Source: Rufibacter immobilis
GTDB lineage: Bacteria > Bacteroidota > Bacteroidia > Cytophagales > Hymenobacteraceae
Assembly: GCF_003721565.1 (NCBI RefSeq)
Contig: NZ_RJJE01000017.1
Span: forward strand, 670,636-734,635
Length of the DNA stretch: 64,000 bases
Direction of reading: 5' to 3'
The first letter of the stretch is position 1, and every line of letters starts with the position of its first letter. Position numbers and translations under genes: made by a program. Shown piece by piece: positions 1-64,000 of the stretch. The notes beneath the pieces were generated by a model, which had not been told where the DNA came from, did not search any database, and worked only from the letters and a program-made list of their open reading frames with translations.

Positions 1-202
1 TTCCATGGTTTTCTGCGTTTAAGGTTAAAAAATCCGTTCCCGGAGGTTTTATCATGTACGGGGTAGCGGGAGAGGAGTTGAGGGCGGGTGGCTACTCAGG
101 CAGAAAGGCGAGGCGAAGGAGTATATACTCCGTCCTGTTCCTCCCGTATTGGAAGCATACGTACCTATAAAAGGAGCATCAACTTCTATTGCCAGCCGGA
201 AC
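1..202. other. Unassigned left edge
   Basis: No gene is supported here. Open frames that start at 88 and 149 run into thpR in other frames or as its N-terminal extension. Nothing structured was recognised. Confidence 0.4.
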
Positions 203-787
203 ATGAAAGATACCATCCGTTTATTTGTAGCCGCCCGGTTACCCCAGGACCTGACGAATTACCTGGTGCAGGCACGGGAAGCCTATGCGCAGCCGGCCAT
301 CAGGGAGGTGCCCGAGCAAAACCTGCACCTCACCCTGTTTTTCATAGGCAACGTGCCCGCTACGGAAGAGGCGAACATCCGGCAAAAGTTAGCCGAGGTG
401 GCGCAGCGGCACCAGCCGTTTACGCTGGCGCTGGAGCAACTGGAACCGGGACCCAAACCAAGGTCGCCGCGCCTGATCTGGGCACGTTTTCGGCAACTGG
501 AAGCCTTTGCGCAACTCAGTCTGGATTTAACGCAGGTCCTTGCGGAGGTGCCGCCCCGGCAGGAAAAGTTCATCCCGCACGTCACCCTCTGCCGCTTCAG
601 AAAAGACCTACCTGCCCCCAAAGACCTACCCGTGGTCGCGCCCGCAGAAGAAATCCTGTACCCAGTACCGGCACTGGCTCTCTGGCAATCCCAACTAGCC
701 TCACCGCACCCCATCTATACCGTGGTAGAGGAATTCCCCTTAGGTTACCGTTCATCTAAATCTACCAAAGCCACCCAACCCGTTTAG
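203..787 (+). CDS. thpR: RNA 2',3'-cyclic phosphodiesterase (2H family)
   Basis: Cytosolic 2H phosphoesterase, the family that hydrolyses RNA 2',3'-cyclic phosphates and was first named 2'-5' RNA ligase. Both catalytic H-x-T motifs are visible: HLTL (His42, Thr44) and HVTL (His126, Thr128). The length of 194 residues is normal for the family. I chose the ATG at 203 because homologues begin just before the first strand (MKDTIRLFVAARLP); an in-frame ATG at 149 would add 18 unrelated residues. The stop codon TAG at 785-787 lies inside a palindromic repeat (781-818), so the last residues (QPV) border or derive from that element. No operon partner is visible. Confidence 0.85.
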   Translation: MKDTIRLFVAARLPQDLTNYLVQAREAYAQPAIREVPEQNLHLTLFFIGNVPATEEANIRQKLAEVAQRHQPFTLALEQLEPGPKPRSPRLIWARFRQLEAFAQLSLDLTQVLAEVPPRQEKFIPHVTLCRFRKDLPAPKDLPVVAPAEEILYPVPALALWQSQLASPHPIYTVVEEFPLGYRSSKSTKATQPV

Positions 788-818
788 GGGCTGTTTTTCC
801 AAAAACGGTCCCTAAACG
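781..818. repeat. Palindromic element, symmetric type (copy 1)
   Basis: Arms CGTTTAGGGGC and GTCCCTAAACG flank a TTTTTCCAAAAA centre. The GTTTAG of the left arm provides the stop codon of thpR. Copies 1 and 2 lie 47 bp apart. Confidence 0.9.
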
Positions 819-865
819 CGAATTACATCCCCCATGCCCGGCTACCCCCCAAGTGGCTGGACTTC

Positions 866-904
866 TGTTTTAAGCCAAATTTCAAAAAAGGAGCCGCTAA
901 ACGG
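866..904 (-). repeat. Palindromic element, asymmetric type, inverted (copy 2)
   Basis: Read on the minus strand it starts CCGTTTAGCGGCTC and ends GGCTTAAAACA, the asymmetric form. It faces copy 1. Confidence 0.85.
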
Positions 905-918
905 AAGTCATGAATCCT

Positions 919-943
919 GAGTCTAGAATCTAGAGTCTAGAAG
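919..943. repeat. Short TCTAGA-rich quasi-palindromic repeat
   Basis: Three TCTAGA-like units separated by about nine bases lie in intergenic DNA between thpR and the kinase gene. No function is suggested by context. Confidence 0.5.
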
Positions 944-1063
944 TTGAATCTGGCTTAGCCTGGGAAGAAGTAGCCAAAGTGGGGAAAAGGCGCAGACGCT
1001 CGCAGGTCCTCCGGACGCTGCGAGGTCTCTTGAGTAGACGGTAACGCGGTAGCAGGCGAATTG

Positions 1064-1515
1064 TACCCACCCCAACCCCTCCGAGGAGGGGAGTATCTGC
1101 ACGAGTAAGAAAGTAGCTTAGCAAAGTCGATTATTAAATTCGTGCGAACAGAAAGTCTTCGGTCGCCTCTACGCCCAAATAAACAGCAATGCTGTATTAC
1201 TTCCGCTATGCAGCAAATTCCCCTCCTTGGAGGGGTAGGGGTGGGTTTACATCTGCTGAGCTTTATAATCACCAACACCACTAACGCCTCAACCCGCAAC
1301 AGCCTTTACTAAACGCACCTATTCCAGTCTTTCCCTAGAGCGCCTCGCTTGTGGCCAGGTAAGAAAGAAACTAAGAGGAAACTGCATTCACCTGGCCGCA
1401 AGGGCAGTGCGAGAGGGGAAGACGGGGCCCCGCGGCCGTGAGCGCTTACCGCCAAAGATGAAACAACACAGCCCATAAAACTCTAGACAAACGCCACAAC
1501 CAAGGCATCAGCCAA
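1064..1515 (+). repeat. Composite intergenic repeat, copy A
   Basis: Shares an ordered set of blocks with the region at 3928-4275: a C-rich/G-rich hairpin followed by AGTATC and TAAGAAAG, then ATTCCAGTCTTTC (1321), then a 34-bp block at 1417-1450 that is identical to 4149-4182, then AAGATGAAACAA, GCCCATAAA and GGCATCAGCC. In copy A the C/G-rich hairpin (CCCCTCC/GGAGGGG at 1076-1091) occurs again at 1220-1235 with inverted flanks, and GGCCAGGT/ACCTGGCC around 1353-1397 can form another stem. No open frame is convincing. This and the neighbouring palindromes account for most of the 827-bp gap between thpR and the kinase; beyond them I see only possible leader DNA for the kinase gene. Confidence 0.7.
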
Positions 1516-1614
1516 GTCACTCACCCCAGTTCCATCCCTTTTTCCAGCCCCTTCATCACATTTATTTACTCTTCATCGGCCTTTGCTGTATCATTGATCC
1601 ATAATCCATAGCAG

Positions 1615-3099
1615 ATGAAAGAATTAGTCAACAATCCTTCGTTACAGAACAAGGTGGAGTTTTGGGCGGCCACGGCCATTTTCGTGTTCTCGGTGCTCTT
1701 TCTGGTCACCGACCAGGACAGGACAGAGTATTTTGGGTATGGCAGCCATTACCGTAACTGGATTTTTCCGCAACTGGTGCAGGCGGTGGTGCTATATGCA
1801 TCTTTCCTGTTCCTGAATTTTAAGGTAATTCCCCGGCTGGTGGACGGAGAGCAGGTTATCCTGAACGTGTTGCTGCTGCTCCTCACGTTCCTGGCGGTGT
1901 GGGTTGTCTTTGGTACCTCCAGCACCTACCTCAAGGTGGAAATGCTGTATTACATGTCTGAGCAGGACGCCTACAACCAGATCTTCCAGAGTAGTTTCCG
2001 GCACGTTTTCTGGCTTTTCTTAATGCTGGGGGTGTATTCGGCCATTAAGTACAGCAGTTTCTATCTGTTGAGTAATTCAGAGGCCATCCAGAGCCGGTAC
2101 AAATTAGTGACCAGAGACGGCCTGCTGGCGTTTGTGCTCTGGATGGTGAGCATGTTCCTGCTACTGCTGGTAGATGCTGAGGGGGGGCTTCTGGTAGGGT
2201 GGGGAGTGGTGGCCCCCTGCGGCATTCTGCTGTACTGCTACTCGTTTTACCGGCTCATTCCCAAAGCTCTGGGCAAGAAAAGGCCCTTCCTGTCTTATGC
2301 GTTCCAGTGTTTGCTGTGGGTGGTGCTCATTAACTTTCCAGTGGCAATCTTGCTCATGCTGTTCCTGCACCACGAAGAACAGGCCATAGGACTTAGCTTT
2401 TTCAATCAGGCATTTCAGATGGTGATTACCGTACCCCTCTGCTGGCTTCTGTTCAAACGGCACCTGCAAGGCAATGAGGAGGTGCAGGTGCTGCAAAAGG
2501 AACTGGGCCGCTCCAACGCCAACCTGGATTTTCTGCGTTCCCAGATCAATCCGCACTTTTTGTTCAATGCCCTCAACACCCTGTACGGCACCGCCTTGCA
2601 GGAAAACAGCGAACGCACGGCGCAGGGAATCCAGATGCTGGGCGACATGATGCGCTTCATGCTGCACGAAAACCACCAGCAGAAAATACTGCTCTCCCGC
2701 GAAATCGAGTACATGCGCAACTACATAGACCTGCAACTGCTCAGAACATCGGCTTCGCCGAACATTACCATTCAGACTAAAATTGAAGACGTGCTGGATG
2801 AGAAATTCATTGCGCCCATGCTGCTCATTCCGTTTGTGGAGAATGCGTTTAAGCACGGCATCAGCCTGAAAAATCCGTCCTGGATCAAGATTTCACTCCA
2901 CTGCGAGCAGAACAAACTGTATTTTGACGTCTACAACAGCAAGCAGCCTAAACAGGAGCGGGACACGGAGAAAGACGCTTCGGGCATAGGCTTGGCCAAC
3001 GTGAAGCAGCGCCTGAGCCTCCTGTATGCGGGTAGGCATGACCTCATCATCAGAGATACCCCCGAAGAATATTTTGTGCACCTCACGCTCACGTTGTAA
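1615..3099 (+). CDS. LytS-type sensor histidine kinase
   Basis: Inner-membrane sensor kinase, partner of the LytTR regulator 48 bp downstream. The N-terminal half has about eight hydrophobic membrane segments (residues ~15-285) and no recognisable extracellular sensor domain. A His_kinase (PF06580) module follows, with phospho-acceptor His314 in SQINPHFLFNALNTLYG, an N-box MLLIPFVENAFKHG and a G-box GIGLANVKQRLSLLY. Length is 494 residues. The signal is unknown. In Bacteroidota such pairs usually control nearby or unlinked cell-surface genes; here no obvious target lies next to the pair. Confidence 0.9.
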   Translation: MKELVNNPSLQNKVEFWAATAIFVFSVLFLVTDQDRTEYFGYGSHYRNWIFPQLVQAVVLYASFLFLNFKVIPRLVDGEQVILNVLLLLLTFLAVWVVFGTSSTYLKVEMLYYMSEQDAYNQIFQSSFRHVFWLFLMLGVYSAIKYSSFYLLSNSEAIQSRYKLVTRDGLLAFVLWMVSMFLLLLVDAEGGLLVGWGVVAPCGILLYCYSFYRLIPKALGKKRPFLSYAFQCLLWVVLINFPVAILLMLFLHHEEQAIGLSFFNQAFQMVITVPLCWLLFKRHLQGNEEVQVLQKELGRSNANLDFLRSQINPHFLFNALNTLYGTALQENSERTAQGIQMLGDMMRFMLHENHQQKILLSREIEYMRNYIDLQLLRTSASPNITIQTKIEDVLDEKFIAPMLLIPFVENAFKHGISLKNPSWIKISLHCEQNKLYFDVYNSKQPKQERDTEKDASGIGLANVKQRLSLLYAGRHDLIIRDTPEEYFVHLTLTL

Positions 3100-3147
3100 C
3101 TTCAGAAATAAAAATAAAAACAGCTATTCCGGGAGAGATAAGACCCA

Positions 3148-3819
3148 ATGAAAGCAATTGCGATAGACGATGAGCCCATGGCGCTGGAGGTAGTCCGGTC
3201 TTTGGCGGCCAAAGTGCCCTTCCTGGAACTGGAGCAATGCTTCACCGATGCCTTTAAGGCGCTGGAGTACCTGCAAACCCACCCCGTAGACCTGCTGTTC
3301 CTGGACATCAAGATGCCCGACATCACCGGCCTGGAGTTTGTGACCTGTCTCCAGAAAAAGCCGATGGTCATTTTCACCACCGCCTATTCTGAACACGCCG
3401 TCACCAGCTTTGAACTGGATGCTGTTGATTACCTGCTCAAGCCCTTCTCCCTGGCCCGCTTCACCAAAGCCTGCAACAAAGCACAGGACCTTTGGCAGCT
3501 ACGCGGGAAGGGCGGCCAGGCCAAAGACTACATCTTTCTGAAGACCGGCTATGAACAGGTGAAGGTGCTCTTTGACGAGATTCTGTACCTGGAGGCCGCC
3601 GGAAACTACCTCACGTTTGTGCTGGAAGGAAAGAAGCTGCTGTCACGCATGACGCTGGGCGAAGTACTGGACGTACTGCCCCCCGATAGGTTTACCCGGG
3701 TGCACCGGTCCTATATTGTGGCCAAAGACAAGATCAGCAGAATAGAGCGGCACCAGGTCTGGGTTAAGGAACTGCCCGTGCCCATTGGCGCTTCTTACTT
3801 CCCGCAACTGCAGGTGTAG
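3148..3819 (+). CDS. LytTR-family response regulator
   Basis: Cytosolic DNA-binding response regulator. Residues 1-~115 form a receiver domain with the acidic pair IDDEP, phospho-acceptor Asp53 (LLFLDIKMPD), a conserved Thr (FTTAYS) and Lys (LLKPFS). Residues ~125-223 form a LytTR DNA-binding domain (typical FTRVHRSYIV segment). It is cotranscribed with the kinase upstream. At 223 residues it is slightly short for the family, but no domain is cut. Confidence 0.92.
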   Translation: MKAIAIDDEPMALEVVRSLAAKVPFLELEQCFTDAFKALEYLQTHPVDLLFLDIKMPDITGLEFVTCLQKKPMVIFTTAYSEHAVTSFELDAVDYLLKPFSLARFTKACNKAQDLWQLRGKGGQAKDYIFLKTGYEQVKVLFDEILYLEAAGNYLTFVLEGKKLLSRMTLGEVLDVLPPDRFTRVHRSYIVAKDKISRIERHQVWVKELPVPIGASYFPQLQV

Positions 3820-3859
3820 CGAGGACGACAGAGATTTCTTGCACTAAACGACGGTTTTA

Positions 3860-3897
3860 CGTTTCAAGGCTGTTTTTCCAAAAACGTGCCCGAAACG
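3860..3897. repeat. Palindromic element, symmetric, with changed arms (copy 3)
   Basis: The centre GGCTGTTTTTCCAAAAAC matches other copies, but the ends read CGTTTC and GAAACG instead of CGTTTA and TAAACG. The A-to-C change on one arm is matched by T-to-G on the other, so pairing is kept. Confidence 0.75.
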
Positions 3898-3927
3898 CCG
3901 TTACCCCAAATGCGTGAGACCGGCAGT

Positions 3928-4275
3928 GTACACATCCCCCTTCGCCCCCTTCAAAGGGGGAGTATCGGCTAAGAAAGCAAAGGCAAGCGTTGACGAGCTT
4001 CAAATTCTTTACATCTTCTACAACAAAAACCTGAAGAACCGGTGGCCTCTACTCCCGCACTTATTCCAGTCTTTCGGCTGAGCGCCTAGAGTTCGACCGG
4101 CTGCTGAGCGGGAGCGAGGTGGGCGGGGAGAAATCACAGCGCGAGGGCGGAAGACGGGGCCCCGCGGCCGTGAGCGCTTACCAGATAAGATGAAACAATT
4201 CCGCCCATAAAGCCATAGAAAGCCGTCAAGCCAATGGCATCAGCCAACTGCGTGCACAAGAGAAAAGCAGCCAAT
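3928..4275 (+). repeat. Composite intergenic repeat, copy B
   Basis: Same block order as copy A at 1064-1515: a CCCCCTT/AAAGGGGG hairpin (3945-3960), AGTATC, TAAGAAAG, ATTCCAGTCTTTC (4063), the invariant 34-bp core (4149-4182), AAGATGAAACAA, GCCCATAAA and GGCATCAGCC. The distance from hairpin to core is shorter than in copy A. It fills the gap between the LytTR regulator and the pseudouridine synthase. Confidence 0.7.
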
Positions 4276-4304
4276 ACAAGGCATCAGCCAACCACGTGCA
4301 CAAG
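4232..4304 (+). repeat. Local direct repeat at the end of composite repeat B
   Basis: A segment containing GGCATCAGCCAAC and GTGCACAAG occurs at 4232-4260 and again at 4277-4304. The second copy contains the GTG at 4296 that could be read as a start codon of the next gene. Confidence 0.7.
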
Positions 4305-4353
4305 CAATCGCACTTAGATCTTTCGAAAAACTCCAGTAAGACAGATGAATTTC

Positions 4354-4391
4354 CGTTTAAGGGGTCTTTTTCTGAAATTAGCCGCAAAACG
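4354..4391 (+). repeat. Palindromic element, asymmetric (copy 4)
   Basis: Left end CGTTTAAGGGG, right end GCCGCAAAACG. It lies in frame with the downstream pseudouridine synthase, 10 bp before its likely start. Confidence 0.7.
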
Positions 4392-4400
4392 CCATTTCCC

Positions 4401-5012
4401 TTGTCTGAACCACAATTACCCCACCGCCATTTCATCTTGCACAAACCCTACGGCTACCTGAGCCAGTTCATCGGGAATCCTAAAAACAAAAAGCTGCTGG
4501 GGCATCTGTATGATTTCCCGGCGGGCACCATGGCCATCGGGCGGTTAGACCAGGACAGCGAAGGACTCCTCCTGCTCACCACCAACGGCAAAATGAGCGA
4601 GTACGTGCGGGGCCGAAAGGTAGAAAAAGAATATTACGCGCAGGTAGACGGCATCATTACCCCAGAGGCCATTGCGCAACTGCAACGGGGCGGCATTGAG
4701 ATTGCCCACGAGAAACAACTTTACCAGACGCTGCCCTGCCAGGCATACCGGCTAGATCCGGCCCCGCACTTCCCGGAGCGGAGCCGCCGCGTGCGCGATG
4801 ACCGACACGGCCCCACCAGCTGGGTCTCCATCACCCTCGCCGAAGGCAAGAATCGCCAAGTACGTAAAATGACCGCCGCCGTGGGGTTCCCTACCTTGCG
4901 ATTAATCCGGGTCCGGATTGGCAACATCCATCTGGGAACTATGCCCTCAGGAGAGGTACTGGAAGTGGCGCAGTTTGATCTGGGAACGCCAGATATTCAC
5001 TTTGCTCAATGA
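4401..5012 (+). CDS. rluE: 23S rRNA pseudouridine synthase, RluE-like
   Basis: Isomerises a uridine in 23S rRNA; RluE acts at U2457 in E. coli. The RsuA-type core starts at RHFILHKPYGYLSQF, the catalytic Asp is in GRLDQDSEGLLLLT, and NRQVRKMTAAVGFPTLRLIR is the conserved C-terminal motif. There is no S4 domain, as in RluE. The frame stays open upstream to a GTG at 4296, but 4296-4391 consists of repeat DNA (a direct repeat and a palindromic element), so I place the start at TTG 4401. If the GTG is used, the protein gains 35 residues encoded by repeats. Family assignment is firm, the exact start is not. Confidence 0.8.
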   Translation: MSEPQLPHRHFILHKPYGYLSQFIGNPKNKKLLGHLYDFPAGTMAIGRLDQDSEGLLLLTTNGKMSEYVRGRKVEKEYYAQVDGIITPEAIAQLQRGGIEIAHEKQLYQTLPCQAYRLDPAPHFPERSRRVRDDRHGPTSWVSITLAEGKNRQVRKMTAAVGFPTLRLIRVRIGNIHLGTMPSGEVLEVAQFDLGTPDIHFAQ

Positions 5013-5096
5013 AGTTAGGTGCAGGATGGGCGCGTGCAGAGGTATTGGTTTGGCCACGGGCCGCAGGAAAAGGCAACCCTTGATTTAGTCTTTGGT

Positions 5097-5140
5097 TTGC
5101 GTTTAGGGGCTGTTTTTCGAAAAACAGCCCCTAAACGCAA
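5097..5140. repeat. Palindromic element, symmetric (copy 5)
   Basis: A perfect 44-bp palindrome: TTGCGTTTAGGGGCTG on the left, its exact complement on the right, TTTTTCGAAAAA in the centre. Confidence 0.95.
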
Positions 5141-5326
5141 GAAATACAATAGATGGTGCCAGCTTGTCTCAAATTGCGGGTAGAGGAGTAGCGCACAACT
5201 TCCTGGGTGCAGCATACAGCTTTCTATTGCTTTATAACACCCTTTCTCCAGTACCGGGAGAAGAGCGTAACTCTACTAGGAGGCAGGCCGTTAAGCTTTT
5301 ATCTAGTTACCAAAGCTTTCATCCTG

Positions 5327-6178
5327 ATGGACTCAAACATGCGCCAGAGCAACGACAATAAATTCATACCCATGACCTCGGTGTCAACGGGCAACATTTG
5401 GCAGGTGCGCCCAGATGTGCATTACTACACCAACCAGATCGTGAATTTCGTGATGATCGGGACCTCCTCCCATTGGGTGCTGGTGGATGCGGGCATGCCC
5501 AAATCATCTGAAGAGATCATGGGCGTGGCTAAAAGCGTGTTTGGAACCATGGCCCGTCCGGCCGCCATTGTGCTCACGCACGGCCATTTTGACCACGTGG
5601 GCGGCCTGGTGGGCTTGCTGGAGGCCTGGCGAGTACCGGTGTATGCGCATCCGCTGGAGTTCCCCTTCCTGACGGGGCAGCAGGCCTACCCAGAACCAGA
5701 TACCTCTGTGGAAGGCGGCATGCTGGCCAAGATCTCGTCTATCTATCCGCATGAGCCCATCAACATCAGCGGAGCCAACCTAAAGGCTCTGCCCGAAGAC
5801 GGCACCATTCCTGAACTGCCCGACTGGCATTGGGTGTTCGTGCCGGGGCACTCACCGGGACAGGTAGCCCTCTTCCGCGAGAGCGACCGCACACTCATTT
5901 CCGCTGATGCCGTGATTACCGTAAAGCAGGATTCGTTCTACAAAGTGCTCATGCAGGTAGAGGAAGTGCAGGGACCGCCCCGCTACCTCACCACCGACTG
6001 GACAGCCGCCTGGGAATCTGTGCGGAAACTGGCGGCGCTGAACCCAAAACTCATCATTCCGGGGCACGGGAAGTTCATGGAGGGTGAGGCGCTCACCGCA
6101 GGCCTGCAGAAACTGGTGGACGAGTTTGATACCATTGCTATTCCGTCGCACGGGAAGTTTGTGGACGGCAAAAAGTAA
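5327..6178 (+). CDS. MBL-fold metallohydrolase
   Basis: Metallo-beta-lactamase-fold hydrolase of about 283 residues, probably cytosolic since no signal peptide is seen. The metal motif THGHFDHVGG gives His85, His87, Asp89 and His90; later ligands are His in PGHSPGQ, Asp in SADAVITV and His in IPGHGK, a complete binuclear site. The sequence is closest to general MBL hydrolases rather than lactamases; substrate unknown. I start at ATG 5327 (MDSNMRQSN); the frame is open to 5207 but that part is unrelated. A strong bidirectional terminator follows at 6274. Confidence 0.85.
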   Translation: MDSNMRQSNDNKFIPMTSVSTGNIWQVRPDVHYYTNQIVNFVMIGTSSHWVLVDAGMPKSSEEIMGVAKSVFGTMARPAAIVLTHGHFDHVGGLVGLLEAWRVPVYAHPLEFPFLTGQQAYPEPDTSVEGGMLAKISSIYPHEPINISGANLKALPEDGTIPELPDWHWVFVPGHSPGQVALFRESDRTLISADAVITVKQDSFYKVLMQVEEVQGPPRYLTTDWTAAWESVRKLAALNPKLIIPGHGKFMEGEALTAGLQKLVDEFDTIAIPSHGKFVDGKK

Positions 6179-6273
6179 ACCGGCCTTTGGTGTCTCTCTT
6201 TTAGAAACAGGGTTGGTCCCTGCCTTTCTGTGGTGCCGTGGTCTTTGTGTCTTCAGATCAACCAGTAACTAAA

Positions 6274-6306
6274 CAAAAAGAGCTTCCAGACCAGAAGCTC
6301 TTTTTG
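6274..6306. terminator. Bidirectional intrinsic terminator
   Basis: CAAAAAGAGCTTC pairs with GAAGCTCTTTTTG across a 7-nt loop. It lies between the convergent MBL and DUF4126 genes and gives a T-run on both strands. Confidence 0.9.
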
Positions 6307-6351
6307 CATAAATAACTATGGAGTAATCTATTGGTATTGTTGGTGAGATAG

Positions 6352-6831
6352 TTACTTTAAGATGGCGCTGCCGGCTTTCAGGGCCAAGGCGTCTTCCATT
6401 AGGGCGAAGGTGGCGTCGGGCAGGCCGGTGATTTTAACCAGCCGCGTTCTCAGGAAAAAGAAAACGTACGAAGACGCCAACGCGCCCACAACTCCTAACA
6501 AGCCACCCGTAATTCGGCTTTCGCCGTTGGCTTCGGCCAGTGTGGCACCCACCAGACCACCAGAAACTACCCGCGGCAGTAACTCAATTGGCTTGATGCG
6601 GTCGGGCACGTTGGGTATTTTATCGCCCAGCATTTCCAGCACGGCCAGCAGTTTAGTGCCGGTGGCTACCCCAGATTTCTGCAGATAGCCAAGTTTAGTA
6701 CCCTCCAGGAAAATGGTGGGCGAATGGTGGAAGTGGTTGGAGAGCAGCGCGGGTGCCGTCATGGCCCGTATGCCCGCAATGGCCCCTAGCGCCAGCGCCT
6801 TCTGGTTTGTAGAAGAAGAGAGAATGCTCAT
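6352..6831 (-). CDS. DUF4126 family membrane protein
   Basis: Small, Gly/Ala-rich predicted membrane protein of 159 residues that resembles the DUF4126 family: an N-terminal GAIAGIRAMTAPALLSN motif, central LEMLGDKIPNVPDR, and paired glycine-rich helices (VSGGLVGATLAEANG, TGGLLGVVGALASSYVFFFLRT). Function unknown. The start is ATG 6831 (MSILSSSTNQKALALG); the frame is open upstream but that part (to 7071) is low-quality and crosses a degenerate palindromic element. Transcribed divergently from the serine hydrolase. Confidence 0.8.
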   Translation of the reverse strand: MSILSSSTNQKALALGAIAGIRAMTAPALLSNHFHHSPTIFLEGTKLGYLQKSGVATGTKLLAVLEMLGDKIPNVPDRIKPIELLPRVVSGGLVGATLAEANGESRITGGLLGVVGALASSYVFFFLRTRLVKITGLPDATFALMEDALALKAGSAILK

Positions 6832-6904
6832 GTCTGTTCTGCGTTGGTTTCCCTTGTATACGGCAAGAAGGGCTGCCAAAGTCTTAAATCTCAAAAAGAC
6901 TTTC

Positions 6905-6942
6905 CGTTTTAAGCATGTTTTTTGAAAATTGAGGCAGAAAGG
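6905..6942. repeat. Degenerate palindromic element (copy 6)
   Basis: CGTTTTAAGCATGTTTTTTGAAAA followed by a GAGGCAGAAA end resembles the asymmetric type with several changes. Called on similarity only. Confidence 0.4.
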
Positions 6943-7080
6943 GCAAAGGAGGGTAGAAATACCTATAAAACACCTATGAAGGGAATTATTACCGTCTGCC
7001 GCCGTTTCTAATTTAGAACCTGAGCACCTTGCCCGGTACTTGGGCCACACTCCGGCTTCTGACGGGCTCAATGTAGATAC

Positions 7081-8940
7081 ATGATATATTCCGAATTAAA
7101 GTCAAATATGACGCAGTTCTGCCTCCTGGTAGGACTAATGGGAAGTCTTTCTTGCAGCACCTACGGCCAAAAGCCCGCAGAAAAAAGCTCGGTGCAATGG
7201 CTGCAACAGCAAAAGGAAGTAAGCCAGACCACAGTATTGCTGAACAACGCCGCGCAGCAACTGCCTTTAAAAAACCTGGAACAGAAAATTGCGAGTGTGT
7301 CCATTGGCAGTGCGCCCGTGGCCGCTTTTGACAGCCTCGCCAGTTTTTATGCGGCCGTGGAAGTCTTTCCGGCGGTAAGCGCCAACCAGGCCAATACATT
7401 CCAGACCTTGCAGAACGCTTTGGCCCCTTACCAAACCGTATTGGTGCAGGTAGCGGCCACGGCCCTGAAAGACGCTCCCACCATAGCATTTCTGCTGGAG
7501 TTGCAGAAACGGAACCAGCTGGTGTTGTCGGTGTTCGGGAAACCTGATTTTCTGAAGCACGCCAACTTTATCTCGGCTCCCATGGTGTGGTCTGAGCAGG
7601 AAACCCCGGTGGCGGGGCAATACGCGGCGCAACTGGTATTTGGCGGAATGCCCGCCGTAGGAACGCTGGCTAATACCTACTCAGAGAAGTACACCAAAGG
7701 CGCAGGCTTCAAAACCACCGCCACGCGTTTAAGCTATACCGTGCCGGAAGCCGTCGGGATCAACAGCGAAGGTTTGCAGACCTCCATGGATGCCATTGTT
7801 CAGGAGGCCATCAGGGAGAAAGCCGCGCCGGGCGCGGTGGTGCTGGTGGCCAAAAGCGGGAAAGTAATCCTGAACAAAGCCTATGGTTCCCATACCTATG
7901 ACACCACCCGCGCCACCAAAATCACCGATATCTTCGATCTGGCCTCGCTGACCAAAATCTCGGCTACCACCGTGGCGGCCATGCAGCTGTATGACCAGCA
8001 GAAGCTATCGCTGGAAGCGCCGCTGGGCACCTACGTTCCCTCGGCCCGGAACACCACCAAAGCTGATCTGACGCTGCGGAACGTTCTGCTGCACCAGGCC
8101 GGTTTGCCGGCCGGAGTCGTATTTCCGGTGCAGCCCCAGGACGCCAGCAAAACCAGCTCCCCCCATTTCACCGTCCGTACCGCCGACAGCCTGTTCCTCC
8201 GGAAAGACTATTACCGGGAAGTGATGTGGCCCCGCATTCTGAACGCCCGCATGGGGGTGCCCGGCAAATACGTGTACTCAGACCTGACCATGTTCCTGAT
8301 GCAGGAAGTGGTGGAAGGCCAAACCGGCAAGCGCCTGGACACGCTGGTGCAGGAGCAGTTTTACCAGCCGCTGGGCATGCAGACCGCCGGTTTCCTGCCC
8401 CTGAACCGCTTTGAGAAAAGCCGCATTGTGCCCACTGAGTTTGACAGTCACTTCCGGAAGGAATTGTTGCAAGGGTATGTGCATGACGGTGGCGCGGCCC
8501 GGGCGGGTGGTGTGGCCGGTCATGCCGGGTTGTTCTCTACCGCCAATGACCTGGCCATTCTGTACCAGATGCTCCTGAACGGCGGCGCCTACGGGGGCAA
8601 ACGCTATATCCAGCCGGAGACCGTGCAGCTGTTTACCCGCAAGCACTCTGACCTGAGCAGGAGAGGCCTGGGGTTTGACCGCTGGGACCCTGACAGCACC
8701 CAGGGGTATCCGGCCAAACTGGCCTCGCCGGAAACCTACGGCCATACCGGCTATACGGGTACCTGCGTGTGGGTTGATCCTAAGAATGAGCTGGTGTTTG
8801 TGTTTCTGTCTAACCGGGTGCACCCCAAAGTGAGCAATAAGCTGCTTTCCCTCAGAACCCGCCAACGGGCGCTTGATGCCGTATACCAGGCCATCCAGAC
8901 CAGCGACAAGACAAAGGTGGCAGCGGTAGCGCAGCCTTAA
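7081..8940 (+). CDS. Exported serine hydrolase with N-terminal GH3-C-like domain
   Basis: 619 residues. An N-terminal hydrophobic segment (residues ~10-26, best start possibly Met10 at 7108) suggests export; SLSC is a poor lipobox. Residues ~45-215 resemble the C-terminal domain of family-3 glycoside hydrolases (QTTVLLNNAAQQLPLKNLEQ, then KIASVSIG). Residues ~225-600 are a class-C beta-lactamase-like serine hydrolase with SxxK (Ser289, Lys292), YSD (Tyr399) and HTG (His555). In related Bacteroidota the serine hydrolase follows a complete GH3 protein of about 1,000 residues; here the GH3 catalytic barrel is absent and the truncated form has its own signal sequence. Likely a periplasmic peptidase or esterase; substrate unknown. 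Confidence 0.8.
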   Translation: MIYSELKSNMTQFCLLVGLMGSLSCSTYGQKPAEKSSVQWLQQQKEVSQTTVLLNNAAQQLPLKNLEQKIASVSIGSAPVAAFDSLASFYAAVEVFPAVSANQANTFQTLQNALAPYQTVLVQVAATALKDAPTIAFLLELQKRNQLVLSVFGKPDFLKHANFISAPMVWSEQETPVAGQYAAQLVFGGMPAVGTLANTYSEKYTKGAGFKTTATRLSYTVPEAVGINSEGLQTSMDAIVQEAIREKAAPGAVVLVAKSGKVILNKAYGSHTYDTTRATKITDIFDLASLTKISATTVAAMQLYDQQKLSLEAPLGTYVPSARNTTKADLTLRNVLLHQAGLPAGVVFPVQPQDASKTSSPHFTVRTADSLFLRKDYYREVMWPRILNARMGVPGKYVYSDLTMFLMQEVVEGQTGKRLDTLVQEQFYQPLGMQTAGFLPLNRFEKSRIVPTEFDSHFRKELLQGYVHDGGAARAGGVAGHAGLFSTANDLAILYQMLLNGGAYGGKRYIQPETVQLFTRKHSDLSRRGLGFDRWDPDSTQGYPAKLASPETYGHTGYTGTCVWVDPKNELVFVFLSNRVHPKVSNKLLSLRTRQRALDAVYQAIQTSDKTKVAAVAQP

Positions 8941-8947
8941 TCCTCAG

Positions 8948-8993
8948 CTTGCGTTTAGGGGCTCTTTTTCTTAAAATAGCTCCTAAACGCAAG
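8948..8993. repeat. Palindromic element, symmetric (copy 7)
   Basis: CTTGCGTTTAGGGGCTC pairs with the right arm AGCTCCTAAACGCAAG (one mismatch). It lies 8 bp after the serine hydrolase stop. GGAGCTATTTTAAGGAGC immediately downstream repeats part of the arm. Confidence 0.9.
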
Positions 8994-9157
8994 GAGCTAT
9001 TTTAAGGAGCTTTACGAGGGGGCAACGCGCCAAATGAAAAGATTAATTATCTTGGAAGAGGTGGCCTGAAGGAAACCGCAGCCGAAAGACAGGCTGCAAC
9101 AAAAGCGTACAGAAATAGGTTACAGTTACATCTATCCCATCAAACAACCCTAAAACC

Positions 9158-9709
9158 ATGGAAGAGACAACCCAACCAGAAAAGAAGACCGAAATCGCCA
9201 CGTTTGCGGGGGGCTGTTTTTGGTGCATGGTGAAGCCGTTCCACAAGTACGAGGGCGTGCTGGAGGTGGTCTCTGGCTATACCGGCGGCCACGTGCCCAA
9301 CCCTACCTATGAGCAGGTCTGCTCTGAAACCACCGGCCACTACGAAGCCGTGCAGGTTACCTTTGACCCCGATGTGATTTCGTACCCCGAGATCCTGAAC
9401 ATCTTCTGGCAGTCCATTGACCCCACTGATGCGGGCGGGCAGTTCGGGGACCGGGGTTCCTCGTATAAAACGGCCATATTCTATCACTCAGAGCAGCAGA
9501 AAGAACAGGCCCAGCGCTCTAAAGAGGAAATACAGCACAACGGTCCGTTTGAGACACCTATTGTGACGCCCATTCTCCCGGCGGCCACGTTTTATCCCGC
9601 CGAAGCTTACCACCAGGACTACTACAAGAAAAACGCCAACCATTATAACCGCTACTTTGTGGGCTCCGGCAGGGCCGGTTTCCTGGAGCGGCATTGGCGC
9701 AAAGGCTGA
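9158..9709 (+). CDS. msrA: Peptide-methionine (S)-S-oxide reductase
   Basis: Reduces methionine S-sulfoxide in proteins. The active-site motif GGCFWC gives catalytic Cys20 and Cys23, followed by VVSGYTGG and the typical [12 protein letters not shown] and FWQSIDPTD segments. Length 183 residues, complete. No msrB is fused or adjacent. No signal peptide, so cytosolic. Confidence 0.95.
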
Positions 9710-9734
9710 GAAGCAAAGTATAACTTCACAAAAA

Positions 9735-9778
9735 ATGCGTTTAGGGGCTGTTTTTCCAAAAACAGCCCCTAAACGCAT
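9735..9778. repeat. Palindromic element, symmetric (copy 8)
   Basis: Perfect arms ATGCGTTTAGGGGCTG and complement around TTTTTCCAAAAA, between the convergent msrA and aldo/keto reductase genes. Confidence 0.95.
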
Positions 9779-9802
9779 GTTAGACCCAGGCGAACGGAAA
9801 GA

Positions 9803-10684
9803 CTATTCTTTTGCCGTAAAGGTGTCGGCGCCCAGTTGATTGAGGGTTTCGTAGTCATCTTCAGACAGTTGGATGGCCGCGGCCTGGTAATTGTCTTCCA
9901 GGTGCTTCACCTTAGACGTACCCGGTATGAGCAGAATGTTGGGCGAGCGGTGCAGGAGCCAGCTGAGGGCCAGCTGATGGCTGGTAGCCTCGTACTTTTG
10001 GGCAATCTGCTCCAGGGTTTCCATCGCTTTCATGTTGCCGCCGCCCAAAGGGTACCAGGGAATAAAGGCCATGGCGTTGTCTTCGCAGTACATGAGCTCG
10101 GCTTCCCATTTGCGGTTGTCAAAGCTGTACATGTTCTGCACAGATACAATCTCCACGTACTTCTGCGCCTGCTGAATCTGCTCCACCGTCACCTCAGACA
10201 GCCCTATGTGTTTGATGAGCCCCTGTTCCTGGGCATCCTGCAAGAATTCCAGCGTCTGCTCAAACGGAACCTCGGGGTCTACCCGGTGCAGCTGGTACAG
10301 GGCAATCTGGTCTAGTTTGAGTCGCTCCAGACTTCCTTGCAGCGCTTCTTTCAGATGATCTGGTTTGGCGTTGATGGGCCACTGGTTGGGGCCGGTGCGC
10401 AACAGGCCGCCCTTGGTCCCGATGACCAAATCTTTGGGGTAAGGGTAGAGGGCTTCCGCGATGAGTTCCTCAGAGACGTGAGGTCCGTAAGAATCGGCGG
10501 TGTCAATGAAGTTGATGCCCAGTTCAACGGTTCTTTTAAGTACCCTGATGGCCTCCTCCCGGTCCTGGGGCGGACCCCAGATGCCGTCGCCGGTGATGCG
10601 CATGGCGCCGTAGCCCATTCGGTTCACGGTTAAATCGGCCCCGATGCTGAAGGTAGGGTGAAAGGTTTTAGGAGTATTTGCCAT
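9803..10684 (-). CDS. Aldo/keto reductase
   Basis: NAD(P)H-dependent oxidoreductase of 293 residues. The catalytic tetrad of the AKR family is present: Asp61 and Tyr66 (INFIDTADSYG), Lys91 (VIGTKGG) and His133 (YQLHRVD). Cofactor-binding LLIPGTSKVKHLEDN is near the C-terminus. Physiological substrate cannot be told. Single gene, convergent with msrA. Confidence 0.9.
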   Translation of the reverse strand: MANTPKTFHPTFSIGADLTVNRMGYGAMRITGDGIWGPPQDREEAIRVLKRTVELGINFIDTADSYGPHVSEELIAEALYPYPKDLVIGTKGGLLRTGPNQWPINAKPDHLKEALQGSLERLKLDQIALYQLHRVDPEVPFEQTLEFLQDAQEQGLIKHIGLSEVTVEQIQQAQKYVEIVSVQNMYSFDNRKWEAELMYCEDNAMAFIPWYPLGGGNMKAMETLEQIAQKYEATSHQLALSWLLHRSPNILLIPGTSKVKHLEDNYQAAAIQLSEDDYETLNQLGADTFTAKE

Positions 10685-10792
10685 GGTTTCTATAGGAAAT
10701 GTTCTACCTTTTTTACCGGTTTGGCGGTAAGAAGTTTAGCCAAGCGCCTTTCATGGGAGAAACCACCCCAAGAAATCAATCATCTTACTTGC

Positions 10793-10831
10793 CGTTTAGC
10801 GCCCGTTTTTCCAGAATGAGGGGCAAAACAG
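10793..10831 (+). repeat. Palindromic element, asymmetric (copy 9)
   Basis: Left end CGTTTAGCGCCC, right end GGGGCAAAACAG. First half of a head-to-head pair with copy 10, 36 bp apart. Confidence 0.85.
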
Positions 10832-10867
10832 CTATGTGGCTTCCTTTGTCTGTACCGTCCCTGTTTC

Positions 10868-10905
10868 TGGTTTTACCTCAATTTCAGAAAAAGAGCCGCT
10901 AAACG
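10868..10905 (-). repeat. Palindromic element, asymmetric, inverted (copy 10)
   Basis: On the minus strand it begins CGTTTAGCGGCTC and ends GAGGTAAAACC. Second half of the pair. The rest of the 364-bp gap between the aldo/keto reductase and the Mut7-C gene holds nothing I recognise. Confidence 0.85.
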
Positions 10906-11048
10906 TCTTTGGCAAACGGCGTGGTCAGAGGGAAACTGAAGCCGAAGATTGAGTTGAGACAGCAGCAAGTTAGACCGCCCACTTGCAGAAAACCAAAGGT
11001 TCGCGTAGAAGGAGGAACCTTGCGCGTTAACAGCAGTAGGAGAAAGAG

Positions 11049-11807
11049 ATGGAGCATTGGGCTAATTTTCTATTTCATGGGGAGTTAAACGACTTCCTCC
11101 CCAAACGGTACCGGCAAGTAGGGCAGCAATACCATTTTAGCGGCTCGCCGGCGCTCAAAGATGCTATAGAAGCACTGGGGGTGCCGCACCCCGAGGTAGG
11201 CCATGTGCAACAGAATGGGCAGGAAGTACTGCTGAAAGCACGGCTGGAGCCTTTTGCCGAGGTACAGGTTTTTCCGGTAGTGCCCGAAGCGTCCGCCGTT
11301 GAGTTGCCGCCTTTGCAGGTTCCCGTGCCCAAGCCCGCCCGTTTTGTATTGGATGTGCACCTGGGGAAACTGGCGCGCTACCTTCGGCTGCTGGGGTTTG
11401 ACACGCTGTACCAGAACCATTACTCAGATGCAGACATTGCCGCTTTGGCCGCGCAGGAGCAACGCATAGTGCTTACCCGTGATGTAGGCCTCCTGAAGCA
11501 AAAGCAGGTGGTGTGGGGCTATTGGTTGCGGTCGCAGCACTGGGAGGAACAACTGCGGGAAGTAATCAACCAGTTTAACCTCCTGCCGCAAGTACAGCCC
11601 TTTTGCCGCTGCCTGGCCTGCAACGGAGAGATTGCGCGAGTTTCCAAAGAAGCAGTACTGCCGCTGTTGCCCCCCAAAACCAGACTGTTTTTCCAGGAGT
11701 TTTACCAATGCCCCCATTGCCGAAGGGTGTACTGGAAAGGCTCCCACTATGAGAAAATGGAACGCTTCCTCAGCCATTTACGCAGCTCGGCCAACCTACT
11801 ACCATAG
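11049..11807 (+). CDS. Mut7-C RNase domain protein with ubiquitin-like N-terminus
   Basis: 252 residues. Residues ~1-90 are a Mut7-C ubiquitin-like domain; residues ~95-240 are a Mut7-C (DUF82) domain of the PIN-like nuclease type, with the acidic FVLDVHLGKLARYLRLLGFDT and IVLTRDVGLL motifs. A zinc ribbon with four cysteines follows (FCRCLACNG and YQCPHCRR). The fusion is common in bacteria, and RNA processing or decay is assumed but not shown. Single gene, convergent with the SDR. Confidence 0.85.
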   Translation: MEHWANFLFHGELNDFLPKRYRQVGQQYHFSGSPALKDAIEALGVPHPEVGHVQQNGQEVLLKARLEPFAEVQVFPVVPEASAVELPPLQVPVPKPARFVLDVHLGKLARYLRLLGFDTLYQNHYSDADIAALAAQEQRIVLTRDVGLLKQKQVVWGYWLRSQHWEEQLREVINQFNLLPQVQPFCRCLACNGEIARVSKEAVLPLLPPKTRLFFQEFYQCPHCRRVYWKGSHYEKMERFLSHLRSSANLLP

Positions 11808-11844
11808 GGCACAGCTGTACCAGGGCAGGAAAGTAACATCTGTT

Positions 11845-12861
11845 CTATCTGTTGTTGGTTTTGCCCATACCGCTCAAAAGGGTGATGGCTACAACTCCCA
11901 ACGCAGCCCATGCCGTTGCCTTGGCTACCGGACTTAATGAAGCCCGGGTGTAAAGACTGTTTTTCATGACATAGCCGGGCCAGTCGCCGCGCACATTGCC
12001 TTCATTGCTTCCTTCGTACAGGGTGCCCAGCGGGTCCCGCGGCGGTTCATCCCGGAGCTGTACTTTAGTCATGGCCATGCTATTGAACCATTCCACGGCC
12101 GCCGGGAAGTGCTTGTACAGACTGCTCATCATCTTGGCGCCGCCGCCCACGTAAATTTCCCTGTGTGGGTGTGTGGCGGCCTGCAGAATAGCATGAGCCG
12201 CTTCTTTGGGTTCATAGACCGGAGGCGGAATCTGGGGTTCGTTTTCGGTGTAGTTTCTTCCATGGTGGTCAAAAGGGGTATTGATGCCCGCCGGGTTGAT
12301 GAGCGTCACTGACACAGGGGCACCTTGGGCAGCCAGTTCCACGCGCAGTGAATTGGTGAAGCCATTTACCGCATGCTTACTGGCTACGTACATTCCCTGC
12401 AGCGGAAACGCCACCTCTGCCGCCAGACTGCCAATGTTAATCAACGCGCCGCCGGTTTGCTTCAGGTATTTCACCGCCACCAGTGACCCATGCACCACCC
12501 CCCAGAAATTGATATTGAATAACTGCCGGTGGTCTTCCAGTTCAATTTCTTCCAGATAGCCAAACAGCCCCAGGCCGGCATTGTTCACCCACGTGTCTAT
12601 ACGCCCATGGCGTGCAAGAGCGGCATCGGCTATCCGTTGCACCTCTTCCTGTTTGGCAACATCGGCCACAACATGTATGGCCTGTCCGCCCGCTGCGATA
12701 ATTTCCTCTTCAATTTGCCGTAGCGCCTCGCCGCTTCGGGCAGCCAATACTACCTGGGCTCCTGCGGCGGCGGCGGCTTTGGCAGTGGCCAGGCCAATCC
12801 CACTGGACGCACCCGTGATTACCATTACCTGCTGGTGAAGAGGCTTCAATGAAATAGCCAT
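11845..12861 (-). CDS. SDR-family oxidoreductase with C-terminal extension
   Basis: 338 residues. The Rossmann motif TGASSGIG and NNAG are present, and the catalytic Tyr and Lys lie in YVASKHAVN. A long C-terminal extension (~residues 235-338) ends in a hydrophobic helix (KATAWAALGVVAITLLSGM), so the protein may be tail-anchored. The extension resembles that of the SDR at 29523-30674, so the two are likely paralogues. Substrate unknown. Confidence 0.88.
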   Translation of the reverse strand: MAISLKPLHQQVMVITGASSGIGLATAKAAAAAGAQVVLAARSGEALRQIEEEIIAAGGQAIHVVADVAKQEEVQRIADAALARHGRIDTWVNNAGLGLFGYLEEIELEDHRQLFNINFWGVVHGSLVAVKYLKQTGGALINIGSLAAEVAFPLQGMYVASKHAVNGFTNSLRVELAAQGAPVSVTLINPAGINTPFDHHGRNYTENEPQIPPPVYEPKEAAHAILQAATHPHREIYVGGGAKMMSSLYKHFPAAVEWFNSMAMTKVQLRDEPPRDPLGTLYEGSNEGNVRGDWPGYVMKNSLYTRASLSPVAKATAWAALGVVAITLLSGMGKTNNR

Positions 12862-13259
12862 TAGTTACTGGTTTTAAGGAAGATTTATTTCAGAATGTCA
12901 CGCCCTATGCTCAATGAGTATCCCTGAGAGTGAATAGCGTAAATACTAACTGTTCATGAACTGATCAAAACATAGCTCTTTGCCCCAAAGGGTACTAGGG
13001 TGTGTATCGGTTTTTGCAGGCGAAGGTTGTAGGGAGTTGTGAATTAAGTATTTACAGTGATTAAAAGCCGTATAAACACATGAAATACAGTATAAACAAT
13101 AGAATCTTACGCCGTAAAACTAGGCGTTGCAGATGGCTGCCACAGACTAGATTATTAGGTCTTCATTAGAAACTGCCAGCTGTAGAAGATGGGCTTACAA
13201 GCTCAGGGAATAGACAGTAATTCTGCTTTAGGCACCAATACTTATATATAAATACCTTC
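12862..13259. other. AT-rich region before the PHB operon
   Basis: About 400 bp with no gene. It probably contains the phaE promoter, although no clear TAnnTTTG box was found. The one ordered feature is a direct repeat GTATAAACA at 13070 and 13090. Confidence 0.5.
13070..13098 (+). promoter_or_regulatory. Direct repeat GTATAAACA, possible regulator site
   Basis: Two identical 9-mers start 20 bp apart, i.e. about two helical turns, 160-190 bp upstream of phaE. A dimeric regulator could bind there; this is inference. Confidence 0.3.
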
Positions 13260-14399
13260 ATGGAACAGACTACCACCATTTTTGACACATGGGTCAATAC
13301 TACCTCTAAGCTGGTGAATGATTGGCGTGAAATGACCGAGAAGCTCAACAGCGAGCAGAAGAACATCTGGGAGGAAGCAGGTAAAATGCAGCAAACCTGG
13401 ATGCACTCGTTCCAGAACATGATGCAGAACATGCAAATGCCTTTTATGAGCGGGGCAAATGCCGGGGTAGGGGCCTCCATGCAGGATGCTTTCTTCAATA
13501 TGCTCAGAAGCACAGATATTTATACCCAGTTGTTTCAGCTGTGGCAACCGGTTTTCAGGGCCATGCAGAACAACTCGTTCCAAAACCAGGACTTCTGGAA
13601 ACTGATTGATCCGCAGGGGTTCAAATCTATTGTAGATAAACTGTTTGGCTTTGATGCGGTTGGTCCCATGAAAACCTTCATGGACCAGTCTACCCAGGTC
13701 ATGAACATGTGGATGAATTCTTTTTCAGACGCAGGCAAGAATATGGGGCAAATGTTTGGCAATGGCATGCCGTTCTTCAATGCCATGTCCCAAATGAATC
13801 CCCAGTCAATGATGAATTGGTACATAGACATGGCCCGCAGTGCCCAGAGAAGCATGGCCCCGTTTCTGGGGAGCACCAGCAATGGCACCATGCCTTCCAT
13901 GCAACACACGGTTGAGCTGATGGAACAATGGGGCAATTACATGGCTAAACTCAATCAGTTGCAGACCATGTTGTATAAAACCAGTGTCTCTGCCTGGGAA
14001 AAGGTGATGCAGACGGTAACTGACCGCGCCAAAGACGGAACCATGGTCACAGATTTCAATCAGTTCTACAATGAGTGGTCTACCATTAATGAGCGGGAGT
14101 ATGTGGCCTTGTTCAATACAGATGAGTATGCGGCCTTGCAAGCCGAGCTCATCAAACTCAACTCTGACCTGAATAAGATGTATGAGCGGCAGATGGAGGC
14201 TTTTCTGCAGCCTTATCCGGTGGTGTTCAGATCACAGCTGGAGGAAGTATACAAAGTGAACCATGAGCTGCGTAGCAGAATCAACACGCTGGAGCGAATG
14301 GTGACGGAGCTTCAAAACACCGCCAAGGCTACACCGGCCCCAACCTCAACTACGCCTCCCGAAGGTCAGGAAACCAAACCGGGCAAAAAGGATAAGTAG
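13260..14399 (+). CDS. phaE: Class III PHA synthase subunit PhaE
   Basis: Non-catalytic partner of PhaC in class III polyhydroxyalkanoate synthase. 379 residues, rich in Met, Gln and Asn, with poor overall conservation as is usual for PhaE. The identifying feature is the C-terminal PhaE box at residues ~323-345 (FRSQLEEVYKVNHELRSRIN), preceded by FYNEWSTINEREY and followed by a Pro/Thr/Lys-rich tail. The adjacent phaC begins 3 bp after the stop, which fixes the identification. It heads the PHB cluster. Confidence 0.85.
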   Translation: MEQTTTIFDTWVNTTSKLVNDWREMTEKLNSEQKNIWEEAGKMQQTWMHSFQNMMQNMQMPFMSGANAGVGASMQDAFFNMLRSTDIYTQLFQLWQPVFRAMQNNSFQNQDFWKLIDPQGFKSIVDKLFGFDAVGPMKTFMDQSTQVMNMWMNSFSDAGKNMGQMFGNGMPFFNAMSQMNPQSMMNWYIDMARSAQRSMAPFLGSTSNGTMPSMQHTVELMEQWGNYMAKLNQLQTMLYKTSVSAWEKVMQTVTDRAKDGTMVTDFNQFYNEWSTINEREYVALFNTDEYAALQAELIKLNSDLNKMYERQMEAFLQPYPVVFRSQLEEVYKVNHELRSRINTLERMVTELQNTAKATPAPTSTTPPEGQETKPGKKDK

Positions 14400-14402
14400 C
14401 AG

Positions 14403-15458
14403 ATGTATTCGCTTTCGCCACAGAACATCATAGAAGAGTTTGCGGCTGCTTCCACCAAATTGGCCAGGGGCGTAGAGGCCCTCAGGCAGATTGATGAGCT
14501 ACCGGTGGGTACCACTCCCAAGCAGAAGGTCTGGGAAAAAGACAAGGTGTCGCTTTTTCACTTTGAACGTGGCCCCGGCACCAACATCAAGACTCCCGTG
14601 CTCATTGTGTACGCCCTGGTGAACCGCCACCACATGATGGATATTCAGGCAGACCGCAGCTTTATCCGCAATTTACAGTCGGCCGGCCTGGACTTGTATC
14701 TCATTGACTGGGGCTACCCCACGCCGGAGGACAAGTATTTCACCATGGAGGAATACATCAATGGCTATTTAGATGATGCGGTAGAAGTAATAAGGGAGAA
14801 AACGGGGCAAAAGATTTCGCTTATGGGTATTTGCCAGGGCGGTACGTTCAGTGTCATCTACGCGGCGCTGCACCCGCAGAAAGTAAAGAATCTGGTAACC
14901 TTAGTTACGCCCATTGACTTTGCCACGCCCCGCGACATGCTCTCCAAATGGGCAAAACACCTGGACGTTGACACGCTGGTAAACAACCAGGGAAATGTGC
15001 CGGGTGAACTGCTCAACGCGGGGTTTGCCCTGCTCAAACCAATGCTTAGAACCAATAAATATGTGTCTATTCTCAACTCAATAGACAAAGAGGGGCAGCT
15101 GCACAATTTCCTGCGCATGGAGCACTGGATAGCTGATAGCCCAGACCAGGCAGGGGAGTATTTCAGGAAGTTCATTAAAGATTTATACCAGGGGAATAAG
15201 CTGGTGCAGGGAACCTTTGAAATGGGAGGCAGCAGGGTTGATTTAAAGAACATCACCATGCCCCTGCTTAATATCTATGCCGAAGAAGACCATCTGGTGC
15301 CCCCGGAAGCTTCCATTGCCCTTAATGATTTGGTGGGGAGCACAGATAAGAGCCTCACCAAATTCGCTGGCGGACACATAGGAGTCTTTGTGGGCTCACG
15401 TTCGCAAAGGGAGCTTGCTCCCGGTATTGCTACATGGTTAAATGAAAGAGATAGTTGA
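14403..15458 (+). CDS. phaC: Class III PHA synthase catalytic subunit PhaC
   Basis: Polymerises (R)-3-hydroxyacyl-CoA, mainly 3-hydroxybutyryl-CoA in class III, onto granule-bound polyester. 351 residues, the usual class III length. The lipase-like box GICQGG carries nucleophile Cys144; the remaining triad is Asp296 (AEEDHLVPP) and His325 (FAGGHIGVFVG). The SC/DE-box style DWGYP motif is also present (LIDWGYPTPEDKYFTMEEY). Partner of PhaE directly upstream. Overlaps the start of the next gene by one base (TGATG). Confidence 0.95.
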   Translation: MYSLSPQNIIEEFAAASTKLARGVEALRQIDELPVGTTPKQKVWEKDKVSLFHFERGPGTNIKTPVLIVYALVNRHHMMDIQADRSFIRNLQSAGLDLYLIDWGYPTPEDKYFTMEEYINGYLDDAVEVIREKTGQKISLMGICQGGTFSVIYAALHPQKVKNLVTLVTPIDFATPRDMLSKWAKHLDVDTLVNNQGNVPGELLNAGFALLKPMLRTNKYVSILNSIDKEGQLHNFLRMEHWIADSPDQAGEYFRKFIKDLYQGNKLVQGTFEMGGSRVDLKNITMPLLNIYAEEDHLVPPEASIALNDLVGSTDKSLTKFAGGHIGVFVGSRSQRELAPGIATWLNERDS

Positions 15459-16414
15459 TGTTTGATTTTATAAATGCCTGGAAAAGTATATGGCACCAAA
15501 GTGATGGACCAAAGGAGAGGATGCCGCTCACCGAAAAAGAACCTGGGGAAAAGGTGCTTTATCCTTACCCGGTTAAAAAGGTAAGGGTGCAGGAAAACAT
15601 TGAACTGGCCTACATAGAGGAAGGAGACCCCTCTGCCGAAGTCTTGTTGTTTTTACATGGCATGGGCAGCGGGATTCCGGCCTGGGAAAAAAACATCACG
15701 GTGCTGAAAAAGCATTTCAGGTGCATCGCGGTGGATTTACCGGGCCACGGATTGTCTTCCAAAGGAGATTATCCTTTCACAATGGCTTTCTATGTAGAGG
15801 TGGTGTTCGCTTTTCTGAAGGAGGCGGGACTTACTCAGGTAACCTTGGTGGGTCACTCCATGGGCGGACAGATCTCTATTTTGGCGGCTCTGAGAGAACC
15901 AGCGCTCATCACCAGACTAATTCTGGTGTCACCCGCCGGAATTGAGCCTTACACCTCCGTTGAAAAACAGACCCTGATCACGATGTCGGCCGGGGTAGTG
16001 GCCAGTGGGAATGCCTTCACCAAAAACCGCTTCAACTACCTGCTGGGTTTCTGCAATGATCAGGAGCTGGCCGGGGAGCTGATCAGGAAACTGGCTTTTT
16101 TCAAAGAAGACGCCGCCAACTTCGGGAAGATGATGCTCCGTTCCATAGAAGGTATGCTGTTAGAAGCTGTGAACCATGAATTGACGAATCTAACGCAATC
16201 CTGCCTCATGCTGGTAGGCAAAGAAGACAAAGTAAGCCCCTACCAGTATTTGCGTGGGCAGGAGTTTTACCAGATAGTGGAACGTGAAGCCTCCAAAATT
16301 CCACGGGCCAAATTAGTGGTCATTCCGCAGGGCGGCCATTTTGTGCAGTACCAAAAGCCAAAAGCTTTCAACAGAGAAGTACTGGAGTTTCTACATGTTA
16401 AGGTAACAGTGTGA
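15458..16414 (+). CDS. Alpha/beta hydrolase in the PHB cluster
   Basis: 318 residues, alpha/beta hydrolase fold with nucleophile Ser135 in GHSMGG, oxyanion HGMGSG, Asp in VGKEDKVSPY and His in PQGGHFVQY, so a complete triad. ATG 15458 overlaps the phaC stop and couples translation. Its place between phaC and phaB suggests a role in PHB turnover, such as an intracellular depolymerase, oligomer hydrolase or thioesterase, but it lacks features of known PhaZ depolymerases, so this is inference from context. Confidence 0.8.
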   Translation: MFDFINAWKSIWHQSDGPKERMPLTEKEPGEKVLYPYPVKKVRVQENIELAYIEEGDPSAEVLLFLHGMGSGIPAWEKNITVLKKHFRCIAVDLPGHGLSSKGDYPFTMAFYVEVVFAFLKEAGLTQVTLVGHSMGGQISILAALREPALITRLILVSPAGIEPYTSVEKQTLITMSAGVVASGNAFTKNRFNYLLGFCNDQELAGELIRKLAFFKEDAANFGKMMLRSIEGMLLEAVNHELTNLTQSCLMLVGKEDKVSPYQYLRGQEFYQIVEREASKIPRAKLVVIPQGGHFVQYQKPKAFNREVLEFLHVKVTV

Positions 16415-16436
16415 CAGAATTTTTTTAAGAAAACTC

Positions 16437-17183
16437 ATGAAAACAGCGAAGGAAAGGGTAGCCTTGATTACGGGAAGTACGGGAGGCATAGGGATGGCTC
16501 TCTGTAAGAAATTGCACGAAGAAGGTTACAGGGTAGTGGGAAACTTCAGGTGCAAGGAAAAAGCAGAATCCATCCAGAATTCTTTACGGGAGGCTGGTTG
16601 CGTCATAGAAATGGTGCAGGGCGATGTAGCTGATTTTGACTCTGTAGGCCGTATGGTGCAGCAAATAGAAACCCAGATTGGCCCTATTGACATTCTCATC
16701 AACAATGCGGGCATCGCCAAAGACGTGCGCTTTGCCAAGATGCAGAAGTCTGACTGGGATGATGTCATTAACACCAACCTGAACGGGGTATTCAACTGCA
16801 CCCGCCACGTAATCAATGGCATGATGGAACGGAAGTACGGGCGCATCATCAATATCTCCTCCATTAACGGGCAGAAGGGGCAGTTTGGGCAGACAAATTA
16901 TTCGGCGGCCAAAGCGGGTATCCATGGGTTCACCAAGTCTCTGGCGCTGGAGGTAGCCAAATACGGCATCACCGTGAACACCATCTCCCCCGGGTACATT
17001 GAAACCGAGATGGTAATGGCGGTGCCGCAGAACATAAGGGAGCAGATTGTGGCCCAGATACCGGTGGGTAGGTTAGGCTATATTGAAGAAGTGGCCGAGG
17101 CCGTCACTTACCTTATTTCGGAGAAATCTGGTTTTATCACCGGCTCTAACCTGAGTATCAACGGTGGGCAGCATATGTATTAA
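16437..17183 (+). CDS. phaB: Acetoacetyl-CoA reductase (SDR)
   Basis: SDR of 248 residues with TGSTGGIG, NNAG, Ser141/142, Tyr155 and Lys159 (NYSAAKAG). It closely resembles PhaB/FabG-type reductases (ALITGSTGGIG, IETEMVMAVP). Context with PhaE/PhaC points to NADPH-dependent reduction of acetoacetyl-CoA to (R)-3-hydroxybutyryl-CoA, the synthase substrate. No thiolase (phaA) is in the window. Confidence 0.85.
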   Translation: MKTAKERVALITGSTGGIGMALCKKLHEEGYRVVGNFRCKEKAESIQNSLREAGCVIEMVQGDVADFDSVGRMVQQIETQIGPIDILINNAGIAKDVRFAKMQKSDWDDVINTNLNGVFNCTRHVINGMMERKYGRIINISSINGQKGQFGQTNYSAAKAGIHGFTKSLALEVAKYGITVNTISPGYIETEMVMAVPQNIREQIVAQIPVGRLGYIEEVAEAVTYLISEKSGFITGSNLSINGGQHMY

Positions 17184-17228
17184 TCTGTTATTTATCTTTA
17201 ATTGCTAGTGGTGTTTTTGGTTGTTTTC

Positions 17229-17268
17229 GCGTTTAGGGGCCGTTTTTCTAAAAACGGCCCCTAAACGT
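17229..17268. repeat. Palindromic element, symmetric (copy 11)
   Basis: CGTTTAGGGGCCG and CGGCCCCTAAACG around TTTTTCTAAAAA. It separates phaB from the hydroxybutyrate dehydrogenase gene within the cluster. Confidence 0.95.
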
Positions 17269-17326
17269 AATGACTCAGATTCCCACAGGTGGGGCAGACA
17301 GCCTCTTACTTCAGATACCATTGCCC

Positions 17327-18100
17327 ATGGAAAAAAAGACGGCGCTGATCACCGGGAGTACCAGCGGTATAGGCTTGGCCATTGCCGAAGCCTTCGCCCA
17401 GAAAGGCTTTCGTATTGTCTTTAATGGGCTGGAGGAAAACGGTGCGGATATTGCGGCCCAGCTAGCGCAAAAACACCAAATAGAGTTCCTGTTCTCCGGG
17501 GCGAACATGCTGTCGCCTGCGGCGCTCCGCCAGATGGTGCAGGAGGCCACAGACCGGTTTGGCGGCGTAGATGTGCTCATCAACAACGCCGGTATCCAGC
17601 ATGTGGCCCCGGTGGAAGCCTTTCCGGAAGAGAAGTGGGACGCCATACTGGGCATTAACCTCACCGCCGCTTTTCATCTTGTCAAAGCGGTGTGGCCGCA
17701 GATGAAGACCCGCCGGTTTGGGAGAATCATCAACATCGCCTCGGCGCACGGTCTATTTGCCTCAGAATTCAAAAGCGCGTATGTAGCGGCCAAACATGGT
17801 TTGGTAGGGTTCACCAAAACCATAGCCCTGGAAGGCGCTCCCTATGGTATTACGGCAAACGCCATTTGCCCCGGCTACGTTAGAACCCCTTTGGTAGAGA
17901 AACAGGTCTTTGACCAGGCGCAGGCGCACCATCTGCCCGAAGAGGAGGTAATCAGAAAAGTAATCCTGGCTAAACAGGCCATCAAAGAATTTGTACCGGT
18001 AGCTGCTATAGCTGAACTGGCTTTGTTCCTGGCTTCAGAACATGCCGCCACCCTCACCGGTGCCGCCCTTCCCATAGACGGCGGTTGGTCGGCCCAATAG
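17327..18100 (+). CDS. bdhA: 3-hydroxybutyrate dehydrogenase (SDR)
   Basis: 257 residues. SDR motifs GSTSGIG, NNAG, Ser139, Tyr152 and Lys156; the stretch NIASAHGLFASEFKSAYVAA and the C-terminal region LVEKQVFDQAQAHHLPEEEV are typical of D-3-hydroxybutyrate dehydrogenases, which oxidise 3-hydroxybutyrate to acetoacetate with NAD+. This would recycle monomers released from PHB. Start ATG 17327 (MEKKTALITG); an in-frame ATG at 17270 would add 19 residues coming straight after the palindromic element. Confidence 0.85.
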   Translation: MEKKTALITGSTSGIGLAIAEAFAQKGFRIVFNGLEENGADIAAQLAQKHQIEFLFSGANMLSPAALRQMVQEATDRFGGVDVLINNAGIQHVAPVEAFPEEKWDAILGINLTAAFHLVKAVWPQMKTRRFGRIINIASAHGLFASEFKSAYVAAKHGLVGFTKTIALEGAPYGITANAICPGYVRTPLVEKQVFDQAQAHHLPEEEVIRKVILAKQAIKEFVPVAAIAELALFLASEHAATLTGAALPIDGGWSAQ

Positions 18101-18156
18101 GCAGGATTGGGTTTAGAGGAGGAAGCTTACGTCTCACCAACCTATTCTCATTTTTT

Positions 18157-18164
18157 TAGTTTTG
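18157..18164 (+). promoter_or_regulatory. Candidate -7 box (TAGTTTTG)
   Basis: Matches the Bacteroidota TAnnTTTG box 62 bp before the terpene cyclase start. No clear -33 TTTG was found, so the call is weak. Confidence 0.35.
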
Positions 18165-18226
18165 ACCTGAATGCCATAGGTATTCCTGTCCTATAACCAA
18201 ATCCCTCTGATTCTGGTTAGAAGTGT

Positions 18227-18889
18227 ATGCTGAAAAATCCGGTTCACATTGACCCTACGCTAAGCTCGTTCCTGATGGTGAGCAGTGGCCTCTTCTGGAC
18301 TATCACGTATTTGCTGATTTTACGGAGGGGCTACGAAGACAAGACGTATGGCATGCCCATGGTGGCTCTCTGCGCCAACGTTTCCTGGGAGTTTATCTTT
18401 TCGTTCGTTTATCCGCACCCGCAGCCGCAACTGGCTATTGACTACCTGTGGCTCCTGTTTGATCTGGGTATTGTAGGACAGTACCTGTGGTACGGCCGAA
18501 AGGAGTTTCCGGAGCAGTTGCCGCCCCGGCTCTTCTACGGTACTTTTCTGTTCACGCTGGTGTATTGTGCTTTGACCATCGCGTTTATGGCACAGGAGTT
18601 TGAGGACTACATCGGGATTTATGCGGCCTTCGCGCAGAACCTGCTCATGTCAGTGCTCTTCATCCGGATGCTGCTGAAACGGAGCAGTTCCAAAGGGCAA
18701 TCGCTCTACATTGGGCTGAGCAAACTGGTGGGCACGGTGTTTCCGTCCATCCTTTTTTACCTGTACTTTCCCCATTCCAACCTGCTGTTGCTCCTGTTCA
18801 TCGGTATTTTTTTGCTGGACCTCACTTATGTAGGCTTGCTGTATAGGAAGCTGAAAGCGGAGAATCTTTCGCCCTGGCGAAAGCTGTAG
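18227..18889 (+). CDS. Transmembrane-type terpene cyclase homologue (Pyr4/PaxB family)
   Basis: 220 residues with about seven hydrophobic helices. The arrangement matches membrane terpene cyclases of fungal meroterpenoid and indole-diterpene pathways (Pyr4, PaxB): an early DKTYGMPMVALCANVSWEF segment with an acidic Glu55 inside NVSWEF, a following FVYPHPQ, and Asp198 in the last helix (LLDLTYVGLLY). In Pyr4 a Glu and an Asp at corresponding places are needed for cyclisation by protonation. Substrate here is unknown and no prenyltransferase or epoxidase lies nearby, so it may not make a meroterpenoid. Preceded by a possible -7 box. Confidence 0.75.
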   Translation: MLKNPVHIDPTLSSFLMVSSGLFWTITYLLILRRGYEDKTYGMPMVALCANVSWEFIFSFVYPHPQPQLAIDYLWLLFDLGIVGQYLWYGRKEFPEQLPPRLFYGTFLFTLVYCALTIAFMAQEFEDYIGIYAAFAQNLLMSVLFIRMLLKRSSSKGQSLYIGLSKLVGTVFPSILFYLYFPHSNLLLLLFIGIFLLDLTYVGLLYRKLKAENLSPWRKL

Positions 18890-18932
18890 GGGGTAGGAGG
18901 AGTGCCTCAGTTCCTCTGCGCCAACAGATTTG

Positions 18933-18971
18933 CGTTTAGCGGTTACTTTTTGGAAATCACGCGTAAAACAG
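18933..18971 (+). repeat. Palindromic element, asymmetric (copy 12)
   Basis: Left end CGTTTAGCGG, right end GCGTAAAACAG. Lies 10 bp upstream of the -7 box of the next gene. Confidence 0.85.
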
Positions 18972-18980
18972 GTTTTGAGG

Positions 18981-18988
18981 TATCTTTG
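18981..18988 (+). promoter_or_regulatory. Candidate -7 box (TATCTTTG)
   Basis: Perfect TAnnTTTG match 38 bp before the aldo/keto reductase start at 19026. No TTTG at the usual 19-21 bp spacing. Confidence 0.45.
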
Positions 18989-19025
18989 GCCAAGTGCAGG
19001 GGCTTCATCCAGAAAATCAATTTTT

Positions 19026-19922
19026 ATGAAGTATAGAAAACTAGGGTCATCAGATCTTGAGGTGAGTGAAGTCAGTTTCGGCTGCATGTCCCTCAGCGGG
19101 ACCGAGGAGGAGAACGTGCGGCTCCTGCACCAGGCGCTGAACCAAGGAATCAATTTCTTTGACACCGCCGATCTCTACGATAAGGGGAAGAATGAGGAAA
19201 CCGTGGGCAAGGCTTTGAGGCAACAGCGGGACAAAGTGATTCTAGCCACCAATGTAGGCAACCAATGGCGGCCCGATGGTAGCGGCTGGGACTGGAACCC
19301 CACCAAAGCGTACATACTGGAAGCCGTGGACCAGAGCCTGAAACGCCTCCAAACCGATTACATTGATCTCTACCAACTGCACGGCGGCACCATAGAAGAC
19401 CCCATAGAAGAAACCATAGAGGCCTTTGAGCTGTTGAAACAACAGGGCAAGATCCGGTACTACGGCATTTCCTCCATAAGACCAAACGTGATACGGGAGT
19501 ACGTGCAGAAATCAAACATCGTGAGCGTCATGATGCAGTACAGCCTTCTGGACCGCCGACCTGAAGAACAGATGCTGGACTTCCTGCACCAGCACCAGAT
19601 CAGTGTTTTGGCCCGCGGGAGTCTGGCGCAGGGCTTACTGGCCGGGAAATCTCCCAAACCTTACTTGGGCCATTCAGCGGAAACCGTAGCCAAAGCCTCT
19701 GAGGCTTTGCAGCAGCAAACCCCATCGGGTGCCAAGGCAATGGAAACGGCGGTACAGTACGTGCTCCAGCACAAAGCAGTAGCCACGGCTGTACTGGGCA
19801 TCAGGACGCAGGAACAATTCACCCAGGCTTTGGCCGCCGCAAACGGCAAACCTCTTCCAGAAGAAGTAGCCCAAGCGCTGCGGAATCAGGTTCCGGCGCT
19901 CACCTATGAGCTGCACCGGTAG
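19026..19922 (+). CDS. Aldo/keto reductase with catalytic Lys replaced
   Basis: 298 residues, AKR family (YIDLYQLHGGTIEDP type). Asp47, Tyr51 (FFDTADLY) and His119 (YQLHGG) are present, but the catalytic lysine position, usually ATKVGN, reads LATNVGN with Asn76 (codon AAT). The rest of the protein is intact, so this is a point substitution rather than decay. It may change the reaction, be inactive, or bind NAD(P)H for another purpose. I start at ATG 19026 (MKYRKLGSSDLE); the frame is open back to 18930, but that part runs through palindromic copy 12. Confidence 0.85.
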   Translation: MKYRKLGSSDLEVSEVSFGCMSLSGTEEENVRLLHQALNQGINFFDTADLYDKGKNEETVGKALRQQRDKVILATNVGNQWRPDGSGWDWNPTKAYILEAVDQSLKRLQTDYIDLYQLHGGTIEDPIEETIEAFELLKQQGKIRYYGISSIRPNVIREYVQKSNIVSVMMQYSLLDRRPEEQMLDFLHQHQISVLARGSLAQGLLAGKSPKPYLGHSAETVAKASEALQQQTPSGAKAMETAVQYVLQHKAVATAVLGIRTQEQFTQALAAANGKPLPEEVAQALRNQVPALTYELHR

Positions 19923-19985
19923 CGGACACAGGCAGCTAGGTTAAAAACCTGACCACTAAGTTGCAGATTTTAGAAAATGAGTTTC

Positions 19986-20024
19986 CGTTTAGGGGCTGTT
20001 TTTCCTAAAACTGCCGTAAAACAG
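19986..20024 (+). repeat. Palindromic element, mixed type (copy 13)
   Basis: The left arm CGTTTAGGGGCTG is like the symmetric type, while the right end TGCCGTAAAACAG is of the asymmetric type. An intermediate form. Confidence 0.85.
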
Positions 20025-20100
20025 ATAGCCCTGCCCAGATGCCGCAACGGCTGTTCTGGAAAGGGGTAATGATAAGGAATTAGATAAAAGAAGCACCAAC

Positions 20101-21087
20101 ATGAACTACAGAACACTAGGGAAAACCGGATTCAAGGTTTCAGAAATATCTTTGGGCACCTGGCAAGTGGGCGGACGCTGGGGCGAGCCGTTCAAAGAAG
20201 AAAATGCCGAAACCATCATTAACGCCGCCATTGACGCAGGCGTGAACTTCATTGACACCGCTGATGTGTACAGCGACGGCTTAAGTGAGGCCGCCGTGGC
20301 CAAAGTAGTGAAGAAGCGCTCAGAAGAGGTCTTCATAGCCACTAAATGCGGACGGCAGATTCAACCGCATACCCCAGAGGGTTACACGCCCGAGAAACTA
20401 GTGGGCTATGTGGAGCAAAGCCTGCGCAACATGAAGCTAGACACCATAGACCTCATTCAGCTGCACTGTCCGCCCACTGAGGTCTACACGCGGCCTGAAA
20501 TCTTTGAAGCCTTTGACCGTCTCAAAGAGCAAGGCAAAATCAGGAACCTGGGCGTGAGCGTGGAGTTAGTGGAGGAGGCGCTCATGGCCATGAAATACCC
20601 TAACGTGGCAACGGTGCAGGTCATCTTCAATATGTTCCGGCTGAAGCCCAGCGAGCAACTTTTTCCGGTGGCTAAAGAGAACAACGTGGGGCTTATTGTG
20701 CGGGTACCGCTGGCCAGTGGCCTGCTAACCGGCAAAATGTCGCACCAAACCACGTTCAATTCAGAAGATCACCGGGCGTTCAACCGCAACGGCGAGGCTT
20801 TTGACAAAGGCGAGACTTTCTCCGGGGTAGATTTTGACCTTGGGTTGGAAGCAGTGGAGGAGCTGAAAAGACTTTTCCCGGGGCAGGAGCCTTTGGCGGC
20901 CTGGGCGCTGCGTTGGGTACTTATGTTCCCAGAGGTAAGCACCGTCATCCCGGGAGCCTCCCGGCCCGACCAGGTTGCCTCTAACCTGCAGGCGGCGGCT
21001 TTGCCTGCCTTAACTTCTGAGCAGATGGAGGGCGTACGGGCGGTGTATGACCGTTACCTTAAGCCTGCCGTGCACCAGCAGTGGTAA
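20101..21087 (+). CDS. Aldo/keto reductase
   Basis: 328 residues. Asp52 and Tyr57 (NFIDTADVYS), Lys82 (FIATKCG) and His in DLIQLHCPP make a complete tetrad. VIPGASRPDQVASN near the C-terminus binds the cofactor. Related to the general-stress type AKRs. Third AKR in the window, downstream of the Asn76 variant, so they may be one transcription unit across the palindromic element. Substrate unknown. Confidence 0.9.
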   Translation: MNYRTLGKTGFKVSEISLGTWQVGGRWGEPFKEENAETIINAAIDAGVNFIDTADVYSDGLSEAAVAKVVKKRSEEVFIATKCGRQIQPHTPEGYTPEKLVGYVEQSLRNMKLDTIDLIQLHCPPTEVYTRPEIFEAFDRLKEQGKIRNLGVSVELVEEALMAMKYPNVATVQVIFNMFRLKPSEQLFPVAKENNVGLIVRVPLASGLLTGKMSHQTTFNSEDHRAFNRNGEAFDKGETFSGVDFDLGLEAVEELKRLFPGQEPLAAWALRWVLMFPEVSTVIPGASRPDQVASNLQAAALPALTSEQMEGVRAVYDRYLKPAVHQQW

Positions 21088-21093
21088 TAAAAT

Positions 21094-21125
21094 AAAAAGG
21101 GGGCGTCCCCCGATGCCCCCTTTTT
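21094..21125 (+). terminator. Intrinsic terminator
   Basis: AAAAAGGGGGC pairs with GCCCCCTTTTT, loop of about 10 nt, 6 bp after the aldo/keto reductase stop. Confidence 0.92.
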
Positions 21126-21298
21126 GAAACAAAAATAAAAAACCCTGTGATGAAAGCTGTCAGACAGCTTCATCTCCTACAAAGTACAGTGGTTATCTTT
21201 ACATGGTAAATACCGAATATTAGGTATTTTTAAGTAGTCATAGGTAGGTACTTCCCCTGGTTGTATCCTGCCTGGCGCCCGCTATTTCTTTTAATTGC

Positions 21299-21760
21299 AT
21301 GTATACCAGAGAACAAGCCTCCCAATTAAGACAAGCCTTCTGGACCGCGTTTGGCCAGTACATTGCGCCGCACCCCTCGGCCGAAGGCCTGAGAATCAAT
21401 TGGTCTAACTACAAGACGGGGATCAAGCATGTGTATTTCAGGATGCGGGCCGAAAAGAAAACGGCTTCCATAGGTATTGAGATCACCCATCCAGACCCCG
21501 AGATTCAGGAGCTTTTCTACCAGCAGTTTCTGGAACTGAAACTTTACCTGCACGAAACCCTAAGCGAGGAATGGGAGTGGGAACTACATGGCACCAACGA
21601 GTACGGCGAAACCATTACCCGCATCTACAAGGAGATTAGCCCCGTGAACATCTTCAACCGCGACGATTGGCCTACCCTGATCTCGTTCTTCAAACCCCGC
21701 ATCATTGCCCTTGATGAATTCTGGAGCGATGCCCAGTACAGCTTTGATGCTTTGAAGTAA
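21299..21760 (+). CDS. DUF4268 domain protein
   Basis: 153 residues, matching the DUF4268 family (GLRINWSNYKTGIKHVYFRM, then IGIEITHPDPEIQELFY and WPTLISFFKPRIIALDEFW). The family is small, soluble and of unknown function, and some members are fused to nuclease-like modules; none is seen here. Monocistronic after a strong terminator. Confidence 0.8.
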   Translation: MYTREQASQLRQAFWTAFGQYIAPHPSAEGLRINWSNYKTGIKHVYFRMRAEKKTASIGIEITHPDPEIQELFYQQFLELKLYLHETLSEEWEWELHGTNEYGETITRIYKEISPVNIFNRDDWPTLISFFKPRIIALDEFWSDAQYSFDALK

Positions 21761-21854
21761 TGAGGGGATAAATGTTTCTATATGAGGCAAGAAGCAAGCG
21801 TAGGGTGAAAAAGGTTTGGCCTTTTCTTCATCCATCATCTACTGTCTGTACGCT

Positions 21855-22175
21855 TTACCACAAGGAAGTATCCTCTTCACCTTCTTCCCGTTGGTTGCGG
21901 TAGAAGCCCGACTGATCATGCAGGGGAGAGCCTTTGCCCTCTAAATGGTTTTGCAGATCTTGGTGCATTTTCTGCTGGTCCAGGGCCAGAAACTCCTTCC
22001 AGAGAAGCTGGTCGTTTAAGGTCATGCTCTCTACCAGTTCCTCCAGCTGTATGCTCTTACCCTCAGCTACCTGTTTCTGCAAATGCGGATCTGCGCCGAG
22101 CAACTGCTGGATTCTCTCCCTGAAATAAGCATTCAGTTCGCGGTAACGGGCCTCATTCCATGCTGTATTTTCCAT
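21855..22175 (-). CDS. Small acidic protein of unknown function
   Basis: 106 residues, mostly helical and charged (NEARYRELNAYFRERIQQLL, then HQDLQNHLEGKGSPLHDQSG), ending in a Glu-rich tail. I do not recognise a family. Start ATG 22175 (MENTAWNEARY) because the upstream extension to 22313 is read through a palindromic element. It lies after the DUF4268 gene on the opposite strand. Confidence 0.65.
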   Translation of the reverse strand: MENTAWNEARYRELNAYFRERIQQLLGADPHLQKQVAEGKSIQLEELVESMTLNDQLLWKEFLALDQQKMHQDLQNHLEGKGSPLHDQSGFYRNQREEGEEDTSLW

Positions 22176-22239
22176 AGCGTAGTGATTTGTCTTCTGCTTG
22201 TGTACGCAAGATAAGCGGTGGAATCCTAACTGCGGCGGC

Positions 22240-22278
22240 TGTTTTTGGCCTGATTTTGAAAAAAGAGCCCCTAAACGG
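22240..22278 (-). repeat. Palindromic element, asymmetric, inverted (copy 14)
   Basis: On the minus strand: CCGTTTAGGGGCTC at the start, AGGCCAAAAACAG at the end. Between moeA and the small acidic protein. Confidence 0.85.
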
Positions 22279-22325
22279 TAAGGGAATTTTGTTACTGCCA
22301 GCAGTGGTGTCAATCAACGGAATTT

Positions 22326-23513
22326 TTAAAGCAGCGTCAGCGGGAACGATTCTCCTGCCTTGAATTCATCCTGATCTGCCGGAAGACTCAGCAACGCGTC
22401 TGCTTTATATAAACTGGTTAAATCTCCGGAGCCGGATGTTTTCACGGGTAATGCCTGTAAAACACCGTTTTCATTGGTGAGCGTAACAGGAACGTGGTAG
22501 CCCAGGGCGGGTGGAAAGGAGATAGGCTGCGCCAGTTGCGCTTTCTGTGGCTGAGTTTTCAGGCCCAGCGAAGCCTTAAGCCATGGCCAGAAATACAGCT
22601 GGAAACACACGTACGTAGACACCGGGTTGCCCGGAAACCCGAAGACCACTTTCCCCTCCGGCAGCTTCCCGAACAGCATGGGCTTGCCCGGTTTTTGGGC
22701 TATTTTATGAAAAACGGTCGCTAAACCCAGCTTCTCCAATCCCTGCGGCAGAAAATCAAACTTGCCCTTAGACACCGCTCCAGACAGCAGCAGCACCTCA
22801 TGCTGCGGAAGAATGGCGGCTAATTCCTGTTGCATTGTTTCAGGCGCATCGGGGAGGTGGCAGAGGGAAACGGGAACCTTTGCCTCTTGGAGCGCCGCCG
22901 CCAGCACATAGGCGTTAGACCGTCTGATCTGGTGCGGAAGCGGGGTTTGCTCAACGTCTACCAGTTCATCTCCGGTAGAGCAAATGGCCACGCGGGGCAT
23001 ACGGTAAACTTTCGCCTGGTGCATGCCCACCGAGGCCAAAGTGCCAATGATGGCGGGCGTAACCGTCACTCCCCCTGAAACCAGAATGGAGCCCGCGGTA
23101 CTATCTGAGCCCTGGCGGTGGATGTTCTGGCCGGAGGTTACCTTCGCTGCCAGCACGGTGGCCACTTGGTTCTGGATTTCGCAAACCTCATAAGGCACCA
23201 CCGCATCTGTGTTGGCGGGAAGCATGGCTCCGGTCATCACTTCAATGCAATTTTCAGCAGTTGCCAAAGCCGTTTGGGGTGATCCGGCCGCCTGAATTTT
23301 TTCAATATGGAAGCTTCGGGTACCGGAGGCAAAACTTTGTGCCTTAATGGCGATGCCGTCCATGGTGACCCGGTCAAAGGGAGGCAAATCACGGTCGGCG
23401 GTTACTTCCTGGGCCAATACCCGCCCCACGGCCTGTAGCAAGGGTACTTCTTCTGTACCCAAATTCATCTTGTGTTGCAGCACCAACTGCAAGGCTTCGT
23501 CTACTGAGATCAT
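22326..23513 (-). CDS. moeA: Molybdopterin molybdotransferase
   Basis: Inserts molybdate into adenylylated molybdopterin. 395 residues with the MoeA layout: domain III motif PPFDRVTMDGIA, then VMTGAMLPANTDAVVPYE, CSTGDEL, GGVSKG-like LSGAVSKGKFDF, the KPGKP motif and FGFPGNPVSTYVCF. The last domain (domain IV) is present. Last gene of the molybdenum cofactor operon, 9 bp after the TauE/SafE gene. Confidence 0.93.
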   Translation of the reverse strand: MISVDEALQLVLQHKMNLGTEEVPLLQAVGRVLAQEVTADRDLPPFDRVTMDGIAIKAQSFASGTRSFHIEKIQAAGSPQTALATAENCIEVMTGAMLPANTDAVVPYEVCEIQNQVATVLAAKVTSGQNIHRQGSDSTAGSILVSGGVTVTPAIIGTLASVGMHQAKVYRMPRVAICSTGDELVDVEQTPLPHQIRRSNAYVLAAALQEAKVPVSLCHLPDAPETMQQELAAILPQHEVLLLSGAVSKGKFDFLPQGLEKLGLATVFHKIAQKPGKPMLFGKLPEGKVVFGFPGNPVSTYVCFQLYFWPWLKASLGLKTQPQKAQLAQPISFPPALGYHVPVTLTNENGVLQALPVKTSGSGDLTSLYKADALLSLPADQDEFKAGESFPLTLL

Positions 23514-23522
23514 GGGGTAGGA

Positions 23523-24287
23523 TTAACTATAGCTGAACACCAGCTTGAGGCCAATGTACAAGACAAAGATACCGGTAAGTCCTTTCACGGCCTGCGGATG
23601 GAGCTTGTGCAGGCTTATGCGGGTGCCCAACTGTCCGCCCAGAAAAACGGCCAGCAGCAAAGGCAGCAGAACGTTTTCATTCACCTGAAAATGGCCGCCC
23701 GCCACCTGCCCCAGTAAACCCGCCACTGAGTTGACCAGGATGAAAAAGGAGGCCAGGGCGGCAATGGTGCGGGCGTCTGCCCAGCGCAACAAGTGCAGCA
23801 CCGGCGACAGCAGAATACCACCGCCTATGCCCACTAACCCGGAGACAAATCCCGCGCCCGCGCCCAGCAGTAGATTAAAGAAACGGGAATGCTGCGCATA
23901 CGTGAACTTTTGGGTTACCGGCTGTATAAAGTACTGAACCACCAGGAGACCTCCAGAAAGCGCCAGCACACTACCCAGACAGACAAAGAAGACTCCTTGG
24001 GAGAGCGCGAGGGTGGCGCTGAGAAAAGCCATGGGAACGCTGCACAGGGCCAGCGGCAGAAATTTCCTCAGATCAAAATGCCCTTCCTTGACGAATAAAT
24101 AGGTACTTCCGCTTACCACCACCAGATTGCAGAGCAAGGCCGTTGACTTAATCTCCAGAAAATTGGGCAGGAACAGCGCCAATAATGCCAGATAACTGGA
24201 GCCCCCGCCAAACCCCACCGAGGAATACAGCGTGGCCACTACAAAAAAGCTCAGCACCAGTAGCAGCAGGTTCAGGTCAACGTTCAT
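23523..24287 (-). CDS. TauE/SafE-family membrane transporter
   Basis: 254 residues, about eight hydrophobic segments, with the family's two repeated halves (SSVGFGGGSSYLALLALFLP and SGLVGIGGGILLSPVLH). TauE/SafE proteins are proposed exporters of sulfite or other sulfur anions. Start ATG 24287 overlaps the moeB stop (ATGA), so it is translationally coupled within the molybdenum cofactor operon. A link to sulfite, the substrate of a Moco enzyme, or to sulfur transfer in the pathway is possible but unproven. Confidence 0.85.
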   Translation of the reverse strand: MNVDLNLLLLVLSFFVVATLYSSVGFGGGSSYLALLALFLPNFLEIKSTALLCNLVVVSGSTYLFVKEGHFDLRKFLPLALCSVPMAFLSATLALSQGVFFVCLGSVLALSGGLLVVQYFIQPVTQKFTYAQHSRFFNLLLGAGAGFVSGLVGIGGGILLSPVLHLLRWADARTIAALASFFILVNSVAGLLGQVAGGHFQVNENVLLPLLLAVFLGGQLGTRISLHKLHPQAVKGLTGIFVLYIGLKLVFSYS

Positions 24288-25372
24288 GCCGAGGCTAGTC
24301 TTTGGGTTCCGTTCGTTTGCAGCCACTCATCCATGCCGCCACTCAGGCTGAACACTTCCAACGCTGAACTATGGGCAAGTAACAGCTCCGCGGCTTTGCG
24401 GCTGCGGCTTCCTTTCTGGCACATGGTCACAATGGGTAATTCTGCGGTGAGCGTAGGCGCCTGCCGCTCAAATTCAGGGAGTGGCTTCAGGAGCGCTTTC
24501 TGCAAATGCGCTAGTTCAAACTCCTGCGGTTGCCGCACATCCAATAGCAAAAAGTCTTTCTTCTGGTCAAACCAGGAGAGCAATTCTTCGGCGCTGATTT
24601 CTGCCACTGTCTGGCAAGAGGCCACTGCGTAAGAAGATTGGAGGGAAGTAATCTGCTGGTTCAGCGGGTTGGGTTTCAGTTTGATTTTGTATTGGGTCTG
24701 GTTCAGGAAGTCCAGCATAAGCAGCTGTCCTGAAAGGGTTTGTCCTATTCCAGTTAAAACTTTTACTGCTTCCAGGGCTTGTTGGCCACCCACCAGGCCC
24801 GGTACCACGCCTAATACTCCCGCCGTGTTGCAGTCCGGGATTTCCTGGGCCGAGGGCGGCGTAGGATACAGGCAGCGGTAAGTTGGACCGTTTTGGTGGT
24901 TGAACACGCTTACCTGTCCTTCAAACTGGTGCAGGGCGCCGTATACAAACGGTTTCTTCAGCAGCACACAGGCATCATTGATGAGGTACCGGGCCTCAAA
25001 GGTATCGGTGGCGTCAATGACCAGATCATAGTTTGAGATCAGCTCCAGCGCATTCTGGGGGGTGAGGTGCGTGGGGTAGGGTTGCAGTTGTACTGTAGGG
25101 TTGAGCAACGCGAGTTTCTGGGCGGCTACTTCCACTTTCAGCTGGCCTACTTCCTGGGTGCTGTACAACACTTGCCGGTGCAGGTTGCTCAGGCTGATGC
25201 GGTCACCGTCTACCATCCCAATCTTACCCACGCCCATTCCGGTGAGGTATTGGAGCACCGGCACGCCCAATCCACCGGCTCCTACCACCAGAACGCGGGC
25301 ATCCAGCAGTTTCTGTTGCGCCTCCGGCCCGAAGCCCGGCAGTTGCAGTTGGCGGCTATAGCGGTTGTCCAT
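24284..25372 (-). CDS. moeB: MoeB/ThiF-like E1 enzyme fused to rhodanese
   Basis: 362 residues. Residues ~1-240 are an E1-like adenylyltransferase (VVGAGGLGVPVLQYL, DGDRISLSNLHRQ, DATDTFEARYLIND); residues ~265-362 are a rhodanese domain with loop CQKGSRS. It should adenylate the MoaD C-terminal glycine and, through the rhodanese, supply sulfur. The paired zinc cysteines of E. coli MoeB are not kept: the first pair has become TYRC and the second pair is absent (KPNPLNQ region). Starting at ATG 25372 (MDNRYSRQLQLPGF) it overlaps the mobA end by 17 bp. Confidence 0.88.
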   Translation of the reverse strand: MDNRYSRQLQLPGFGPEAQQKLLDARVLVVGAGGLGVPVLQYLTGMGVGKIGMVDGDRISLSNLHRQVLYSTQEVGQLKVEVAAQKLALLNPTVQLQPYPTHLTPQNALELISNYDLVIDATDTFEARYLINDACVLLKKPFVYGALHQFEGQVSVFNHQNGPTYRCLYPTPPSAQEIPDCNTAGVLGVVPGLVGGQQALEAVKVLTGIGQTLSGQLLMLDFLNQTQYKIKLKPNPLNQQITSLQSSYAVASCQTVAEISAEELLSWFDQKKDFLLLDVRQPQEFELAHLQKALLKPLPEFERQAPTLTAELPIVTMCQKGSRSRKAAELLLAHSSALEVFSLSGGMDEWLQTNGTQRLASA

Positions 25373-25958
25373 GGTGCAGCTTTTGGGTGATGTAGGCAAA
25401 GTCTTCGGGGTTGTTGGCGTTGTAGAGTTCCTCGTCCTGGGCCGGATGAATCAGTTTGATGTCTGACTGGAGCAGGAATTTTCTGGGGCAGGTTTTGCCG
25501 GTTTGGCTAAAGGCCAGAGCCGGGGCATAGGCGGCGGGTTCCCAGATGGCCAGCAGCGGTTCTGGTAAGTCTGAGCCGGTGAGGGCGTAGGCCGTGGCTA
25601 TTTTCTGCGGGTCGCGTTCTTGTAGCAGTTTTTGCAGGGTCAGTTCCTGTACCAGGGGCAGATCACAGGCCACCACTAGCCAGGCAGCCTGCGGGTGCTG
25701 GAGCAGTGCACTCAAAATGCCGTTTAAAGGTCCGCGCAGTTCGTGGCTGTCCAGGAGGTAGTTTAGGTGCGGGGGTACTTCGGCTTCCTGCCCCGGGCGC
25801 AAGCTCATGAAAACCCGCGAGCACGTGCCTTGCAGCAATTGGTACAGGTACTCGCGCTGGCTTTGGCCGTGGTAGCGCAGCAGCCCTTTGTCCTGGCCCA
25901 TGCGGGAGCTTTGCCCGCCGCTCAGCACTAGTCCGTACATGGGTTTATCTGTTTGCAT
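25356..25958 (-). CDS. mobA: Molybdenum cofactor guanylyltransferase-like NTP transferase
   Basis: 200 residues. N-terminal nucleotide-binding loop GLVLSGGQSSRMGQDKGLL, then VVACDLPLV with the metal-binding Asp, and NANNPEDF near the end. By family and operon context it attaches GMP (or another nucleotide) to Mo-molybdopterin. Overlaps moaC upstream by 14 bp and moeB downstream. Confidence 0.85.
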   Translation of the reverse strand: MQTDKPMYGLVLSGGQSSRMGQDKGLLRYHGQSQREYLYQLLQGTCSRVFMSLRPGQEAEVPPHLNYLLDSHELRGPLNGILSALLQHPQAAWLVVACDLPLVQELTLQKLLQERDPQKIATAYALTGSDLPEPLLAIWEPAAYAPALAFSQTGKTCPRKFLLQSDIKLIHPAQDEELYNANNPEDFAYITQKLHHGQPL

Positions 25959-26424
25959 GGAGATCAGATTTGCCGCCTGTTTTCTCTACCAGCCTGATGT
26001 CTGAAATAGTGATGTCATGGGTGAGGGCCTTGCACATGTCATAGATGCAGAGCGCCGCCCCAGATACTCCCGTGAGCGCTTCCATCTCCACGCCGGTTTT
26101 TCCTTCGCACCGCACTAAGCAGGTAACTTTAAGTTGATTATCCTCTATAGGTTCAATCTCTACTTTGCAAGTGGACAAAGCCAGCGGGTGGCACAGCGGA
26201 ATGAGGTCAGCGGTTTTCTTGGCCGCCATTACGCCCGCAATGATAGCCGTCTGGAACACCGCGCCTTTCTTGGTAAGGAAATCCTGCTCCGTCAGTTGCG
26301 TAAAAACCGACGCGGGGAAGCGGACCAAACCTTCGGCGATGGCCGTTCTTACCGTCACCGCTTTGGGCGAGACATCTACCATGCCGGGCAGCCCATTTTC
26401 ATCTACGTGAGAGAGAGTACTCAT
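25945..26424 (-). CDS. moaC: Cyclic pyranopterin monophosphate synthase
   Basis: 159 residues. Converts the MoaA product (3',8-cyclo-GTP) to cyclic pyranopterin phosphate. Family motifs: MVDVSPKAVTVRTA, IPLCHPLALSTCKVE, GKTGVEMEALTGVS and a terminal EKTGGKSD. Separated from moaA by 195 bp with two palindromic elements. Confidence 0.95.
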   Translation of the reverse strand: MSTLSHVDENGLPGMVDVSPKAVTVRTAIAEGLVRFPASVFTQLTEQDFLTKKGAVFQTAIIAGVMAAKKTADLIPLCHPLALSTCKVEIEPIEDNQLKVTCLVRCEGKTGVEMEALTGVSGAALCIYDMCKALTHDITISDIRLVEKTGGKSDLHANR

Positions 26425-26438
26425 CTAAATTTATTTTC

Positions 26439-26476
26439 CGTTTAGCGCCTGTTTTTGAAAAATCGGCCCCTAAACG
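26439..26476. repeat. Palindromic element, mixed type (copy 15)
   Basis: CGTTTAGCGCCTG on the left, CGGCCCCTAAACG on the right: both ends symmetric, left arm with the GCG of the asymmetric type. 15 bp upstream of the moaC start. Confidence 0.85.
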
Positions 26477-26570
26477 CAAGTGGAGGATTATGTTTCACTG
26501 AGAGCGTTGCAGACTCATGGCTTCGGTTTACCAGAAATCAATGGTACGTCTGGTGCGGTTTTCAAATTTG

Positions 26571-26608
26571 CGTTTAGGGGCCGATTTTCCAAAAAGAGCC
26601 GCTAAACG
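26571..26608. repeat. Palindromic element, near-symmetric (copy 16)
   Basis: CGTTTAGGGGCCG on the left, GAGCCGCTAAACG on the right, 11 bp after the moaA stop. With copy 15 it occupies the moaA-moaC junction inside the operon. Confidence 0.85.
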
Positions 26609-26619
26609 CCGGGAACAGC

Positions 26620-27612
26620 TTACCCGCCCAGCACCGACATGGACGTGTGGATGCTCTGCGCCTGGCTGGCCTCCGCGGCAAATCCGTCTTTCGCCCTCAT
26701 GCTTACCGCCTCCAGTATTTCCTGGGTGAGTTGCTCAGTGGAGAAGCCCAGCCGAAGCAGGTCCCGCAAGTTAGTGGCCGGTGGACCGTACAGGCAGGTG
26801 CGCAGCTCGCCGGTGGCTCCCAGCCGAATGCGGTTACAGGTGCCACAGAAGGTTCTGCTGAACGAAGGAATAATCCCGAAGGACCCCACATACCCCGGCA
26901 CCCGGTAATTGACCGAGGTGGACGAGGGTTCACTCTGTAGTTTCTCCAGCGCGGGGTAATGGTCCTGCAAGTGTTGCAGAATCTCCCGGTGGCTCCACTG
27001 GGGCAGGGCAAAGGAATCGCTGCCGTTGAAGGGCATTTCCTCCAGAAAGCGCACCGCCAGCCTGTGGTTTTTGGTCAGTTCCACAAACGGCACCAGATCC
27101 TGGATGTTCTTGCCCTCGGCCACCACGCAGTTCAGTTTCACGTCAAAACCTGCTTCCAGCAGCTGAAAAATACAGGCATAGACGGCGTCAAACGTGTCGC
27201 GGCGCGTAATACGGTGAAAACGCTCGCGGTCCAGCGAATCCAGGCTGATGTTGATTTTCCGGATGCCGATTTCCTGCAAGGCGTTGATGTGTTTCTGGGT
27301 GAGCGTGCCGTTGCTGGTCACCGTGATTTCCTCCAGCCCGGGCAGTTGGCTCAGGCGCCGAAGAAACGGGATGATACCGGCCCGCACAAAGGGCTCGCCG
27401 CCCGTAATCCTGATCTTGGTCACCCCCAGCGCACAGAAAAGCGCCGAGAGTTGGTACAGTTCCTCAAAGGAGAGCAGTTCCTGGCGCGCGGCAAAGTCCA
27501 TCCCTTCCTGCGGCATGCAGTAGTAACACCTGAAATTGCAGCGGTCCGTGACCGAAAGCCGCAGGTAGGTGAGTTGTCGGCCGTATTTATCTAGTAACAA
27601 GGGTTTGCTCAT
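26620..27612 (-). CDS. moaA: GTP 3',8-cyclase (radical SAM)
   Basis: 330 residues. First step of molybdenum cofactor synthesis. Radical SAM cluster CNFRCYYC (Cys25, Cys29, Cys32) and the second C-terminal cluster CGTCNRIRLGATGELRTC. The C-terminus ends in VLGG, the conserved GG tail needed for activity. Gap of 6 bp to moaE upstream. Confidence 0.96.
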   Translation of the reverse strand: MSKPLLLDKYGRQLTYLRLSVTDRCNFRCYYCMPQEGMDFAARQELLSFEELYQLSALFCALGVTKIRITGGEPFVRAGIIPFLRRLSQLPGLEEITVTSNGTLTQKHINALQEIGIRKINISLDSLDRERFHRITRRDTFDAVYACIFQLLEAGFDVKLNCVVAEGKNIQDLVPFVELTKNHRLAVRFLEEMPFNGSDSFALPQWSHREILQHLQDHYPALEKLQSEPSSTSVNYRVPGYVGSFGIIPSFSRTFCGTCNRIRLGATGELRTCLYGPPATNLRDLLRLGFSTEQLTQEILEAVSMRAKDGFAAEASQAQSIHTSMSVLGG

Positions 27613-27618
27613 GGGCGG

Positions 27619-28029
27619 TTATGGATGGGCGTTAACCCATACGCTGTTGTCTTGGTAGTACTCTTTTTTCCAGATGGGCACGGTCTTCTTGAGTTCGTCA
27701 ATGAGAAAGCGGCAGGCGGTGAACGCGGCATCTCGGTGCGCAGAGGCCACGCCAATAATCACCACCGGCTCGCCAACGCGTTTCTCGCCCACGGCGTGCA
27801 GCATCACCAGCCGCTCCAGGGGCCATTGGGCTTGCGCGCGATCGGCTATTTTCCTCATTTCCTTCAGGGCCATGGGCGCGTAGGCCTCAAAGACTAGTTT
27901 TACTACATTTTTGCCTTTCGCGTTGTCGCGCACGGTGCCTATGAAGAGGTCTATCCCGCCCGCCGTGGGCGCTTGCAGATATTGATAGGCTTCCTGCAGG
28001 TCTACCTGGTCTACTATTCTGATCAGCAT
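27619..28029 (-). CDS. moaE: Molybdopterin synthase catalytic subunit
   Basis: 136 residues. Together with thiocarboxylated MoaD it makes molybdopterin from cyclic pyranopterin phosphate. Motifs FIGTVRDNAKGKNVVKLVFEAY, the VGEKRVGEPVVIIGVASAHR active-site stretch, and PIWKKEYYQDNSVWVN. 9 bp after moaD. Confidence 0.95.
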   Translation of the reverse strand: MLIRIVDQVDLQEAYQYLQAPTAGGIDLFIGTVRDNAKGKNVVKLVFEAYAPMALKEMRKIADRAQAQWPLERLVMLHAVGEKRVGEPVVIIGVASAHRDAAFTACRFLIDELKKTVPIWKKEYYQDNSVWVNAHP

Positions 28030-28038
28030 GGGTAAGGT

Positions 28039-28281
28039 TTAACCTCCGCTCACGGGAGGAATGAGGGCGATTTCATTTTGGGGGGACAGGGGCTGGTCGT
28101 CCATGGCGTATTCACTGTCTACGGCCACGGCCAGGGAACTGAGTTTCTTCAGTTCGGGGTAGCGGCTGGCCAGCCAGTTTTTCAGGTCCCCCACGGTGTG
28201 CAGCGTTTCTTCCCCCGGCGGAACGCGCAGGGCAGAATGGCCCACTATTTCTCTGGTAATGCCAAACAGCAAAATTTCCAT
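28039..28281 (-). CDS. moaD: Molybdopterin synthase sulfur carrier subunit
   Basis: 80 residues, ubiquitin-like fold, ending in PPVSGG with the C-terminal Gly-Gly that is adenylated by MoeB and thiocarboxylated. Start ATG 28281 (MEILLFGITREIVG); the open frame reaches 28317 without similarity. First gene of the molybdenum cofactor operon. Confidence 0.93.
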   Translation of the reverse strand: MEILLFGITREIVGHSALRVPPGEETLHTVGDLKNWLASRYPELKKLSSLAVAVDSEYAMDDQPLSPQNEIALIPPVSGG

Positions 28282-28374
28282 GGTTTCTGTCTTGTGTGGT
28301 GCTGCCCGTACAGGCAAGATTCTATAAAGCTACTTTACTTTTGCCGCACCCCCAACTTTGCCCTGCCGGATGTG

Positions 28375-28413
28375 CGTTTAGCGGCTCTTTTTCCTAAATC
28401 AGGCTTAAAACAG
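28375..28413 (+). repeat. Palindromic element, asymmetric (copy 17)
   Basis: CGTTTAGCGGCTC on the left, AGGCTTAAAACAG on the right. Confidence 0.9.
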
Positions 28414-28634
28414 CCTTGTGTACTCCGTTGGCCGGTGTCATGTTTTAAAATTTAGGGCGAAAGCACCAGATGTGCTAGTTTCTACCGCTAAACCAGAGGA
28501 AGATTTTTTCCCCAAGTGTTGATTGGCACGCGTTCAGGATCTCAAAAGCCCCAGATAACTTGTCAACGAAGTGGTGAAAGTGATAGTTTATTTATTGGTA
28601 ATAAGATGTTTGATATTAGGTACTTGACGATGTG

Positions 28635-28673
28635 CGTTTAGCGGCTATTTTTTTAGAATTTGGCCAAAACCAG
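28635..28673 (+). repeat. Palindromic element, asymmetric (copy 18)
   Basis: CGTTTAGCGGCTA on the left, TGGCCAAAACCAG on the right, ending 3 bp from the stop codon of the VLRF1-like gene. Confidence 0.85.
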
Positions 28674-28675
28674 GC

Positions 28676-29392
28676 TTAGAACTCAAACATCTCTTCTTCG
28701 TCTTCACCTTCCAGAAACACATCTGGGTCTGGGAGCAGCGTATGGATCAGCTCCTGGTGCCGGGGCTCGTAGATGAGTTCGCCGCGGAGCAGGAAACGGT
28801 TTACCTCCATTATCACCTCGTAGATGGGGGTGTGCACGTGCTTTGGAATCTTGAAGAGGCGCGGGTCGCGTTTGTCAAAGGGGGTGGGCACTTTGGAAGC
28901 ATAGAGGTAAGGGATCAGGGTTTTGGAGCAGCTCAGGGCAATGCGGTCAATCTGGTGCGCCTCAAAGTAGTCCTGTAACCTACCGTTGATGTTCTCAAAG
29001 AATTCGGCAGTCTCGCCCAGCCGCACGCGGGAACCGGCCCTTGACTTACCTTTGGTTTTCAGGTACTTGATCTGGCTCTTGCCCTGTTTCTTGCGCACCA
29101 TGTAAGACCGGTATACTTTGTGGTTCAGGTTTTTACCGTCCTCAAAATACCCCATGGCGCAGTTTCCCGCCTGGATCAAGAGCACCACGTAGTTTACCGG
29201 TTTGGTGGTAACCTCGGCCTGCGGCTGTACGGGAGGGAGGGTGAGCGGCAACCGGAAATACCATTCCTCATTGCCCTGCTCATCTAAGAAAACAAGCCGA
29301 TGCTTTTCATAGTCATAGGTGGCGGGCAAGGCCAGCTCCTGAATTTTACAGAGTAGGTCGGCGGCAATCTCCCGGGGGATGAATCGATTCAT
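28676..29392 (-). CDS. VLRF1-like (Vms1/ANKZF1-type) putative peptidyl-tRNA hydrolase
   Basis: 238 residues. Residues ~65-160 resemble the eRF1-fold release-factor domain of Vms1/ANKZF1: a strand AGNCAMGYFEDGKNLNHKVY, then RSYMVRKKQGKSQ and KSRAGSRVRLGE. This loop matches the Vms1 pattern RRKQGGSQ...SAGS.LRR, where the Gln of GSQ (here Gln107 in GKSQ) is needed to cleave the peptidyl-tRNA ester on stalled large subunits. Bacterial VLRF1 families have been proposed by sequence analysis. No zinc finger, ankyrin repeats or p97-binding part is present; the C-terminus is acidic (GEDEEEMFEF). Family assignment is mine, by motif. Confidence 0.72.
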   Translation of the reverse strand: MNRFIPREIAADLLCKIQELALPATYDYEKHRLVFLDEQGNEEWYFRLPLTLPPVQPQAEVTTKPVNYVVLLIQAGNCAMGYFEDGKNLNHKVYRSYMVRKKQGKSQIKYLKTKGKSRAGSRVRLGETAEFFENINGRLQDYFEAHQIDRIALSCSKTLIPYLYASKVPTPFDKRDPRLFKIPKHVHTPIYEVIMEVNRFLLRGELIYEPRHQELIHTLLPDPDVFLEGEDEEEMFEF

Positions 29393-29452
29393 AAAACTTT
29401 GAACGGAAAAGAAGGGCGCGGGCTTCGCTGATGTAGCTTAGGCGCCCCAAAG

Positions 29453-29460
29453 CAAAGGTA
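29453..29460 (-). promoter_or_regulatory. Candidate -7 box (TACCTTTG)
   Basis: TAnnTTTG match on the minus strand about 60 bp before the VLRF1-like gene; no TTTG at standard spacing. Confidence 0.4.
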
Positions 29461-29522
29461 ACAGCTCCTGCCAAAACCACCCCGGTTGTTTCATCCGCTA
29501 CCTCACCGGAATTTTCTCAACC

Positions 29523-30674
29523 TTACGGTTGCTTTTTCTTCTGCTTCCGCATTTTTCTTTCTTCCTTCATGCGCTGCCTAACGCCATCGTCCACTCCACG
29601 TCCGCTGGACATAGGCTCAAATGCCGACCCAGAGGTAGCCGGGGCTGGTGGGGCCGTCTTTATCTGGTACCGGTGAATGATGTTCGCGGAGTACCTCTCT
29701 GTGAAGTGAGGGAGGATCTTGTGGGAAAATTTGGCGCTCTTCGCTTTCCAGCCCACGGCCAGTTCTTGTCTGGGCCTGATGGCTGCTCTAATGGTGGCGT
29801 TCACTACTTTGCTGGGCGGGTCCATAAAGGCCATGCGGGGCGTGCCGCCGCTGTAGTTAGCCGAGTGCCCCCAGAAAGGCGTGTCCACGGCCCAGGGCTC
29901 TACCGTCACCACCTTGATGTCTTTGCTACCGCTGAGGCGCAGTTCCTGGTTAATAGCCTGGCCCAGGTGACGCACCCCCGCTTTGGTGGCTGCGTAGGAA
30001 GCATGGTAGGCCAATGGGTTTTCGCTCTCAATGGAGCCCATGTTGATGAGCGTGCCGTAGCCCTGCGTCTTGAACTGTTTGATGGCCGCGTGGCTGCCGT
30101 AAATAAAACCTTTCAGGTTGATGTCTACTATCCGTGACTGGTCTTCAATAGGAATTTCCCAAAACCGCCCAATAGCACCTACGCCCGCCATATTGATCCA
30201 GACATCAATTTTGCCGTACTGCTGCAAAGCCGCCTGCAGGAGGCGCTGAATGTCCTCGGGCTTACTGATGTCCATGGGCACCACCAGCGCCGTTCCGCCC
30301 GCCGCCCGCACCTGGTTGGCTACTTCCTCCAGCAATTCCCCTCGCCGGGCGGCCAGTACCACATTGGCTTTATAGGCACCCAACTGTTCGGCTACTCCGC
30401 GCCCGAACCCACTGGAGGCACCCACAATCACAAAAGTTTTACCCGCCACTTTTTTCTGCCCGGCAGTACCTAACTTAGAAGTTGAGCAGCTGCTTAATAA
30501 TACAGTGAACCACAGGTATAAAAACAAGAGCGTCCTCAGTCTTACCCATGAAACAAGAGCCTTGTTTTTGCTGCTCTGGCTGTAATGATTTTGTAGCGGA
30601 AATTTCCCTTTAGGAGCAGCGGCAAGGGCAGACGTGGGGCTTGGATTCAGTAATATTCTGGTCATAGTAAACAA
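29523..30674 (-). CDS. Membrane-anchored SDR oxidoreductase
   Basis: 383 residues. Residues ~46-64 are hydrophobic (LRTLLFLYLWFTVLLSSCS) with a lipobox-like LLSSC. The SDR part follows: VGASSGFGRG, NMAG (usually NNAG), catalytic Tyr and Lys in YAATKAGVRH. A C-terminal extension (residues ~285-383) ends in a basic KMRKQKKKQP tail and resembles that of the SDR at 11845-12861. The 45-residue stretch before the hydrophobic segment is unusual; no later ATG fits, so the true start is uncertain. Probably membrane-bound; substrate unknown. Confidence 0.8.
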   Translation of the reverse strand: MFTMTRILLNPSPTSALAAAPKGKFPLQNHYSQSSKNKALVSWVRLRTLLFLYLWFTVLLSSCSTSKLGTAGQKKVAGKTFVIVGASSGFGRGVAEQLGAYKANVVLAARRGELLEEVANQVRAAGGTALVVPMDISKPEDIQRLLQAALQQYGKIDVWINMAGVGAIGRFWEIPIEDQSRIVDINLKGFIYGSHAAIKQFKTQGYGTLINMGSIESENPLAYHASYAATKAGVRHLGQAINQELRLSGSKDIKVVTVEPWAVDTPFWGHSANYSGGTPRMAFMDPPSKVVNATIRAAIRPRQELAVGWKAKSAKFSHKILPHFTERYSANIIHRYQIKTAPPAPATSGSAFEPMSSGRGVDDGVRQRMKEERKMRKQKKKQP

Positions 30675-30828
30675 AACGGGGATGGAGGAAATGACTCTTT
30701 AATTACAGCTGTACCTTGGTTTTGGGAAATAGTTATACTGATTTTTCAGTCTTAATTAAGAAATACCAGAAGGCTAGCATTCGCAAGAAGAATAACTAAG
30801 TGAAAAGAGTTGAAAGTGACATTAGCCA

Positions 30829-31644
30829 TTACTTTGAAAGTCGTTGCCACACCTCATTCACCTTTCCACCCGTGCTGCTTAGGCCGCTGTGGTGCCATCT
30901 TCCGTCTTGCATGGCAAAGTTGAAGGACAAGGACATACCCACCCGGTTGTTGTCGCGGGAGAAAAACTCCAGTTGTTCTGTGTATTTCCCATTCTGGGCG
31001 GTGTAGGTGCCGCCGCCGGTTCCAAAAAAGCCGCCGGTTTGGGAGTTGAAGGCAATCCACTGGAACCGATCGGCCGTTAAGACTTTGATGGTTTTTCTGG
31101 GGCCCGGCACCATCTGGTTCATCTGTCCATCCTGGCCCTCCCTCTGGCTTATGCGCCAAGCTCCCGCCAAGGGAGAACTGGTGTTTTTTACGGGCATTTT
31201 TTCCCACGTAAGTGTTGACCCATTGTTGCCGCTTCTCATCTGGAGTTGCCACTTCCCGTTCTTCTGGGCATAGCTGCCGGTTACAGCGGTGCCTACTTTG
31301 GTGCTGTCAAAGGTATTGAACTCGTATCTGGCCGTGAACTTTCCCCCATCTAATTGGTATGTGCCGCCGTACGTGCCCAAGAATTTCTTCCCGGCTAGGT
31401 CAAACTGAGCCACGGTGAAAAAGCCATCGGCCAGAAGCAGGGCGTTCGTTGCCTGCTGTCCGTTTCGTGAGTTGCTCACCAGTTGCCAGGCTCCTTCCAG
31501 GTCAGTAGACTTGGGAGCTTGGGCAGAGGATTTTGATGGGGACAGGTGGTGGGGGCTATGCTTAGGGGCGGGAACAAACCAACCGGTTACAAGCATTGAC
31601 AGGCTCAATATTATCTGCAACAGGAAAAGTGAAAGTGTGTTCAT
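30829..31644 (-). CDS. Exported protein with two lipocalin-like repeats
   Basis: 271 residues. An N-terminal hydrophobic segment (LFLLQIILSLSMLVTGWFV) directs export. Two copies of a beta-rich module of about 100 residues follow (from LEGAWQLVSNSRNG and from LAGAWRISQREGQDG), each with F.TVAQFD/FQWIAFN, a GGTY motif, (F/L)EF and a final GKW/GRW. Similar proteins in Bacteroidota are annotated as membrane or secreted proteins of the DUF4488/lipocalin-like type. Ligand unknown. Confidence 0.75.
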   Translation of the reverse strand: MNTLSLFLLQIILSLSMLVTGWFVPAPKHSPHHLSPSKSSAQAPKSTDLEGAWQLVSNSRNGQQATNALLLADGFFTVAQFDLAGKKFLGTYGGTYQLDGGKFTARYEFNTFDSTKVGTAVTGSYAQKNGKWQLQMRSGNNGSTLTWEKMPVKNTSSPLAGAWRISQREGQDGQMNQMVPGPRKTIKVLTADRFQWIAFNSQTGGFFGTGGGTYTAQNGKYTEQLEFFSRDNNRVGMSLSFNFAMQDGRWHHSGLSSTGGKVNEVWQRLSK

Positions 31645-31891
31645 CGGCTGACGTTTTTAAGGTTGTTGATGCGCTTGGTGCATTTCATTTCTACTACGGA
31701 ATCTGATGGCGTGCAGGTGTTGCAAGTTGTTGGTAGAGTACGGTTTGTAACAGGAGCAAGACAGACAGAAAAACAAGTAAAACCTTCTAGTAGAAAAATT
31801 TTCCTTACTTTAGCATAGAATGGGAAGCGCGAGCCTCCAAAGAAATGGCTTCCTCCAAGGCTTTTAAGCGATTACTGGTAACTCAATATTC

Positions 31892-33340
31892 ATGGAAAAA
31901 ATCATTACGGGCATCAATGACGTTGTCTGGAGCAACGCTTTAATTGTGCTATGTCTGGCCACGGGCGTTTATTTCTCCGTTAGAACCAAATTTTTGCAGG
32001 TGCGCTATCTGCGCGAAATGATTCGGCTACTGTTTGACAACAAGGCTTCAGAAACGGGGGTGAGTTCATTTCAGGCTTTTTCCATTGCCATTGCCGGACG
32101 CGTGGGAACCGGTAACATTGCCGGAGTAGCCACCGCCATTGCCATGGGCGGACCAGGAGCTATTTTTTGGATGTGGACCATTGCGTTTCTGGGCAGCGCC
32201 TCGGCGTTCATAGAAGCTACCCTGGGCCAGATGTACAAAGAAGTAAAAGATGGTCAGTACCGGGGCGGTCCGGCTTACTACATAGAGAAAGGATTGGGCA
32301 TGAAGTGGTACGCCGTGGTGTTTGCCATTGCTACCATCCTGAGCATGACCTTACTCTTGCCAGGGGTGCAGAGCAACAGCATTGCCATGGGGATCAAGAA
32401 CGCTTTTCCAGTAGATCCGGCCATCACCGGAGGGGGAATTACGCTGGTACTGGGCCTCATTATATTTGGAGGAGTAAAACGGATAGGGAAAGTAGCCGAA
32501 ATTCTGGTACCCTTTATGGCCGGAGCCTATATTCTAATGGCGCTCATCATCATTGGGATGAACATCACTCAGGTACCTTCCGTGATCAGTTTAATTGTAC
32601 GCTCGGCGTTTGACCTGGAGCCTGCCTTTGCCGGTGTTTTTGGTATGGCGGTAAGCTGGGGGGTGAAACGCGGTATTTATTCCAACGAGGCAGGTCAGGG
32701 TACGGCACCCCACGCGGCAGCGGCCGCTGAGGTAAGTCATCCGGTAAAGCAGGGACTGGTGCAGGCGTTCAGTGTGTACGTAGATACGCTGTTTGTGTGT
32801 ACCGCTACGGCCTTTATGATCTTGTTTACGGGGCAATACAATGTAGTGAATCCTGAGGGTGGCTTTCTGGTGGAGAATCTGCCGGGTATCCCCGTAGGTT
32901 CTGAATTTACGCAGATGGCGGTCAATACCCATTTCCCAGGCTTGGGCGGAAAGTTTGTCGCTATTGCCCTCATGCTGTTCGCGTTCACCACCATCATGGC
33001 CTACTACTACATAGCGGAGACCAATTTGAGTTACCTTTTCCGGAAAGGCACCAATAAATGGCTGTTGGTTTTGCTGCGGGTGTGCATCATGGGCGCCACG
33101 TTTTTAGGTGCGGTGAAGACCGCCGAAATGGCTTGGGCCCTTGGTGACATTGGAGTGGGCGTGATGGCCTGGCTTAACATTATTGCCATTCTACTCTTGC
33201 AGAAGCCCGCTTTGAAAGCTCTCAAAGACTATAATGCCCAACGTAAAGCTGGAAAAGACCCCGTGTTCGATGCCCGTAAAATAGGGGTAGCCAATCTGGA
33301 AGAATGGGAAGAGGAGCCAAAGCCCCTGGTGTCTGCCTGA
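31892..33340 (+). CDS. Alanine/glycine:cation symporter (AGCS family)
   Basis: 482 residues, about ten to eleven membrane segments. Hallmark motifs: RVGTGNIAGVATAIAMGGPGA with the signature of sodium:alanine symporters, YRGGPAYYIEKGLG and YSNEAGQGTAPHAAAAA. Imports alanine or glycine together with Na+ across the inner membrane. Ends 31 bp before a terminator. Confidence 0.93.
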   Translation: MEKIITGINDVVWSNALIVLCLATGVYFSVRTKFLQVRYLREMIRLLFDNKASETGVSSFQAFSIAIAGRVGTGNIAGVATAIAMGGPGAIFWMWTIAFLGSASAFIEATLGQMYKEVKDGQYRGGPAYYIEKGLGMKWYAVVFAIATILSMTLLLPGVQSNSIAMGIKNAFPVDPAITGGGITLVLGLIIFGGVKRIGKVAEILVPFMAGAYILMALIIIGMNITQVPSVISLIVRSAFDLEPAFAGVFGMAVSWGVKRGIYSNEAGQGTAPHAAAAAEVSHPVKQGLVQAFSVYVDTLFVCTATAFMILFTGQYNVVNPEGGFLVENLPGIPVGSEFTQMAVNTHFPGLGGKFVAIALMLFAFTTIMAYYYIAETNLSYLFRKGTNKWLLVLLRVCIMGATFLGAVKTAEMAWALGDIGVGVMAWLNIIAILLLQKPALKALKDYNAQRKAGKDPVFDARKIGVANLEEWEEEPKPLVSA

Positions 33341-33371
33341 GCATGTTGCGGGAATAAGTAAATTAACATTC

Positions 33372-33424
33372 TAAAAGAGCCAGTGCAGAAGGAGGTTATC
33401 CTCTTTTGTGCTGGCTCTTTTTCT
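33372..33424 (+). terminator. Intrinsic terminator
   Basis: AAAAGAGCCAGTGCA pairs with TGTGCTGGCTCTTTT, loop about 20 nt, with a trailing T-run, between the symporter and rluF. Confidence 0.85.
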
Positions 33425-33431
33425 TTAAAGT

Positions 33432-34112
33432 ATGAAAGCAATTACGTCTTTATTACGGCATTTTGTGGTGCAGAAAGCCAGATTCTCTAATAAAGAGGCG
33501 GCACACTGTATAGCCGCAGGAAGAGTGCTCGTGAATGGACAGAAAGGGTACCTCAATCAGGTGCTGCTACCAGAAGATACCGTAACCCTTGACGGAGCGG
33601 TCATCAAAGCCCCGCAGGCCTTTATCTATTTAGCCTACTACAAACCCCGTGGAGTGGAATCTACCCTTAACCCAAACATTGAGAATAACCTGGCTCAGGC
33701 GCTTGGGTTAAAGGAGCGGGTATTTCCGGTAGGCAGGTTAGACAAAGAATCAGAAGGATTGATGCTGCTCACCAATGACGGAGTCTTCTATAACCGCATC
33801 AGCCACTCAGACAACCATCAGGAAAAAGAGTACGTGGTGACGGTAAATAAAGCGCTTACTTCTGAAGTTATTGCGCAGTTGGCGGCGGGTGTGGAGATCA
33901 TGGGTCAGAAAACACGTCCGGCACAGGTAGCACAGGTTGGGGAGAAGGCTTTCAGGATAGTGCTCACCCAAGGACTCAACCGGCAGATCAGGCGCATGTG
34001 CTATAAGCTGGGGTATGAAGTAGAACGGTTGGTGCGGGTGCGGGTGGTGAGTATTGAGGTGGGAGAGTTGCAGCCAGGGGAGTGGCGGGAGTTTCATTTG
34101 GAAGAGGTCTAA
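33432..34112 (+). CDS. rluF: 23S rRNA pseudouridine synthase RluF
   Basis: 226 residues. RluF makes pseudouridine at U2604 of 23S rRNA. Residues ~1-60 form an S4-type RNA-binding domain (FVVQKARFSNKEAAHCIAAG, VLVNGQKG), followed by the catalytic core with GRLDKESEGLMLLTNDG and NRQIRRMCYKLGYEVERLVR. The stretch HQEKEYVVTVNK and VEIMGQKTRPAQV is typical of RluF rather than RluB. Starts 7 bp after a terminator, so its promoter must overlap or precede it. Confidence 0.9.
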   Translation: MKAITSLLRHFVVQKARFSNKEAAHCIAAGRVLVNGQKGYLNQVLLPEDTVTLDGAVIKAPQAFIYLAYYKPRGVESTLNPNIENNLAQALGLKERVFPVGRLDKESEGLMLLTNDGVFYNRISHSDNHQEKEYVVTVNKALTSEVIAQLAAGVEIMGQKTRPAQVAQVGEKAFRIVLTQGLNRQIRRMCYKLGYEVERLVRVRVVSIEVGELQPGEWREFHLEEV

Positions 34113-34422
34113 AGTTCCTGTACCGGCTGAAACTCCTATCTAAAGCTACTCTTTGATAGTATTGACTTATTCCATGTAATTATTATCCTTGAGGCAAAGT
34201 TTTATTATCAGTTATAACCTCAGCTCTCTTTAGTAGTGATAAACATTATTGTTTAAGTCAAAGCCATACATAGTTAACTTTTCTCTTTAGGCAATAAATG
34301 ACGTAATTCTGACGTTAAAAAAGTTTTATCAATCTAATTAATAATAAAAATAATAATAATCTAGTAGGTGTTGTTAGGTTTTAAATAATAATTTGTATAA
34401 TTGCGGGAGGATTTCTCCAACT
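34113..34422. other. AT-rich intergenic region before the PAS kinase
   Basis: About 310 bp, much richer in A+T than its surroundings, with no gene, repeat or recognised promoter motif. Confidence 0.5.
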
Positions 34423-36279
34423 GTGAATACATATAGCGAATTAGTATCCCCTGAACTACGGCAGGAAAAGTTTTTCAGGCTTTTGTTTATGAATAGCCCT
34501 TTACCAATGTGGGTATTCTGTACCACGAGCCTCAGATTCTCTTTGGTGAACGACGCAGCAGTGAAGTTGTATGGTTACACCAGGGAAGAGTTTCTTCAGA
34601 TGACGGTCCAAGAAGTGGCCCCCCCTTCAAAATTGTTTACCCTGTTTGGGGCACACAAAGAGCTGAAAGGTAAAACTGGGGCCGCTGGGGAGAAGGTGCA
34701 TGTGAAGAAAGATGGTACGCTTCTTTTTGTGCTGGAGTCTTCCAAGCCACTTCCTCCCGAAAAGGAAGTAACGGAACGCATGGTCATTATCCAAGAGATG
34801 TCGGCGCTCAGGAAACTTGCCTTACCGGCTTGTGAAGCTGAGAAACCCGTTCTGGATATTCTCCACAAAGTGGAAGAGGTGGTGTTCTCCTTCAATGGGC
34901 ACATGGAGATGACCTACATCAGTCCGCAGTGCTTTGCCCTTACAGGTTACGTTTCTGAACACTTCTACCAAGGGCCGCTCTTATGGTTTAATCTGGTGCA
35001 CCCGCAGGATAGGCACCTTTTTGAGGAAGCCATCCAGAAAAATAAAAAAGGGAGGAAACGCTTTCAGTTTGAGCACCGCATCAGAACCGCCAGCGGCGAA
35101 GAGAAGTGGGTGCTCACCAAATGTTTCGCTACCTTAGACCAGAAAGAGGAATTGATTCGGTTGGATGGGAGTATTCATGACATTACGGAACGGAAGCAGG
35201 AAGAAGAGCGCCTCAAGTTTGTAGAACTCTCTTTTGAAAATTCCGCGGAGCCTTTTCTCTGGATTAGGCAAGACGGCCAGATAAGCCGGAGCAATAAAGC
35301 GGCGAGCACGTTTTTGGGGTACCAGGAGGAAGAGTTCCAACTGCTCAAGTTCTATGACATTTCCCCCTCCTTAGACATGCAGGTATGGCAGTCGCATTGG
35401 CAGGCGTTTGAACAGCTGAAGAGCCTTAGCATTGAAACCATGATTCAGGCCAAAAACGGACAGCTGCATCCGGTTGAAATCCACTGGAGCTATTTTCCCT
35501 ATAAAGAAGAGACCTACAGCTTTACCATCATCAGGGAAATAGCCGAACGGAAAAAATCTGAATCTGAAAAAGCGCATCTGACGGAGAAAACCCTAAAGCA
35601 GGTAGAGCATTTGCAGCAGTTCGCCAATATTGTGTCGCATAACCTGAGCCGCCCGGTGGCTAATTTGGTTGGTCTCACCAATTTATACAACCGACAGAAT
35701 CTGGCGGACCCCAATAACCTGGTGATTATTGATAAATTGGAACGGACTACCCATTATCTGGACTCCGCTATCCATGATCTGAACGAGATCCTGACCATTA
35801 GGAGCCAGACCGACCAGCTGCTTGAGGTGGTAGATTTGCAGCAGGGCTTTTTGGAGGCGCGGGAATGGCTTGCGCTGCAATTGGTGAGCAGCAAAGCCAG
35901 CCTTACCGCAGATTTTTCCAAGGGAGCCACTGTTTTGGGCGTGAAAAGCTACATCAGCAGTATATTTTTCAATCTTATCTCTAATTCCGTCAAGTACCGG
36001 AGCCCCCACCGGCCTTTAGAGATTTACATCAGTACCCTTCAAACCCATCAACATCTCTGCCTGCTGGTGCGGGACAATGGCCTGGGGATTGATTTGGAGA
36101 AGCAGGGGAAGAAGATTTTTGGGCTGTACCGCCGGTTTCACCCAAACATTGATGGCAAAGGGCTAGGGCTGCACATGAGCAAAACCCAGGTAGAGAGCAT
36201 GGGGGGCTACATTGACGTGGAAAGCACGGTAGATGTAGGCACCGTTTTTAAAGTTTATTTTCAAGTTCCGGTTAATTAG
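34423..36279 (+). CDS. Multi-PAS histidine kinase
   Basis: 618 residues with no membrane segment. Three PAS-like regions (roughly residues 15-115, 140-265 and 270-390), then a histidine phosphotransfer region QFANIVSHNLSRPVANLVGL with the phospho-acceptor His of SHN, and an ATPase domain (LISNSVKYR, DNGLGIDLEKQGKKIFGLYR, GKGLGLHMSKTQVE). The start is not certain: no ATG before Met23 (34489). GTG 34423 lies 11 bp after GGGAGGA, the clearest Shine-Dalgarno in the window, and I prefer it over TTG 34393. A receiver protein gene follows 4 bp later. Confidence 0.85.
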   Translation: MNTYSELVSPELRQEKFFRLLFMNSPLPMWVFCTTSLRFSLVNDAAVKLYGYTREEFLQMTVQEVAPPSKLFTLFGAHKELKGKTGAAGEKVHVKKDGTLLFVLESSKPLPPEKEVTERMVIIQEMSALRKLALPACEAEKPVLDILHKVEEVVFSFNGHMEMTYISPQCFALTGYVSEHFYQGPLLWFNLVHPQDRHLFEEAIQKNKKGRKRFQFEHRIRTASGEEKWVLTKCFATLDQKEELIRLDGSIHDITERKQEEERLKFVELSFENSAEPFLWIRQDGQISRSNKAASTFLGYQEEEFQLLKFYDISPSLDMQVWQSHWQAFEQLKSLSIETMIQAKNGQLHPVEIHWSYFPYKEETYSFTIIREIAERKKSESEKAHLTEKTLKQVEHLQQFANIVSHNLSRPVANLVGLTNLYNRQNLADPNNLVIIDKLERTTHYLDSAIHDLNEILTIRSQTDQLLEVVDLQQGFLEAREWLALQLVSSKASLTADFSKGATVLGVKSYISSIFFNLISNSVKYRSPHRPLEIYISTLQTHQHLCLLVRDNGLGIDLEKQGKKIFGLYRRFHPNIDGKGLGLHMSKTQVESMGGYIDVESTVDVGTVFKVYFQVPVN

Positions 36280-36283
36280 AGCA

Positions 36284-36703
36284 ATGCGTAGTTTTAATAA
36301 GGTTTTTTTAATAGATGATGATGAGCTGCACAATTTCCTTTGTGAAAGCATCATCAGAAACCACGGCTTTGCCTCTTCCGTTTCTAGTTTCCAGTGGGCC
36401 GAAGAGGCGCTTGAGACCCTGCAAAAGATAGCCCTACAGGAGCCAGCCAGCCTTCCGGAGATTATCTTCCTGGACATTAATATCCCCGGCATGAACGGCT
36501 GGGACTTTATTGAGGAATTTCAGAAGCTGCCGGTTACCATTACCCAGAGCTGCCAACTCTTTGTGCTTTCCTCAGTGGTAGATGATAAATACGGCAATTA
36601 TTTTCCCCACTCAACGGTGGTGCGCGACTACTTCTCCAAACCGTTCACCACTGATATTCTGGATATCATCTACGATTTACATTCTGAGCAGCAAGTAGGC
36701 TAG
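36284..36703 (+). CDS. Single-domain response regulator
   Basis: 139 residues, a receiver domain only: acidic pocket LIDDDELHN, phospho-acceptor Asp in IIFLDINIPGMNGWDF, Ser in LSSVVDD and Lys in YFSKPF. Without an output domain it probably passes phosphate on or regulates by protein contact. Its partner is the PAS kinase 4 bp upstream. Confidence 0.92.
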   Translation: MRSFNKVFLIDDDELHNFLCESIIRNHGFASSVSSFQWAEEALETLQKIALQEPASLPEIIFLDINIPGMNGWDFIEEFQKLPVTITQSCQLFVLSSVVDDKYGNYFPHSTVVRDYFSKPFTTDILDIIYDLHSEQQVG

Positions 36704-36752
36704 GGTCATAGAAATTTAGCAGGGCATCCTTATTCTGTAAGCAATAAGCTCA

Positions 36753-36816
36753 AACGTCTCCCCCGCGTTTAGGGGCTCTTTTTCCAAAAAGAGCCCCTAA
36801 ACGCGGGGGAGACGTT
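36753..36816. repeat. Palindromic element, symmetric, extended to 64 bp (copy 19)
   Basis: Arms of 31 bp pair perfectly around a CC centre. The inner part is the usual GCGTTTAGGGGCTC motif; 12 further bases on each side (AACGTCTCCCCC and complement) are unique to this place. It lies between the convergent receiver and GH43 genes and could act as a bidirectional terminator. Confidence 0.97.
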
Positions 36817-36876
36817 CTAATGCCTAGCGGTTCATCTAGTAGATGTACCGCAGAACTTTGTTTTACAGATTATAAA

Positions 36877-38043
36877 CTACTGGTTTGTTTGCAGGGGCAT
36901 GGGTTTAAAGGTGGTGCTGGGGCCGTCCACCACCAGTCGGCCGTCCTGCTCAATGCGCATGGGATCAATGAAGACCACGCGCTCCTCGCCGGTGGCGGTG
37001 GTGCGGCCATGGTACACGCAGAACATCTGCTTGCCGTCTGGCGAGTACGCAATACTGTTGTGGCCCGTGCCGGTGACCTGGCCGCCCTGCTCTGAGTTCT
37101 TTTGCAATACCGGATTGTTCGCAGCTTTGGTGTACGGTCCCAGTGGGTGCTTGGCAGTGGCGTAACCCACGGCATAGTTCTTGCCCCCGAAGTAATTAGC
37201 CGAGTACATCATGTAATAAGTGTCCTGGTGCTTAAAAGTGTAGGAACCCTCGGTCCAGCGGCGGTTTACTTCCTTTGATGTAACGGAGCGGCTTTCCCAC
37301 TCAGCCTGGGCATCGTTCATCTTGAGCGGGGGGCGGAGCAGCAGCACCGGTTCGCCTATCACGCCGCTGAAGTCAGGTTTCATCTCCACGCCGTACACCC
37401 AGCTTTCCTCAATCTCCTGGAACAGGTTTTGCTTTTTCGCCCAATCGGCCACCTCGCTCTGTACCGGGTGTTTGTAGGCGCAACGCGAGTAATACAGGTA
37501 CATCTTGCCGTTGGGCTCACAGTACACGTTGGCATCTATGATGGGATAACCGGGATCAAAAATGGGCTTGTCTGATATGTTCTGGAAAGGCCCCGTGGGT
37601 TTGTCTGCGACGGCCACGCCAATCCGGAAGTTCTCTTCCTCGTTTCCGGGGTTGTGGCGCCAGTCGGCGGAGTAGAACATGTAGTACTTGCCTTTGACGT
37701 GGTACACCTCCGGAGCCCAAAAGTTCTTCACGTCCCAGGAGTCGGGTTTATTCCCCTGGAATACCTGCCCCTCGTTTTTCCAGTTCACCAGATCTTTAGA
37801 AGAATAGGTGGCGAAGCCCTCCTTAGCCCCGCCGCCCGTACCGTACATATAGTAGGTTTTGCTGGGCGCGTCATACAACACATAGGGATCGCCAAACTGT
37901 ACGTCCAACGGATTTTTATACGTGGCGGTGGCGGTACTGGCAACAGCCTCAGGGCGTGCAGGTGCCTGGGGTGGGCTAGACTGGTTACAACCTGTCAGCA
38001 ACAGGCCGAAGGAGAGGAAGAGATAACTTCTTTTTATTAGCAT
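36877..38043 (-). CDS. Family 43 glycoside hydrolase lipoprotein
   Basis: 388 residues. Lipoprotein signal with lipobox LLTGC (Cys19), so anchored in a membrane, facing periplasm or surface. Five-bladed propeller typical of GH43: general base Asp52 (FGDPYVLYD), pKa modulator Asp170 (YPIIDANVY), general acid Glu265 (RRWTEGSYTF). Activity is likely on arabinose- or xylose-containing glycans; the exact linkage cannot be read. No SusC/SusD pair is next to it, so it is not in a standard polysaccharide locus. Start ATG 38043 fits the signal peptide. Confidence 0.9.
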   Translation of the reverse strand: MLIKRSYLFLSFGLLLTGCNQSSPPQAPARPEAVASTATATYKNPLDVQFGDPYVLYDAPSKTYYMYGTGGGAKEGFATYSSKDLVNWKNEGQVFQGNKPDSWDVKNFWAPEVYHVKGKYYMFYSADWRHNPGNEEENFRIGVAVADKPTGPFQNISDKPIFDPGYPIIDANVYCEPNGKMYLYYSRCAYKHPVQSEVADWAKKQNLFQEIEESWVYGVEMKPDFSGVIGEPVLLLRPPLKMNDAQAEWESRSVTSKEVNRRWTEGSYTFKHQDTYYMMYSANYFGGKNYAVGYATAKHPLGPYTKAANNPVLQKNSEQGGQVTGTGHNSIAYSPDGKQMFCVYHGRTTATGEERVVFIDPMRIEQDGRLVVDGPSTTFKPMPLQTNQ

Positions 38044-38448
38044 AAGCAGCGCGTGGTTCTGTCTATTTAAATGTAAGAAATTAAAAAAGGAAGCAAAGCC
38101 AGTAGAGAGTAACATTTCTGTTTCTCAGCAAAAGCCTGTAACTGATAAAGTAGAAGATTACAGCCTCAATTATTGCTCCTTTCCGTTTAGAGGCTCTTTT
38201 TCTAAAAACAGCCCCTAAACGCTTAATTAAGAACGAGGAATAAAACTGAATATTGGACGTTGGACTGGGACGAGGCTCCGTGATTGGTTGAAAAGGTAAT
38301 AAACAGTACCGTATCAGAAAAGGTTTGTCTTCAGCTGGTTTAGGCACACAGGCAAAGACAGATGGGAAAAACCTTTTTAACCGTATATAGGTAAAATTAA
38401 ATAAGTATATTTTACAGGAACGAGCCAAGGCTCAACGCGCCAACCACT
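38044..38448. other. Divergent intergenic region
   Basis: About 400 bp between the GH43 and second kinase genes. Contains palindromic copy 20 only; both promoters presumably lie here, but no clear motif was found. Confidence 0.45.
38184..38221. repeat. Palindromic element, symmetric (copy 20)
   Basis: CGTTTAGAGGCTC on the left, ACAGCCCCTAAACG on the right, two mismatches in the stem. Confidence 0.9.
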
Positions 38449-39525
38449 ATGCAACTTCCCCCCAGTGTATACCAGAGCTTTGCGGAAAAAACCGGACAAG
38501 CCTTCTTTGCCTATGACCTAGGTGCCCAGCAGTTCGTTTACCAGAATCAGCCATTCAAAGATTGGTTTAGATTGCCGGAGCAGGAGATTAATCCTGATGT
38601 TTTGTTGGCTGCGGTGCATCCAGATGACCAAGGGTATGTGCAGAACAGGCTTAAGGCCCTGTTAAACCGGGGAGTTTGCCAAGAGGTGGAGTTCAGGGTT
38701 CAGTTTGAACAACAGCCTGTGCAATGGGTATGTCTGTCGGCCTCCATTGTGGAGGAGGGCCAAGGGGAACTGGTGGTTGGGCACGCCGAAGACATCACCG
38801 CCAACCGGCAATACAATGATCACCTCAAGAAGTTCTCCAACAAGAAAGACTCCATCCTCAATATTCTCTCCCATGATTTGGCCGCGCCGCTGGGCATGAT
38901 CCAGAACCTGACCGGTTTGCTCACCGAGGAACTAAAGGGCAACATGAGCGAAGACGCCGCAAGAATCATTGGTCTGATAGAGCAGAGCAGTAGGCAGGGA
39001 GCCAACCTGATCCGGGAGTTTATGGAGCAGGAATTCATGGAGTCAACTCAAAATGAGCTGATAACCAGACGGGTAAATATGGCGCAAAAGCTGAAAGAGG
39101 CCCTAGGCGAGTATAAGGGAGCCAGTGGAAAGTTTCTGACCAAGCATTTCCAGTTTCTCTGTAGCCAAACAGAGATTTACGCCCAGCTAGACGACCTTAA
39201 ATTTCTGCAGGCCATTACCAACCTCATCTCAAATGCGCTCAAGTTCACGCCAGACGGCGGTACCATTACGGTCAGTCTAGAAGACGAAGCAGACACGGTG
39301 CTGGTGAAAGTGGCCGACAACGGCGTAGGAATTCCGCAGCGTTACCACGCCCATCTCTTTGATAAATTCACGCAGGCTCGTAGGCCCGGCTTAAAAGGAG
39401 AGCATACCGTAGGTTTGGGCATGTCTATTGTGAAAACCATTATAGAGTGGCACAGGGGGCAAATATGGTTTGAAAGCGAAGAGCACAAAGGCACCGTGTT
39501 TTACATCAGAATCCCCAAAGAATAA
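38449..39525 (+). CDS. PAS histidine kinase
   Basis: 358 residues, soluble. Residues ~10-120 form one PAS domain; then HisKA with phospho-acceptor His in LNILSHDLAAPLGMIQNL and a HATPase domain (LISNALKFTPDGG, DNGVGIPQRYHAHLFDKF, GLGMSIVKTIIEWHRG). No partner regulator is adjacent; it may serve a distant regulator. Confidence 0.9.
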   Translation: MQLPPSVYQSFAEKTGQAFFAYDLGAQQFVYQNQPFKDWFRLPEQEINPDVLLAAVHPDDQGYVQNRLKALLNRGVCQEVEFRVQFEQQPVQWVCLSASIVEEGQGELVVGHAEDITANRQYNDHLKKFSNKKDSILNILSHDLAAPLGMIQNLTGLLTEELKGNMSEDAARIIGLIEQSSRQGANLIREFMEQEFMESTQNELITRRVNMAQKLKEALGEYKGASGKFLTKHFQFLCSQTEIYAQLDDLKFLQAITNLISNALKFTPDGGTITVSLEDEADTVLVKVADNGVGIPQRYHAHLFDKFTQARRPGLKGEHTVGLGMSIVKTIIEWHRGQIWFESEEHKGTVFYIRIPKE

Positions 39526-39693
39526 GGGGCTTTAACCTCAGGATTTAATTATCCCATTTAAACAAAAATGTATTCGTGTAAGCGTATTTCGTCTACACAT
39601 CGCTAATAATTATGCTTACTAATGAATAGAGGCAAAGGCTGAATAATTAAAGTTTTGCATATATCATTACTATTTTAAGTTTTTTTTGTTATT

Positions 39694-39720
39694 TAGAGGG
39701 TAAACGTAACAAACCCTCTA
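39694..39720 (+). promoter_or_regulatory. Hairpin just before the start codon
   Basis: TAGAGGGT pairs with ACCCTCTA across an 11-nt loop and ends two bases before ATG 39723, covering the place where a ribosome must bind. Confidence 0.5.
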
Positions 39721-39722
39721 TT

Positions 39723-40265
39723 ATGAAAAAGTTCTTACTCATTGTGGCTCTGGGCGCTATGTCGGCTTTGAACGGCTACGCCCAGGATAAAACCCTATCC
39801 CAAAGCAAAGCAGATGCTTTTTCAGCTAAGGCCGGAACTCTGATTGAGAAAGAGTACATCAACGTAGGCAAATTCAAAACCGTGGAAGTACAGGTGATGG
39901 TGCTGAAAGACCTCACCGCTTCTACCAAAACCAGCGCCATCAGGTTCCTAACTACGGTGGGTACGGGCAACAACTCTTCCATCAAAGGAGGTGCCGTGGA
40001 CGCCGATGAACTGGATGTACTCATCAAATCTCTGAAACAGATCCAAAGCAGCATCTTAAACAGCAGCCGCACCAACTATACGGAGGTTTCCTTCAAGAGC
40101 CGGAGCGGCTTTGAGACCGGCTGTTACTACCGCACCGATAAAAAGGCCTGGGCCGCGTTCATTAAGCTGTCCAAAATTGATCCTAACTCTATGGTGCTCA
40201 TGACTTCAGATGAATTAGGCCAAATGTTAACTGTGCTGGAACAAGCCAAGACCAAATTGGTATAG
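39723..40265 (+). CDS. Secreted protein of unknown function
   Basis: 180 residues. Signal peptide MKKFLLIVALGAMSALNGYAQ with cleavage likely after GYAQ or between A and Q. The mature part has no family I recognise: a segment VEVQVMVLKDLTAST, a helical DELDVLIKSLKQIQSSIL, then YTEVSFKSRSGFETGCYY. Complete and well formed. Its stop is 1 bp before palindromic copy 21, and a hairpin lies at its ribosome-binding region. Confidence 0.8.
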   Translation: MKKFLLIVALGAMSALNGYAQDKTLSQSKADAFSAKAGTLIEKEYINVGKFKTVEVQVMVLKDLTASTKTSAIRFLTTVGTGNNSSIKGGAVDADELDVLIKSLKQIQSSILNSSRTNYTEVSFKSRSGFETGCYYRTDKKAWAAFIKLSKIDPNSMVLMTSDELGQMLTVLEQAKTKLV

Positions 40266-40266
40266 C

Positions 40267-40304
40267 CGTTTAGCGGCTCTTTTTCCAAAACTAGGCCTAA
40301 AACA
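40267..40304 (+). repeat. Palindromic element, asymmetric (copy 21)
   Basis: CGTTTAGCGGCTC on the left, AGGCCTAAAACAA on the right, directly after the stop codon of the secreted protein. Confidence 0.9.
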
Positions 40305-40341
40305 ATAGTACGGCTTAGGGACTCTAAATCATTTAATCTTT

Positions 40342-40409
40342 TACCCCTCATATCAACAGAGACGCATGGACCACAGCTTTGGAATGCTACTGTCTTGATA
40401 TGAGGGGTT
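40342..40409 (+). terminator. Long-loop intrinsic terminator
   Basis: ACCCCTCATATCAA pairs with TTGATATGAGGGGT across a loop of about 37 nt, followed by TTTTTG. The rest of the gap to 40616 shows nothing. Confidence 0.75.
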
Positions 40410-40616
40410 TTTGTTTCTTCCTGTCCGGATTGAATTGACCTTCTTTTTTAAGGTGTTGCGGTGAGCACACATTTTTTCATTTTTAGTTATGATAACTGTG
40501 CCGCATACGGAGTTGCTTTTGATTGGAAAGCGGAACAAGAAGATAGGCAGTAATGATGCGAAGCTTACCCTTGGTGCTGTCCTTAAAGCCACATTGTCAT
40601 AGTAGAACCAGAGGAT

Positions 40617-41564
40617 ATGCAGAAAATCATCTTAAAAAGCTTATTTGTAGTGGCTTCCTTAAAGTACCCCCACATCAGGAAGAGCTATAGATATTACATC
40701 AGGGATAATTACTTCTGCAGAATTAATCAGGTAAAGTATTGCCTCAAAGATTACTTCAGGAAGGAGAAATATAAAGTCACTGATTTTCAGGGCGAGTTTG
40801 ATCAGGAGCTGCGGTATGTGATTCCGTTCGCGTACTGGCATTTCCTTAACGGGACGCTTCTAAAGACAATTTCCTGCAAAAACACCAGGGAGCTCTACTT
40901 CTTCAGCCATAATCATGAAGAGAGGTACCAAGTGCGGGATTGGCGTGTTCCCACCAGGTATGAGTTCCCCAATATGGAGCACAGCGCTTCCTTCAGCTAC
41001 AGCAAATGGAGGCGGGTGCCGTATAAGCAACATTTCAGCAATTCTATCTTTGTCTTTGAGAAACCCATTCTGATCATTGCCAACAAGTACAACATGGAAT
41101 GGGACAACCCGCCGCTGAATTTTCTGAGCATTATAGACTTAGATAACATCATTAGCACCTATGGGCAAAAATACCAGATCATCTACAACCGGCCACTGCC
41201 CAGCCACATTGTCACAGACAACAGTGAAATCCTGGACTTACAGGAGCACGCCTGGCTGAAGCAAACCCATTCGGAGGTCATTCTGGTGGATGATCTATAT
41301 GAAACCTACCGGGCAAAAGTGAACAATTTCAATCATTTGCAGTTATTGCTCTACGCCAACTGTGACCGTTTCATCTCCATGCACGGCGGCACGGCGGCAT
41401 TGGCCAGTTGCTTTGAAGGGATTAACGTTATCCTTTCCAAAGGACACTCCAAAGAAAAAGAACTAGGCGAATTTGCCACCATCTTTCCCGCCTTGTCTGG
41501 CGCCAAAATTCTCCATGCCCAAACCACGGCAGCGTTATTTGAGCATCTTCAGAAGCATTTCTAA
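40617..41564 (+). CDS. Putative glycosyltransferase-like protein
   Basis: 315 residues, no signal peptide. I do not recognise a defined family. The C-terminal third (LQLLLYANCDRFISMHGGTA, then ASCFEGINVIL) looks like the nucleotide-sugar half of GT-B or GT61-type glycosyltransferases, and the middle contains IIYNRPLPSHIV. The first 100 residues are aromatic and basic. The coding region is more A+T-rich than its neighbours, perhaps horizontally acquired. Function is inferred weakly. Confidence 0.65.
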   Translation: MQKIILKSLFVVASLKYPHIRKSYRYYIRDNYFCRINQVKYCLKDYFRKEKYKVTDFQGEFDQELRYVIPFAYWHFLNGTLLKTISCKNTRELYFFSHNHEERYQVRDWRVPTRYEFPNMEHSASFSYSKWRRVPYKQHFSNSIFVFEKPILIIANKYNMEWDNPPLNFLSIIDLDNIISTYGQKYQIIYNRPLPSHIVTDNSEILDLQEHAWLKQTHSEVILVDDLYETYRAKVNNFNHLQLLLYANCDRFISMHGGTAALASCFEGINVILSKGHSKEKELGEFATIFPALSGAKILHAQTTAALFEHLQKHF

Positions 41565-41677
41565 CCATTAAAGAAGGTATATTGTCTCTTCAGGCTGAGA
41601 TTCACTTGGAGCTTCTACTTCATGTTATTTGACTGTGGTGAATAGTATTGCCGCTTTTACCTTAAACAAACGCTTCT

Positions 41678-42706
41678 ATGCCCGATCGCCTCGTGTACCG
41701 TATGCCCAAAGCCGGTTCCATTAAGGCTCTAAAACTCCAGACTGAGCACCTGGATCTGCCTAAACCACATGAAGTCTGTGTGGAGGTAAAAGCCATAGGT
41801 CTGAATTTCGCCGATGTCTTTGCTATGCAAGGTTTGTACAGCGCCACCCCAACCGGTTCCTTTATTCCCGGCTTAGAGTATTCTGGCGTGATTTCCGCCG
41901 TGGGCGAGGAGGTACGGGAATGGAAAGTGGGCGACAAGGTGATGGGTGCCACCAAATTCGGCGGGTATGTCTCACACATCAACAGCCACCATAGGTATGT
42001 CATTCCTTTGCCAGATGGCTGGAGCTTTGAAGAAGGGGCCGGTTTTCTGGTTCAGGGACTTACCGCTTATTACGCTTTAGTAGAGTTAGGGAATTTGCAG
42101 CAAGGAATGACGGTGCTCATTCATAGCGCCGCAGGCGGAGTGGGCATTTTAGCCAACCGCATCTGTAAAAAGTTGGGTGCTTTTACCATTGGTACCGTAG
42201 GAAAACCCCAAAAAGTAGACTTTCTGCGGGAACAGGAAGCGTATGATGCCATTCTGATGAGGGATAAGAACTTTGCCGCTAATCTAAAGGGAGCCTTACA
42301 AGACCGCCCGTTGCAACTGATCATGGAATGCATAGGAGGTAAAATACTGGCGCAAGGATGGCAGGCTTTAGCCCCCATGGGCCGAATGGTGGTGTACGGG
42401 AATGCCAGTTTCTCCAGCCATAGCGCCAGACCCAATTACCCCAGTCTTATCTGGCGTTTTTTGCAACGGCCTAAGATTGATCCGCTGCGCCTCCCCACAG
42501 AGAACAAGTCACTCATGGGGTTCAACCTCATTTACCTCTATGAACAGACTGAGTTAATGCACCAGTTATTGCATGAGTTGCAAACCCTTCAGCTACCGCC
42601 CCAGCACGTAGGTCATGTCTTTGGTTTCTGTGAAATGCACGAAGCTATTTACCAGTTCCAGAGAGGAAGAACCGTTGGGAAAGTAGTGGTGAAGGTAGGG
42701 GAGTAG
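41678..42706 (+). CDS. Quinone oxidoreductase-like MDR protein
   Basis: 342 residues, medium-chain dehydrogenase/reductase without the zinc ligands, close to NADPH:quinone reductase and VAT-1-type enzymes. The catalytic-domain start is LKLQTEHLDLPKPHEVCVEV; nucleotide-binding motif IHSAAGGVGILANRIC. C-terminal GRTVGKVVVKV is typical. Substrate unknown. Confidence 0.88.
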   Translation: MPDRLVYRMPKAGSIKALKLQTEHLDLPKPHEVCVEVKAIGLNFADVFAMQGLYSATPTGSFIPGLEYSGVISAVGEEVREWKVGDKVMGATKFGGYVSHINSHHRYVIPLPDGWSFEEGAGFLVQGLTAYYALVELGNLQQGMTVLIHSAAGGVGILANRICKKLGAFTIGTVGKPQKVDFLREQEAYDAILMRDKNFAANLKGALQDRPLQLIMECIGGKILAQGWQALAPMGRMVVYGNASFSSHSARPNYPSLIWRFLQRPKIDPLRLPTENKSLMGFNLIYLYEQTELMHQLLHELQTLQLPPQHVGHVFGFCEMHEAIYQFQRGRTVGKVVVKVGE

Positions 42707-42781
42707 TGTGAAGCAATTTGTACAGTTCATGCAGGAGAGAAGCAGCACTTCTGTCTACATCTTCCCAAGAGGCGCAAACCT

Positions 42782-43525
42782 TTAATTTAGTTGAGGCAGC
42801 GGCTGCGGTAAATCTGTTTGGTTTTTCAGTTCCTCTCTCCAACCAAACCGTTCACATAAGCGCTGCATATTCTCTGGCAGTTGAGCTTGAATGACGGTTC
42901 TCACACCGGTATAAGGGTGCTTGAAGGAAAGGGAAGCAGCGTGCAGGAGAAGGAAAGGGCTTCCCAGTTCCTCCAAAAACATGAGGTTGTGCCGCCAGTC
43001 GCCGTGTTTTTTATCTCCCACAATGTAGTGGCGCAGATGGGCAAAGTGTTTCCTGATCTGGTGCATCCGGCCAGTTTCGGGTTTGATCTTTACCAGGCTA
43101 TACCGGGCCGTTTGGTAGCGGCCAACTGGAATGGGCAGTTCTACAGTGGCTAGGCGGGTAAAATGCGTTACAGCTTCCTGCGCCTCCTTCAATCCGTTGT
43201 CTCTGTCTGGCCTGATGGGGCTGTCAATGGTACCTTCTTCGGGCGCGTAGCCCCGCACCACCGCGTAATACGTCTTATCTGGCTGTCGCTCGGCAAAGGC
43301 CTGTACCAAGGGGGCAGCGGCTTCAGCGGTTTTCGCGAAAAGAAGCACGCCAGAGGTGCCTCTATCCAGCCGGTGCAAGGGAAAAAGCCGGTACCCCAGC
43401 TGGTCGCGCAGCATCTGCAGGGCAAACTCCTTTTTCTCCTCGGCAATGCGGGTGCGGTGCACTAACAGTCCGTTAGGTTTATTGATGGCCACATAGTGCG
43501 CATCTTCATAAATAATCTTCAGCAT
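42782..43525 (-). CDS. truC: tRNA pseudouridine(65) synthase TruC-like
   Basis: 247 residues. RluA-type pseudouridine synthase: HRLDRGTSGVLLFAK with the catalytic Asp, GRMHQIRKHFAHLRHYIVGD and HAASLSFKHPYTG. No S4 domain. The spacing and KIIYEDAHYVAINKPNGLLVH start match TruC, which modifies U65 of tRNA. The better start is ATG 43525; the frame extends to 43549. Confidence 0.85.
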   Translation of the reverse strand: MLKIIYEDAHYVAINKPNGLLVHRTRIAEEKKEFALQMLRDQLGYRLFPLHRLDRGTSGVLLFAKTAEAAAPLVQAFAERQPDKTYYAVVRGYAPEEGTIDSPIRPDRDNGLKEAQEAVTHFTRLATVELPIPVGRYQTARYSLVKIKPETGRMHQIRKHFAHLRHYIVGDKKHGDWRHNLMFLEELGSPFLLLHAASLSFKHPYTGVRTVIQAQLPENMQRLCERFGWREELKNQTDLPQPLPQLN

Positions 43526-43549
43526 GAATTCTGTCAATAACTCCATCAC

Positions 43550-43916
43550 TGCAAGTGCAGACAGGATAAACCTTCAATAAGAACAAGCCCTGCTACATAG
43601 TTGGGGAGATGGCTCATCTCTTACTTAATATGATTCAAAATTACTGAATTAAAATATACAAGTCTGCTCTTGCGCTTAAAGCAAAGGCATAGTTCTACCC
43701 ATAATTTAAAGTGTATTTCTTCAGCTATTGAAGTTTGCGTTTAGGGGCTCTTTTTCCAAAAAGAGCCCCTAAACGCAACTACTCCTGGGAGGTTAACAAG
43801 GAATGTATGCTGGTAAAAAGTAAGAACTGCTTGTATTTATTGATGAATGTATAGAATAAGGTGTAACCACAAATTTCCTTTGGATATATTTGGAGTCATC
43901 TACTTGATAAAAATAC
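43550..43916. other. Intergenic region with one palindromic element
   Basis: About 370 bp between the divergent truC and small exported protein genes. Only palindromic copy 22 is recognised. Confidence 0.5.
43735..43778. repeat. Palindromic element, symmetric (copy 22)
   Basis: TTGCGTTTAGGGGCTC and its exact complement around TTTTTCCAAAAA. Confidence 0.95.
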
Positions 43917-43931
43917 TTGAAGAACACCTGG

Positions 43932-44312
43932 ATGATACAGCGTTGGTTTTGCTGGCTGTTGCTCGCTTGCTTCAGCATTCATGTAGGTTTTAGTATAAAA
44001 TCTGCAGAAGATGTCGGACACGGGTTAGGCTTTGTCTGCTCCACCCAAAAGAGTACTCCGGACGCCGATAAGGGCACTGCGCCTCTGTCGCTGATGCTGG
44101 AAGGGTACTTTGATCTGCTGGAAGATGTTCCGCGGGTTGAATACAATCTTCGCTCCATTATCAAGGTTGCTTGTAAAGCTGCCGTCATAAAACCATTGCA
44201 AGCGCTGGAGGTCATGCTGCCGCACTTGCTGCATAACTCGCTGGGCTACCTTCCGCAGCGGTTTGTGCTTTCTGAGTATCATGCCTTTATTTTCCGGCTC
44301 ACTCCCTTCTGA
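43932..44312 (+). CDS. Small possible exported protein, unknown
   Basis: 126 residues from ATG 43932 (15 more if ATG 43917 is used). N-terminal hydrophobic stretch MIQRWFCWLLLACFSIHVGF looks like a signal peptide or anchor; the rest (VCSTQKSTPDADKG, LEVMLPHLLHNSLGYLPQRF) matches nothing I know. It precedes the efflux operon by 120 bp on the same strand and could be its first gene. Minus-strand frames overlap it, so it is uncertain whether it is a gene. Confidence 0.45.
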   Translation: MIQRWFCWLLLACFSIHVGFSIKSAEDVGHGLGFVCSTQKSTPDADKGTAPLSLMLEGYFDLLEDVPRVEYNLRSIIKVACKAAVIKPLQALEVMLPHLLHNSLGYLPQRFVLSEYHAFIFRLTPF

Positions 44313-44432
44313 TTTTCCCCCTTCTTTTTTTCCGACTGAGGAAAAGTCTCTTTCCTTTCTCCCTGTTTGGTTTCTGCCGGTGCAACGCACTGTCTTAGAA
44401 TCCAATAATTTCTGTTTGCCTTTTCACAAGCA

Positions 44433-45599
44433 ATGGACACAAACTTATCCATCATGACTATCCCTTTCCGTAATATAACTTTCCTTTCCCTTATTACCTT
44501 GAGCGCGGGCCTGGCCGGGTGTGACGCCTCCAGTAACCCTAAAGAAAACAAAGTCACCGTGGCCAATCTGCCGGTAACCCAACTTATCACCAAAGACACC
44601 ACCCTGCATCAGGATTATGTTTCTGACATACAGGCGGTGCGCCATGTGGAGATAAGAGCCAAAGTAGGTGGTTTCTTAGAGCAAATACTGGTGGACGAAG
44701 GCCAGGAGGTAAAAAAAGGCCAGCCTCTGTTCAAGATCAATGCCCAGGAATACCAGTCTGAGTTTGCCAAAGCCAAAGCAAACTTCAACAGTGCTACCGC
44801 GGAGGCCATGACTGCCGAAGTGGAGGTAAAACGCGTGCAGATCTTGGTAGAGAAAAAGGTAATTTCTCCTTCTGAGTTACAGATGGCCAAAGCAAAATTG
44901 AAAGCGGCCCAGGCCAAAGTGGCCGAGGCCCGCTCGGCGCAGGAGAATGCCGCCGCCCGGGTAGCCTACACCTACATCAAAGCACCCTACAACGGCATCA
45001 TTGACCGCATTCCTCTCAAGGTGGGCAGCCTGATTGAAGAAGGAACCTTGTTAACTTCCATTTCTGACATCAATACCGTGTACGCCTATTTTGAAGTCTC
45101 TGAGAAAGAGTACCTGCAATACGCCAAAGCAGAGCTTTCAGGGGAAGACAATAGACATGGGCAAATCCAACTCATTCTGGCCGACGGCAGCACCTATCCC
45201 CATGCCGGCAAGATCGAGACCATGGAAGGAGTGTTTGAGCCCAACACAGGCTCCATCGCATTCCGGGCCAAGTTCCCCAACCCCAATAAACTCTTGAAAC
45301 ACCATTCTTCCGGCAAGGTGAGACTCTTTAATGAAGTAGACAGTGCTTTGCTCTTGCCGCAGAAAGCAACCTTTGAGATTCAGGACAAAAACTTTGTGTA
45401 TGTGGTAGGCAAAGACAACAAAGTGAAGACTAAAAGCTTTGAGCCTAAAGCCCGTTTCTCTCACTTTTACATAGTGGAATCTGGCCTGGAGCCGGGAGAA
45501 AAGGTGGTTTATGAAGGTGTGCAGACTTTGCGGGAGGGGGTAACCATAGACCCTGAACTTATCCAGATGGACAGCTTGCTCACCGCCAGCGCCAAATAA
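44433..45599 (+). CDS. RND efflux periplasmic adaptor lipoprotein
   Basis: 388 residues, membrane-fusion subunit of a tripartite pump. Signal with lipobox LAGC (Cys at ~29), lipoyl half-motif VEIRAKVGGFLEQILVDEGQEVKKGQPLFKI, a helical hairpin (residues ~95-165), the second half RVAYTYIKAPYNGIIDRI, beta-barrel and membrane-proximal domains. ATG 44454 is an alternative start. Operates with the RND and outer membrane proteins downstream; substrates cannot be read. Confidence 0.92.
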   Translation: MDTNLSIMTIPFRNITFLSLITLSAGLAGCDASSNPKENKVTVANLPVTQLITKDTTLHQDYVSDIQAVRHVEIRAKVGGFLEQILVDEGQEVKKGQPLFKINAQEYQSEFAKAKANFNSATAEAMTAEVEVKRVQILVEKKVISPSELQMAKAKLKAAQAKVAEARSAQENAAARVAYTYIKAPYNGIIDRIPLKVGSLIEEGTLLTSISDINTVYAYFEVSEKEYLQYAKAELSGEDNRHGQIQLILADGSTYPHAGKIETMEGVFEPNTGSIAFRAKFPNPNKLLKHHSSGKVRLFNEVDSALLLPQKATFEIQDKNFVYVVGKDNKVKTKSFEPKARFSHFYIVESGLEPGEKVVYEGVQTLREGVTIDPELIQMDSLLTASAK

Positions 45600-45764
45600 T
45601 CTATTTCTTTTAATCAACCTGTTTCAAAGGAACAGCAGGGACCGGCACGGCCTATTGGCAGGGGCGGTGTCCTGCCATGCCTATGTAAGTATACCGGCAG
45701 CCAATTGCCCTTTAGGGAACGTGCAGCCAAGGTTTCCTTTGGGCGGTGACAAGAAAATACATCC

Positions 45765-48700
45765 ATGTTAAAAATATTTATTGAACGACCAGTGCTCTCA
45801 CTGGTGATCTCCCTGTTTTTCGTCTTGCTGGGAGTGATGTCCATTATGAATCTGCCGGTCACGCAGTTCCCGGAGATTGTACCGCCTTCGGTCACGGTAA
45901 CGGCCAAATATACCGGGGCCAATGCCGAGGTTTCCACCAAAGCGGTGGCTACGCCGCTGGAAAGAGCTATTAACGGGGTGCCGGGCATGACTTACATGTC
46001 TTCGGTTTCCAGCAACAACGGGGTCACCCTCATTCAGGTGTTCTTCGAGGTGGGCACCGACCCAGATCTGGCCGCGGTGAACGTGCAGAACCGCGTGACC
46101 ACCGTGTTGGATGAGTTGCCCGAAGAGGTGATCAAAGCCGGGGTAACCACGGAGAAGGAAGTGAACAGCATGCTGCTCTACCTCAACCTCATGAGCGATG
46201 ATCCCGCCTCAGATGAGAAGTTCGTGTACAACTTCGCCGACATAAACGTGCTGCAGGAACTCAAGCGGATTGATGGGGTGGGCTTCTGTGAAATCATGGG
46301 CTCCAGAGACTATTCCATGCGGGTGTGGCTTAAACCCGACCGGCTCCTGGCCTACCAGATTTCGCCTGATGATGTGATTGAGGCCATTAGAGCCCAAAAC
46401 GTAGAAGCCGCGCCGGGGAAAGTTGGGGAAAGTTCGGGCAGATCTGAACAGTCGCTGCAATACGTGCTGCGGTACACCGGTAAATTATTTGAGCCGGCCC
46501 AGTATGAGAACATTGTGATCAAGGCAGATGAGCAGGGCAACGGCTCCGTGTTGCGTCTGAAAGATGTAGCCGATGTGGAGTTCGGTTCCATGGATTACGG
46601 CATGGTTTCCAAAACCGACGGGCGCTTCTCGGCCTCCATCATGATTAAGCAGCGCCCCGGCTCCAACGCCAAAGAGGTGATTGAGAATGTGAAGCTGAAG
46701 ATGGCAGAACTACAGGAAACCTCCTTCCCGCCGCGCATGAGCTACAACATTGCCTATGATGTTTCCCGCTTTCTGGATGCCTCTATGGAAAAGGTGTTGG
46801 TGACTCTGTTAGAGGCCTTTATTCTGGTTTCTATTGTGGTGTTCATCTTTCTGCAGGACTTCCGCTCCACGCTTATTCCTATTCTGGCGGTACCGGTGTC
46901 TCTGGTTGGTACCTTCTTTTTCATGGAGATGTTTGGCTTCTCCATTAACCTGCTTACCCTGTTTGCCTTGGTATTGGCCATTGGTATTGTGGTAGACAAT
47001 GCCATTGTGGTGGTTGAGGCGGTGCACACCAAGATGCACGAAAAGCATCTCTCGGCCAGAAAAGCCACGCTGGAGGCGATGGGGGAGATCAGTGGCGCCA
47101 TTGTAGCCATCACGCTGGTGATGTCGGCGGTGTTTGTGCCGGTGGCCATGATGACGGGCCCGGTGGGCATTTTCTACCGGCAGTTCTCTATAACCCTGGC
47201 CATTTCCATTGTGATCTCCGGGGTGAACGCCCTGACGCTAACTCCCGCCCTCTGCGCATTGCTCCTGAAAAACATCCATGGGCAGAGCGAGAAAAAAAGC
47301 TTGCTGCAACGGTTCTTCCAGAGCTTCAACAAAGGCTATGGTAAAGTGGAAGGGGGCTACAAAAATACGGTACTGCGCATAGCGGGCAGGTACGCCGTCA
47401 CGTTGGGGCTATTGCTGTTCTTCCTTTTCAGCACCTGGGGCATTACCAAAGTCCTCCCCACCGGTTTTATTCCCACCGAAGACCAGGGCATGATCTACGT
47501 GAACGTGACCACTCCGCAGGGAGCCACGGTGGAGCGTACTTCTTATGTCCTGGACAGGATTCAGCAGGCGGCGCAGAAAATGGACGCGGTGGAGAACGTG
47601 TCTACCCTGGCTGGTTTTAGTTTGTTGACTGATGCGGCCGGAGCTTCTTACGGCATGGGTATGATTAACCTCAAGTCATGGGAAAACCGCACGGCCTCGG
47701 TAGAAGAGATCATTGCCGCCCTTGAAAAGGAGACGAGTGACCTCAAAGACGCCAGTATAGAATATTTCCCGCCGCCCACGGTCCCGGGCTTCGGGAACTC
47801 CAGCGGATTTGAGTTGCGCGTACTGGCCCGAGATAAAACCGCGACCCTAGCGGAGACCGATGAAGTCACGAAGAAATTCATCTCAGCCCTGCAAGAGGCG
47901 CCGGAGGTGAGCAGTGCCTTCACCAACTTTGACCCCAATTTCCCGCAGTACCTGATTCACCTGGACCAGGACATGGCCGCCAAAAAAGGAGTCACCGTGG
48001 ACAATGCCATGAGCACGCTCCAGACTTTGATGGGCAGTTATTATGCCTCCAACTTTATCCGGTTCGGGCAGATGTACAAGGTCATGGTGCAGGCCTCGCC
48101 AGATTACAGGGCCAAGCCAGATGATGTGCTCAAAATGTATGTCAAAAACCAATGGGGCGAGATGGTGGCGCTTTCTTCATTTGTGAAGTTGGAGCGCGTG
48201 TACGGGCCGGAGCAGTTGACCCGCTACAACATGTACACCTCGGCCATGATCAACGGAAGCGCCGCCCCTGGGTACAGCAGCGGTGATGCCATCAAAGCCA
48301 TTGAACGGGTGGCCCAGGAGACCTTGCCCCGCGGCTTTACTTTTGAGTGGTCGGGCATGACGCGCGAGGAGATTCTATCGGGTGACCAGACCGTGTACAT
48401 CTTTATTGTCTGCCTCATTTTTGTGTACCTCTTGCTGGCGGCCCAGTATGAGAGTTTCCTGCTGCCGTTACCGGTCATCCTTTCATTACCTACCGGTATT
48501 TTCGGGGCATTTCTGGCTTTGCAACTCATGGGCTTGCAGAACAACATCTATGCACAGGTGGCCCTGGTGATGCTCATTGGACTATTAGGAAAGAATGCCA
48601 TCCTGATTGTGGAGTTCGCGATCCAGCGGCAGAAAGAGGGTCGTACGGTGTTGCAGGCGGCCATTGATGGTGCCGTGTCCCGTTTCAGACCTATCCTGAT

Positions 48701-48905
48701 GACCTCGCTGGCCTTTGTAGCCGGGCTTATTCCACTGTGTATCGCCACGGGAGCGGGAGCCATGGGCAACCGTTCCATCGGGACAGCCGCGGCGGGGGGC
48801 ATGCTCATCGGGACCATCTTTGGGGTACTCCTGATCCCGGGTTTGTATGTGCTATTTGCCTCCATCGGGAAGAAGAAAACCAAAAAAGCACTCCAAACGG
48901 CCTAA
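45765..48905 (+). CDS. RND efflux inner-membrane pump (HAE1 family)
   Basis: 1046 residues, twelve membrane segments with two large periplasmic loops. Proton-relay acidic residues in VLAIGIVVDNAIVVVEAVHTK; gate-region and C-terminal motifs LLGKNAILIVEFAIQR and GAVSRFRPILMTSLAFVAG. Resembles AcrB/MexB-type drug and solvent exporters. 165 bp after the adaptor gene with no terminator seen; overlaps in frame only with the downstream gene's non-coding extension. Confidence 0.95.
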   Translation: MLKIFIERPVLSLVISLFFVLLGVMSIMNLPVTQFPEIVPPSVTVTAKYTGANAEVSTKAVATPLERAINGVPGMTYMSSVSSNNGVTLIQVFFEVGTDPDLAAVNVQNRVTTVLDELPEEVIKAGVTTEKEVNSMLLYLNLMSDDPASDEKFVYNFADINVLQELKRIDGVGFCEIMGSRDYSMRVWLKPDRLLAYQISPDDVIEAIRAQNVEAAPGKVGESSGRSEQSLQYVLRYTGKLFEPAQYENIVIKADEQGNGSVLRLKDVADVEFGSMDYGMVSKTDGRFSASIMIKQRPGSNAKEVIENVKLKMAELQETSFPPRMSYNIAYDVSRFLDASMEKVLVTLLEAFILVSIVVFIFLQDFRSTLIPILAVPVSLVGTFFFMEMFGFSINLLTLFALVLAIGIVVDNAIVVVEAVHTKMHEKHLSARKATLEAMGEISGAIVAITLVMSAVFVPVAMMTGPVGIFYRQFSITLAISIVISGVNALTLTPALCALLLKNIHGQSEKKSLLQRFFQSFNKGYGKVEGGYKNTVLRIAGRYAVTLGLLLFFLFSTWGITKVLPTGFIPTEDQGMIYVNVTTPQGATVERTSYVLDRIQQAAQKMDAVENVSTLAGFSLLTDAAGASYGMGMINLKSWENRTASVEEIIAALEKETSDLKDASIEYFPPPTVPGFGNSSGFELRVLARDKTATLAETDEVTKKFISALQEAPEVSSAFTNFDPNFPQYLIHLDQDMAAKKGVTVDNAMSTLQTLMGSYYASNFIRFGQMYKVMVQASPDYRAKPDDVLKMYVKNQWGEMVALSSFVKLERVYGPEQLTRYNMYTSAMINGSAAPGYSSGDAIKAIERVAQETLPRGFTFEWSGMTREEILSGDQTVYIFIVCLIFVYLLLAAQYESFLLPLPVILSLPTGIFGAFLALQLMGLQNNIYAQVALVMLIGLLGKNAILIVEFAIQRQKEGRTVLQAAIDGAVSRFRPILMTSLAFVAGLIPLCIATGAGAMGNRSIGTAAAGGMLIGTIFGVLLIPGLYVLFASIGKKKTKKALQTA

Positions 48906-48921
48906 CCTTTTGTATCCATCC

Positions 48922-50385
48922 ATGACTTTAAGCAAAATGCCTTTTAATAAAAAAATATCGTCTTACTTCAGTTGTCTTTTCCTGCTGGGGCTGTTAGCGG
49001 GGTGCAAAGCGTCTGAACCTACGCCTCTGCCAGCTTTGCAGAGCGTACTTACCACTTTCCAGGCCTCTTCAGATTCCACCAGTCTGGCGGATCTTTCCTG
49101 GAAAGAGTTTTTCAGAGATCCATTTCTGGTGGGCTTGATTGATTCAGCGCTACAGCATAACCCAGATGTGCTTAGTGCGGTGCAGCAGGTGGAAATAGCC
49201 CGCGCCAATACATTACTCAGCCGCGGGGCTCTTCTGCCGCAAGTGACGGCCATGGGGGCGGCAGGAGTAGAGAAGTTCGGGGATTACACCATGACCGGTG
49301 TAGGTAACTTTGACACGAACCTGTCACCTAATATAAATGAAAACCAAAAAGTGTCGCAGCCGCTGGTGCCTGATTATTTCCTAGGTTTGCGCAGTGCCTG
49401 GGAGGTAGATCTCTGGGGGAAATTACGCAAAGCTAAGAAAGCAGCCTTTACACGTTTGATGGCCTCTGAGAAAGGAAAACAATTGGTGACCACAGCGCTT
49501 ATCTCTGAGGTAGCGCACCAGTACTATTACCTGCTGGCGCTGGACCGAGAGAAAACGATTCTGGACAACAACATAAAGCTCCAGCAAACGGCCCTGGAGA
49601 TGGTGAAGGTGCAGAAAGAGGCTGGCAGAGCTACCCAATTGGCCGTGCAGCAGTTTGAGGCGCAACTCCTGAACACTCAAGGATTAAAAGCCGAGAAAGA
49701 GCAGGAAATTCAGACAGTGGAGGGGCAGTTGAACCAGTTGCTGGGCCGGTACCCGCAACCCATTGTGCGTAGCCAGACATTGGATGCACAGGAATTGCCT
49801 GCCCAGATGAAGGCAGGGGTACCCACTGATCTGCTCCGCCGCCGCCCCGACATCCAGCAGGCGGAACTGGAACTGCAGGCGGCCCAAGCCGATGTGGCCG
49901 CCGCCCGAGCCGCATTTCTGCCGTCTTTGGTGCTCTCTCCGTACGTAGGTTTTAATTCTTTCAATGCGTCATTGCTCTTCAAACCGGCTTCGGTTGCGTA
50001 TGGTATTTTAGGTGGTTTATCCGCGCCTTTGCTGAACCGTTCGGGCATAAAAGCTGATTTTAGAAGAGCCGATGCCGCCAAGATTCAGGCCTATCATGCC
50101 TACCAGAAAAGCATCCTGACGGGGGTGCGGGAAGTAGTGACCACCCTCCGGGAAATTGAGAACTATCAGCAGGCTTCCGCTTTGAAGGAGCAGGAGGTGA
50201 AGGTGCTTCAAAACGCCGTCAGCACGTCTAATGATCTGTTCTTCTCTGGGTATGCCAGTTACTTAGAGGTAATTACTGCCCAGCGAGGAGTATTGGAAGC
50301 AGAACTTAAGCTGGCGGCCACTAAAAGAATTGTATTACAATCTACTGTGAATCTGTACAGAGCCTTGGGTGGAGGCTGGGAATAA
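48922..50385 (+). CDS. RND efflux outer-membrane lipoprotein (TolC/NodT family)
   Basis: 487 residues. Lipobox LLAGC; two repeated OEP domains, each a helical barrel part (e.g. DPFLVGLIDSALQHNPDVLSAVQQVEIARAN and VPTDLLRRRPDIQQAELELQAAQADVAAARAA). Outer-membrane channel of the pump. ATG 48922 (MTLSKMPFNKK) chosen; an upstream frame to 48847 overlaps the pump gene. ATG 48937 is possible. Confidence 0.92.
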   Translation: MTLSKMPFNKKISSYFSCLFLLGLLAGCKASEPTPLPALQSVLTTFQASSDSTSLADLSWKEFFRDPFLVGLIDSALQHNPDVLSAVQQVEIARANTLLSRGALLPQVTAMGAAGVEKFGDYTMTGVGNFDTNLSPNINENQKVSQPLVPDYFLGLRSAWEVDLWGKLRKAKKAAFTRLMASEKGKQLVTTALISEVAHQYYYLLALDREKTILDNNIKLQQTALEMVKVQKEAGRATQLAVQQFEAQLLNTQGLKAEKEQEIQTVEGQLNQLLGRYPQPIVRSQTLDAQELPAQMKAGVPTDLLRRRPDIQQAELELQAAQADVAAARAAFLPSLVLSPYVGFNSFNASLLFKPASVAYGILGGLSAPLLNRSGIKADFRRADAAKIQAYHAYQKSILTGVREVVTTLREIENYQQASALKEQEVKVLQNAVSTSNDLFFSGYASYLEVITAQRGVLEAELKLAATKRIVLQSTVNLYRALGGGWE

Positions 50386-50418
50386 GCCTCTTTTATAGAA
50401 GAAAGCTTAAAAGTAAAA

Positions 50419-50450
50419 GCCCCGGCTATAGAAACTAGCCGGGGACTTTT
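50419..50450. terminator. Intrinsic terminator
   Basis: CCCCGGCTA pairs with TAGCCGGGG, with AAAAG before and ACTTTTG after, between the convergent efflux and mnmE genes. Confidence 0.88.
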
Positions 50451-50479
50451 GTATGAGCGAAAGCTGTTGTTAAACAGTT

Positions 50480-51859
50480 TTACTTTCCGATGCAGAACTT
50501 TGTAAAAATATTATCCAGCAGATCATCGGTATTGATCTCGCCGGTAATCTCTCCCAAATGAAACAAGCATCTTCTGATGTCAGCCGCCAGCCAATCTCCG
50601 GTGAGGCCAGTGTCCAGGCCTTGGAGGACTTCTTGCAGGGCATCGGCAGTTTTCTGGAGGCTCTGGAAGTGGCGCAGGTTGGTGACAATGGTGCGGTCGC
50701 CGGTCATGGCCTCATTGGCATGCACCAGTTCCAGCAGGTTATCTTCCAGTTCTGATAAACCGTCCTTATTGCCCGCCGAGAGGAATACCAAATTTTCAAA
50801 ACCTTCAAAGCTCTCCAGCTGGGCGGGCGTGGCCAGGTCTTTCTTATTGCCAATGAGCAGATAGGGTACCTGCGGAAGCTCCAACTGCGCCACCTCAGCA
50901 TTCAGCTGCTCCGGCGTGGTAGAGGTAACGTCAAACAGGTACAGCACCAGAGACGCTTTTTTGAGCTGCTCCTTGGTACGGGAAACGCCAATGGCTTCCA
51001 CGGTATCCTGGGTTTCCCGCAGACCGGCGGTGTCAATGAACCGGAACCGAATGCCACCGATGTTGGCCTCGTCCTCAATCACATCACGGGTGGTGCCGGG
51101 TATGTCTGAGACAATGGCTTTTTCCTCGTTGAGCAGCGCGTTGAGCAGGGTTGATTTACCGGCGTTCGGCTTGCCAGCAATAACGGTGGGCACCCCGTTC
51201 TTAAGCACGTTGCCCATCTCAAACGACTTGAGCAAATCAAAGATGAGTTGCTGGAGGGTGGTGATCAATCGTCTTAACGCGCTGCGGTCGGCAAACTCCA
51301 CGTCTTCCTCGCTGAAGTCCAGTTCCAGTTCCACCATGGAGGCGAAATGGATGAGCTGCGCCCTCAGGGCCTTAATTTCCTGGGAGAAGCCGCCCCGCAT
51401 CTGCTTCATGGCCACCTGGTGCGTGAGCGCGGAATCTGAAGCGATTAAATCGGCTACGGCCTCGGCCTGGGCCAGATCAAACTGCCCGTTCAAGTAAGCG
51501 CGTTTGGTGAACTCTCCAGGCTCGGCCAGGCGGGCGCCTTTGCGCAGGAAAAGCTTGATCAACTGCTCCGTGATGTACGGCGAGCCGTGGCAGGACACTT
51601 CCACCACGTCTTCTTTGGTGTAAGAGGCCGGGGCTTTGAAGAGGGAGACCACCACTTCGTCCAGAATCTTTTCCCCGTCCCGGATGGTGCCGAAGTGCAG
51701 GGTATGCGAGGGCTGGTTCGCCAGTTTTTTGCCTTTGAACACTTCGTCTACTATGGAAATTGCCTCGGGGCCCGAGAGCCTGATGATGGCAATAGCGCCG
51801 TGTCCGGCCGCCGTGGCCAGGGCAATGATGGTATCTTTGGATAAAGTAGTGGGTAGCAA
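50480..51859 (-). CDS. mnmE: tRNA modification GTPase MnmE
   Basis: 459 residues. With MnmG it modifies the wobble uridine of certain tRNAs. N-terminal folate-binding domain, central helical domain, then the G domain: GKPNAGKSTLLNAL, DIPGTTRD, DTAGLRETQDTVEAIG, NKKD. The C-terminal CIGK motif with the essential Cys is intact. Single gene; mnmG is not in the window. Confidence 0.97.
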   Translation of the reverse strand: MLPTTLSKDTIIALATAAGHGAIAIIRLSGPEAISIVDEVFKGKKLANQPSHTLHFGTIRDGEKILDEVVVSLFKAPASYTKEDVVEVSCHGSPYITEQLIKLFLRKGARLAEPGEFTKRAYLNGQFDLAQAEAVADLIASDSALTHQVAMKQMRGGFSQEIKALRAQLIHFASMVELELDFSEEDVEFADRSALRRLITTLQQLIFDLLKSFEMGNVLKNGVPTVIAGKPNAGKSTLLNALLNEEKAIVSDIPGTTRDVIEDEANIGGIRFRFIDTAGLRETQDTVEAIGVSRTKEQLKKASLVLYLFDVTSTTPEQLNAEVAQLELPQVPYLLIGNKKDLATPAQLESFEGFENLVFLSAGNKDGLSELEDNLLELVHANEAMTGDRTIVTNLRHFQSLQKTADALQEVLQGLDTGLTGDWLAADIRRCLFHLGEITGEINTDDLLDNIFTKFCIGK

Positions 51860-51886
51860 AGCAGAAAGTTCTAATGAGGCAAAAGC

Positions 51887-51925
51887 CGTTTAGCGGCCCT
51901 TTTTACAAAAATAGGCGAAAAACAG
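51887..51925 (+). repeat. Palindromic element, asymmetric (copy 23)
   Basis: CGTTTAGCGGCCC on the left, GGCGAAAAACAG on the right. 27 bp upstream of mnmE. Confidence 0.85.
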
Positions 51926-51991
51926 CAGAACTAGAGCATGGCTGTCTGAGCGGGGCTACTCTCAGGTCATTGCTGACTGGAGGGAGGTTTG

Positions 51992-52029
51992 CGTTTAGCG
52001 GCTATTTTTTGGAAATAAAGGCTAAAACG
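51992..52029 (+). repeat. Palindromic element, asymmetric, inside a coding end (copy 24)
   Basis: CGTTTAGCGGCTA on the left, AAGGCTAAAACG on the right. The reverse complement encodes the last residues and stop codon of the thioredoxin-like protein. Confidence 0.88.
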
Positions 52030-52484
52030 CGCGCAAATTCTTTGGCAGGTAGAAAGCCCGGTACCCGCTGCATGACCTGTAGTTTTTCGTTGAGGAAGAC
52101 CGTGTTGGGGTAGCTCATCTCGCCGTTCAGCAGGGAAAGAGCTAGTTCGTGCGCCCGGTATTTCTCCATGTAGCGGTAAGTTTTGCCGTCTATGGTCACG
52201 TTCTGCCGCTGCTCGGCGTTCAGTTTCACCACGTAAAAGTCCTCATTGAGTTGCTCTACAATCTGGGGGTTCTGGTACACCTGTTTGTCCATTTTCTTAC
52301 ACCAGCCGCACCAGTCGGTGTAAACGTCTATGAGAATCTTTTTGGGTTTGGTTTTATTTTTCTCAATGGCCTGGTTCAGGGTGAGCCACTGCAATTTAGC
52401 CGGTGGTACCTTTTCCTTCGCTTCAGGAGTAGGAGCGAAGAAGGAGAGGAACAGGACCTGCAGAAAGAAAACAGAAAAAGTCAT
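52002..52484 (-). CDS. Thioredoxin-like exported protein
   Basis: 160 residues. N-terminal hydrophobic segment (SVFFLQVLFLSFFAP) suggests export to the periplasm. Thioredoxin fold with active site TDWCGWCKKMD (Cys59, Cys62), of the DUF255/thioredoxin_7 type. The last eight residues (VLAFISKK) and the TAG stop come from palindromic copy 24. A function in disulfide reduction is inferred from the CxxC. Confidence 0.88.
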   Translation of the reverse strand: MTFSVFFLQVLFLSFFAPTPEAKEKVPPAKLQWLTLNQAIEKNKTKPKKILIDVYTDWCGWCKKMDKQVYQNPQIVEQLNEDFYVVKLNAEQRQNVTIDGKTYRYMEKYRAHELALSLLNGEMSYPNTVFLNEKLQVMQRVPGFLPAKEFARVLAFISKK

Positions 52485-52499
52485 ACTTGAATTGCTTTG

Positions 52500-52538
52500 C
52501 GTTTAGCGGCCGTTTTTCAAAAATCGGGCCTAAAACAG
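52500..52538 (+). repeat. Palindromic element, asymmetric (copy 25)
   Basis: CGTTTAGCGGCCG on the left, GGGCCTAAAACAG on the right, between the thioredoxin-like gene and the metal permease. Confidence 0.9.
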
Positions 52539-52602
52539 AATCATCTCTCCATACGAAGAACGGGTGCTTCTATTGCCTTGCAAAGGAGAAAAAGAACACA
52601 AT

Positions 52603-53529
52603 TTACAGGGCTGGTTCAATGGTGGTGGTGTCTTCTTTAGGCAAATTGGTCCTACCCGGGCTAGAGGTACGGCGGCGGGAGATAAGGCCATGGGTAGGCG
52701 AGAAAACAAAAGCCAGCGTGAACTGCACTCCAATGACCACAGAGATTGCCCCGGCTACGGAGCCGTTCAACCATAGAGCCAGGTAAAAACCCGCCGCGGA
52801 GGAAACAATGCCCAAGACCGCCGAAATCACCAGCATTTTCTTGAGGTTATCGGTGAGCAGATAGGCCGTGGCCGGAGGGCCCACCATGAGCGCCACCACC
52901 AGAATAGCCCCCACAGATTCAAAGGCCGCCACGGTGGTCAAAGACACCGCCCCCATGAGCAGATAGTACCAAAGCGTGGTGGAAATGCCAATGGCCGCGG
53001 CAAAAGCGGGATCAAAAGAGGTGAGGTATAACTCTTTATAAAATAGCGAGATAAACAGCAGGATCACCAGCATGACGCCGCCCATGATCCAGACGGTGCG
53101 GGGGCCTAGGTTCATTCCGCTTTCGGTGAGCCAGATGTCCAGGGGCACGTAGGCAATCTCGCCGTACAGCACGCAGTCCTGGTCCAGGTCAACCTGACCC
53201 GCGTACACCGAGATGAGAATGATGCCCAGCGCGAACAGCCAGGTGAAGGTCACGCCAATGGAGGCATCGGCCTGCACGTTCACTTTCTTGTGGAGGAACT
53301 CAATGAGGAAGGTGCATACCACGCCCAGTGCGGCGGCTCCTATGAGCATGGTCCAGATCTCGCGGGAACCGCTGAACAGGAAGGCCAGCACAATGCCCGG
53401 CAGCACCGCGTGCGAAATAGCGTCGCCCACCATGGCCATGCGGCGCAGAATGAGGAAGCAGCCCAGCAAACTGCAGCAGATGGCCACCAGCGCTCCCGTA
53501 AAAATAATCCAAAAGGCGTCTATGTTCAT
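52603..53529 (-). CDS. Metal ABC transporter permease (ABC-3 family)
   Basis: 308 residues, about eight or nine membrane segments. ABC-3 permease for Mn/Zn/Fe(II) uptake, with the typical GDAISHAVLPGIVLAFL start and VGAILVVALMVGPPATAYLL motif. Its ATG overlaps the stop of the upstream permease (ATGA), so the two are made together. Last gene of the importer operon. Confidence 0.92.
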   Translation of the reverse strand: MNIDAFWIIFTGALVAICCSLLGCFLILRRMAMVGDAISHAVLPGIVLAFLFSGSREIWTMLIGAAALGVVCTFLIEFLHKKVNVQADASIGVTFTWLFALGIILISVYAGQVDLDQDCVLYGEIAYVPLDIWLTESGMNLGPRTVWIMGGVMLVILLFISLFYKELYLTSFDPAFAAAIGISTTLWYYLLMGAVSLTTVAAFESVGAILVVALMVGPPATAYLLTDNLKKMLVISAVLGIVSSAAGFYLALWLNGSVAGAISVVIGVQFTLAFVFSPTHGLISRRRTSSPGRTNLPKEDTTTIEPAL

Positions 53530-54818
53530 GGCTGTTGCGGAATGGAGGTTTGGTGCGGATCGGCGGTGGGGTAGTCCAACAGCTCTTCCAGGCGTTTTTC
53601 CAGCTCAGGGGTAAGCACGTGCTCAATAGATTCAGCGTCTTCGTGTACGTGGTCTGAGGCCACCTGCAAATACTGGGTGAGGTACAGTTCCCAGAGCCGG
53701 TGCAGCCGCACCACGCGCTGGGCTTCCTTTTTCCCGGACTCCGTGAGGGCCCAGCCCGAAGCGTTTTTCTGGATCAGGCCCTGCCGGCAAAGAGTTTGCA
53801 GTCCGTCTTTCATCCGGAGCAGCGGCTGTTGGCGGCGCTCCAGAATCTGTTCTTTGGAGTAACTGTGCTGGTATTCGCCTTTGCCTTCGCCCAACTGGAA
53901 GAGTGTTTTGAGAATGTTCTCCCTCGTCATCTGGCGGCGTACGCGGCGCTGGAGCAGGTAACGGGCCAGCAACCCTTTCCTGGGCGCCAGCGTGAACGAC
54001 AGGATGGCCAGGAGCGAAAGCAGCATTACAATCCAGGGACCGGTGGGCATGGCCGGGGCGGTGAATGACACAAACGCACCCGCGGCACCGCAGAAGGCGC
54101 TCATAGTAGCGGCAATCAAGACCATGGCTCCCAGACGGTCGGTCCAGAAACGGGCGGCGGCGGCCGGGGTAATGAGCATCGCCGACATCAGCACCACGCC
54201 TACCGATTGGATGCCTACCACCACGGCGAGCACCGTGAGCGTGGTCAGGAGCAGTTCTAGGCCTCGCACGGGCATACCCAGCGTTCGGGCGTAGGCCGTA
54301 TCAAAACTGAGGAGTTTGAATTCTTTGTACAAAAGCAGCACGCTCAGGAGCAACAATACCGCCACCGCTCCAAAGGTGATCAAATCCTGCCCCACCAGTG
54401 CTGCCGCGCTCCCGAAGAGGAATTTATCCAAACCGCTTTGGTTTTCGTTGCCCGAGTGCTGGATAGACGTGAGAAAAAGGATGCCTACGCCAAAGAACAC
54501 CGAGAGCACCAACCCTATGGCGGTGTCTTCCTTGATGCGGCTGTGGGCCGTAATGGCGTCAATGACAATGAGCGAAAGCCAGCCCGTAATAAATGAGCCC
54601 AGCAGCAGAATGAGCGGGTTTTTCTCGCCGGTTAGAATGAAAGCCAGACAAACGCCCGGTAATACGGCATGTGCCACGGCATCGCCTACCAGGGCCCGCT
54701 TGCGGAGCACGGTAAAGCAGCCCACCACGGCAGAACTGGCCGCCAGCAAGACGGAGCCAATGGTCACAAAGCGCACATTGGCATCTGACATGCTCAGGAA
54801 TTCCCAGAGTGCGTTCAT
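53526..54818 (-). CDS. Metal ABC permease fused to DtxR-type domain
   Basis: 430 residues. Residues ~1-285 are an ABC-3 permease (GDAVAHAVLPGVCLAFI, GVVLMSAMLITPAAAARF). Residues ~290-430 are cytoplasmic and resemble a DtxR/MntR regulator: winged-helix-like part (NILKTLFQLGEGKG, LCRQGLIQKNASGWALTESG) and a metal-binding dimerisation part (RLHRLWELYLTQYL, HEDAESIEHVLTPELEKRL). Such fusions are known in Bacteroidota and other phyla; the domain may sense metal and gate the transporter. Overlaps the ATPase gene by 4 bp. Confidence 0.92.
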   Translation of the reverse strand: MNALWEFLSMSDANVRFVTIGSVLLAASSAVVGCFTVLRKRALVGDAVAHAVLPGVCLAFILTGEKNPLILLLGSFITGWLSLIVIDAITAHSRIKEDTAIGLVLSVFFGVGILFLTSIQHSGNENQSGLDKFLFGSAAALVGQDLITFGAVAVLLLLSVLLLYKEFKLLSFDTAYARTLGMPVRGLELLLTTLTVLAVVVGIQSVGVVLMSAMLITPAAAARFWTDRLGAMVLIAATMSAFCGAAGAFVSFTAPAMPTGPWIVMLLSLLAILSFTLAPRKGLLARYLLQRRVRRQMTRENILKTLFQLGEGKGEYQHSYSKEQILERRQQPLLRMKDGLQTLCRQGLIQKNASGWALTESGKKEAQRVVRLHRLWELYLTQYLQVASDHVHEDAESIEHVLTPELEKRLEELLDYPTADPHQTSIPQQP

Positions 54819-55621
54819 TTCTTGCGGGTGGGTTTGGTTTCTCTGATGGGGAAGTTCTGTTTGTGCAGCAGCTCGCTCACGCGGCTCAGTTCCGTTAAGC
54901 GGCCGCCGTAGGTTTTCTCCAGCAGGGCAGGCGTGAGGGTCTGGGCGGTTGGGCCTGAGGCCACCAGCCGCATGTTCAACAGAATAATCCAGTCAAAATA
55001 ATCCTGCGCCGATTGCAGGTCATGGTGCACCACCACCACCGTCTTGCCGGCGTCGCGCATCTGGCGCAGCAATTCAATGATAGCGGTTTCGGTGGCAATG
55101 TCCACGCCCGCGAAGGGCTCATCCATGAGGTACAGGTCGGCGTCCTGCGCCAGGGCCCGGGAGAGAAACACGCGCTGCTGCTGCCCCCCCGAAAGTTGGG
55201 AGATCTGCCGGTTGGCGAAATCCTGCATGCCTACTTTCTCCAGCGCCTCCATAGCCAGTTTTTTCTCACGGCTGCCCGGCCGCTTGAACAGCCCCAGTTG
55301 CCCGTAAGTACCCATCATGGCCACGTCCAGGGCCGAAGCCGGAAAGTCCCAGTCCACTGACTCGCGCTGCGGCACATAGCTCACCTTCCGGCGGACTTCG
55401 TTCAACGGTTTCCCGAACAACTCCACGTACCCGCTGTTGAGCGGAAGCAGCCCCATCACGGCTTTGATCAGGGTTGATTTACCGGCCCCGTTGGGACCTA
55501 TCACACCTACTAAGGCTTGCTTGGGCAAGGTGAGGTCCACGTCCCACAGCACGGGTTTCCGCTGATAACTCACCGTAAGATCATGCACTTCCAATACCGG
55601 GTCCGTTACGTGTTGTATCAT
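54815..55621 (-). CDS. Metal ABC transporter ATP-binding protein
   Basis: 268 residues, cytosolic ATPase of the importer. Walker A GPNGAGKST, signature LSGGQQQRVFLSRAL, Walker B DLYLMDEPF, switch His in VVVVHHDLQS. Followed in the operon by the two permeases; preceded at 176 bp by the binding-protein gene, with two palindromic elements in between. Confidence 0.95.
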   Translation of the reverse strand: MIQHVTDPVLEVHDLTVSYQRKPVLWDVDLTLPKQALVGVIGPNGAGKSTLIKAVMGLLPLNSGYVELFGKPLNEVRRKVSYVPQRESVDWDFPASALDVAMMGTYGQLGLFKRPGSREKKLAMEALEKVGMQDFANRQISQLSGGQQQRVFLSRALAQDADLYLMDEPFAGVDIATETAIIELLRQMRDAGKTVVVVHHDLQSAQDYFDWIILLNMRLVASGPTAQTLTPALLEKTYGGRLTELSRVSELLHKQNFPIRETKPTRKK

Positions 55622-55665
55622 GGGGTATTTTTCCGTTTAACTCTTATTCAATTCTTGTATAAATG

Positions 55666-55704
55666 CGTTTAGCGGCTCTTTTTCTGAAAACATGGCTAAA
55701 ACAG
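55666..55704 (+). repeat. Palindromic element, asymmetric (copy 26)
   Basis: CGTTTAGCGGCTC on the left, ATGGCTAAAACAG on the right. First of a head-to-head pair inside the metal importer operon. Confidence 0.92.
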
Positions 55705-55731
55705 ATTAGAGTTCTAGTTCGCTTACCTTTT

Positions 55732-55769
55732 CAGTTTAGCTCCTTTTTTGGAAAAAGAGCCGCTAAACG
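55732..55769 (-). repeat. Palindromic element, inverted (copy 27)
   Basis: On the minus strand CGTTTAGCGGCTC at the start and GGAGCTAAACTG at the end. 27 bp from copy 26. Confidence 0.88.
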
Positions 55770-55796
55770 CACTTAAAGTAATCTGTTATTCAATGC

Positions 55797-56741
55797 TCAT
55801 CTAAGCGCTGTCACTATTTTAGTTACGTTGGCTTTTACCATTCCCGCATAGGTGTCGGCACCGCTTTGGGCATCGCCTAAGGCGTCTGAGTAAAGCGTGC
55901 CGCCCAACTTGATGTCATGCCCTTTCTGCCGACAGCCTTCCAGCACGGCTTCAATGGCTTTCTGGGAAACAGAGCTCTCCACAAACACTGCTTTCACCCG
56001 GCGCGAAACAATGAAATTCACCAGCGAAGACACGTCTTGCAAGCCAAACTCAGATACCGTGGAAATTCCCTGCAGGCCCTGCACCTCTATCTGGTAGGCA
56101 TCTCCAAAATACCCAAATGCATCATGGGCCGTGATGAGGATGCGTTGCTGGGCCGGTATGGAAGCAATTTCGCTCTGCGTCCAGCGGTGAAGGCTGTCTA
56201 GCTGGGCGGTGTAGCGGGCGGTGTTCTGTTGGTATTGCGCCGCGTGGGCGGTGTCTCTGGCCTGTAGGCGGTTAGATAGGTGCGTTACCACCTGGCTCCA
56301 GAGTTGCACATTGAACCAAATGTGCGGGTCGTGGCTGTCCTGGAATTCGGGCAGACGGCGGAGGTTGGCTTCGGGTAAGCTTTCGGCGGCGGCCCAGACT
56401 TCTTTCTGGCGGGCCAGTTTCTCCAGCACTTCGCCCATTTTCCCTTCCAGGTGCAGGCCGTTGTAAATGATGATATCCGCTTCGCGCAGCGTTTGCAGAT
56501 CGCCCAGGGCGGCTTTGTACAGGTGCGGGTCTACGCCCGGGCCCATCAGGGCCTGTACCACCGCACGGTCACCCACCACATTGGCCACCGCATCGCGCAG
56601 AATCCCGGTGGTGGTGACAATGTACAGTTTGCCCTGCCGGTGGGCCTGCGCGCCCGGAGTATCCTGGGGAGCGCAGGCCGCACACAGTAGGAGTAAGATC
56701 AGGTGAGCTAAAAGTAAACCGCGTTTTAGAGCTATTTTCAT
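55797..56741 (-). CDS. Metal ABC transporter substrate-binding lipoprotein
   Basis: 314 residues, cluster A-1 binding protein for Mn, Zn or Fe(II). N-terminal lipoprotein-like signal ending LLLLCAAC. Metal ligands expected at His in GVDPHLY, His in DPHIWFN, Glu in AVFVESSVS and Asp in LYSDALG. No His-rich loop, which favours Mn or Fe over high-affinity Zn; this is inference. ATG 56741 and the first residues MKIALKRG lie in a degenerate palindromic element (56721-56760). GTG 56762 is an alternative start. Confidence 0.9.
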   Translation of the reverse strand: MKIALKRGLLLAHLILLLLCAACAPQDTPGAQAHRQGKLYIVTTTGILRDAVANVVGDRAVVQALMGPGVDPHLYKAALGDLQTLREADIIIYNGLHLEGKMGEVLEKLARQKEVWAAAESLPEANLRRLPEFQDSHDPHIWFNVQLWSQVVTHLSNRLQARDTAHAAQYQQNTARYTAQLDSLHRWTQSEIASIPAQQRILITAHDAFGYFGDAYQIEVQGLQGISTVSEFGLQDVSSLVNFIVSRRVKAVFVESSVSQKAIEAVLEGCRQKGHDIKLGGTLYSDALGDAQSGADTYAGMVKANVTKIVTALR

Positions 56742-56760
56742 AAAAGCAGCGCAGAAACGC
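56721..56760 (-). repeat. Degenerate palindromic element over a start codon (copy 28)
   Basis: On the minus strand it begins GCGTTTCTGCGCTGC and ends TAGCTCTAAAACGC, with central TTTTATGAAAA. The ATG of the substrate-binding protein is in this centre. Confidence 0.6.
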
Positions 56761-56763
56761 ACC

Positions 56764-57423
56764 TCATGGGTTTATGACGAAAATCTTCTCCAGCACGTCT
56801 GAAGAAAGTATCACTGATTTGTTTTTATCTATATTGATCTCCAATGAATTATCATAGGCTATTTTGTCTACCACTTGCAGTTGCGAGCCAATCTGGATAC
56901 CCATGCGGTTCAGGTATTGCAGGAAAGCGGGCTGCGTGTCTTTCACCCGGCAGACCACGCCTTTCTGGTCAATAGCCAGGGTTGCCAGCGCCCGCTGTTC
57001 CACTTCCGGCAGTTCGCCTGCCTCAGTGGGGATAGGGTCACCGTGCGGGTCTACGCGGGGGTGGCCCAGAAACTCGTCCAGCCGTTGGGTGAGCAGTTCA
57101 GACTTTACGTGTTCCATCTGCTCGGCCACGTCATGGACTTCGTCCCAGGTGAAGTGGAGCTTCTGCACCAGGAAAACTTCCCAGAGCCGGTGCTTCCGGA
57201 TGATCTTGAGCGCCACCCGCTGGCCTTCCTGCGTGAGCTGCACCCCGTGGTACTTCACATAGTGCACCAGGTCTTTCGCGCTCAGCTTGCGCAGCATGTC
57301 GCTCACGGAGGCTGGTTTGGTTTCCAGCATCTCAGAGAGCGCGGTAGTGCTCACGGCACTAACCCCGGCCCCCGAGAGCTTGTAAATAGCTTTGATGTAA
57401 TTTTCTTCTGCGGTACTGTGCAT
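56764..57423 (-). CDS. DtxR/MntR-family metal-dependent regulator
   Basis: 219 residues. N-terminal winged helix (TTALSEMLETKPASVSDMLRKL), metal-binding dimerisation domain (HRLWEVFLVQKLHFTWDEVHDVAEQMEHVKSELLTQRLDEFLGHP), then a C-terminal FeoA/SH3-like domain (~residues 145-219). Likely represses the metal importer downstream when Mn or Fe is plentiful. Located directly before the binding-protein gene and 5 bp after fabH. Confidence 0.93.
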   Translation of the reverse strand: MHSTAEENYIKAIYKLSGAGVSAVSTTALSEMLETKPASVSDMLRKLSAKDLVHYVKYHGVQLTQEGQRVALKIIRKHRLWEVFLVQKLHFTWDEVHDVAEQMEHVKSELLTQRLDEFLGHPRVDPHGDPIPTEAGELPEVEQRALATLAIDQKGVVCRVKDTQPAFLQYLNRMGIQIGSQLQVVDKIAYDNSLEINIDKNKSVILSSDVLEKIFVINP

Positions 57424-57428
57424 GGTTT

Positions 57429-58439
57429 TTACCAGCGTATCAAGGCGGAAGCCCAGGTAAACCCACTCCCGAAGGCGGCCAGGCAGATCAGGTCTCCCTC
57501 TTTCACGCGGCCTTCCTCAAACGCCTCAGAGAAAGCGATGGGCACCGAGGCTGCCGTGGTGTTGCCGTACTTCTGGATGTTGCTGAAGATTTTGCTATCG
57601 GGTAACTTCATTTTCTGCTGGATGAACTGTGTGATGCGCAGGTTAGCCTGGTGCGGTACCACTAAATCCAGATCCTCAGCGGTTACGTTGTTTTGTTCCA
57701 GGGCCTCATTGATCACCTCCGGAAAACGGGTTACGGCGTGCTTGAACACAGTGCTTCCATTCATGATGGGGAAGATGTCACCGCTGTCAATGGTTTGGTA
57801 GGTGAGGCGCTCGGCGTCATTACTGGACGGCCCTTTGGTCATCAGTTCCTCGGCAAATTCGCCTTGGGCGTGTAAATGGGTGGACAGAATGCCTCGTTCC
57901 AAGCTGTCAGACGGCGTCAATACGGCGGCACCGGCACCATCCCCGAAAATTACGGAAACGGACCGTCCTTTGTCTGAGAAGTCCAATCCGGAGGAGTGGA
58001 TCTCTGAACCTACCACCAGCACATTGTTGTACATGCCGGTTTTAATGAACTGGTCGGCCAGGGAGAGGGCGTAGATAAAGCCGGAGCATTGGTTACGCAC
58101 GTCGTAGCAAGGAATGTCTGAGATGCCCAGTTCGCGCTGCAACAACACCCCGGAACCCGGGAAGAAATAGTCAGGGCTGAGGGTCGCGAACACGATCATG
58201 TCCAGGTCCTTCGGCTCCAGGCCGGCTTTCTCCAGGGCCTTGCGGGCTGCTTTAGCGGCCATGTTGGCCGTAGTGTCTTTTCCGGGTTCAAAATAACGGC
58301 GCTCATGAATACCTGTCCGTTCTACAATCCAGGCATCTGAGGTATCCATCAGCTTTTCCAGGTCTGCGTTCTTTACCACCTTTTCAGGTACATAGTGGCC
58401 TAAGCCAGCAATGCGTGAGTTTCTTAATTCTTTTGCCAT
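57429..58439 (-). CDS. fabH: 3-oxoacyl-ACP synthase III (FabH-like)
   Basis: 336 residues. Condenses acetyl- or acyl-CoA with malonyl-ACP to start fatty acid synthesis. Catalytic triad: Cys118 (VRNQCSGFIYAL), His in VPHQANLRI and Asn in KYGNTTAASVPI. The tail GFTWASALIRW is typical. Not next to other fab genes, so a second FabH-like enzyme of special use is possible. Confidence 0.92.
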   Translation of the reverse strand: MAKELRNSRIAGLGHYVPEKVVKNADLEKLMDTSDAWIVERTGIHERRYFEPGKDTTANMAAKAARKALEKAGLEPKDLDMIVFATLSPDYFFPGSGVLLQRELGISDIPCYDVRNQCSGFIYALSLADQFIKTGMYNNVLVVGSEIHSSGLDFSDKGRSVSVIFGDGAGAAVLTPSDSLERGILSTHLHAQGEFAEELMTKGPSSNDAERLTYQTIDSGDIFPIMNGSTVFKHAVTRFPEVINEALEQNNVTAEDLDLVVPHQANLRITQFIQQKMKLPDSKIFSNIQKYGNTTAASVPIAFSEAFEEGRVKEGDLICLAAFGSGFTWASALIRW

Positions 58440-58446
58440 AGTTCGT

Positions 58447-58454
58447 CAAATATA
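58447..58454 (-). promoter_or_regulatory. Candidate -7 box (TATATTTG) before fabH
   Basis: Matches TAnnTTTG on the minus strand 8 bp before the ATG, so a transcript would start within a few bases of the start codon. No TTTG at the normal -33 distance. Confidence 0.4.
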
Positions 58455-58493
58455 CGTGTATTGAAATAAAAGTTTAGGGAAGTCTAAATGTTT

Positions 58494-59654
58494 TTAACAG
58501 GTGAATGATTGATGGAGCAGCTGGCGAACCACTTGCTGTGCGTGTTGCGCTTCTTCCTTCCAGAAAACATCGGCCGGAATGCCCTTCTGGTAGTACGTAC
58601 GCTGGAGGAGTTGCTCTACTTTTTCTGCCGTTAATTCCTGAGCGAAGGCGTGGGTGAGGCCCCCATTCGTTTGCCGCAGAATTTCCTCCCACAGTGGGTT
58701 CTCCTCGGTTACTACCACCAAGCCATTAGCCATGTACTCAAATAACTTGGTAGGTAAACAGGTAAATGTGCTGGGGTGCGGGCGGTACGGCAGCAGCCCT
58801 AAGTGATGACGTTGCTCCTGCGCCAGAATTTCGTGGTGCGGGACCAGGGCATCGCCGCCCAGCAACGTCACGAAAGATAGATCTTTAATCTGGGCCCTCA
58901 ATTCCGTCAGATAAGCGGCTTCGGCGCAATACCCTATAATGGTAAGCTGGGCATCCGGCACCCAGTTCCTTAAGCGGGAAGTAAACTCTATGGCCTCCTG
59001 TACGCCGTACAAGCGGGAAATGGTGCCGGAGTACAGGAGCCTAAGCGGCCTATGTTGGGACAAAGCCACTGGTACACTTCTTTTAGCAGCCGGATTGGTA
59101 ACCGCCGGGAGGTATTTGTTCTGCAACACCGTGTAGCGCTGCCCCAGAAACGGAAGTTCCCGGGCGTACGCCTGCTCCGCCAGAAAGAAATGTGCTACGG
59201 CCGGGGCCAGCATTTTCTCCATGAACCGCACCAGATTTCCTGCTATCTTCGCAATAAGGCCGGGGTACACCTGTTGGGTGGTGAGGTTGAGGTAATAATT
59301 CTCCTGTACATCATACACCAGTTTACAAGCGTGCAGCCGGCAATACAGGGCACTTAGCGGCAGCAGTTCATGCGTGCCAATGATCAGCAGGTGGGGGCGG
59401 ACCTGGTTCAGGAGTTTCCAGAAGCGCCCCTGCGCCGAAATACGACCCAGCGAAAGCCGTTTGAAATGAAAGACGGGGTGGAAGGTGATTCCTGTATTTT
59501 CTGCCGCCGGGGGGATGGGTGCGGTGAATCCTGCCACATGAACTTCGGTTTCAGGTAGTTTGGCAAGGCTTTGGCCAATTTTTTCGTACAAACGGGTGTC
59601 AGAAACCGGCTTCAGCAACGATACCAGCAGAATTCGTTTTCGAATCATCGGCAC
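58494..59654 (-). CDS. Group 1 (GT4-like) glycosyltransferase
   Basis: 386 residues. GT-B fold; the C-terminal half has RLLYSGTISRLYGVQEAIEF, VPDAQLTIIGYC and HLGLLPYRPHPSTFTCLPTKLFEYMANGLVVVTEE. No membrane segment. Probably transfers a sugar in surface polysaccharide or lipid synthesis; acceptor unknown. Divergent from dapD. Confidence 0.85.
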   Translation of the reverse strand: MPMIRKRILLVSLLKPVSDTRLYEKIGQSLAKLPETEVHVAGFTAPIPPAAENTGITFHPVFHFKRLSLGRISAQGRFWKLLNQVRPHLLIIGTHELLPLSALYCRLHACKLVYDVQENYYLNLTTQQVYPGLIAKIAGNLVRFMEKMLAPAVAHFFLAEQAYARELPFLGQRYTVLQNKYLPAVTNPAAKRSVPVALSQHRPLRLLYSGTISRLYGVQEAIEFTSRLRNWVPDAQLTIIGYCAEAAYLTELRAQIKDLSFVTLLGGDALVPHHEILAQEQRHHLGLLPYRPHPSTFTCLPTKLFEYMANGLVVVTEENPLWEEILRQTNGGLTHAFAQELTAEKVEQLLQRTYYQKGIPADVFWKEEAQHAQQVVRQLLHQSFTC

Positions 59655-59661
59655 AATTTAA

Positions 59662-59669
59662 TAAATTTG
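59662..59669 (+). promoter_or_regulatory. Candidate -7 box (TAAATTTG) before dapD
   Basis: TAnnTTTG match 26 bp before the dapD ATG, with TTTT about 20 bp further upstream in place of TTTG. Confidence 0.5.
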
Positions 59670-59695
59670 GTTTCTTATTCTTTCACAAAGACAAA

Positions 59696-60514
59696 ATGAA
59701 CGACTTACGAGAAGCGATAGAGGCCGCCTGGGAAGACCGGACAATGCTGGCCCATAAAACCACGCAGGAAGCCATCAGATGCGTGATCCATCACTTGGAC
59801 TGCGGTGAATTGCGCGTGGCTGAACCAACCGGCACCGAGAAATGGCAGGTAAACGAGTGGGTGAAGAAAGCCGTGCTCATGTACTTCCCTATACAGAAAA
59901 TGGAAACCATTGAGGCTGGTCCTTTTGAGTTCCATGACAAGATTCCGTTGAAGAGCGGCTTCGCCGATCTGGGGGTAAGGGTGGTGCCGCATGCGTTGGC
60001 GCGTTATGGTTCGTTTGTCGCCAAAGGGGTGATCCTGATGCCTTCCTATACCAACATTGGCGCTTACGTTGACGAGGGAACCATGGTAGATACCTGGGCC
60101 ACCGTGGGCTCCTGCGCCCAAGTAGGCAAGCACGTGCACCTGAGCGGTGGCGTGGGTCTGGGCGGTGTGCTGGAGCCGGTGCAGGCCTCTCCGGTTATCA
60201 TTGAAGACGGAGCTTTTATAGGGTCACGCAGTATTTTGGTGGAAGGCTGCCACATTGGGAAAGAAGCCGTGATTGGCGCGAATGTCTGCATCACAGGTTC
60301 TTCCAAAATCATTGACGTAACCGGTTCTGAGCCCAAGGAATACAAAGGCTACGTGCCGCCGCGCTCCGTGGTGATTCCTGGTTCCTACACCAAGGAGTTC
60401 CCGGCCGGTGCTTTCCAGGTTCCCTGCGCCCTGATCATTGGCCAACGGAAAGAAAGTACTGATTTGAAGACTTCATTGAACGATGCCCTCCGTGAAAACG
60501 GGGTAGCTGTTTAG
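59696..60514 (+). CDS. dapD: Tetrahydrodipicolinate N-succinyltransferase
   Basis: 272 residues. Adds succinyl to tetrahydrodipicolinate in lysine and meso-diaminopimelate synthesis. Left-handed beta-helix of hexapeptide repeats (GAYVDEGTMVDTWATVGSCA, GAFIGSRSILVEGCHIG), N-terminal helical domain and C-terminal tail VPCALIIGQRKESTD. The stop TAG is provided by palindromic copy 29. Single gene. Confidence 0.96.
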   Translation: MNDLREAIEAAWEDRTMLAHKTTQEAIRCVIHHLDCGELRVAEPTGTEKWQVNEWVKKAVLMYFPIQKMETIEAGPFEFHDKIPLKSGFADLGVRVVPHALARYGSFVAKGVILMPSYTNIGAYVDEGTMVDTWATVGSCAQVGKHVHLSGGVGLGGVLEPVQASPVIIEDGAFIGSRSILVEGCHIGKEAVIGANVCITGSSKIIDVTGSEPKEYKGYVPPRSVVIPGSYTKEFPAGAFQVPCALIIGQRKESTDLKTSLNDALRENGVAV

Positions 60515-60546
60515 CGGCTCTTTTTCCTAAAAGAAGCTTAAACCAG
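60508..60546 (+). repeat. Palindromic element, asymmetric, overlapping dapD end (copy 29)
   Basis: TGTTTAGCGGCTC on the left, AAGCTTAAACCAG on the right. GTTTAG gives the final Val and stop of dapD. Confidence 0.9.
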
Positions 60547-60580
60547 AAAAGGCCAGCATTTCGCTGGCCTTTTCTGGTTT
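60540..60580 (+). terminator. Terminator hairpin joined to palindromic copy 29
   Basis: AAACCAGAAAAGGCCAGC pairs exactly with GCTGGCCTTTTCTGGTTT around ATTTC. Its first bases are the last bases of copy 29. Confidence 0.92.
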
Positions 60581-60629
60581 AAAGAGAATACGTTTCTCCA
60601 TCACCTAAAGGGTAAGAACGGAGAAACTC

Positions 60630-60693
60630 AAAACACCGCATGCGTTTAGGGGCTCTTTTTCAGAAATGAGCCCCTAAACGCATGCGGTGTTTT
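60630..60693. repeat. Palindromic element, symmetric, extended to 64 bp (copy 30)
   Basis: Outer arms AAAACACCGCAT and complement flank the usual GCGTTTAGGGGCTC. The outer 26 bp pair without mismatch; the centre TTTTTCAGAAAT is nearly paired. Between the convergent dapD and dehydrogenase genes. Confidence 0.97.
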
Positions 60694-60713
60694 ATGTCTT
60701 TATAAACAACAGA

Positions 60714-61604
60714 TTACCGTTTCTTGAAGGTGTCTGCCACCACTAAATCTTTGGTGCCGTGGGTGTAGATGTAGAAGCCCTGGCCGCTCTTCACACCTTT
60801 ATGACCTGCCTGCACCATGTTCACCAGCAACGGACACGGGGCGTATTTCGGGTTCCCGAAACCATCATGCAACACCCGCAGGATAGACAGGCACACGTCC
60901 AGACCAATGAAATCAGCTAACTGCAACGGACCCATAGGGTGGGCCATGCCCAGTTTCATGATGGTGTCAATTTCCTCCACGCCGGCCACTCCCTCAAAAA
61001 GAGAATAGATGGCCTCATTGATCATAGGCATGAGAATTCGGTTGGCCACGAAACCCGGATAATCGTTGGCCTCGGCGGGAATTTTGCCCAACTGCTTTGA
61101 AAGGTCCAGAATCTGGGTTGTCACCTCATCGCTGGTGGAATACCCTCTGATCACTTCCACCAGTTTCATCACCGGCACCGGGTTCATGAAGTGCATGCCA
61201 ATCACCTTGTCTGGGCGCTGGGTCACGGAACCTATTCTGGTGATGGAGATGGAAGACGTGTTGCTGGCCAAGATGCAGGAAGGCTTGGTGAAGGAATCCA
61301 GCTGGCGGAAAAGGTCCAGTTTGATGTCTACGTTCTCGGTGGCGGCTTCTACCACCAAATCAGCGTTTTGTACGCCCTGCTGTAAATCTGTGTACGTGGT
61401 GATGCGCCCCAGCGTCTGGGTTTTCTGCTCCTCCGTGAGCGTGCCTTTGGTCACCATGCGGTCCAGGTTTTTGGAGATGGTGGCTAGGGCCTTGGTGAGT
61501 GAATCTTGCGAAATATCAATCAGAGAAACAGGGAAGGAATGCTGCGCGAACACGTGGGCGATGCCGTTGCCCATGGTGCCAGATCCTATAACGGCTATGT
61601 TCAT
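60714..61604 (-). CDS. 3-hydroxybutyryl-CoA dehydrogenase
   Basis: 296 residues. NAD(P)-binding GSGTMGNGIAHVFA; catalytic His in GMHFMNPVPVMKLVEVI with the paired Glu; Ser/Asn motif SNTSSISIT. Oxidises or reduces (S)-3-hydroxyacyl-CoA. No crotonase partner next to it. Preceded by the best promoter match in the window. Confidence 0.93.
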   Translation of the reverse strand: MNIAVIGSGTMGNGIAHVFAQHSFPVSLIDISQDSLTKALATISKNLDRMVTKGTLTEEQKTQTLGRITTYTDLQQGVQNADLVVEAATENVDIKLDLFRQLDSFTKPSCILASNTSSISITRIGSVTQRPDKVIGMHFMNPVPVMKLVEVIRGYSTSDEVTTQILDLSKQLGKIPAEANDYPGFVANRILMPMINEAIYSLFEGVAGVEEIDTIMKLGMAHPMGPLQLADFIGLDVCLSILRVLHDGFGNPKYAPCPLLVNMVQAGHKGVKSGQGFYIYTHGTKDLVVADTFKKR

Positions 61605-61631
61605 ATAATGAGCGTTAGTTAGTTCAGTTTA

Positions 61632-61662
61632 CAAAGCTATGATTATTCTACTGCGCTACAAG
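61632..61662 (-). promoter_or_regulatory. Bacteroidota-type promoter of the dehydrogenase gene
   Basis: On the minus strand, CTTG, then 19 bp, then TAGCTTTG: a close match to TTTG-N19-TAnnTTTG. The box ends 27 bp before the start codon. Confidence 0.7.
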
Positions 61663-61831
61663 AAGTAACGGGTAGCTGGGTGCCTCTTGTTGCAGCGCCT
61701 GCATAGTTATTTTCTGTATTTTGAAATCCTATATAAATCTTTTAAAATATTCTTGCGTACAAGCAGAAAAATTAATAAAGCACTCGCTAAACAGGTGCTA
61801 AACTTTAACCAAACCAAACACAACTAAAACT

Positions 61832-61984
61832 ATGGGAAATTTATTGTATATCATCGCGGTGGTGCTAGTGATTATCTGGCTGATCGGTTTCTTAGGATTC
61901 GGTGATCAAGTAGGGGGCATCATCCACGTGTTGTTGGTCATTGCCATCATCGCTGTCTTGCTCCGCGTCATACGCAGGGCCTAA
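61832..61984 (+). CDS. Small membrane protein, Lmo0937-like (first of two)
   Basis: 50 residues: a single hydrophobic hairpin, MGNLLYIIAVVLVIIWLIGF followed by LGFGDQVGG and HVLLVIAIIAVLLRVIRRA. Resembles the Lmo0937/DUF5670 family of tiny membrane proteins, often linked to stress. Two helices with a short loop, basic C-terminus. Start ATG 61832. Confidence 0.85.
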   Translation: MGNLLYIIAVVLVIIWLIGFLGFGDQVGGIIHVLLVIAIIAVLLRVIRRA

Positions 61985-62027
61985 CTAAAGTTGAACTTCT
62001 CTCCTTAGAGAGATAACCTATATTATT

Positions 62028-62177
62028 ATGGGAAATATACTGTATATCATTGCGGTGGTTCTCGTGATCCTTTGGTTAATCGGGTTCTTAGGGTTCGGAG
62101 ATGCCGTGGGCGGAATCATTCACGTCTTGCTGGTCATCGCGATCATTGCCGTACTCTTACGACTGATTAGAGGATAA
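62028..62177 (+). CDS. Small membrane protein, Lmo0937-like (second of two)
   Basis: 49 residues and nearly identical to the protein 43 bp upstream (differences include L4I, I15L, Q26A, the C-terminal end). A recent tandem duplication; silent codon changes are many while the protein is kept, which suggests both are used. Confidence 0.85.
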   Translation: MGNILYIIAVVLVILWLIGFLGFGDAVGGIIHVLLVIAIIAVLLRLIRG

Positions 62178-62193
62178 CGCCAGGAACCAACTG

Positions 62194-62235
62194 AAAACAG
62201 CAAGGGCGCCTTTATAAAGGCGCCCTTGCTGTTTT
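62194..62235 (+). terminator. Terminator hairpin joined to palindromic copy 31
   Basis: AAAACAGCAAGGGCGCCTTT pairs perfectly with its complement, 21 bp with no clear loop beyond TATA. The right end CTGTTTT is also the end of copy 31. Confidence 0.92.
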
Positions 62236-62267
62236 AGACCTGTTTTAGGAAAAACGGCCGCTAAACG
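62229..62267 (-). repeat. Palindromic element, asymmetric, inverted (copy 31)
   Basis: On the minus strand CGTTTAGCGGCCG at the start and GGTCTAAAACAG at the end. Confidence 0.9.
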
Positions 62268-62281
62268 TAAAACCAGGTAAA

Positions 62282-63982
<1,701 letters not shown>

Positions 63983-64000
63983 CTATTTCAGCTGTTTTGG

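Follow-up and report, generated by a model that had tools for sequence, protein, structure and literature searches.

The short palindromes that crowd the intergenic gaps of Rufibacter immobilis are best explained as an old REP-like family whose positions have become fixed and whose arms are overwritten singly through a templated process, a reading to which we assign a probability of roughly 0.57. Under this explanation, 38-nt palindromes would have been set into gaps, mostly just 3' of stop codons, before Rufibacter radiated, and most of them would since have kept their positions. Templated copying would have overwritten the letters at such sites in some lineages, giving each of these a dialect of its own. 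It would proceed by single arms of about 19-20 nt, with the palindrome centre as the boundary. Overwriting of a single arm would yield the subtype that the first-pass annotation called asymmetric, and overwriting of both the symmetric subtype, many copies of which may then have been perfected by fold-back, one side and part of its flank being copied over the other.

The family is a very abundant one. In the 64-kb window, by which we mean the whole stretch of R. immobilis DNA analysed, matches to CGTTTAGSGGC with at most 1 mismatch number 40 against 2.13 expected from dinucleotide shuffles, a count reached in 0/100 shuffles of the window. We detected copies with a generic 36-nt motif, GTTTW-N8-TTT-N4-AAA-N8-WAAAC, and counted them at up to 2 mismatches (3 where stated). 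The window holds 28 matches at up to 1 mismatch and 32 at up to 2, and the reversed sequence holds 0 and 1; the first-pass annotation had reported about 31, at coordinates that proved correct. In the scan of the genome and its relatives that it had proposed, the 38-nt (quasi)palindrome occurs 1663 times in the R. immobilis genome and 539-1836 times in each of 16 Rufibacter genomes (this one included), and stays at background level in genomes sampled from other genera.

The placement and size of the copies are also REP-like. Only 11 of 216 copies (at most 2 mismatches, 464 kb of genome) lie more than half inside a predicted gene, 3 of them in the window, which agrees with the original description of the family as nearly all intergenic. 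Copy density is highest in convergent gaps (3.72 per kb, against 1.16 in divergent ones), and in co-directional gaps the median distance from the upstream stop is 60 nt; gene calls came from a simple codon-score caller, making gap borders approximate, and the gaps used were at least 60 nt long (at least 40 nt in the orthologous-gap and position tests). High copy number, intergenic position and a palindrome of roughly 20-40 nt are the features of REPs and REPtrons, and the proposed REP-like character of the family is borne out to that extent. Neighbour spacings of 60-140 nt account for only 22 of 287, so the copies do not form REPINs, in which a pair of inverted REPs a fixed distance apart is the unit. 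Inspection of the base profiles flanking the arms revealed a weak T-G ahead of CGTTTAG and neither of the unpaired feet GTAG and CGTC. A scan of the window against Rfam at gathering thresholds gave no match. Accessible parts of the open-licence literature on Rufibacter palindromes, REP/RAYT, REPIN, Cytophagales and REP gene conversion describe none of these elements.

The copies in the window range from symmetric to fully diverged. Both arms carry the lineage dialect at 781..818 (15/18 pairs), 8952..8989 (14 pairs), 9738..9775 (17 pairs, convergent gap), 17230..17267 (17 pairs), 38184..38221 (15 pairs, divergent gap), 26439..26476 (13 pairs) and 26571..26608 (13 pairs, G7 on the left and C7 on the right), the second to fifth of these being classed as symmetric. 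Further symmetric copies lie at 5100..5137 (18/18 pairs), at 36766..36803 (17 pairs, with another 12 bp of flank complementary), at 43738..43775 (17 pairs, bordering a block about 93% identical with genome G063) and at 60643..60680 (15 pairs, with another 12 bp of complementary flank ending in A/T tracts, terminator-like). Half-replaced copies with the dialect in the left arm, all on the plus strand, are found at 10793..10830, 18933..18970, 19986..20023, 28375..28412, 28635..28672, 40267..40304, 51887..51924, 51992..52029 (overlapping a predicted gene end), 52500..52537, 55666..55703 and 60508..60545. The copy at 19986..20023 pairs a G7 dialect left arm with an ancestral-type right arm, just as the first-pass annotation described its intermediate at 19986-20024. 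On the minus strand, the dialect occupies the right arm at 866..903 (left arm ancestral-type), 10868..10905, 22240..22277, 55732..55769 (2 mismatches) and 62230..62267, and a diverged half-replaced copy at 22690..22727 overlaps a predicted gene. Neither arm counts as dialect in the diverged copies at 3860..3897 (2 mismatches to the generic motif), 4354..4391 and 56722..56759 (overlapping a predicted gene). The weak, diverged copy at 6905..6942 (2 mismatches, 8 pairs) is the least certain of all.

Comparison across the genus shows that the sites are shared. A 200-kb stretch holds 79 copies at up to 3 mismatches, 46 of them testable because their gap has an orthologue in at least 3 other species; the other 33 fall short of that number of species or do not lie in a gap at all. 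For all 46, one or more other species also have a copy in the orthologous gap, and for 45 such a copy lies within 10 bp of the same position; symmetric copies taken alone have such an orthologous-gap partner in 16 of 16 cases. Positions agree to within 8 bp in 73% of 301 orthologous-gap comparisons; placing as many copies at random in each gap as it really holds gives 15% (13% with one random copy per gap), and where each gap has a single copy the figures are 79% of 185 and 17%. One site is present in 16/16 Rufibacter genomes, and its distance to the same gene end is 23-28 nt throughout. Between R. immobilis and G022, copies are present in both gaps in 25 cases, in one only in 4 and 3, and in neither in 17. 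We aligned 18 gaps of two close species pairs in which only one side was detected: judged by eye, 15 have a decayed copy opposite, 2 are ambiguous and 1 appears to be a real indel. Judged by the first-pass annotation's own comparison of orthologous gaps, recent mobility is unnecessary for the current distribution.

The sites are shared and the letters are not. Arm dialects differ between lineages, and in R. immobilis 63% of arms match the lineage dialect, the rest resembling decayed arms of other species. Arms at distances 0 to 12 from the dialect number 207, 119, 39, 30, 28, 42, 36, 31, 30, 11, 2, 4 and 1, while permuting the columns gives a single hump (31, 102, 161, 147, 87, 38, 11, 3, 1). 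R. immobilis arms are close to all-or-none for the dialect. This bimodality is clear only in R. immobilis, with a hint in G048 (44 copies) and one hump in G022 (101) and G017 (71). The two arms are nearly independent and positions inside an arm are linked: r2 is 0.06-0.28 within an arm and 0.00-0.04 across arms, where part of the linkage is significant and of negative sign, and the dialect occupies both, one or neither arm in 120, 143 and 27 copies, against 126, 130 and 33 if arms were independent. Arms that are close to all-or-none, internally linked and nearly independent suggest that asymmetric copies are half-replaced old ones; such copies still have one old arm and are still 38 nt long. 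Two subtypes do exist: over 664 kb, the right arm is the same in 122 of 192 copies whose left arm is exactly CGTTTAGGGGC, and in 0 of 71 whose left arm is exactly CGTTTAGCGGC. In C-type arms the unselected positions 11-18 are conserved at 69-100%, and the partner arm is heterogeneous. We saw no clear strand bias of the C-type arm with position or transcription (20/23 in own1, 5/11 in own8, 7/5 in the window; 22 upstream and 23 downstream in co-directional gaps), and a lagging-strand mark like that of IS200 was rejected on that ground. Covariation between arms within species was weak, except at position 6 in G048 and G017 and at scattered positions elsewhere.

Copies resemble their genome mates more than their orthologues in part of the comparisons. 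In the five with 21-26 pairs, identity at variable positions is 0.58-0.60 among R. immobilis copies and 0.44-0.53 between orthologues; of the ten with 7-12 pairs, five (G012, G037, G063, G048 and G060) have orthologues at least as alike as the R. immobilis copies are among themselves. Site memory between R. immobilis copies and their orthologues persists (z 0.8-4.5, the pooled z counting sites repeatedly), mostly in unreplaced arms, replaced arms being so alike that the test has little power on them. The comparisons were all between species. The process is probably one of copying, and it may act at replication forks or through single-stranded copies.

Many symmetric copies have inverted flanks of up to 15 bp that are specific to the copy, as if one arm plus its flank had been copied across. 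Inverted flank runs of at least 6 bp occur in 26 of 120 copies with dialect in both arms, 0 of 143 half-replaced copies and 1 of 8 with two old arms, and complementarity drops to background past the first mismatch. The first-pass annotation had supposed that perfect palindromes arose from asymmetric ones by copying one arm onto the other. The copying half of that idea is favoured by these flanks, found almost only where both arms are alike; asymmetric copies as the ancestral form are not, since they look half-replaced themselves. Fold-back also predicts C-C palindromes, and the 0/71 exact C-type right arms among C-left copies count against it; nor does the explanation account for position 7. 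Part of the inverted-flank signal may reflect selection on terminator stems, as T tracts accompany about half of the long inverted flanks in R. immobilis and 25 of 28 of those of at least 5 bp in other species.

A candidate source of the copying machinery lies outside the window, which itself has no Y1_Tnp match, in keeping with the earlier observation that the window lacks a RAYT gene. The proposed search for a RAYT flanked by the palindrome found one: the sole Y1_Tnp match of the R. immobilis genome is a RAYT (NF047646, 98.7 bits, cut-off 80) with element copies 265 bp before and 260-261 bp after it. Its 181 aa and its motifs NHLH, WQ and YIHQNP would place it in subclass 2.6, or group 5, which excerpts of PMC6006769 characterise by NH[LIV]H, WQ, YIH[QN]NP, a mean of 179 aa and a mostly Bacteroidetes distribution. 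Y1_Tnp matches occur in 15 of the 16 Rufibacter genomes, 1-6 each, the exception being G017, which nevertheless has 1150 copies and the same dialect as G022. Copies flank 9 of 20 Y1_Tnp loci on either side at no more than 600 bp, and 18% of 642 control genes unmatched for gap size (p 0.006); the count is 7 of 17 once three IS200-like genes are removed (p 0.025). The 20 loci of this test and of the tree are those that passed an ORF/HUH filter among 30 examined, from 45 matches. Among those 30 of 45 loci, a RAYT sits beside dnaE and/or trxA in R. immobilis, G022, G048, G057 and G063, of which three have a sharp dialect and two do not. It is possible that the RAYT, an HUH nuclease, feeds arm copying. 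More tentatively, and with some doubt on our part, a domesticated RAYT or replication stalled at hairpins might make short single-stranded arm copies that anneal to and replace old arms at more than 1000 fixed palindromes, so that a dialect sweeps without movement and perfect palindromes form later by fold-back.

The old sites with new letters could alternatively reflect a co-evolving DNA-binding factor (a nucleoid protein, a gyrase-like enzyme or a dimeric regulator) that selects half-sites, with the dialect following a change of specificity. Sites fixed near the 3' ends of genes, nearly independent arms and the absence of a general RNA pairing constraint would all fit. Base-by-base selection should, however, give mosaic arms rather than the bimodal, internally linked arms of R. 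immobilis; about 19 nt per half-site at hundreds to more than 1000 sites seems to us excessive; and the copy-specific inverted flanks go unaccounted for. We consider such a factor unlikely. Recent REP or REPIN mobility through the RAYT, with dialect copies as new insertions and old copies decaying, draws on the REP-like size and placement, the flanked RAYT and the near-ubiquity of Y1_Tnp matches. It is made distinctly improbable by the genus-wide orthology of sites, symmetric copies included, by the old arm and constant length of half-replaced copies, and by the abundance of the element in G017.

A role as terminators or mRNA 3'-end hairpins, with RNA function explaining both conserved sites and pairing, would suit the proximity to upstream stops and the density in convergent gaps. 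Some copies do form the upper stem of A-tract/stem/T-tract hairpins, and one 16-species site has compensatory pair changes. Against this, G-U and A-C mismatches are equally frequent on the transcript strand within 100 nt of the stop (97/101 in R. immobilis, 82/88 in G022 and G017, 307/295 over the other 15 species together), and we reject a general RNA pairing constraint on that basis. Between G022 and G017, 146 changes affect a single side and 10 are compensated, where re-dealing predicts 5.4; two further species pairs give 218 against 13 and 77 against 4. A canonical terminator lies near only 64 of 214 copy-bearing stops (32 before and 32 after the copy), the T run sits in the middle of the element rather than 3' of it, and the GC stem followed by a T tract of an intrinsic terminator is seen in a minority of copies and lacking in most. 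This role for the family is very improbable. DNA-uptake sequences often occur as pairs at gene ends and are also common inside genes, unlike the present copies with their 11 of 216. We give hardly any credence to a comparable drive, in which the dialect would spread through biased transformation, even though species-specific arm dialects recall the DUS dialects that differ by species in the Neisseriaceae, according to excerpts of PMC3630211.

Arm-wise overwriting at fixed sites, if true, would amount to bacterial concerted evolution with a unit of about 20 nt, a length below what is generally taken as the minimum for homologous recombination. It would bear on an old open question, namely why short bacterial repeats are alike within a genome and different between species. 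Because this genus shares sites and not letters, transposition can be separated from in-place replacement, and the boundary at the palindrome centre opens the mechanism to direct test.

Precedents exist for parts of this picture. Higgins et al. in 1988 reportedly proposed that REPs evolve by gene conversion among palindromes; what the present data contribute are blocks that follow the arms and orthologous sites at which the dialect changes. In quasipalindrome correction by template switching, an imperfect palindrome is perfected by copying one arm onto the other, but this acts within one site and alone cannot spread one sequence over many. The other comparisons draw on excerpts of the papers cited. 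REPtrons with a subclass 2.6 RAYT in Bacteroidetes (PMC6006769) share the short, high-copy intergenic palindromes and the NHLH, WQ and YIHQNP motifs. The Rufibacter element differs in its largely fixed genus-wide sites, its arm-wise dialects, its abundance in a genome lacking a Y1_Tnp match, and its lack of the unpaired GTAG or CGTC foot that is part of the REP definition (PMC3733652). REPINs (PMC3116915, PMC8049555) also have many copies, a vertically kept RAYT and long persistence, whereas Rufibacter copies are single palindromes and not inverted pairs at a set spacing. In the REP orthoswitch of Pseudomonas and Stenotrophomonas (PMC3686654), syntenic RAYTs can be associated with different REP classes, and new variants spread while old ones remain and decay; in Rufibacter, by contrast, it is apparently the old sites themselves that take on new letters, arm by arm.

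The skeleton of the 38-nt palindrome, GTTTW-N8-TTT-N4-AAA-N8-WAAAC, is common to the genus Rufibacter, and the letters of its arms are not. It occurs 32 times in the window at up to 2 mismatches (once in the reversed window), and the two seeds named by the first-pass annotation occur there far above chance (40 versus 2.13 expected). Scanning the window's whole genome (G000; 4.77 Mb, 17 contigs) bore out that copies lie outside the window: CGTTTAGSGGC was recovered 1805 times (reversed pattern: 7), and the skeleton, with up to 1 mismatch allowed, 1663 times. At that tolerance each of 16 Rufibacter genomes holds 539-1836 skeleton copies, and 134 sampled genomes of other genera in the family hold 0-16, about the 0-12 of the reversed control. 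With 0 mismatches, among 291 genomes drawn from the order, 4 Rufibacter genomes hold 100-1261 copies and the other 287 hold 0-8 (control 0-10). Exact 38-nt matches in named contigs include, among the matches listed, at least three stretches in Rufibacter sp. XAAS-G3-1 and R. sediminis. The seed is mostly lineage-specific, with 1-106 occurrences in the other 15 Rufibacter genomes versus the 1805 in G000.

Within 464 kb of G000, only 11 of 216 copies lie mostly within predicted genes. Their density per kb is highest in convergent gaps (3.72), followed by co-directional (2.59) and divergent gaps (1.16), and in co-directional gaps the median distance from the upstream stop is 60 nt. Among 214 stops with a copy no more than 150 nt away, a simple scan placed a canonical terminator near 64, in 32 cases ahead of the copy and in 32 behind it; among 148 stops lacking such a copy, it placed one near 19.

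Our comparison of a 200-kb G000 stretch with syntenic stretches (73-200 kb) of 15 other genomes shows that the sites are shared. Scored at up to 3 mismatches in gaps of at least 60 nt, orthologous gaps of G000 and G022 contain a copy in both genomes in 25 cases, in one only in 4 and 3, and in neither in 17; the figures are 30, 2 and 3, and 19 for G000 and G017, and 53, 2 and 2, and 30 for the close species G042 and G051. Gaps with orthologues in three or more species hold 46 of the 79 copies of the stretch. Each of these 46 has a counterpart in the matching gap of one or more other species, and for all but one of them a counterpart lies within 10 bp of the same position. Measured from either gap end, copy positions match to within 8 bp in 73% of 301 comparisons versus 15% for random placement of the same copy number, and in 79% of 185 for single-copy gaps versus 17%. 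One site is filled in 16 of 16 genomes, at a distance of 23-28 nt from the end of one and the same gene. In 18 gaps a copy was detected in just one member of a pair of close species; by eye, 15 contain a decayed copy in the other member, 1 looks like an indel, and 2 are unclear. The first-pass annotation had read the family as mobile, in the manner of REP elements moved by RAYT transposases. Because presence and position agree between orthologous gaps, and one-sided gaps mostly hold decayed copies, recent mobility probably does not account for where the copies now lie.

The arms nevertheless form lineage dialects: the consensus is CGTTTAGSGGCTS in G000, CGTTTTTGGCCTG in G022 and G017, CGTTTTCGGGCTCATTTC in G048 and CTGTTTTnGGCCTG in G060, and the remaining genomes have a looser GTTTTnGGCCTG-like arm, with means of 9.9-12.0 of 18 pairs. 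At variable positions, five comparisons with 21-26 orthologous pairs gave higher identity among own copies (0.58-0.60) than to orthologues (0.44-0.53). Ten comparisons with 7-12 pairs gave orthologue identities of 0.42-0.60, and the test alone is not uniform, because five of these equal or exceed the own value; they slightly lower the odds of rewriting in place and slightly raise those of a mobile family with recent movement, which we still consider unlikely. In the close species G022/G017, G042/G051 and G045/G032, orthologues are more alike than copies within a genome, as expected if dialects predate those splits or decay is independent. We favor, at a probability of about 0.57, a REP-like family that became fixed at its sites before Rufibacter radiated, whose letters would then have been rewritten in place, one arm at a time, with palindromes perfected by fold-back as a later step.

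In G000 the arms are nearly all-or-none. In 664 kb (290 copies, 580 arms), arms at 0 to 12 differences from the nearest of six dialect forms number 207, 119, 39, 30, 28, 42, 36, 31, 30, 11, 2, 4 and 1. Permuting columns among arms gives a single hump at 2-3, so the arms are not mosaics. Elsewhere, distances peak at 5-7 in G006, G042 and G051, G048 (44 copies) hints at two groups, and G022 and G017 show no two groups. Positions are linked inside an arm (r2 0.06-0.28); from one arm of a copy to the other, r2 falls to 0.00-0.04, partly significant and with negative D. Both, one and neither arm are dialect in 120, 143 and 27 copies, versus 126, 130 and 33 under independent replacement. Asymmetric copies combine an old, heterogeneous arm with one that is 69-100% conserved at positions 11-18, positions that played no part in its selection. 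Unreplaced arms retain a memory of their orthologous site (0.557 versus 0.459 shuffled; pooled z 7.4 with sites counted several times, single species z 0.7-3.7). This memory is slight in replaced arms (0.516 versus 0.501; exact arms 0.500 versus 0.496), where the test, again pooling sites several times, has little power because the arms are nearly identical. Position 7 of a dialect arm is C in 84, G in 42 and A in 17 cases beside an old partner, and G in 203, C in 23 and A in 14 beside a dialect partner; exact copies with C in both arms numbered 0 among 71.

Symmetric copies carry copy-specific inverted flanks, with runs of at least 6 bp in 13 of 42 versus 0 of 42 when flanks are re-dealt. In a larger set, the 71 copies with 16-18 pairs have a mean run of 4.10 versus 0.75 (maximum 15 bp), and complementarity drops to background past the first mismatch. 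Runs of at least 6 bp were counted in 26 of 120 copies with two dialect arms, in none of 143 half-replaced copies and in 1 of 8 copies whose arms are both old. The earlier proposal that perfect palindromes arose by copying one arm onto the other gains support in part: such copying best explains the T-less inverted flanks (in G000, for example, one of 15 bp and one of 11 bp), but about half of the G000 runs of at least 5 bp (36 copies), and 25 of the 28 from other species, contain a T tract and either are terminator stems or look like them. The central dinucleotide (positions 18/19) is rarely self-complementary (5% versus an expected 32% in G000, with G022, G017, G048 and G060 leaning the same way), which would fit avoidance of a perfect palindrome that lacks a spacer.

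General selection on RNA pairing was rejected, because G-U and A-C mismatches are equal in a transcript-strand test and one-sided changes between G022 and G017 outnumber compensated ones (146 versus 10); one site, compensated across 16 species, is an exception.

Several further observations concern transfer and duplication. The G000 arm with C at position 7, CGTTTAGCGGCTSTTTTT, has 12 exact matches in the whole genome of G060 and none in G022, G017 or G048; the G060 arms possibly came by transfer from a G000-like lineage. A 6.6-kb window block (43815-50450 by megablast) is 93.6% identical to G063, other aligned parts being 68-83%. With plain blastn the block begins at 43738, where an element copy opens, and at this edge G063 too carries a copy, spelled in its own arm letters; judged by identity, 43738-50450 looks like a recent transfer. 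Window repeats at 1314-1515 and 4056-4247, about 2.7 kb apart (84% identity over 32 bp, 80% over 111 bp), lie upstream of two predicted genes, one at 1615 with a histidine kinase domain and one at 4437, and are probably a local duplication.

The only Y1_Tnp match in G000 is a 181-aa protein above the NCBIfam cut-off for REP-associated tyrosine transposase (RAYT), with motifs NHLH, WQ and YIHQNP. Its single-copy gene (L004:1432-1977) has element copies on both sides and neighbors that we take, from their sequence, to be dnaE and trxA. Relatives with 86-87% identity adjoin one or both of these neighbors in G022, G057, G063 and G048. Among 20 usable Y1_Tnp loci, 9 have an element copy on each side of the gene (7 of 17 once three IS200-like loci are set aside), versus 18% of 642 control genes unmatched for gap size. 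G017 has no Y1_Tnp match, yet 1150 copies. The RAYT is a plausible source and a candidate agent. RAYT-like genes in which SHLH or SHVH replaces NHxH of the HUH motif (loci L029, L030, L034, L037, L038, L040, L042, L043, L044 and L047; two of the ten have a stop in the aligned frame) are a separate variant in several species.

The three motifs of the G000 protein are shared with RAYT subclass 2.6, which PMC6006769 describes as mostly from Bacteroidetes and flanked by 'atypical secondary structures' that recur at other places. Canonical REP elements have a GTAG/CGTC foot; since none was found at the Rufibacter element, we do not file it as canonical REP. We class the Rufibacter palindromes as a variant form of REP-like element.
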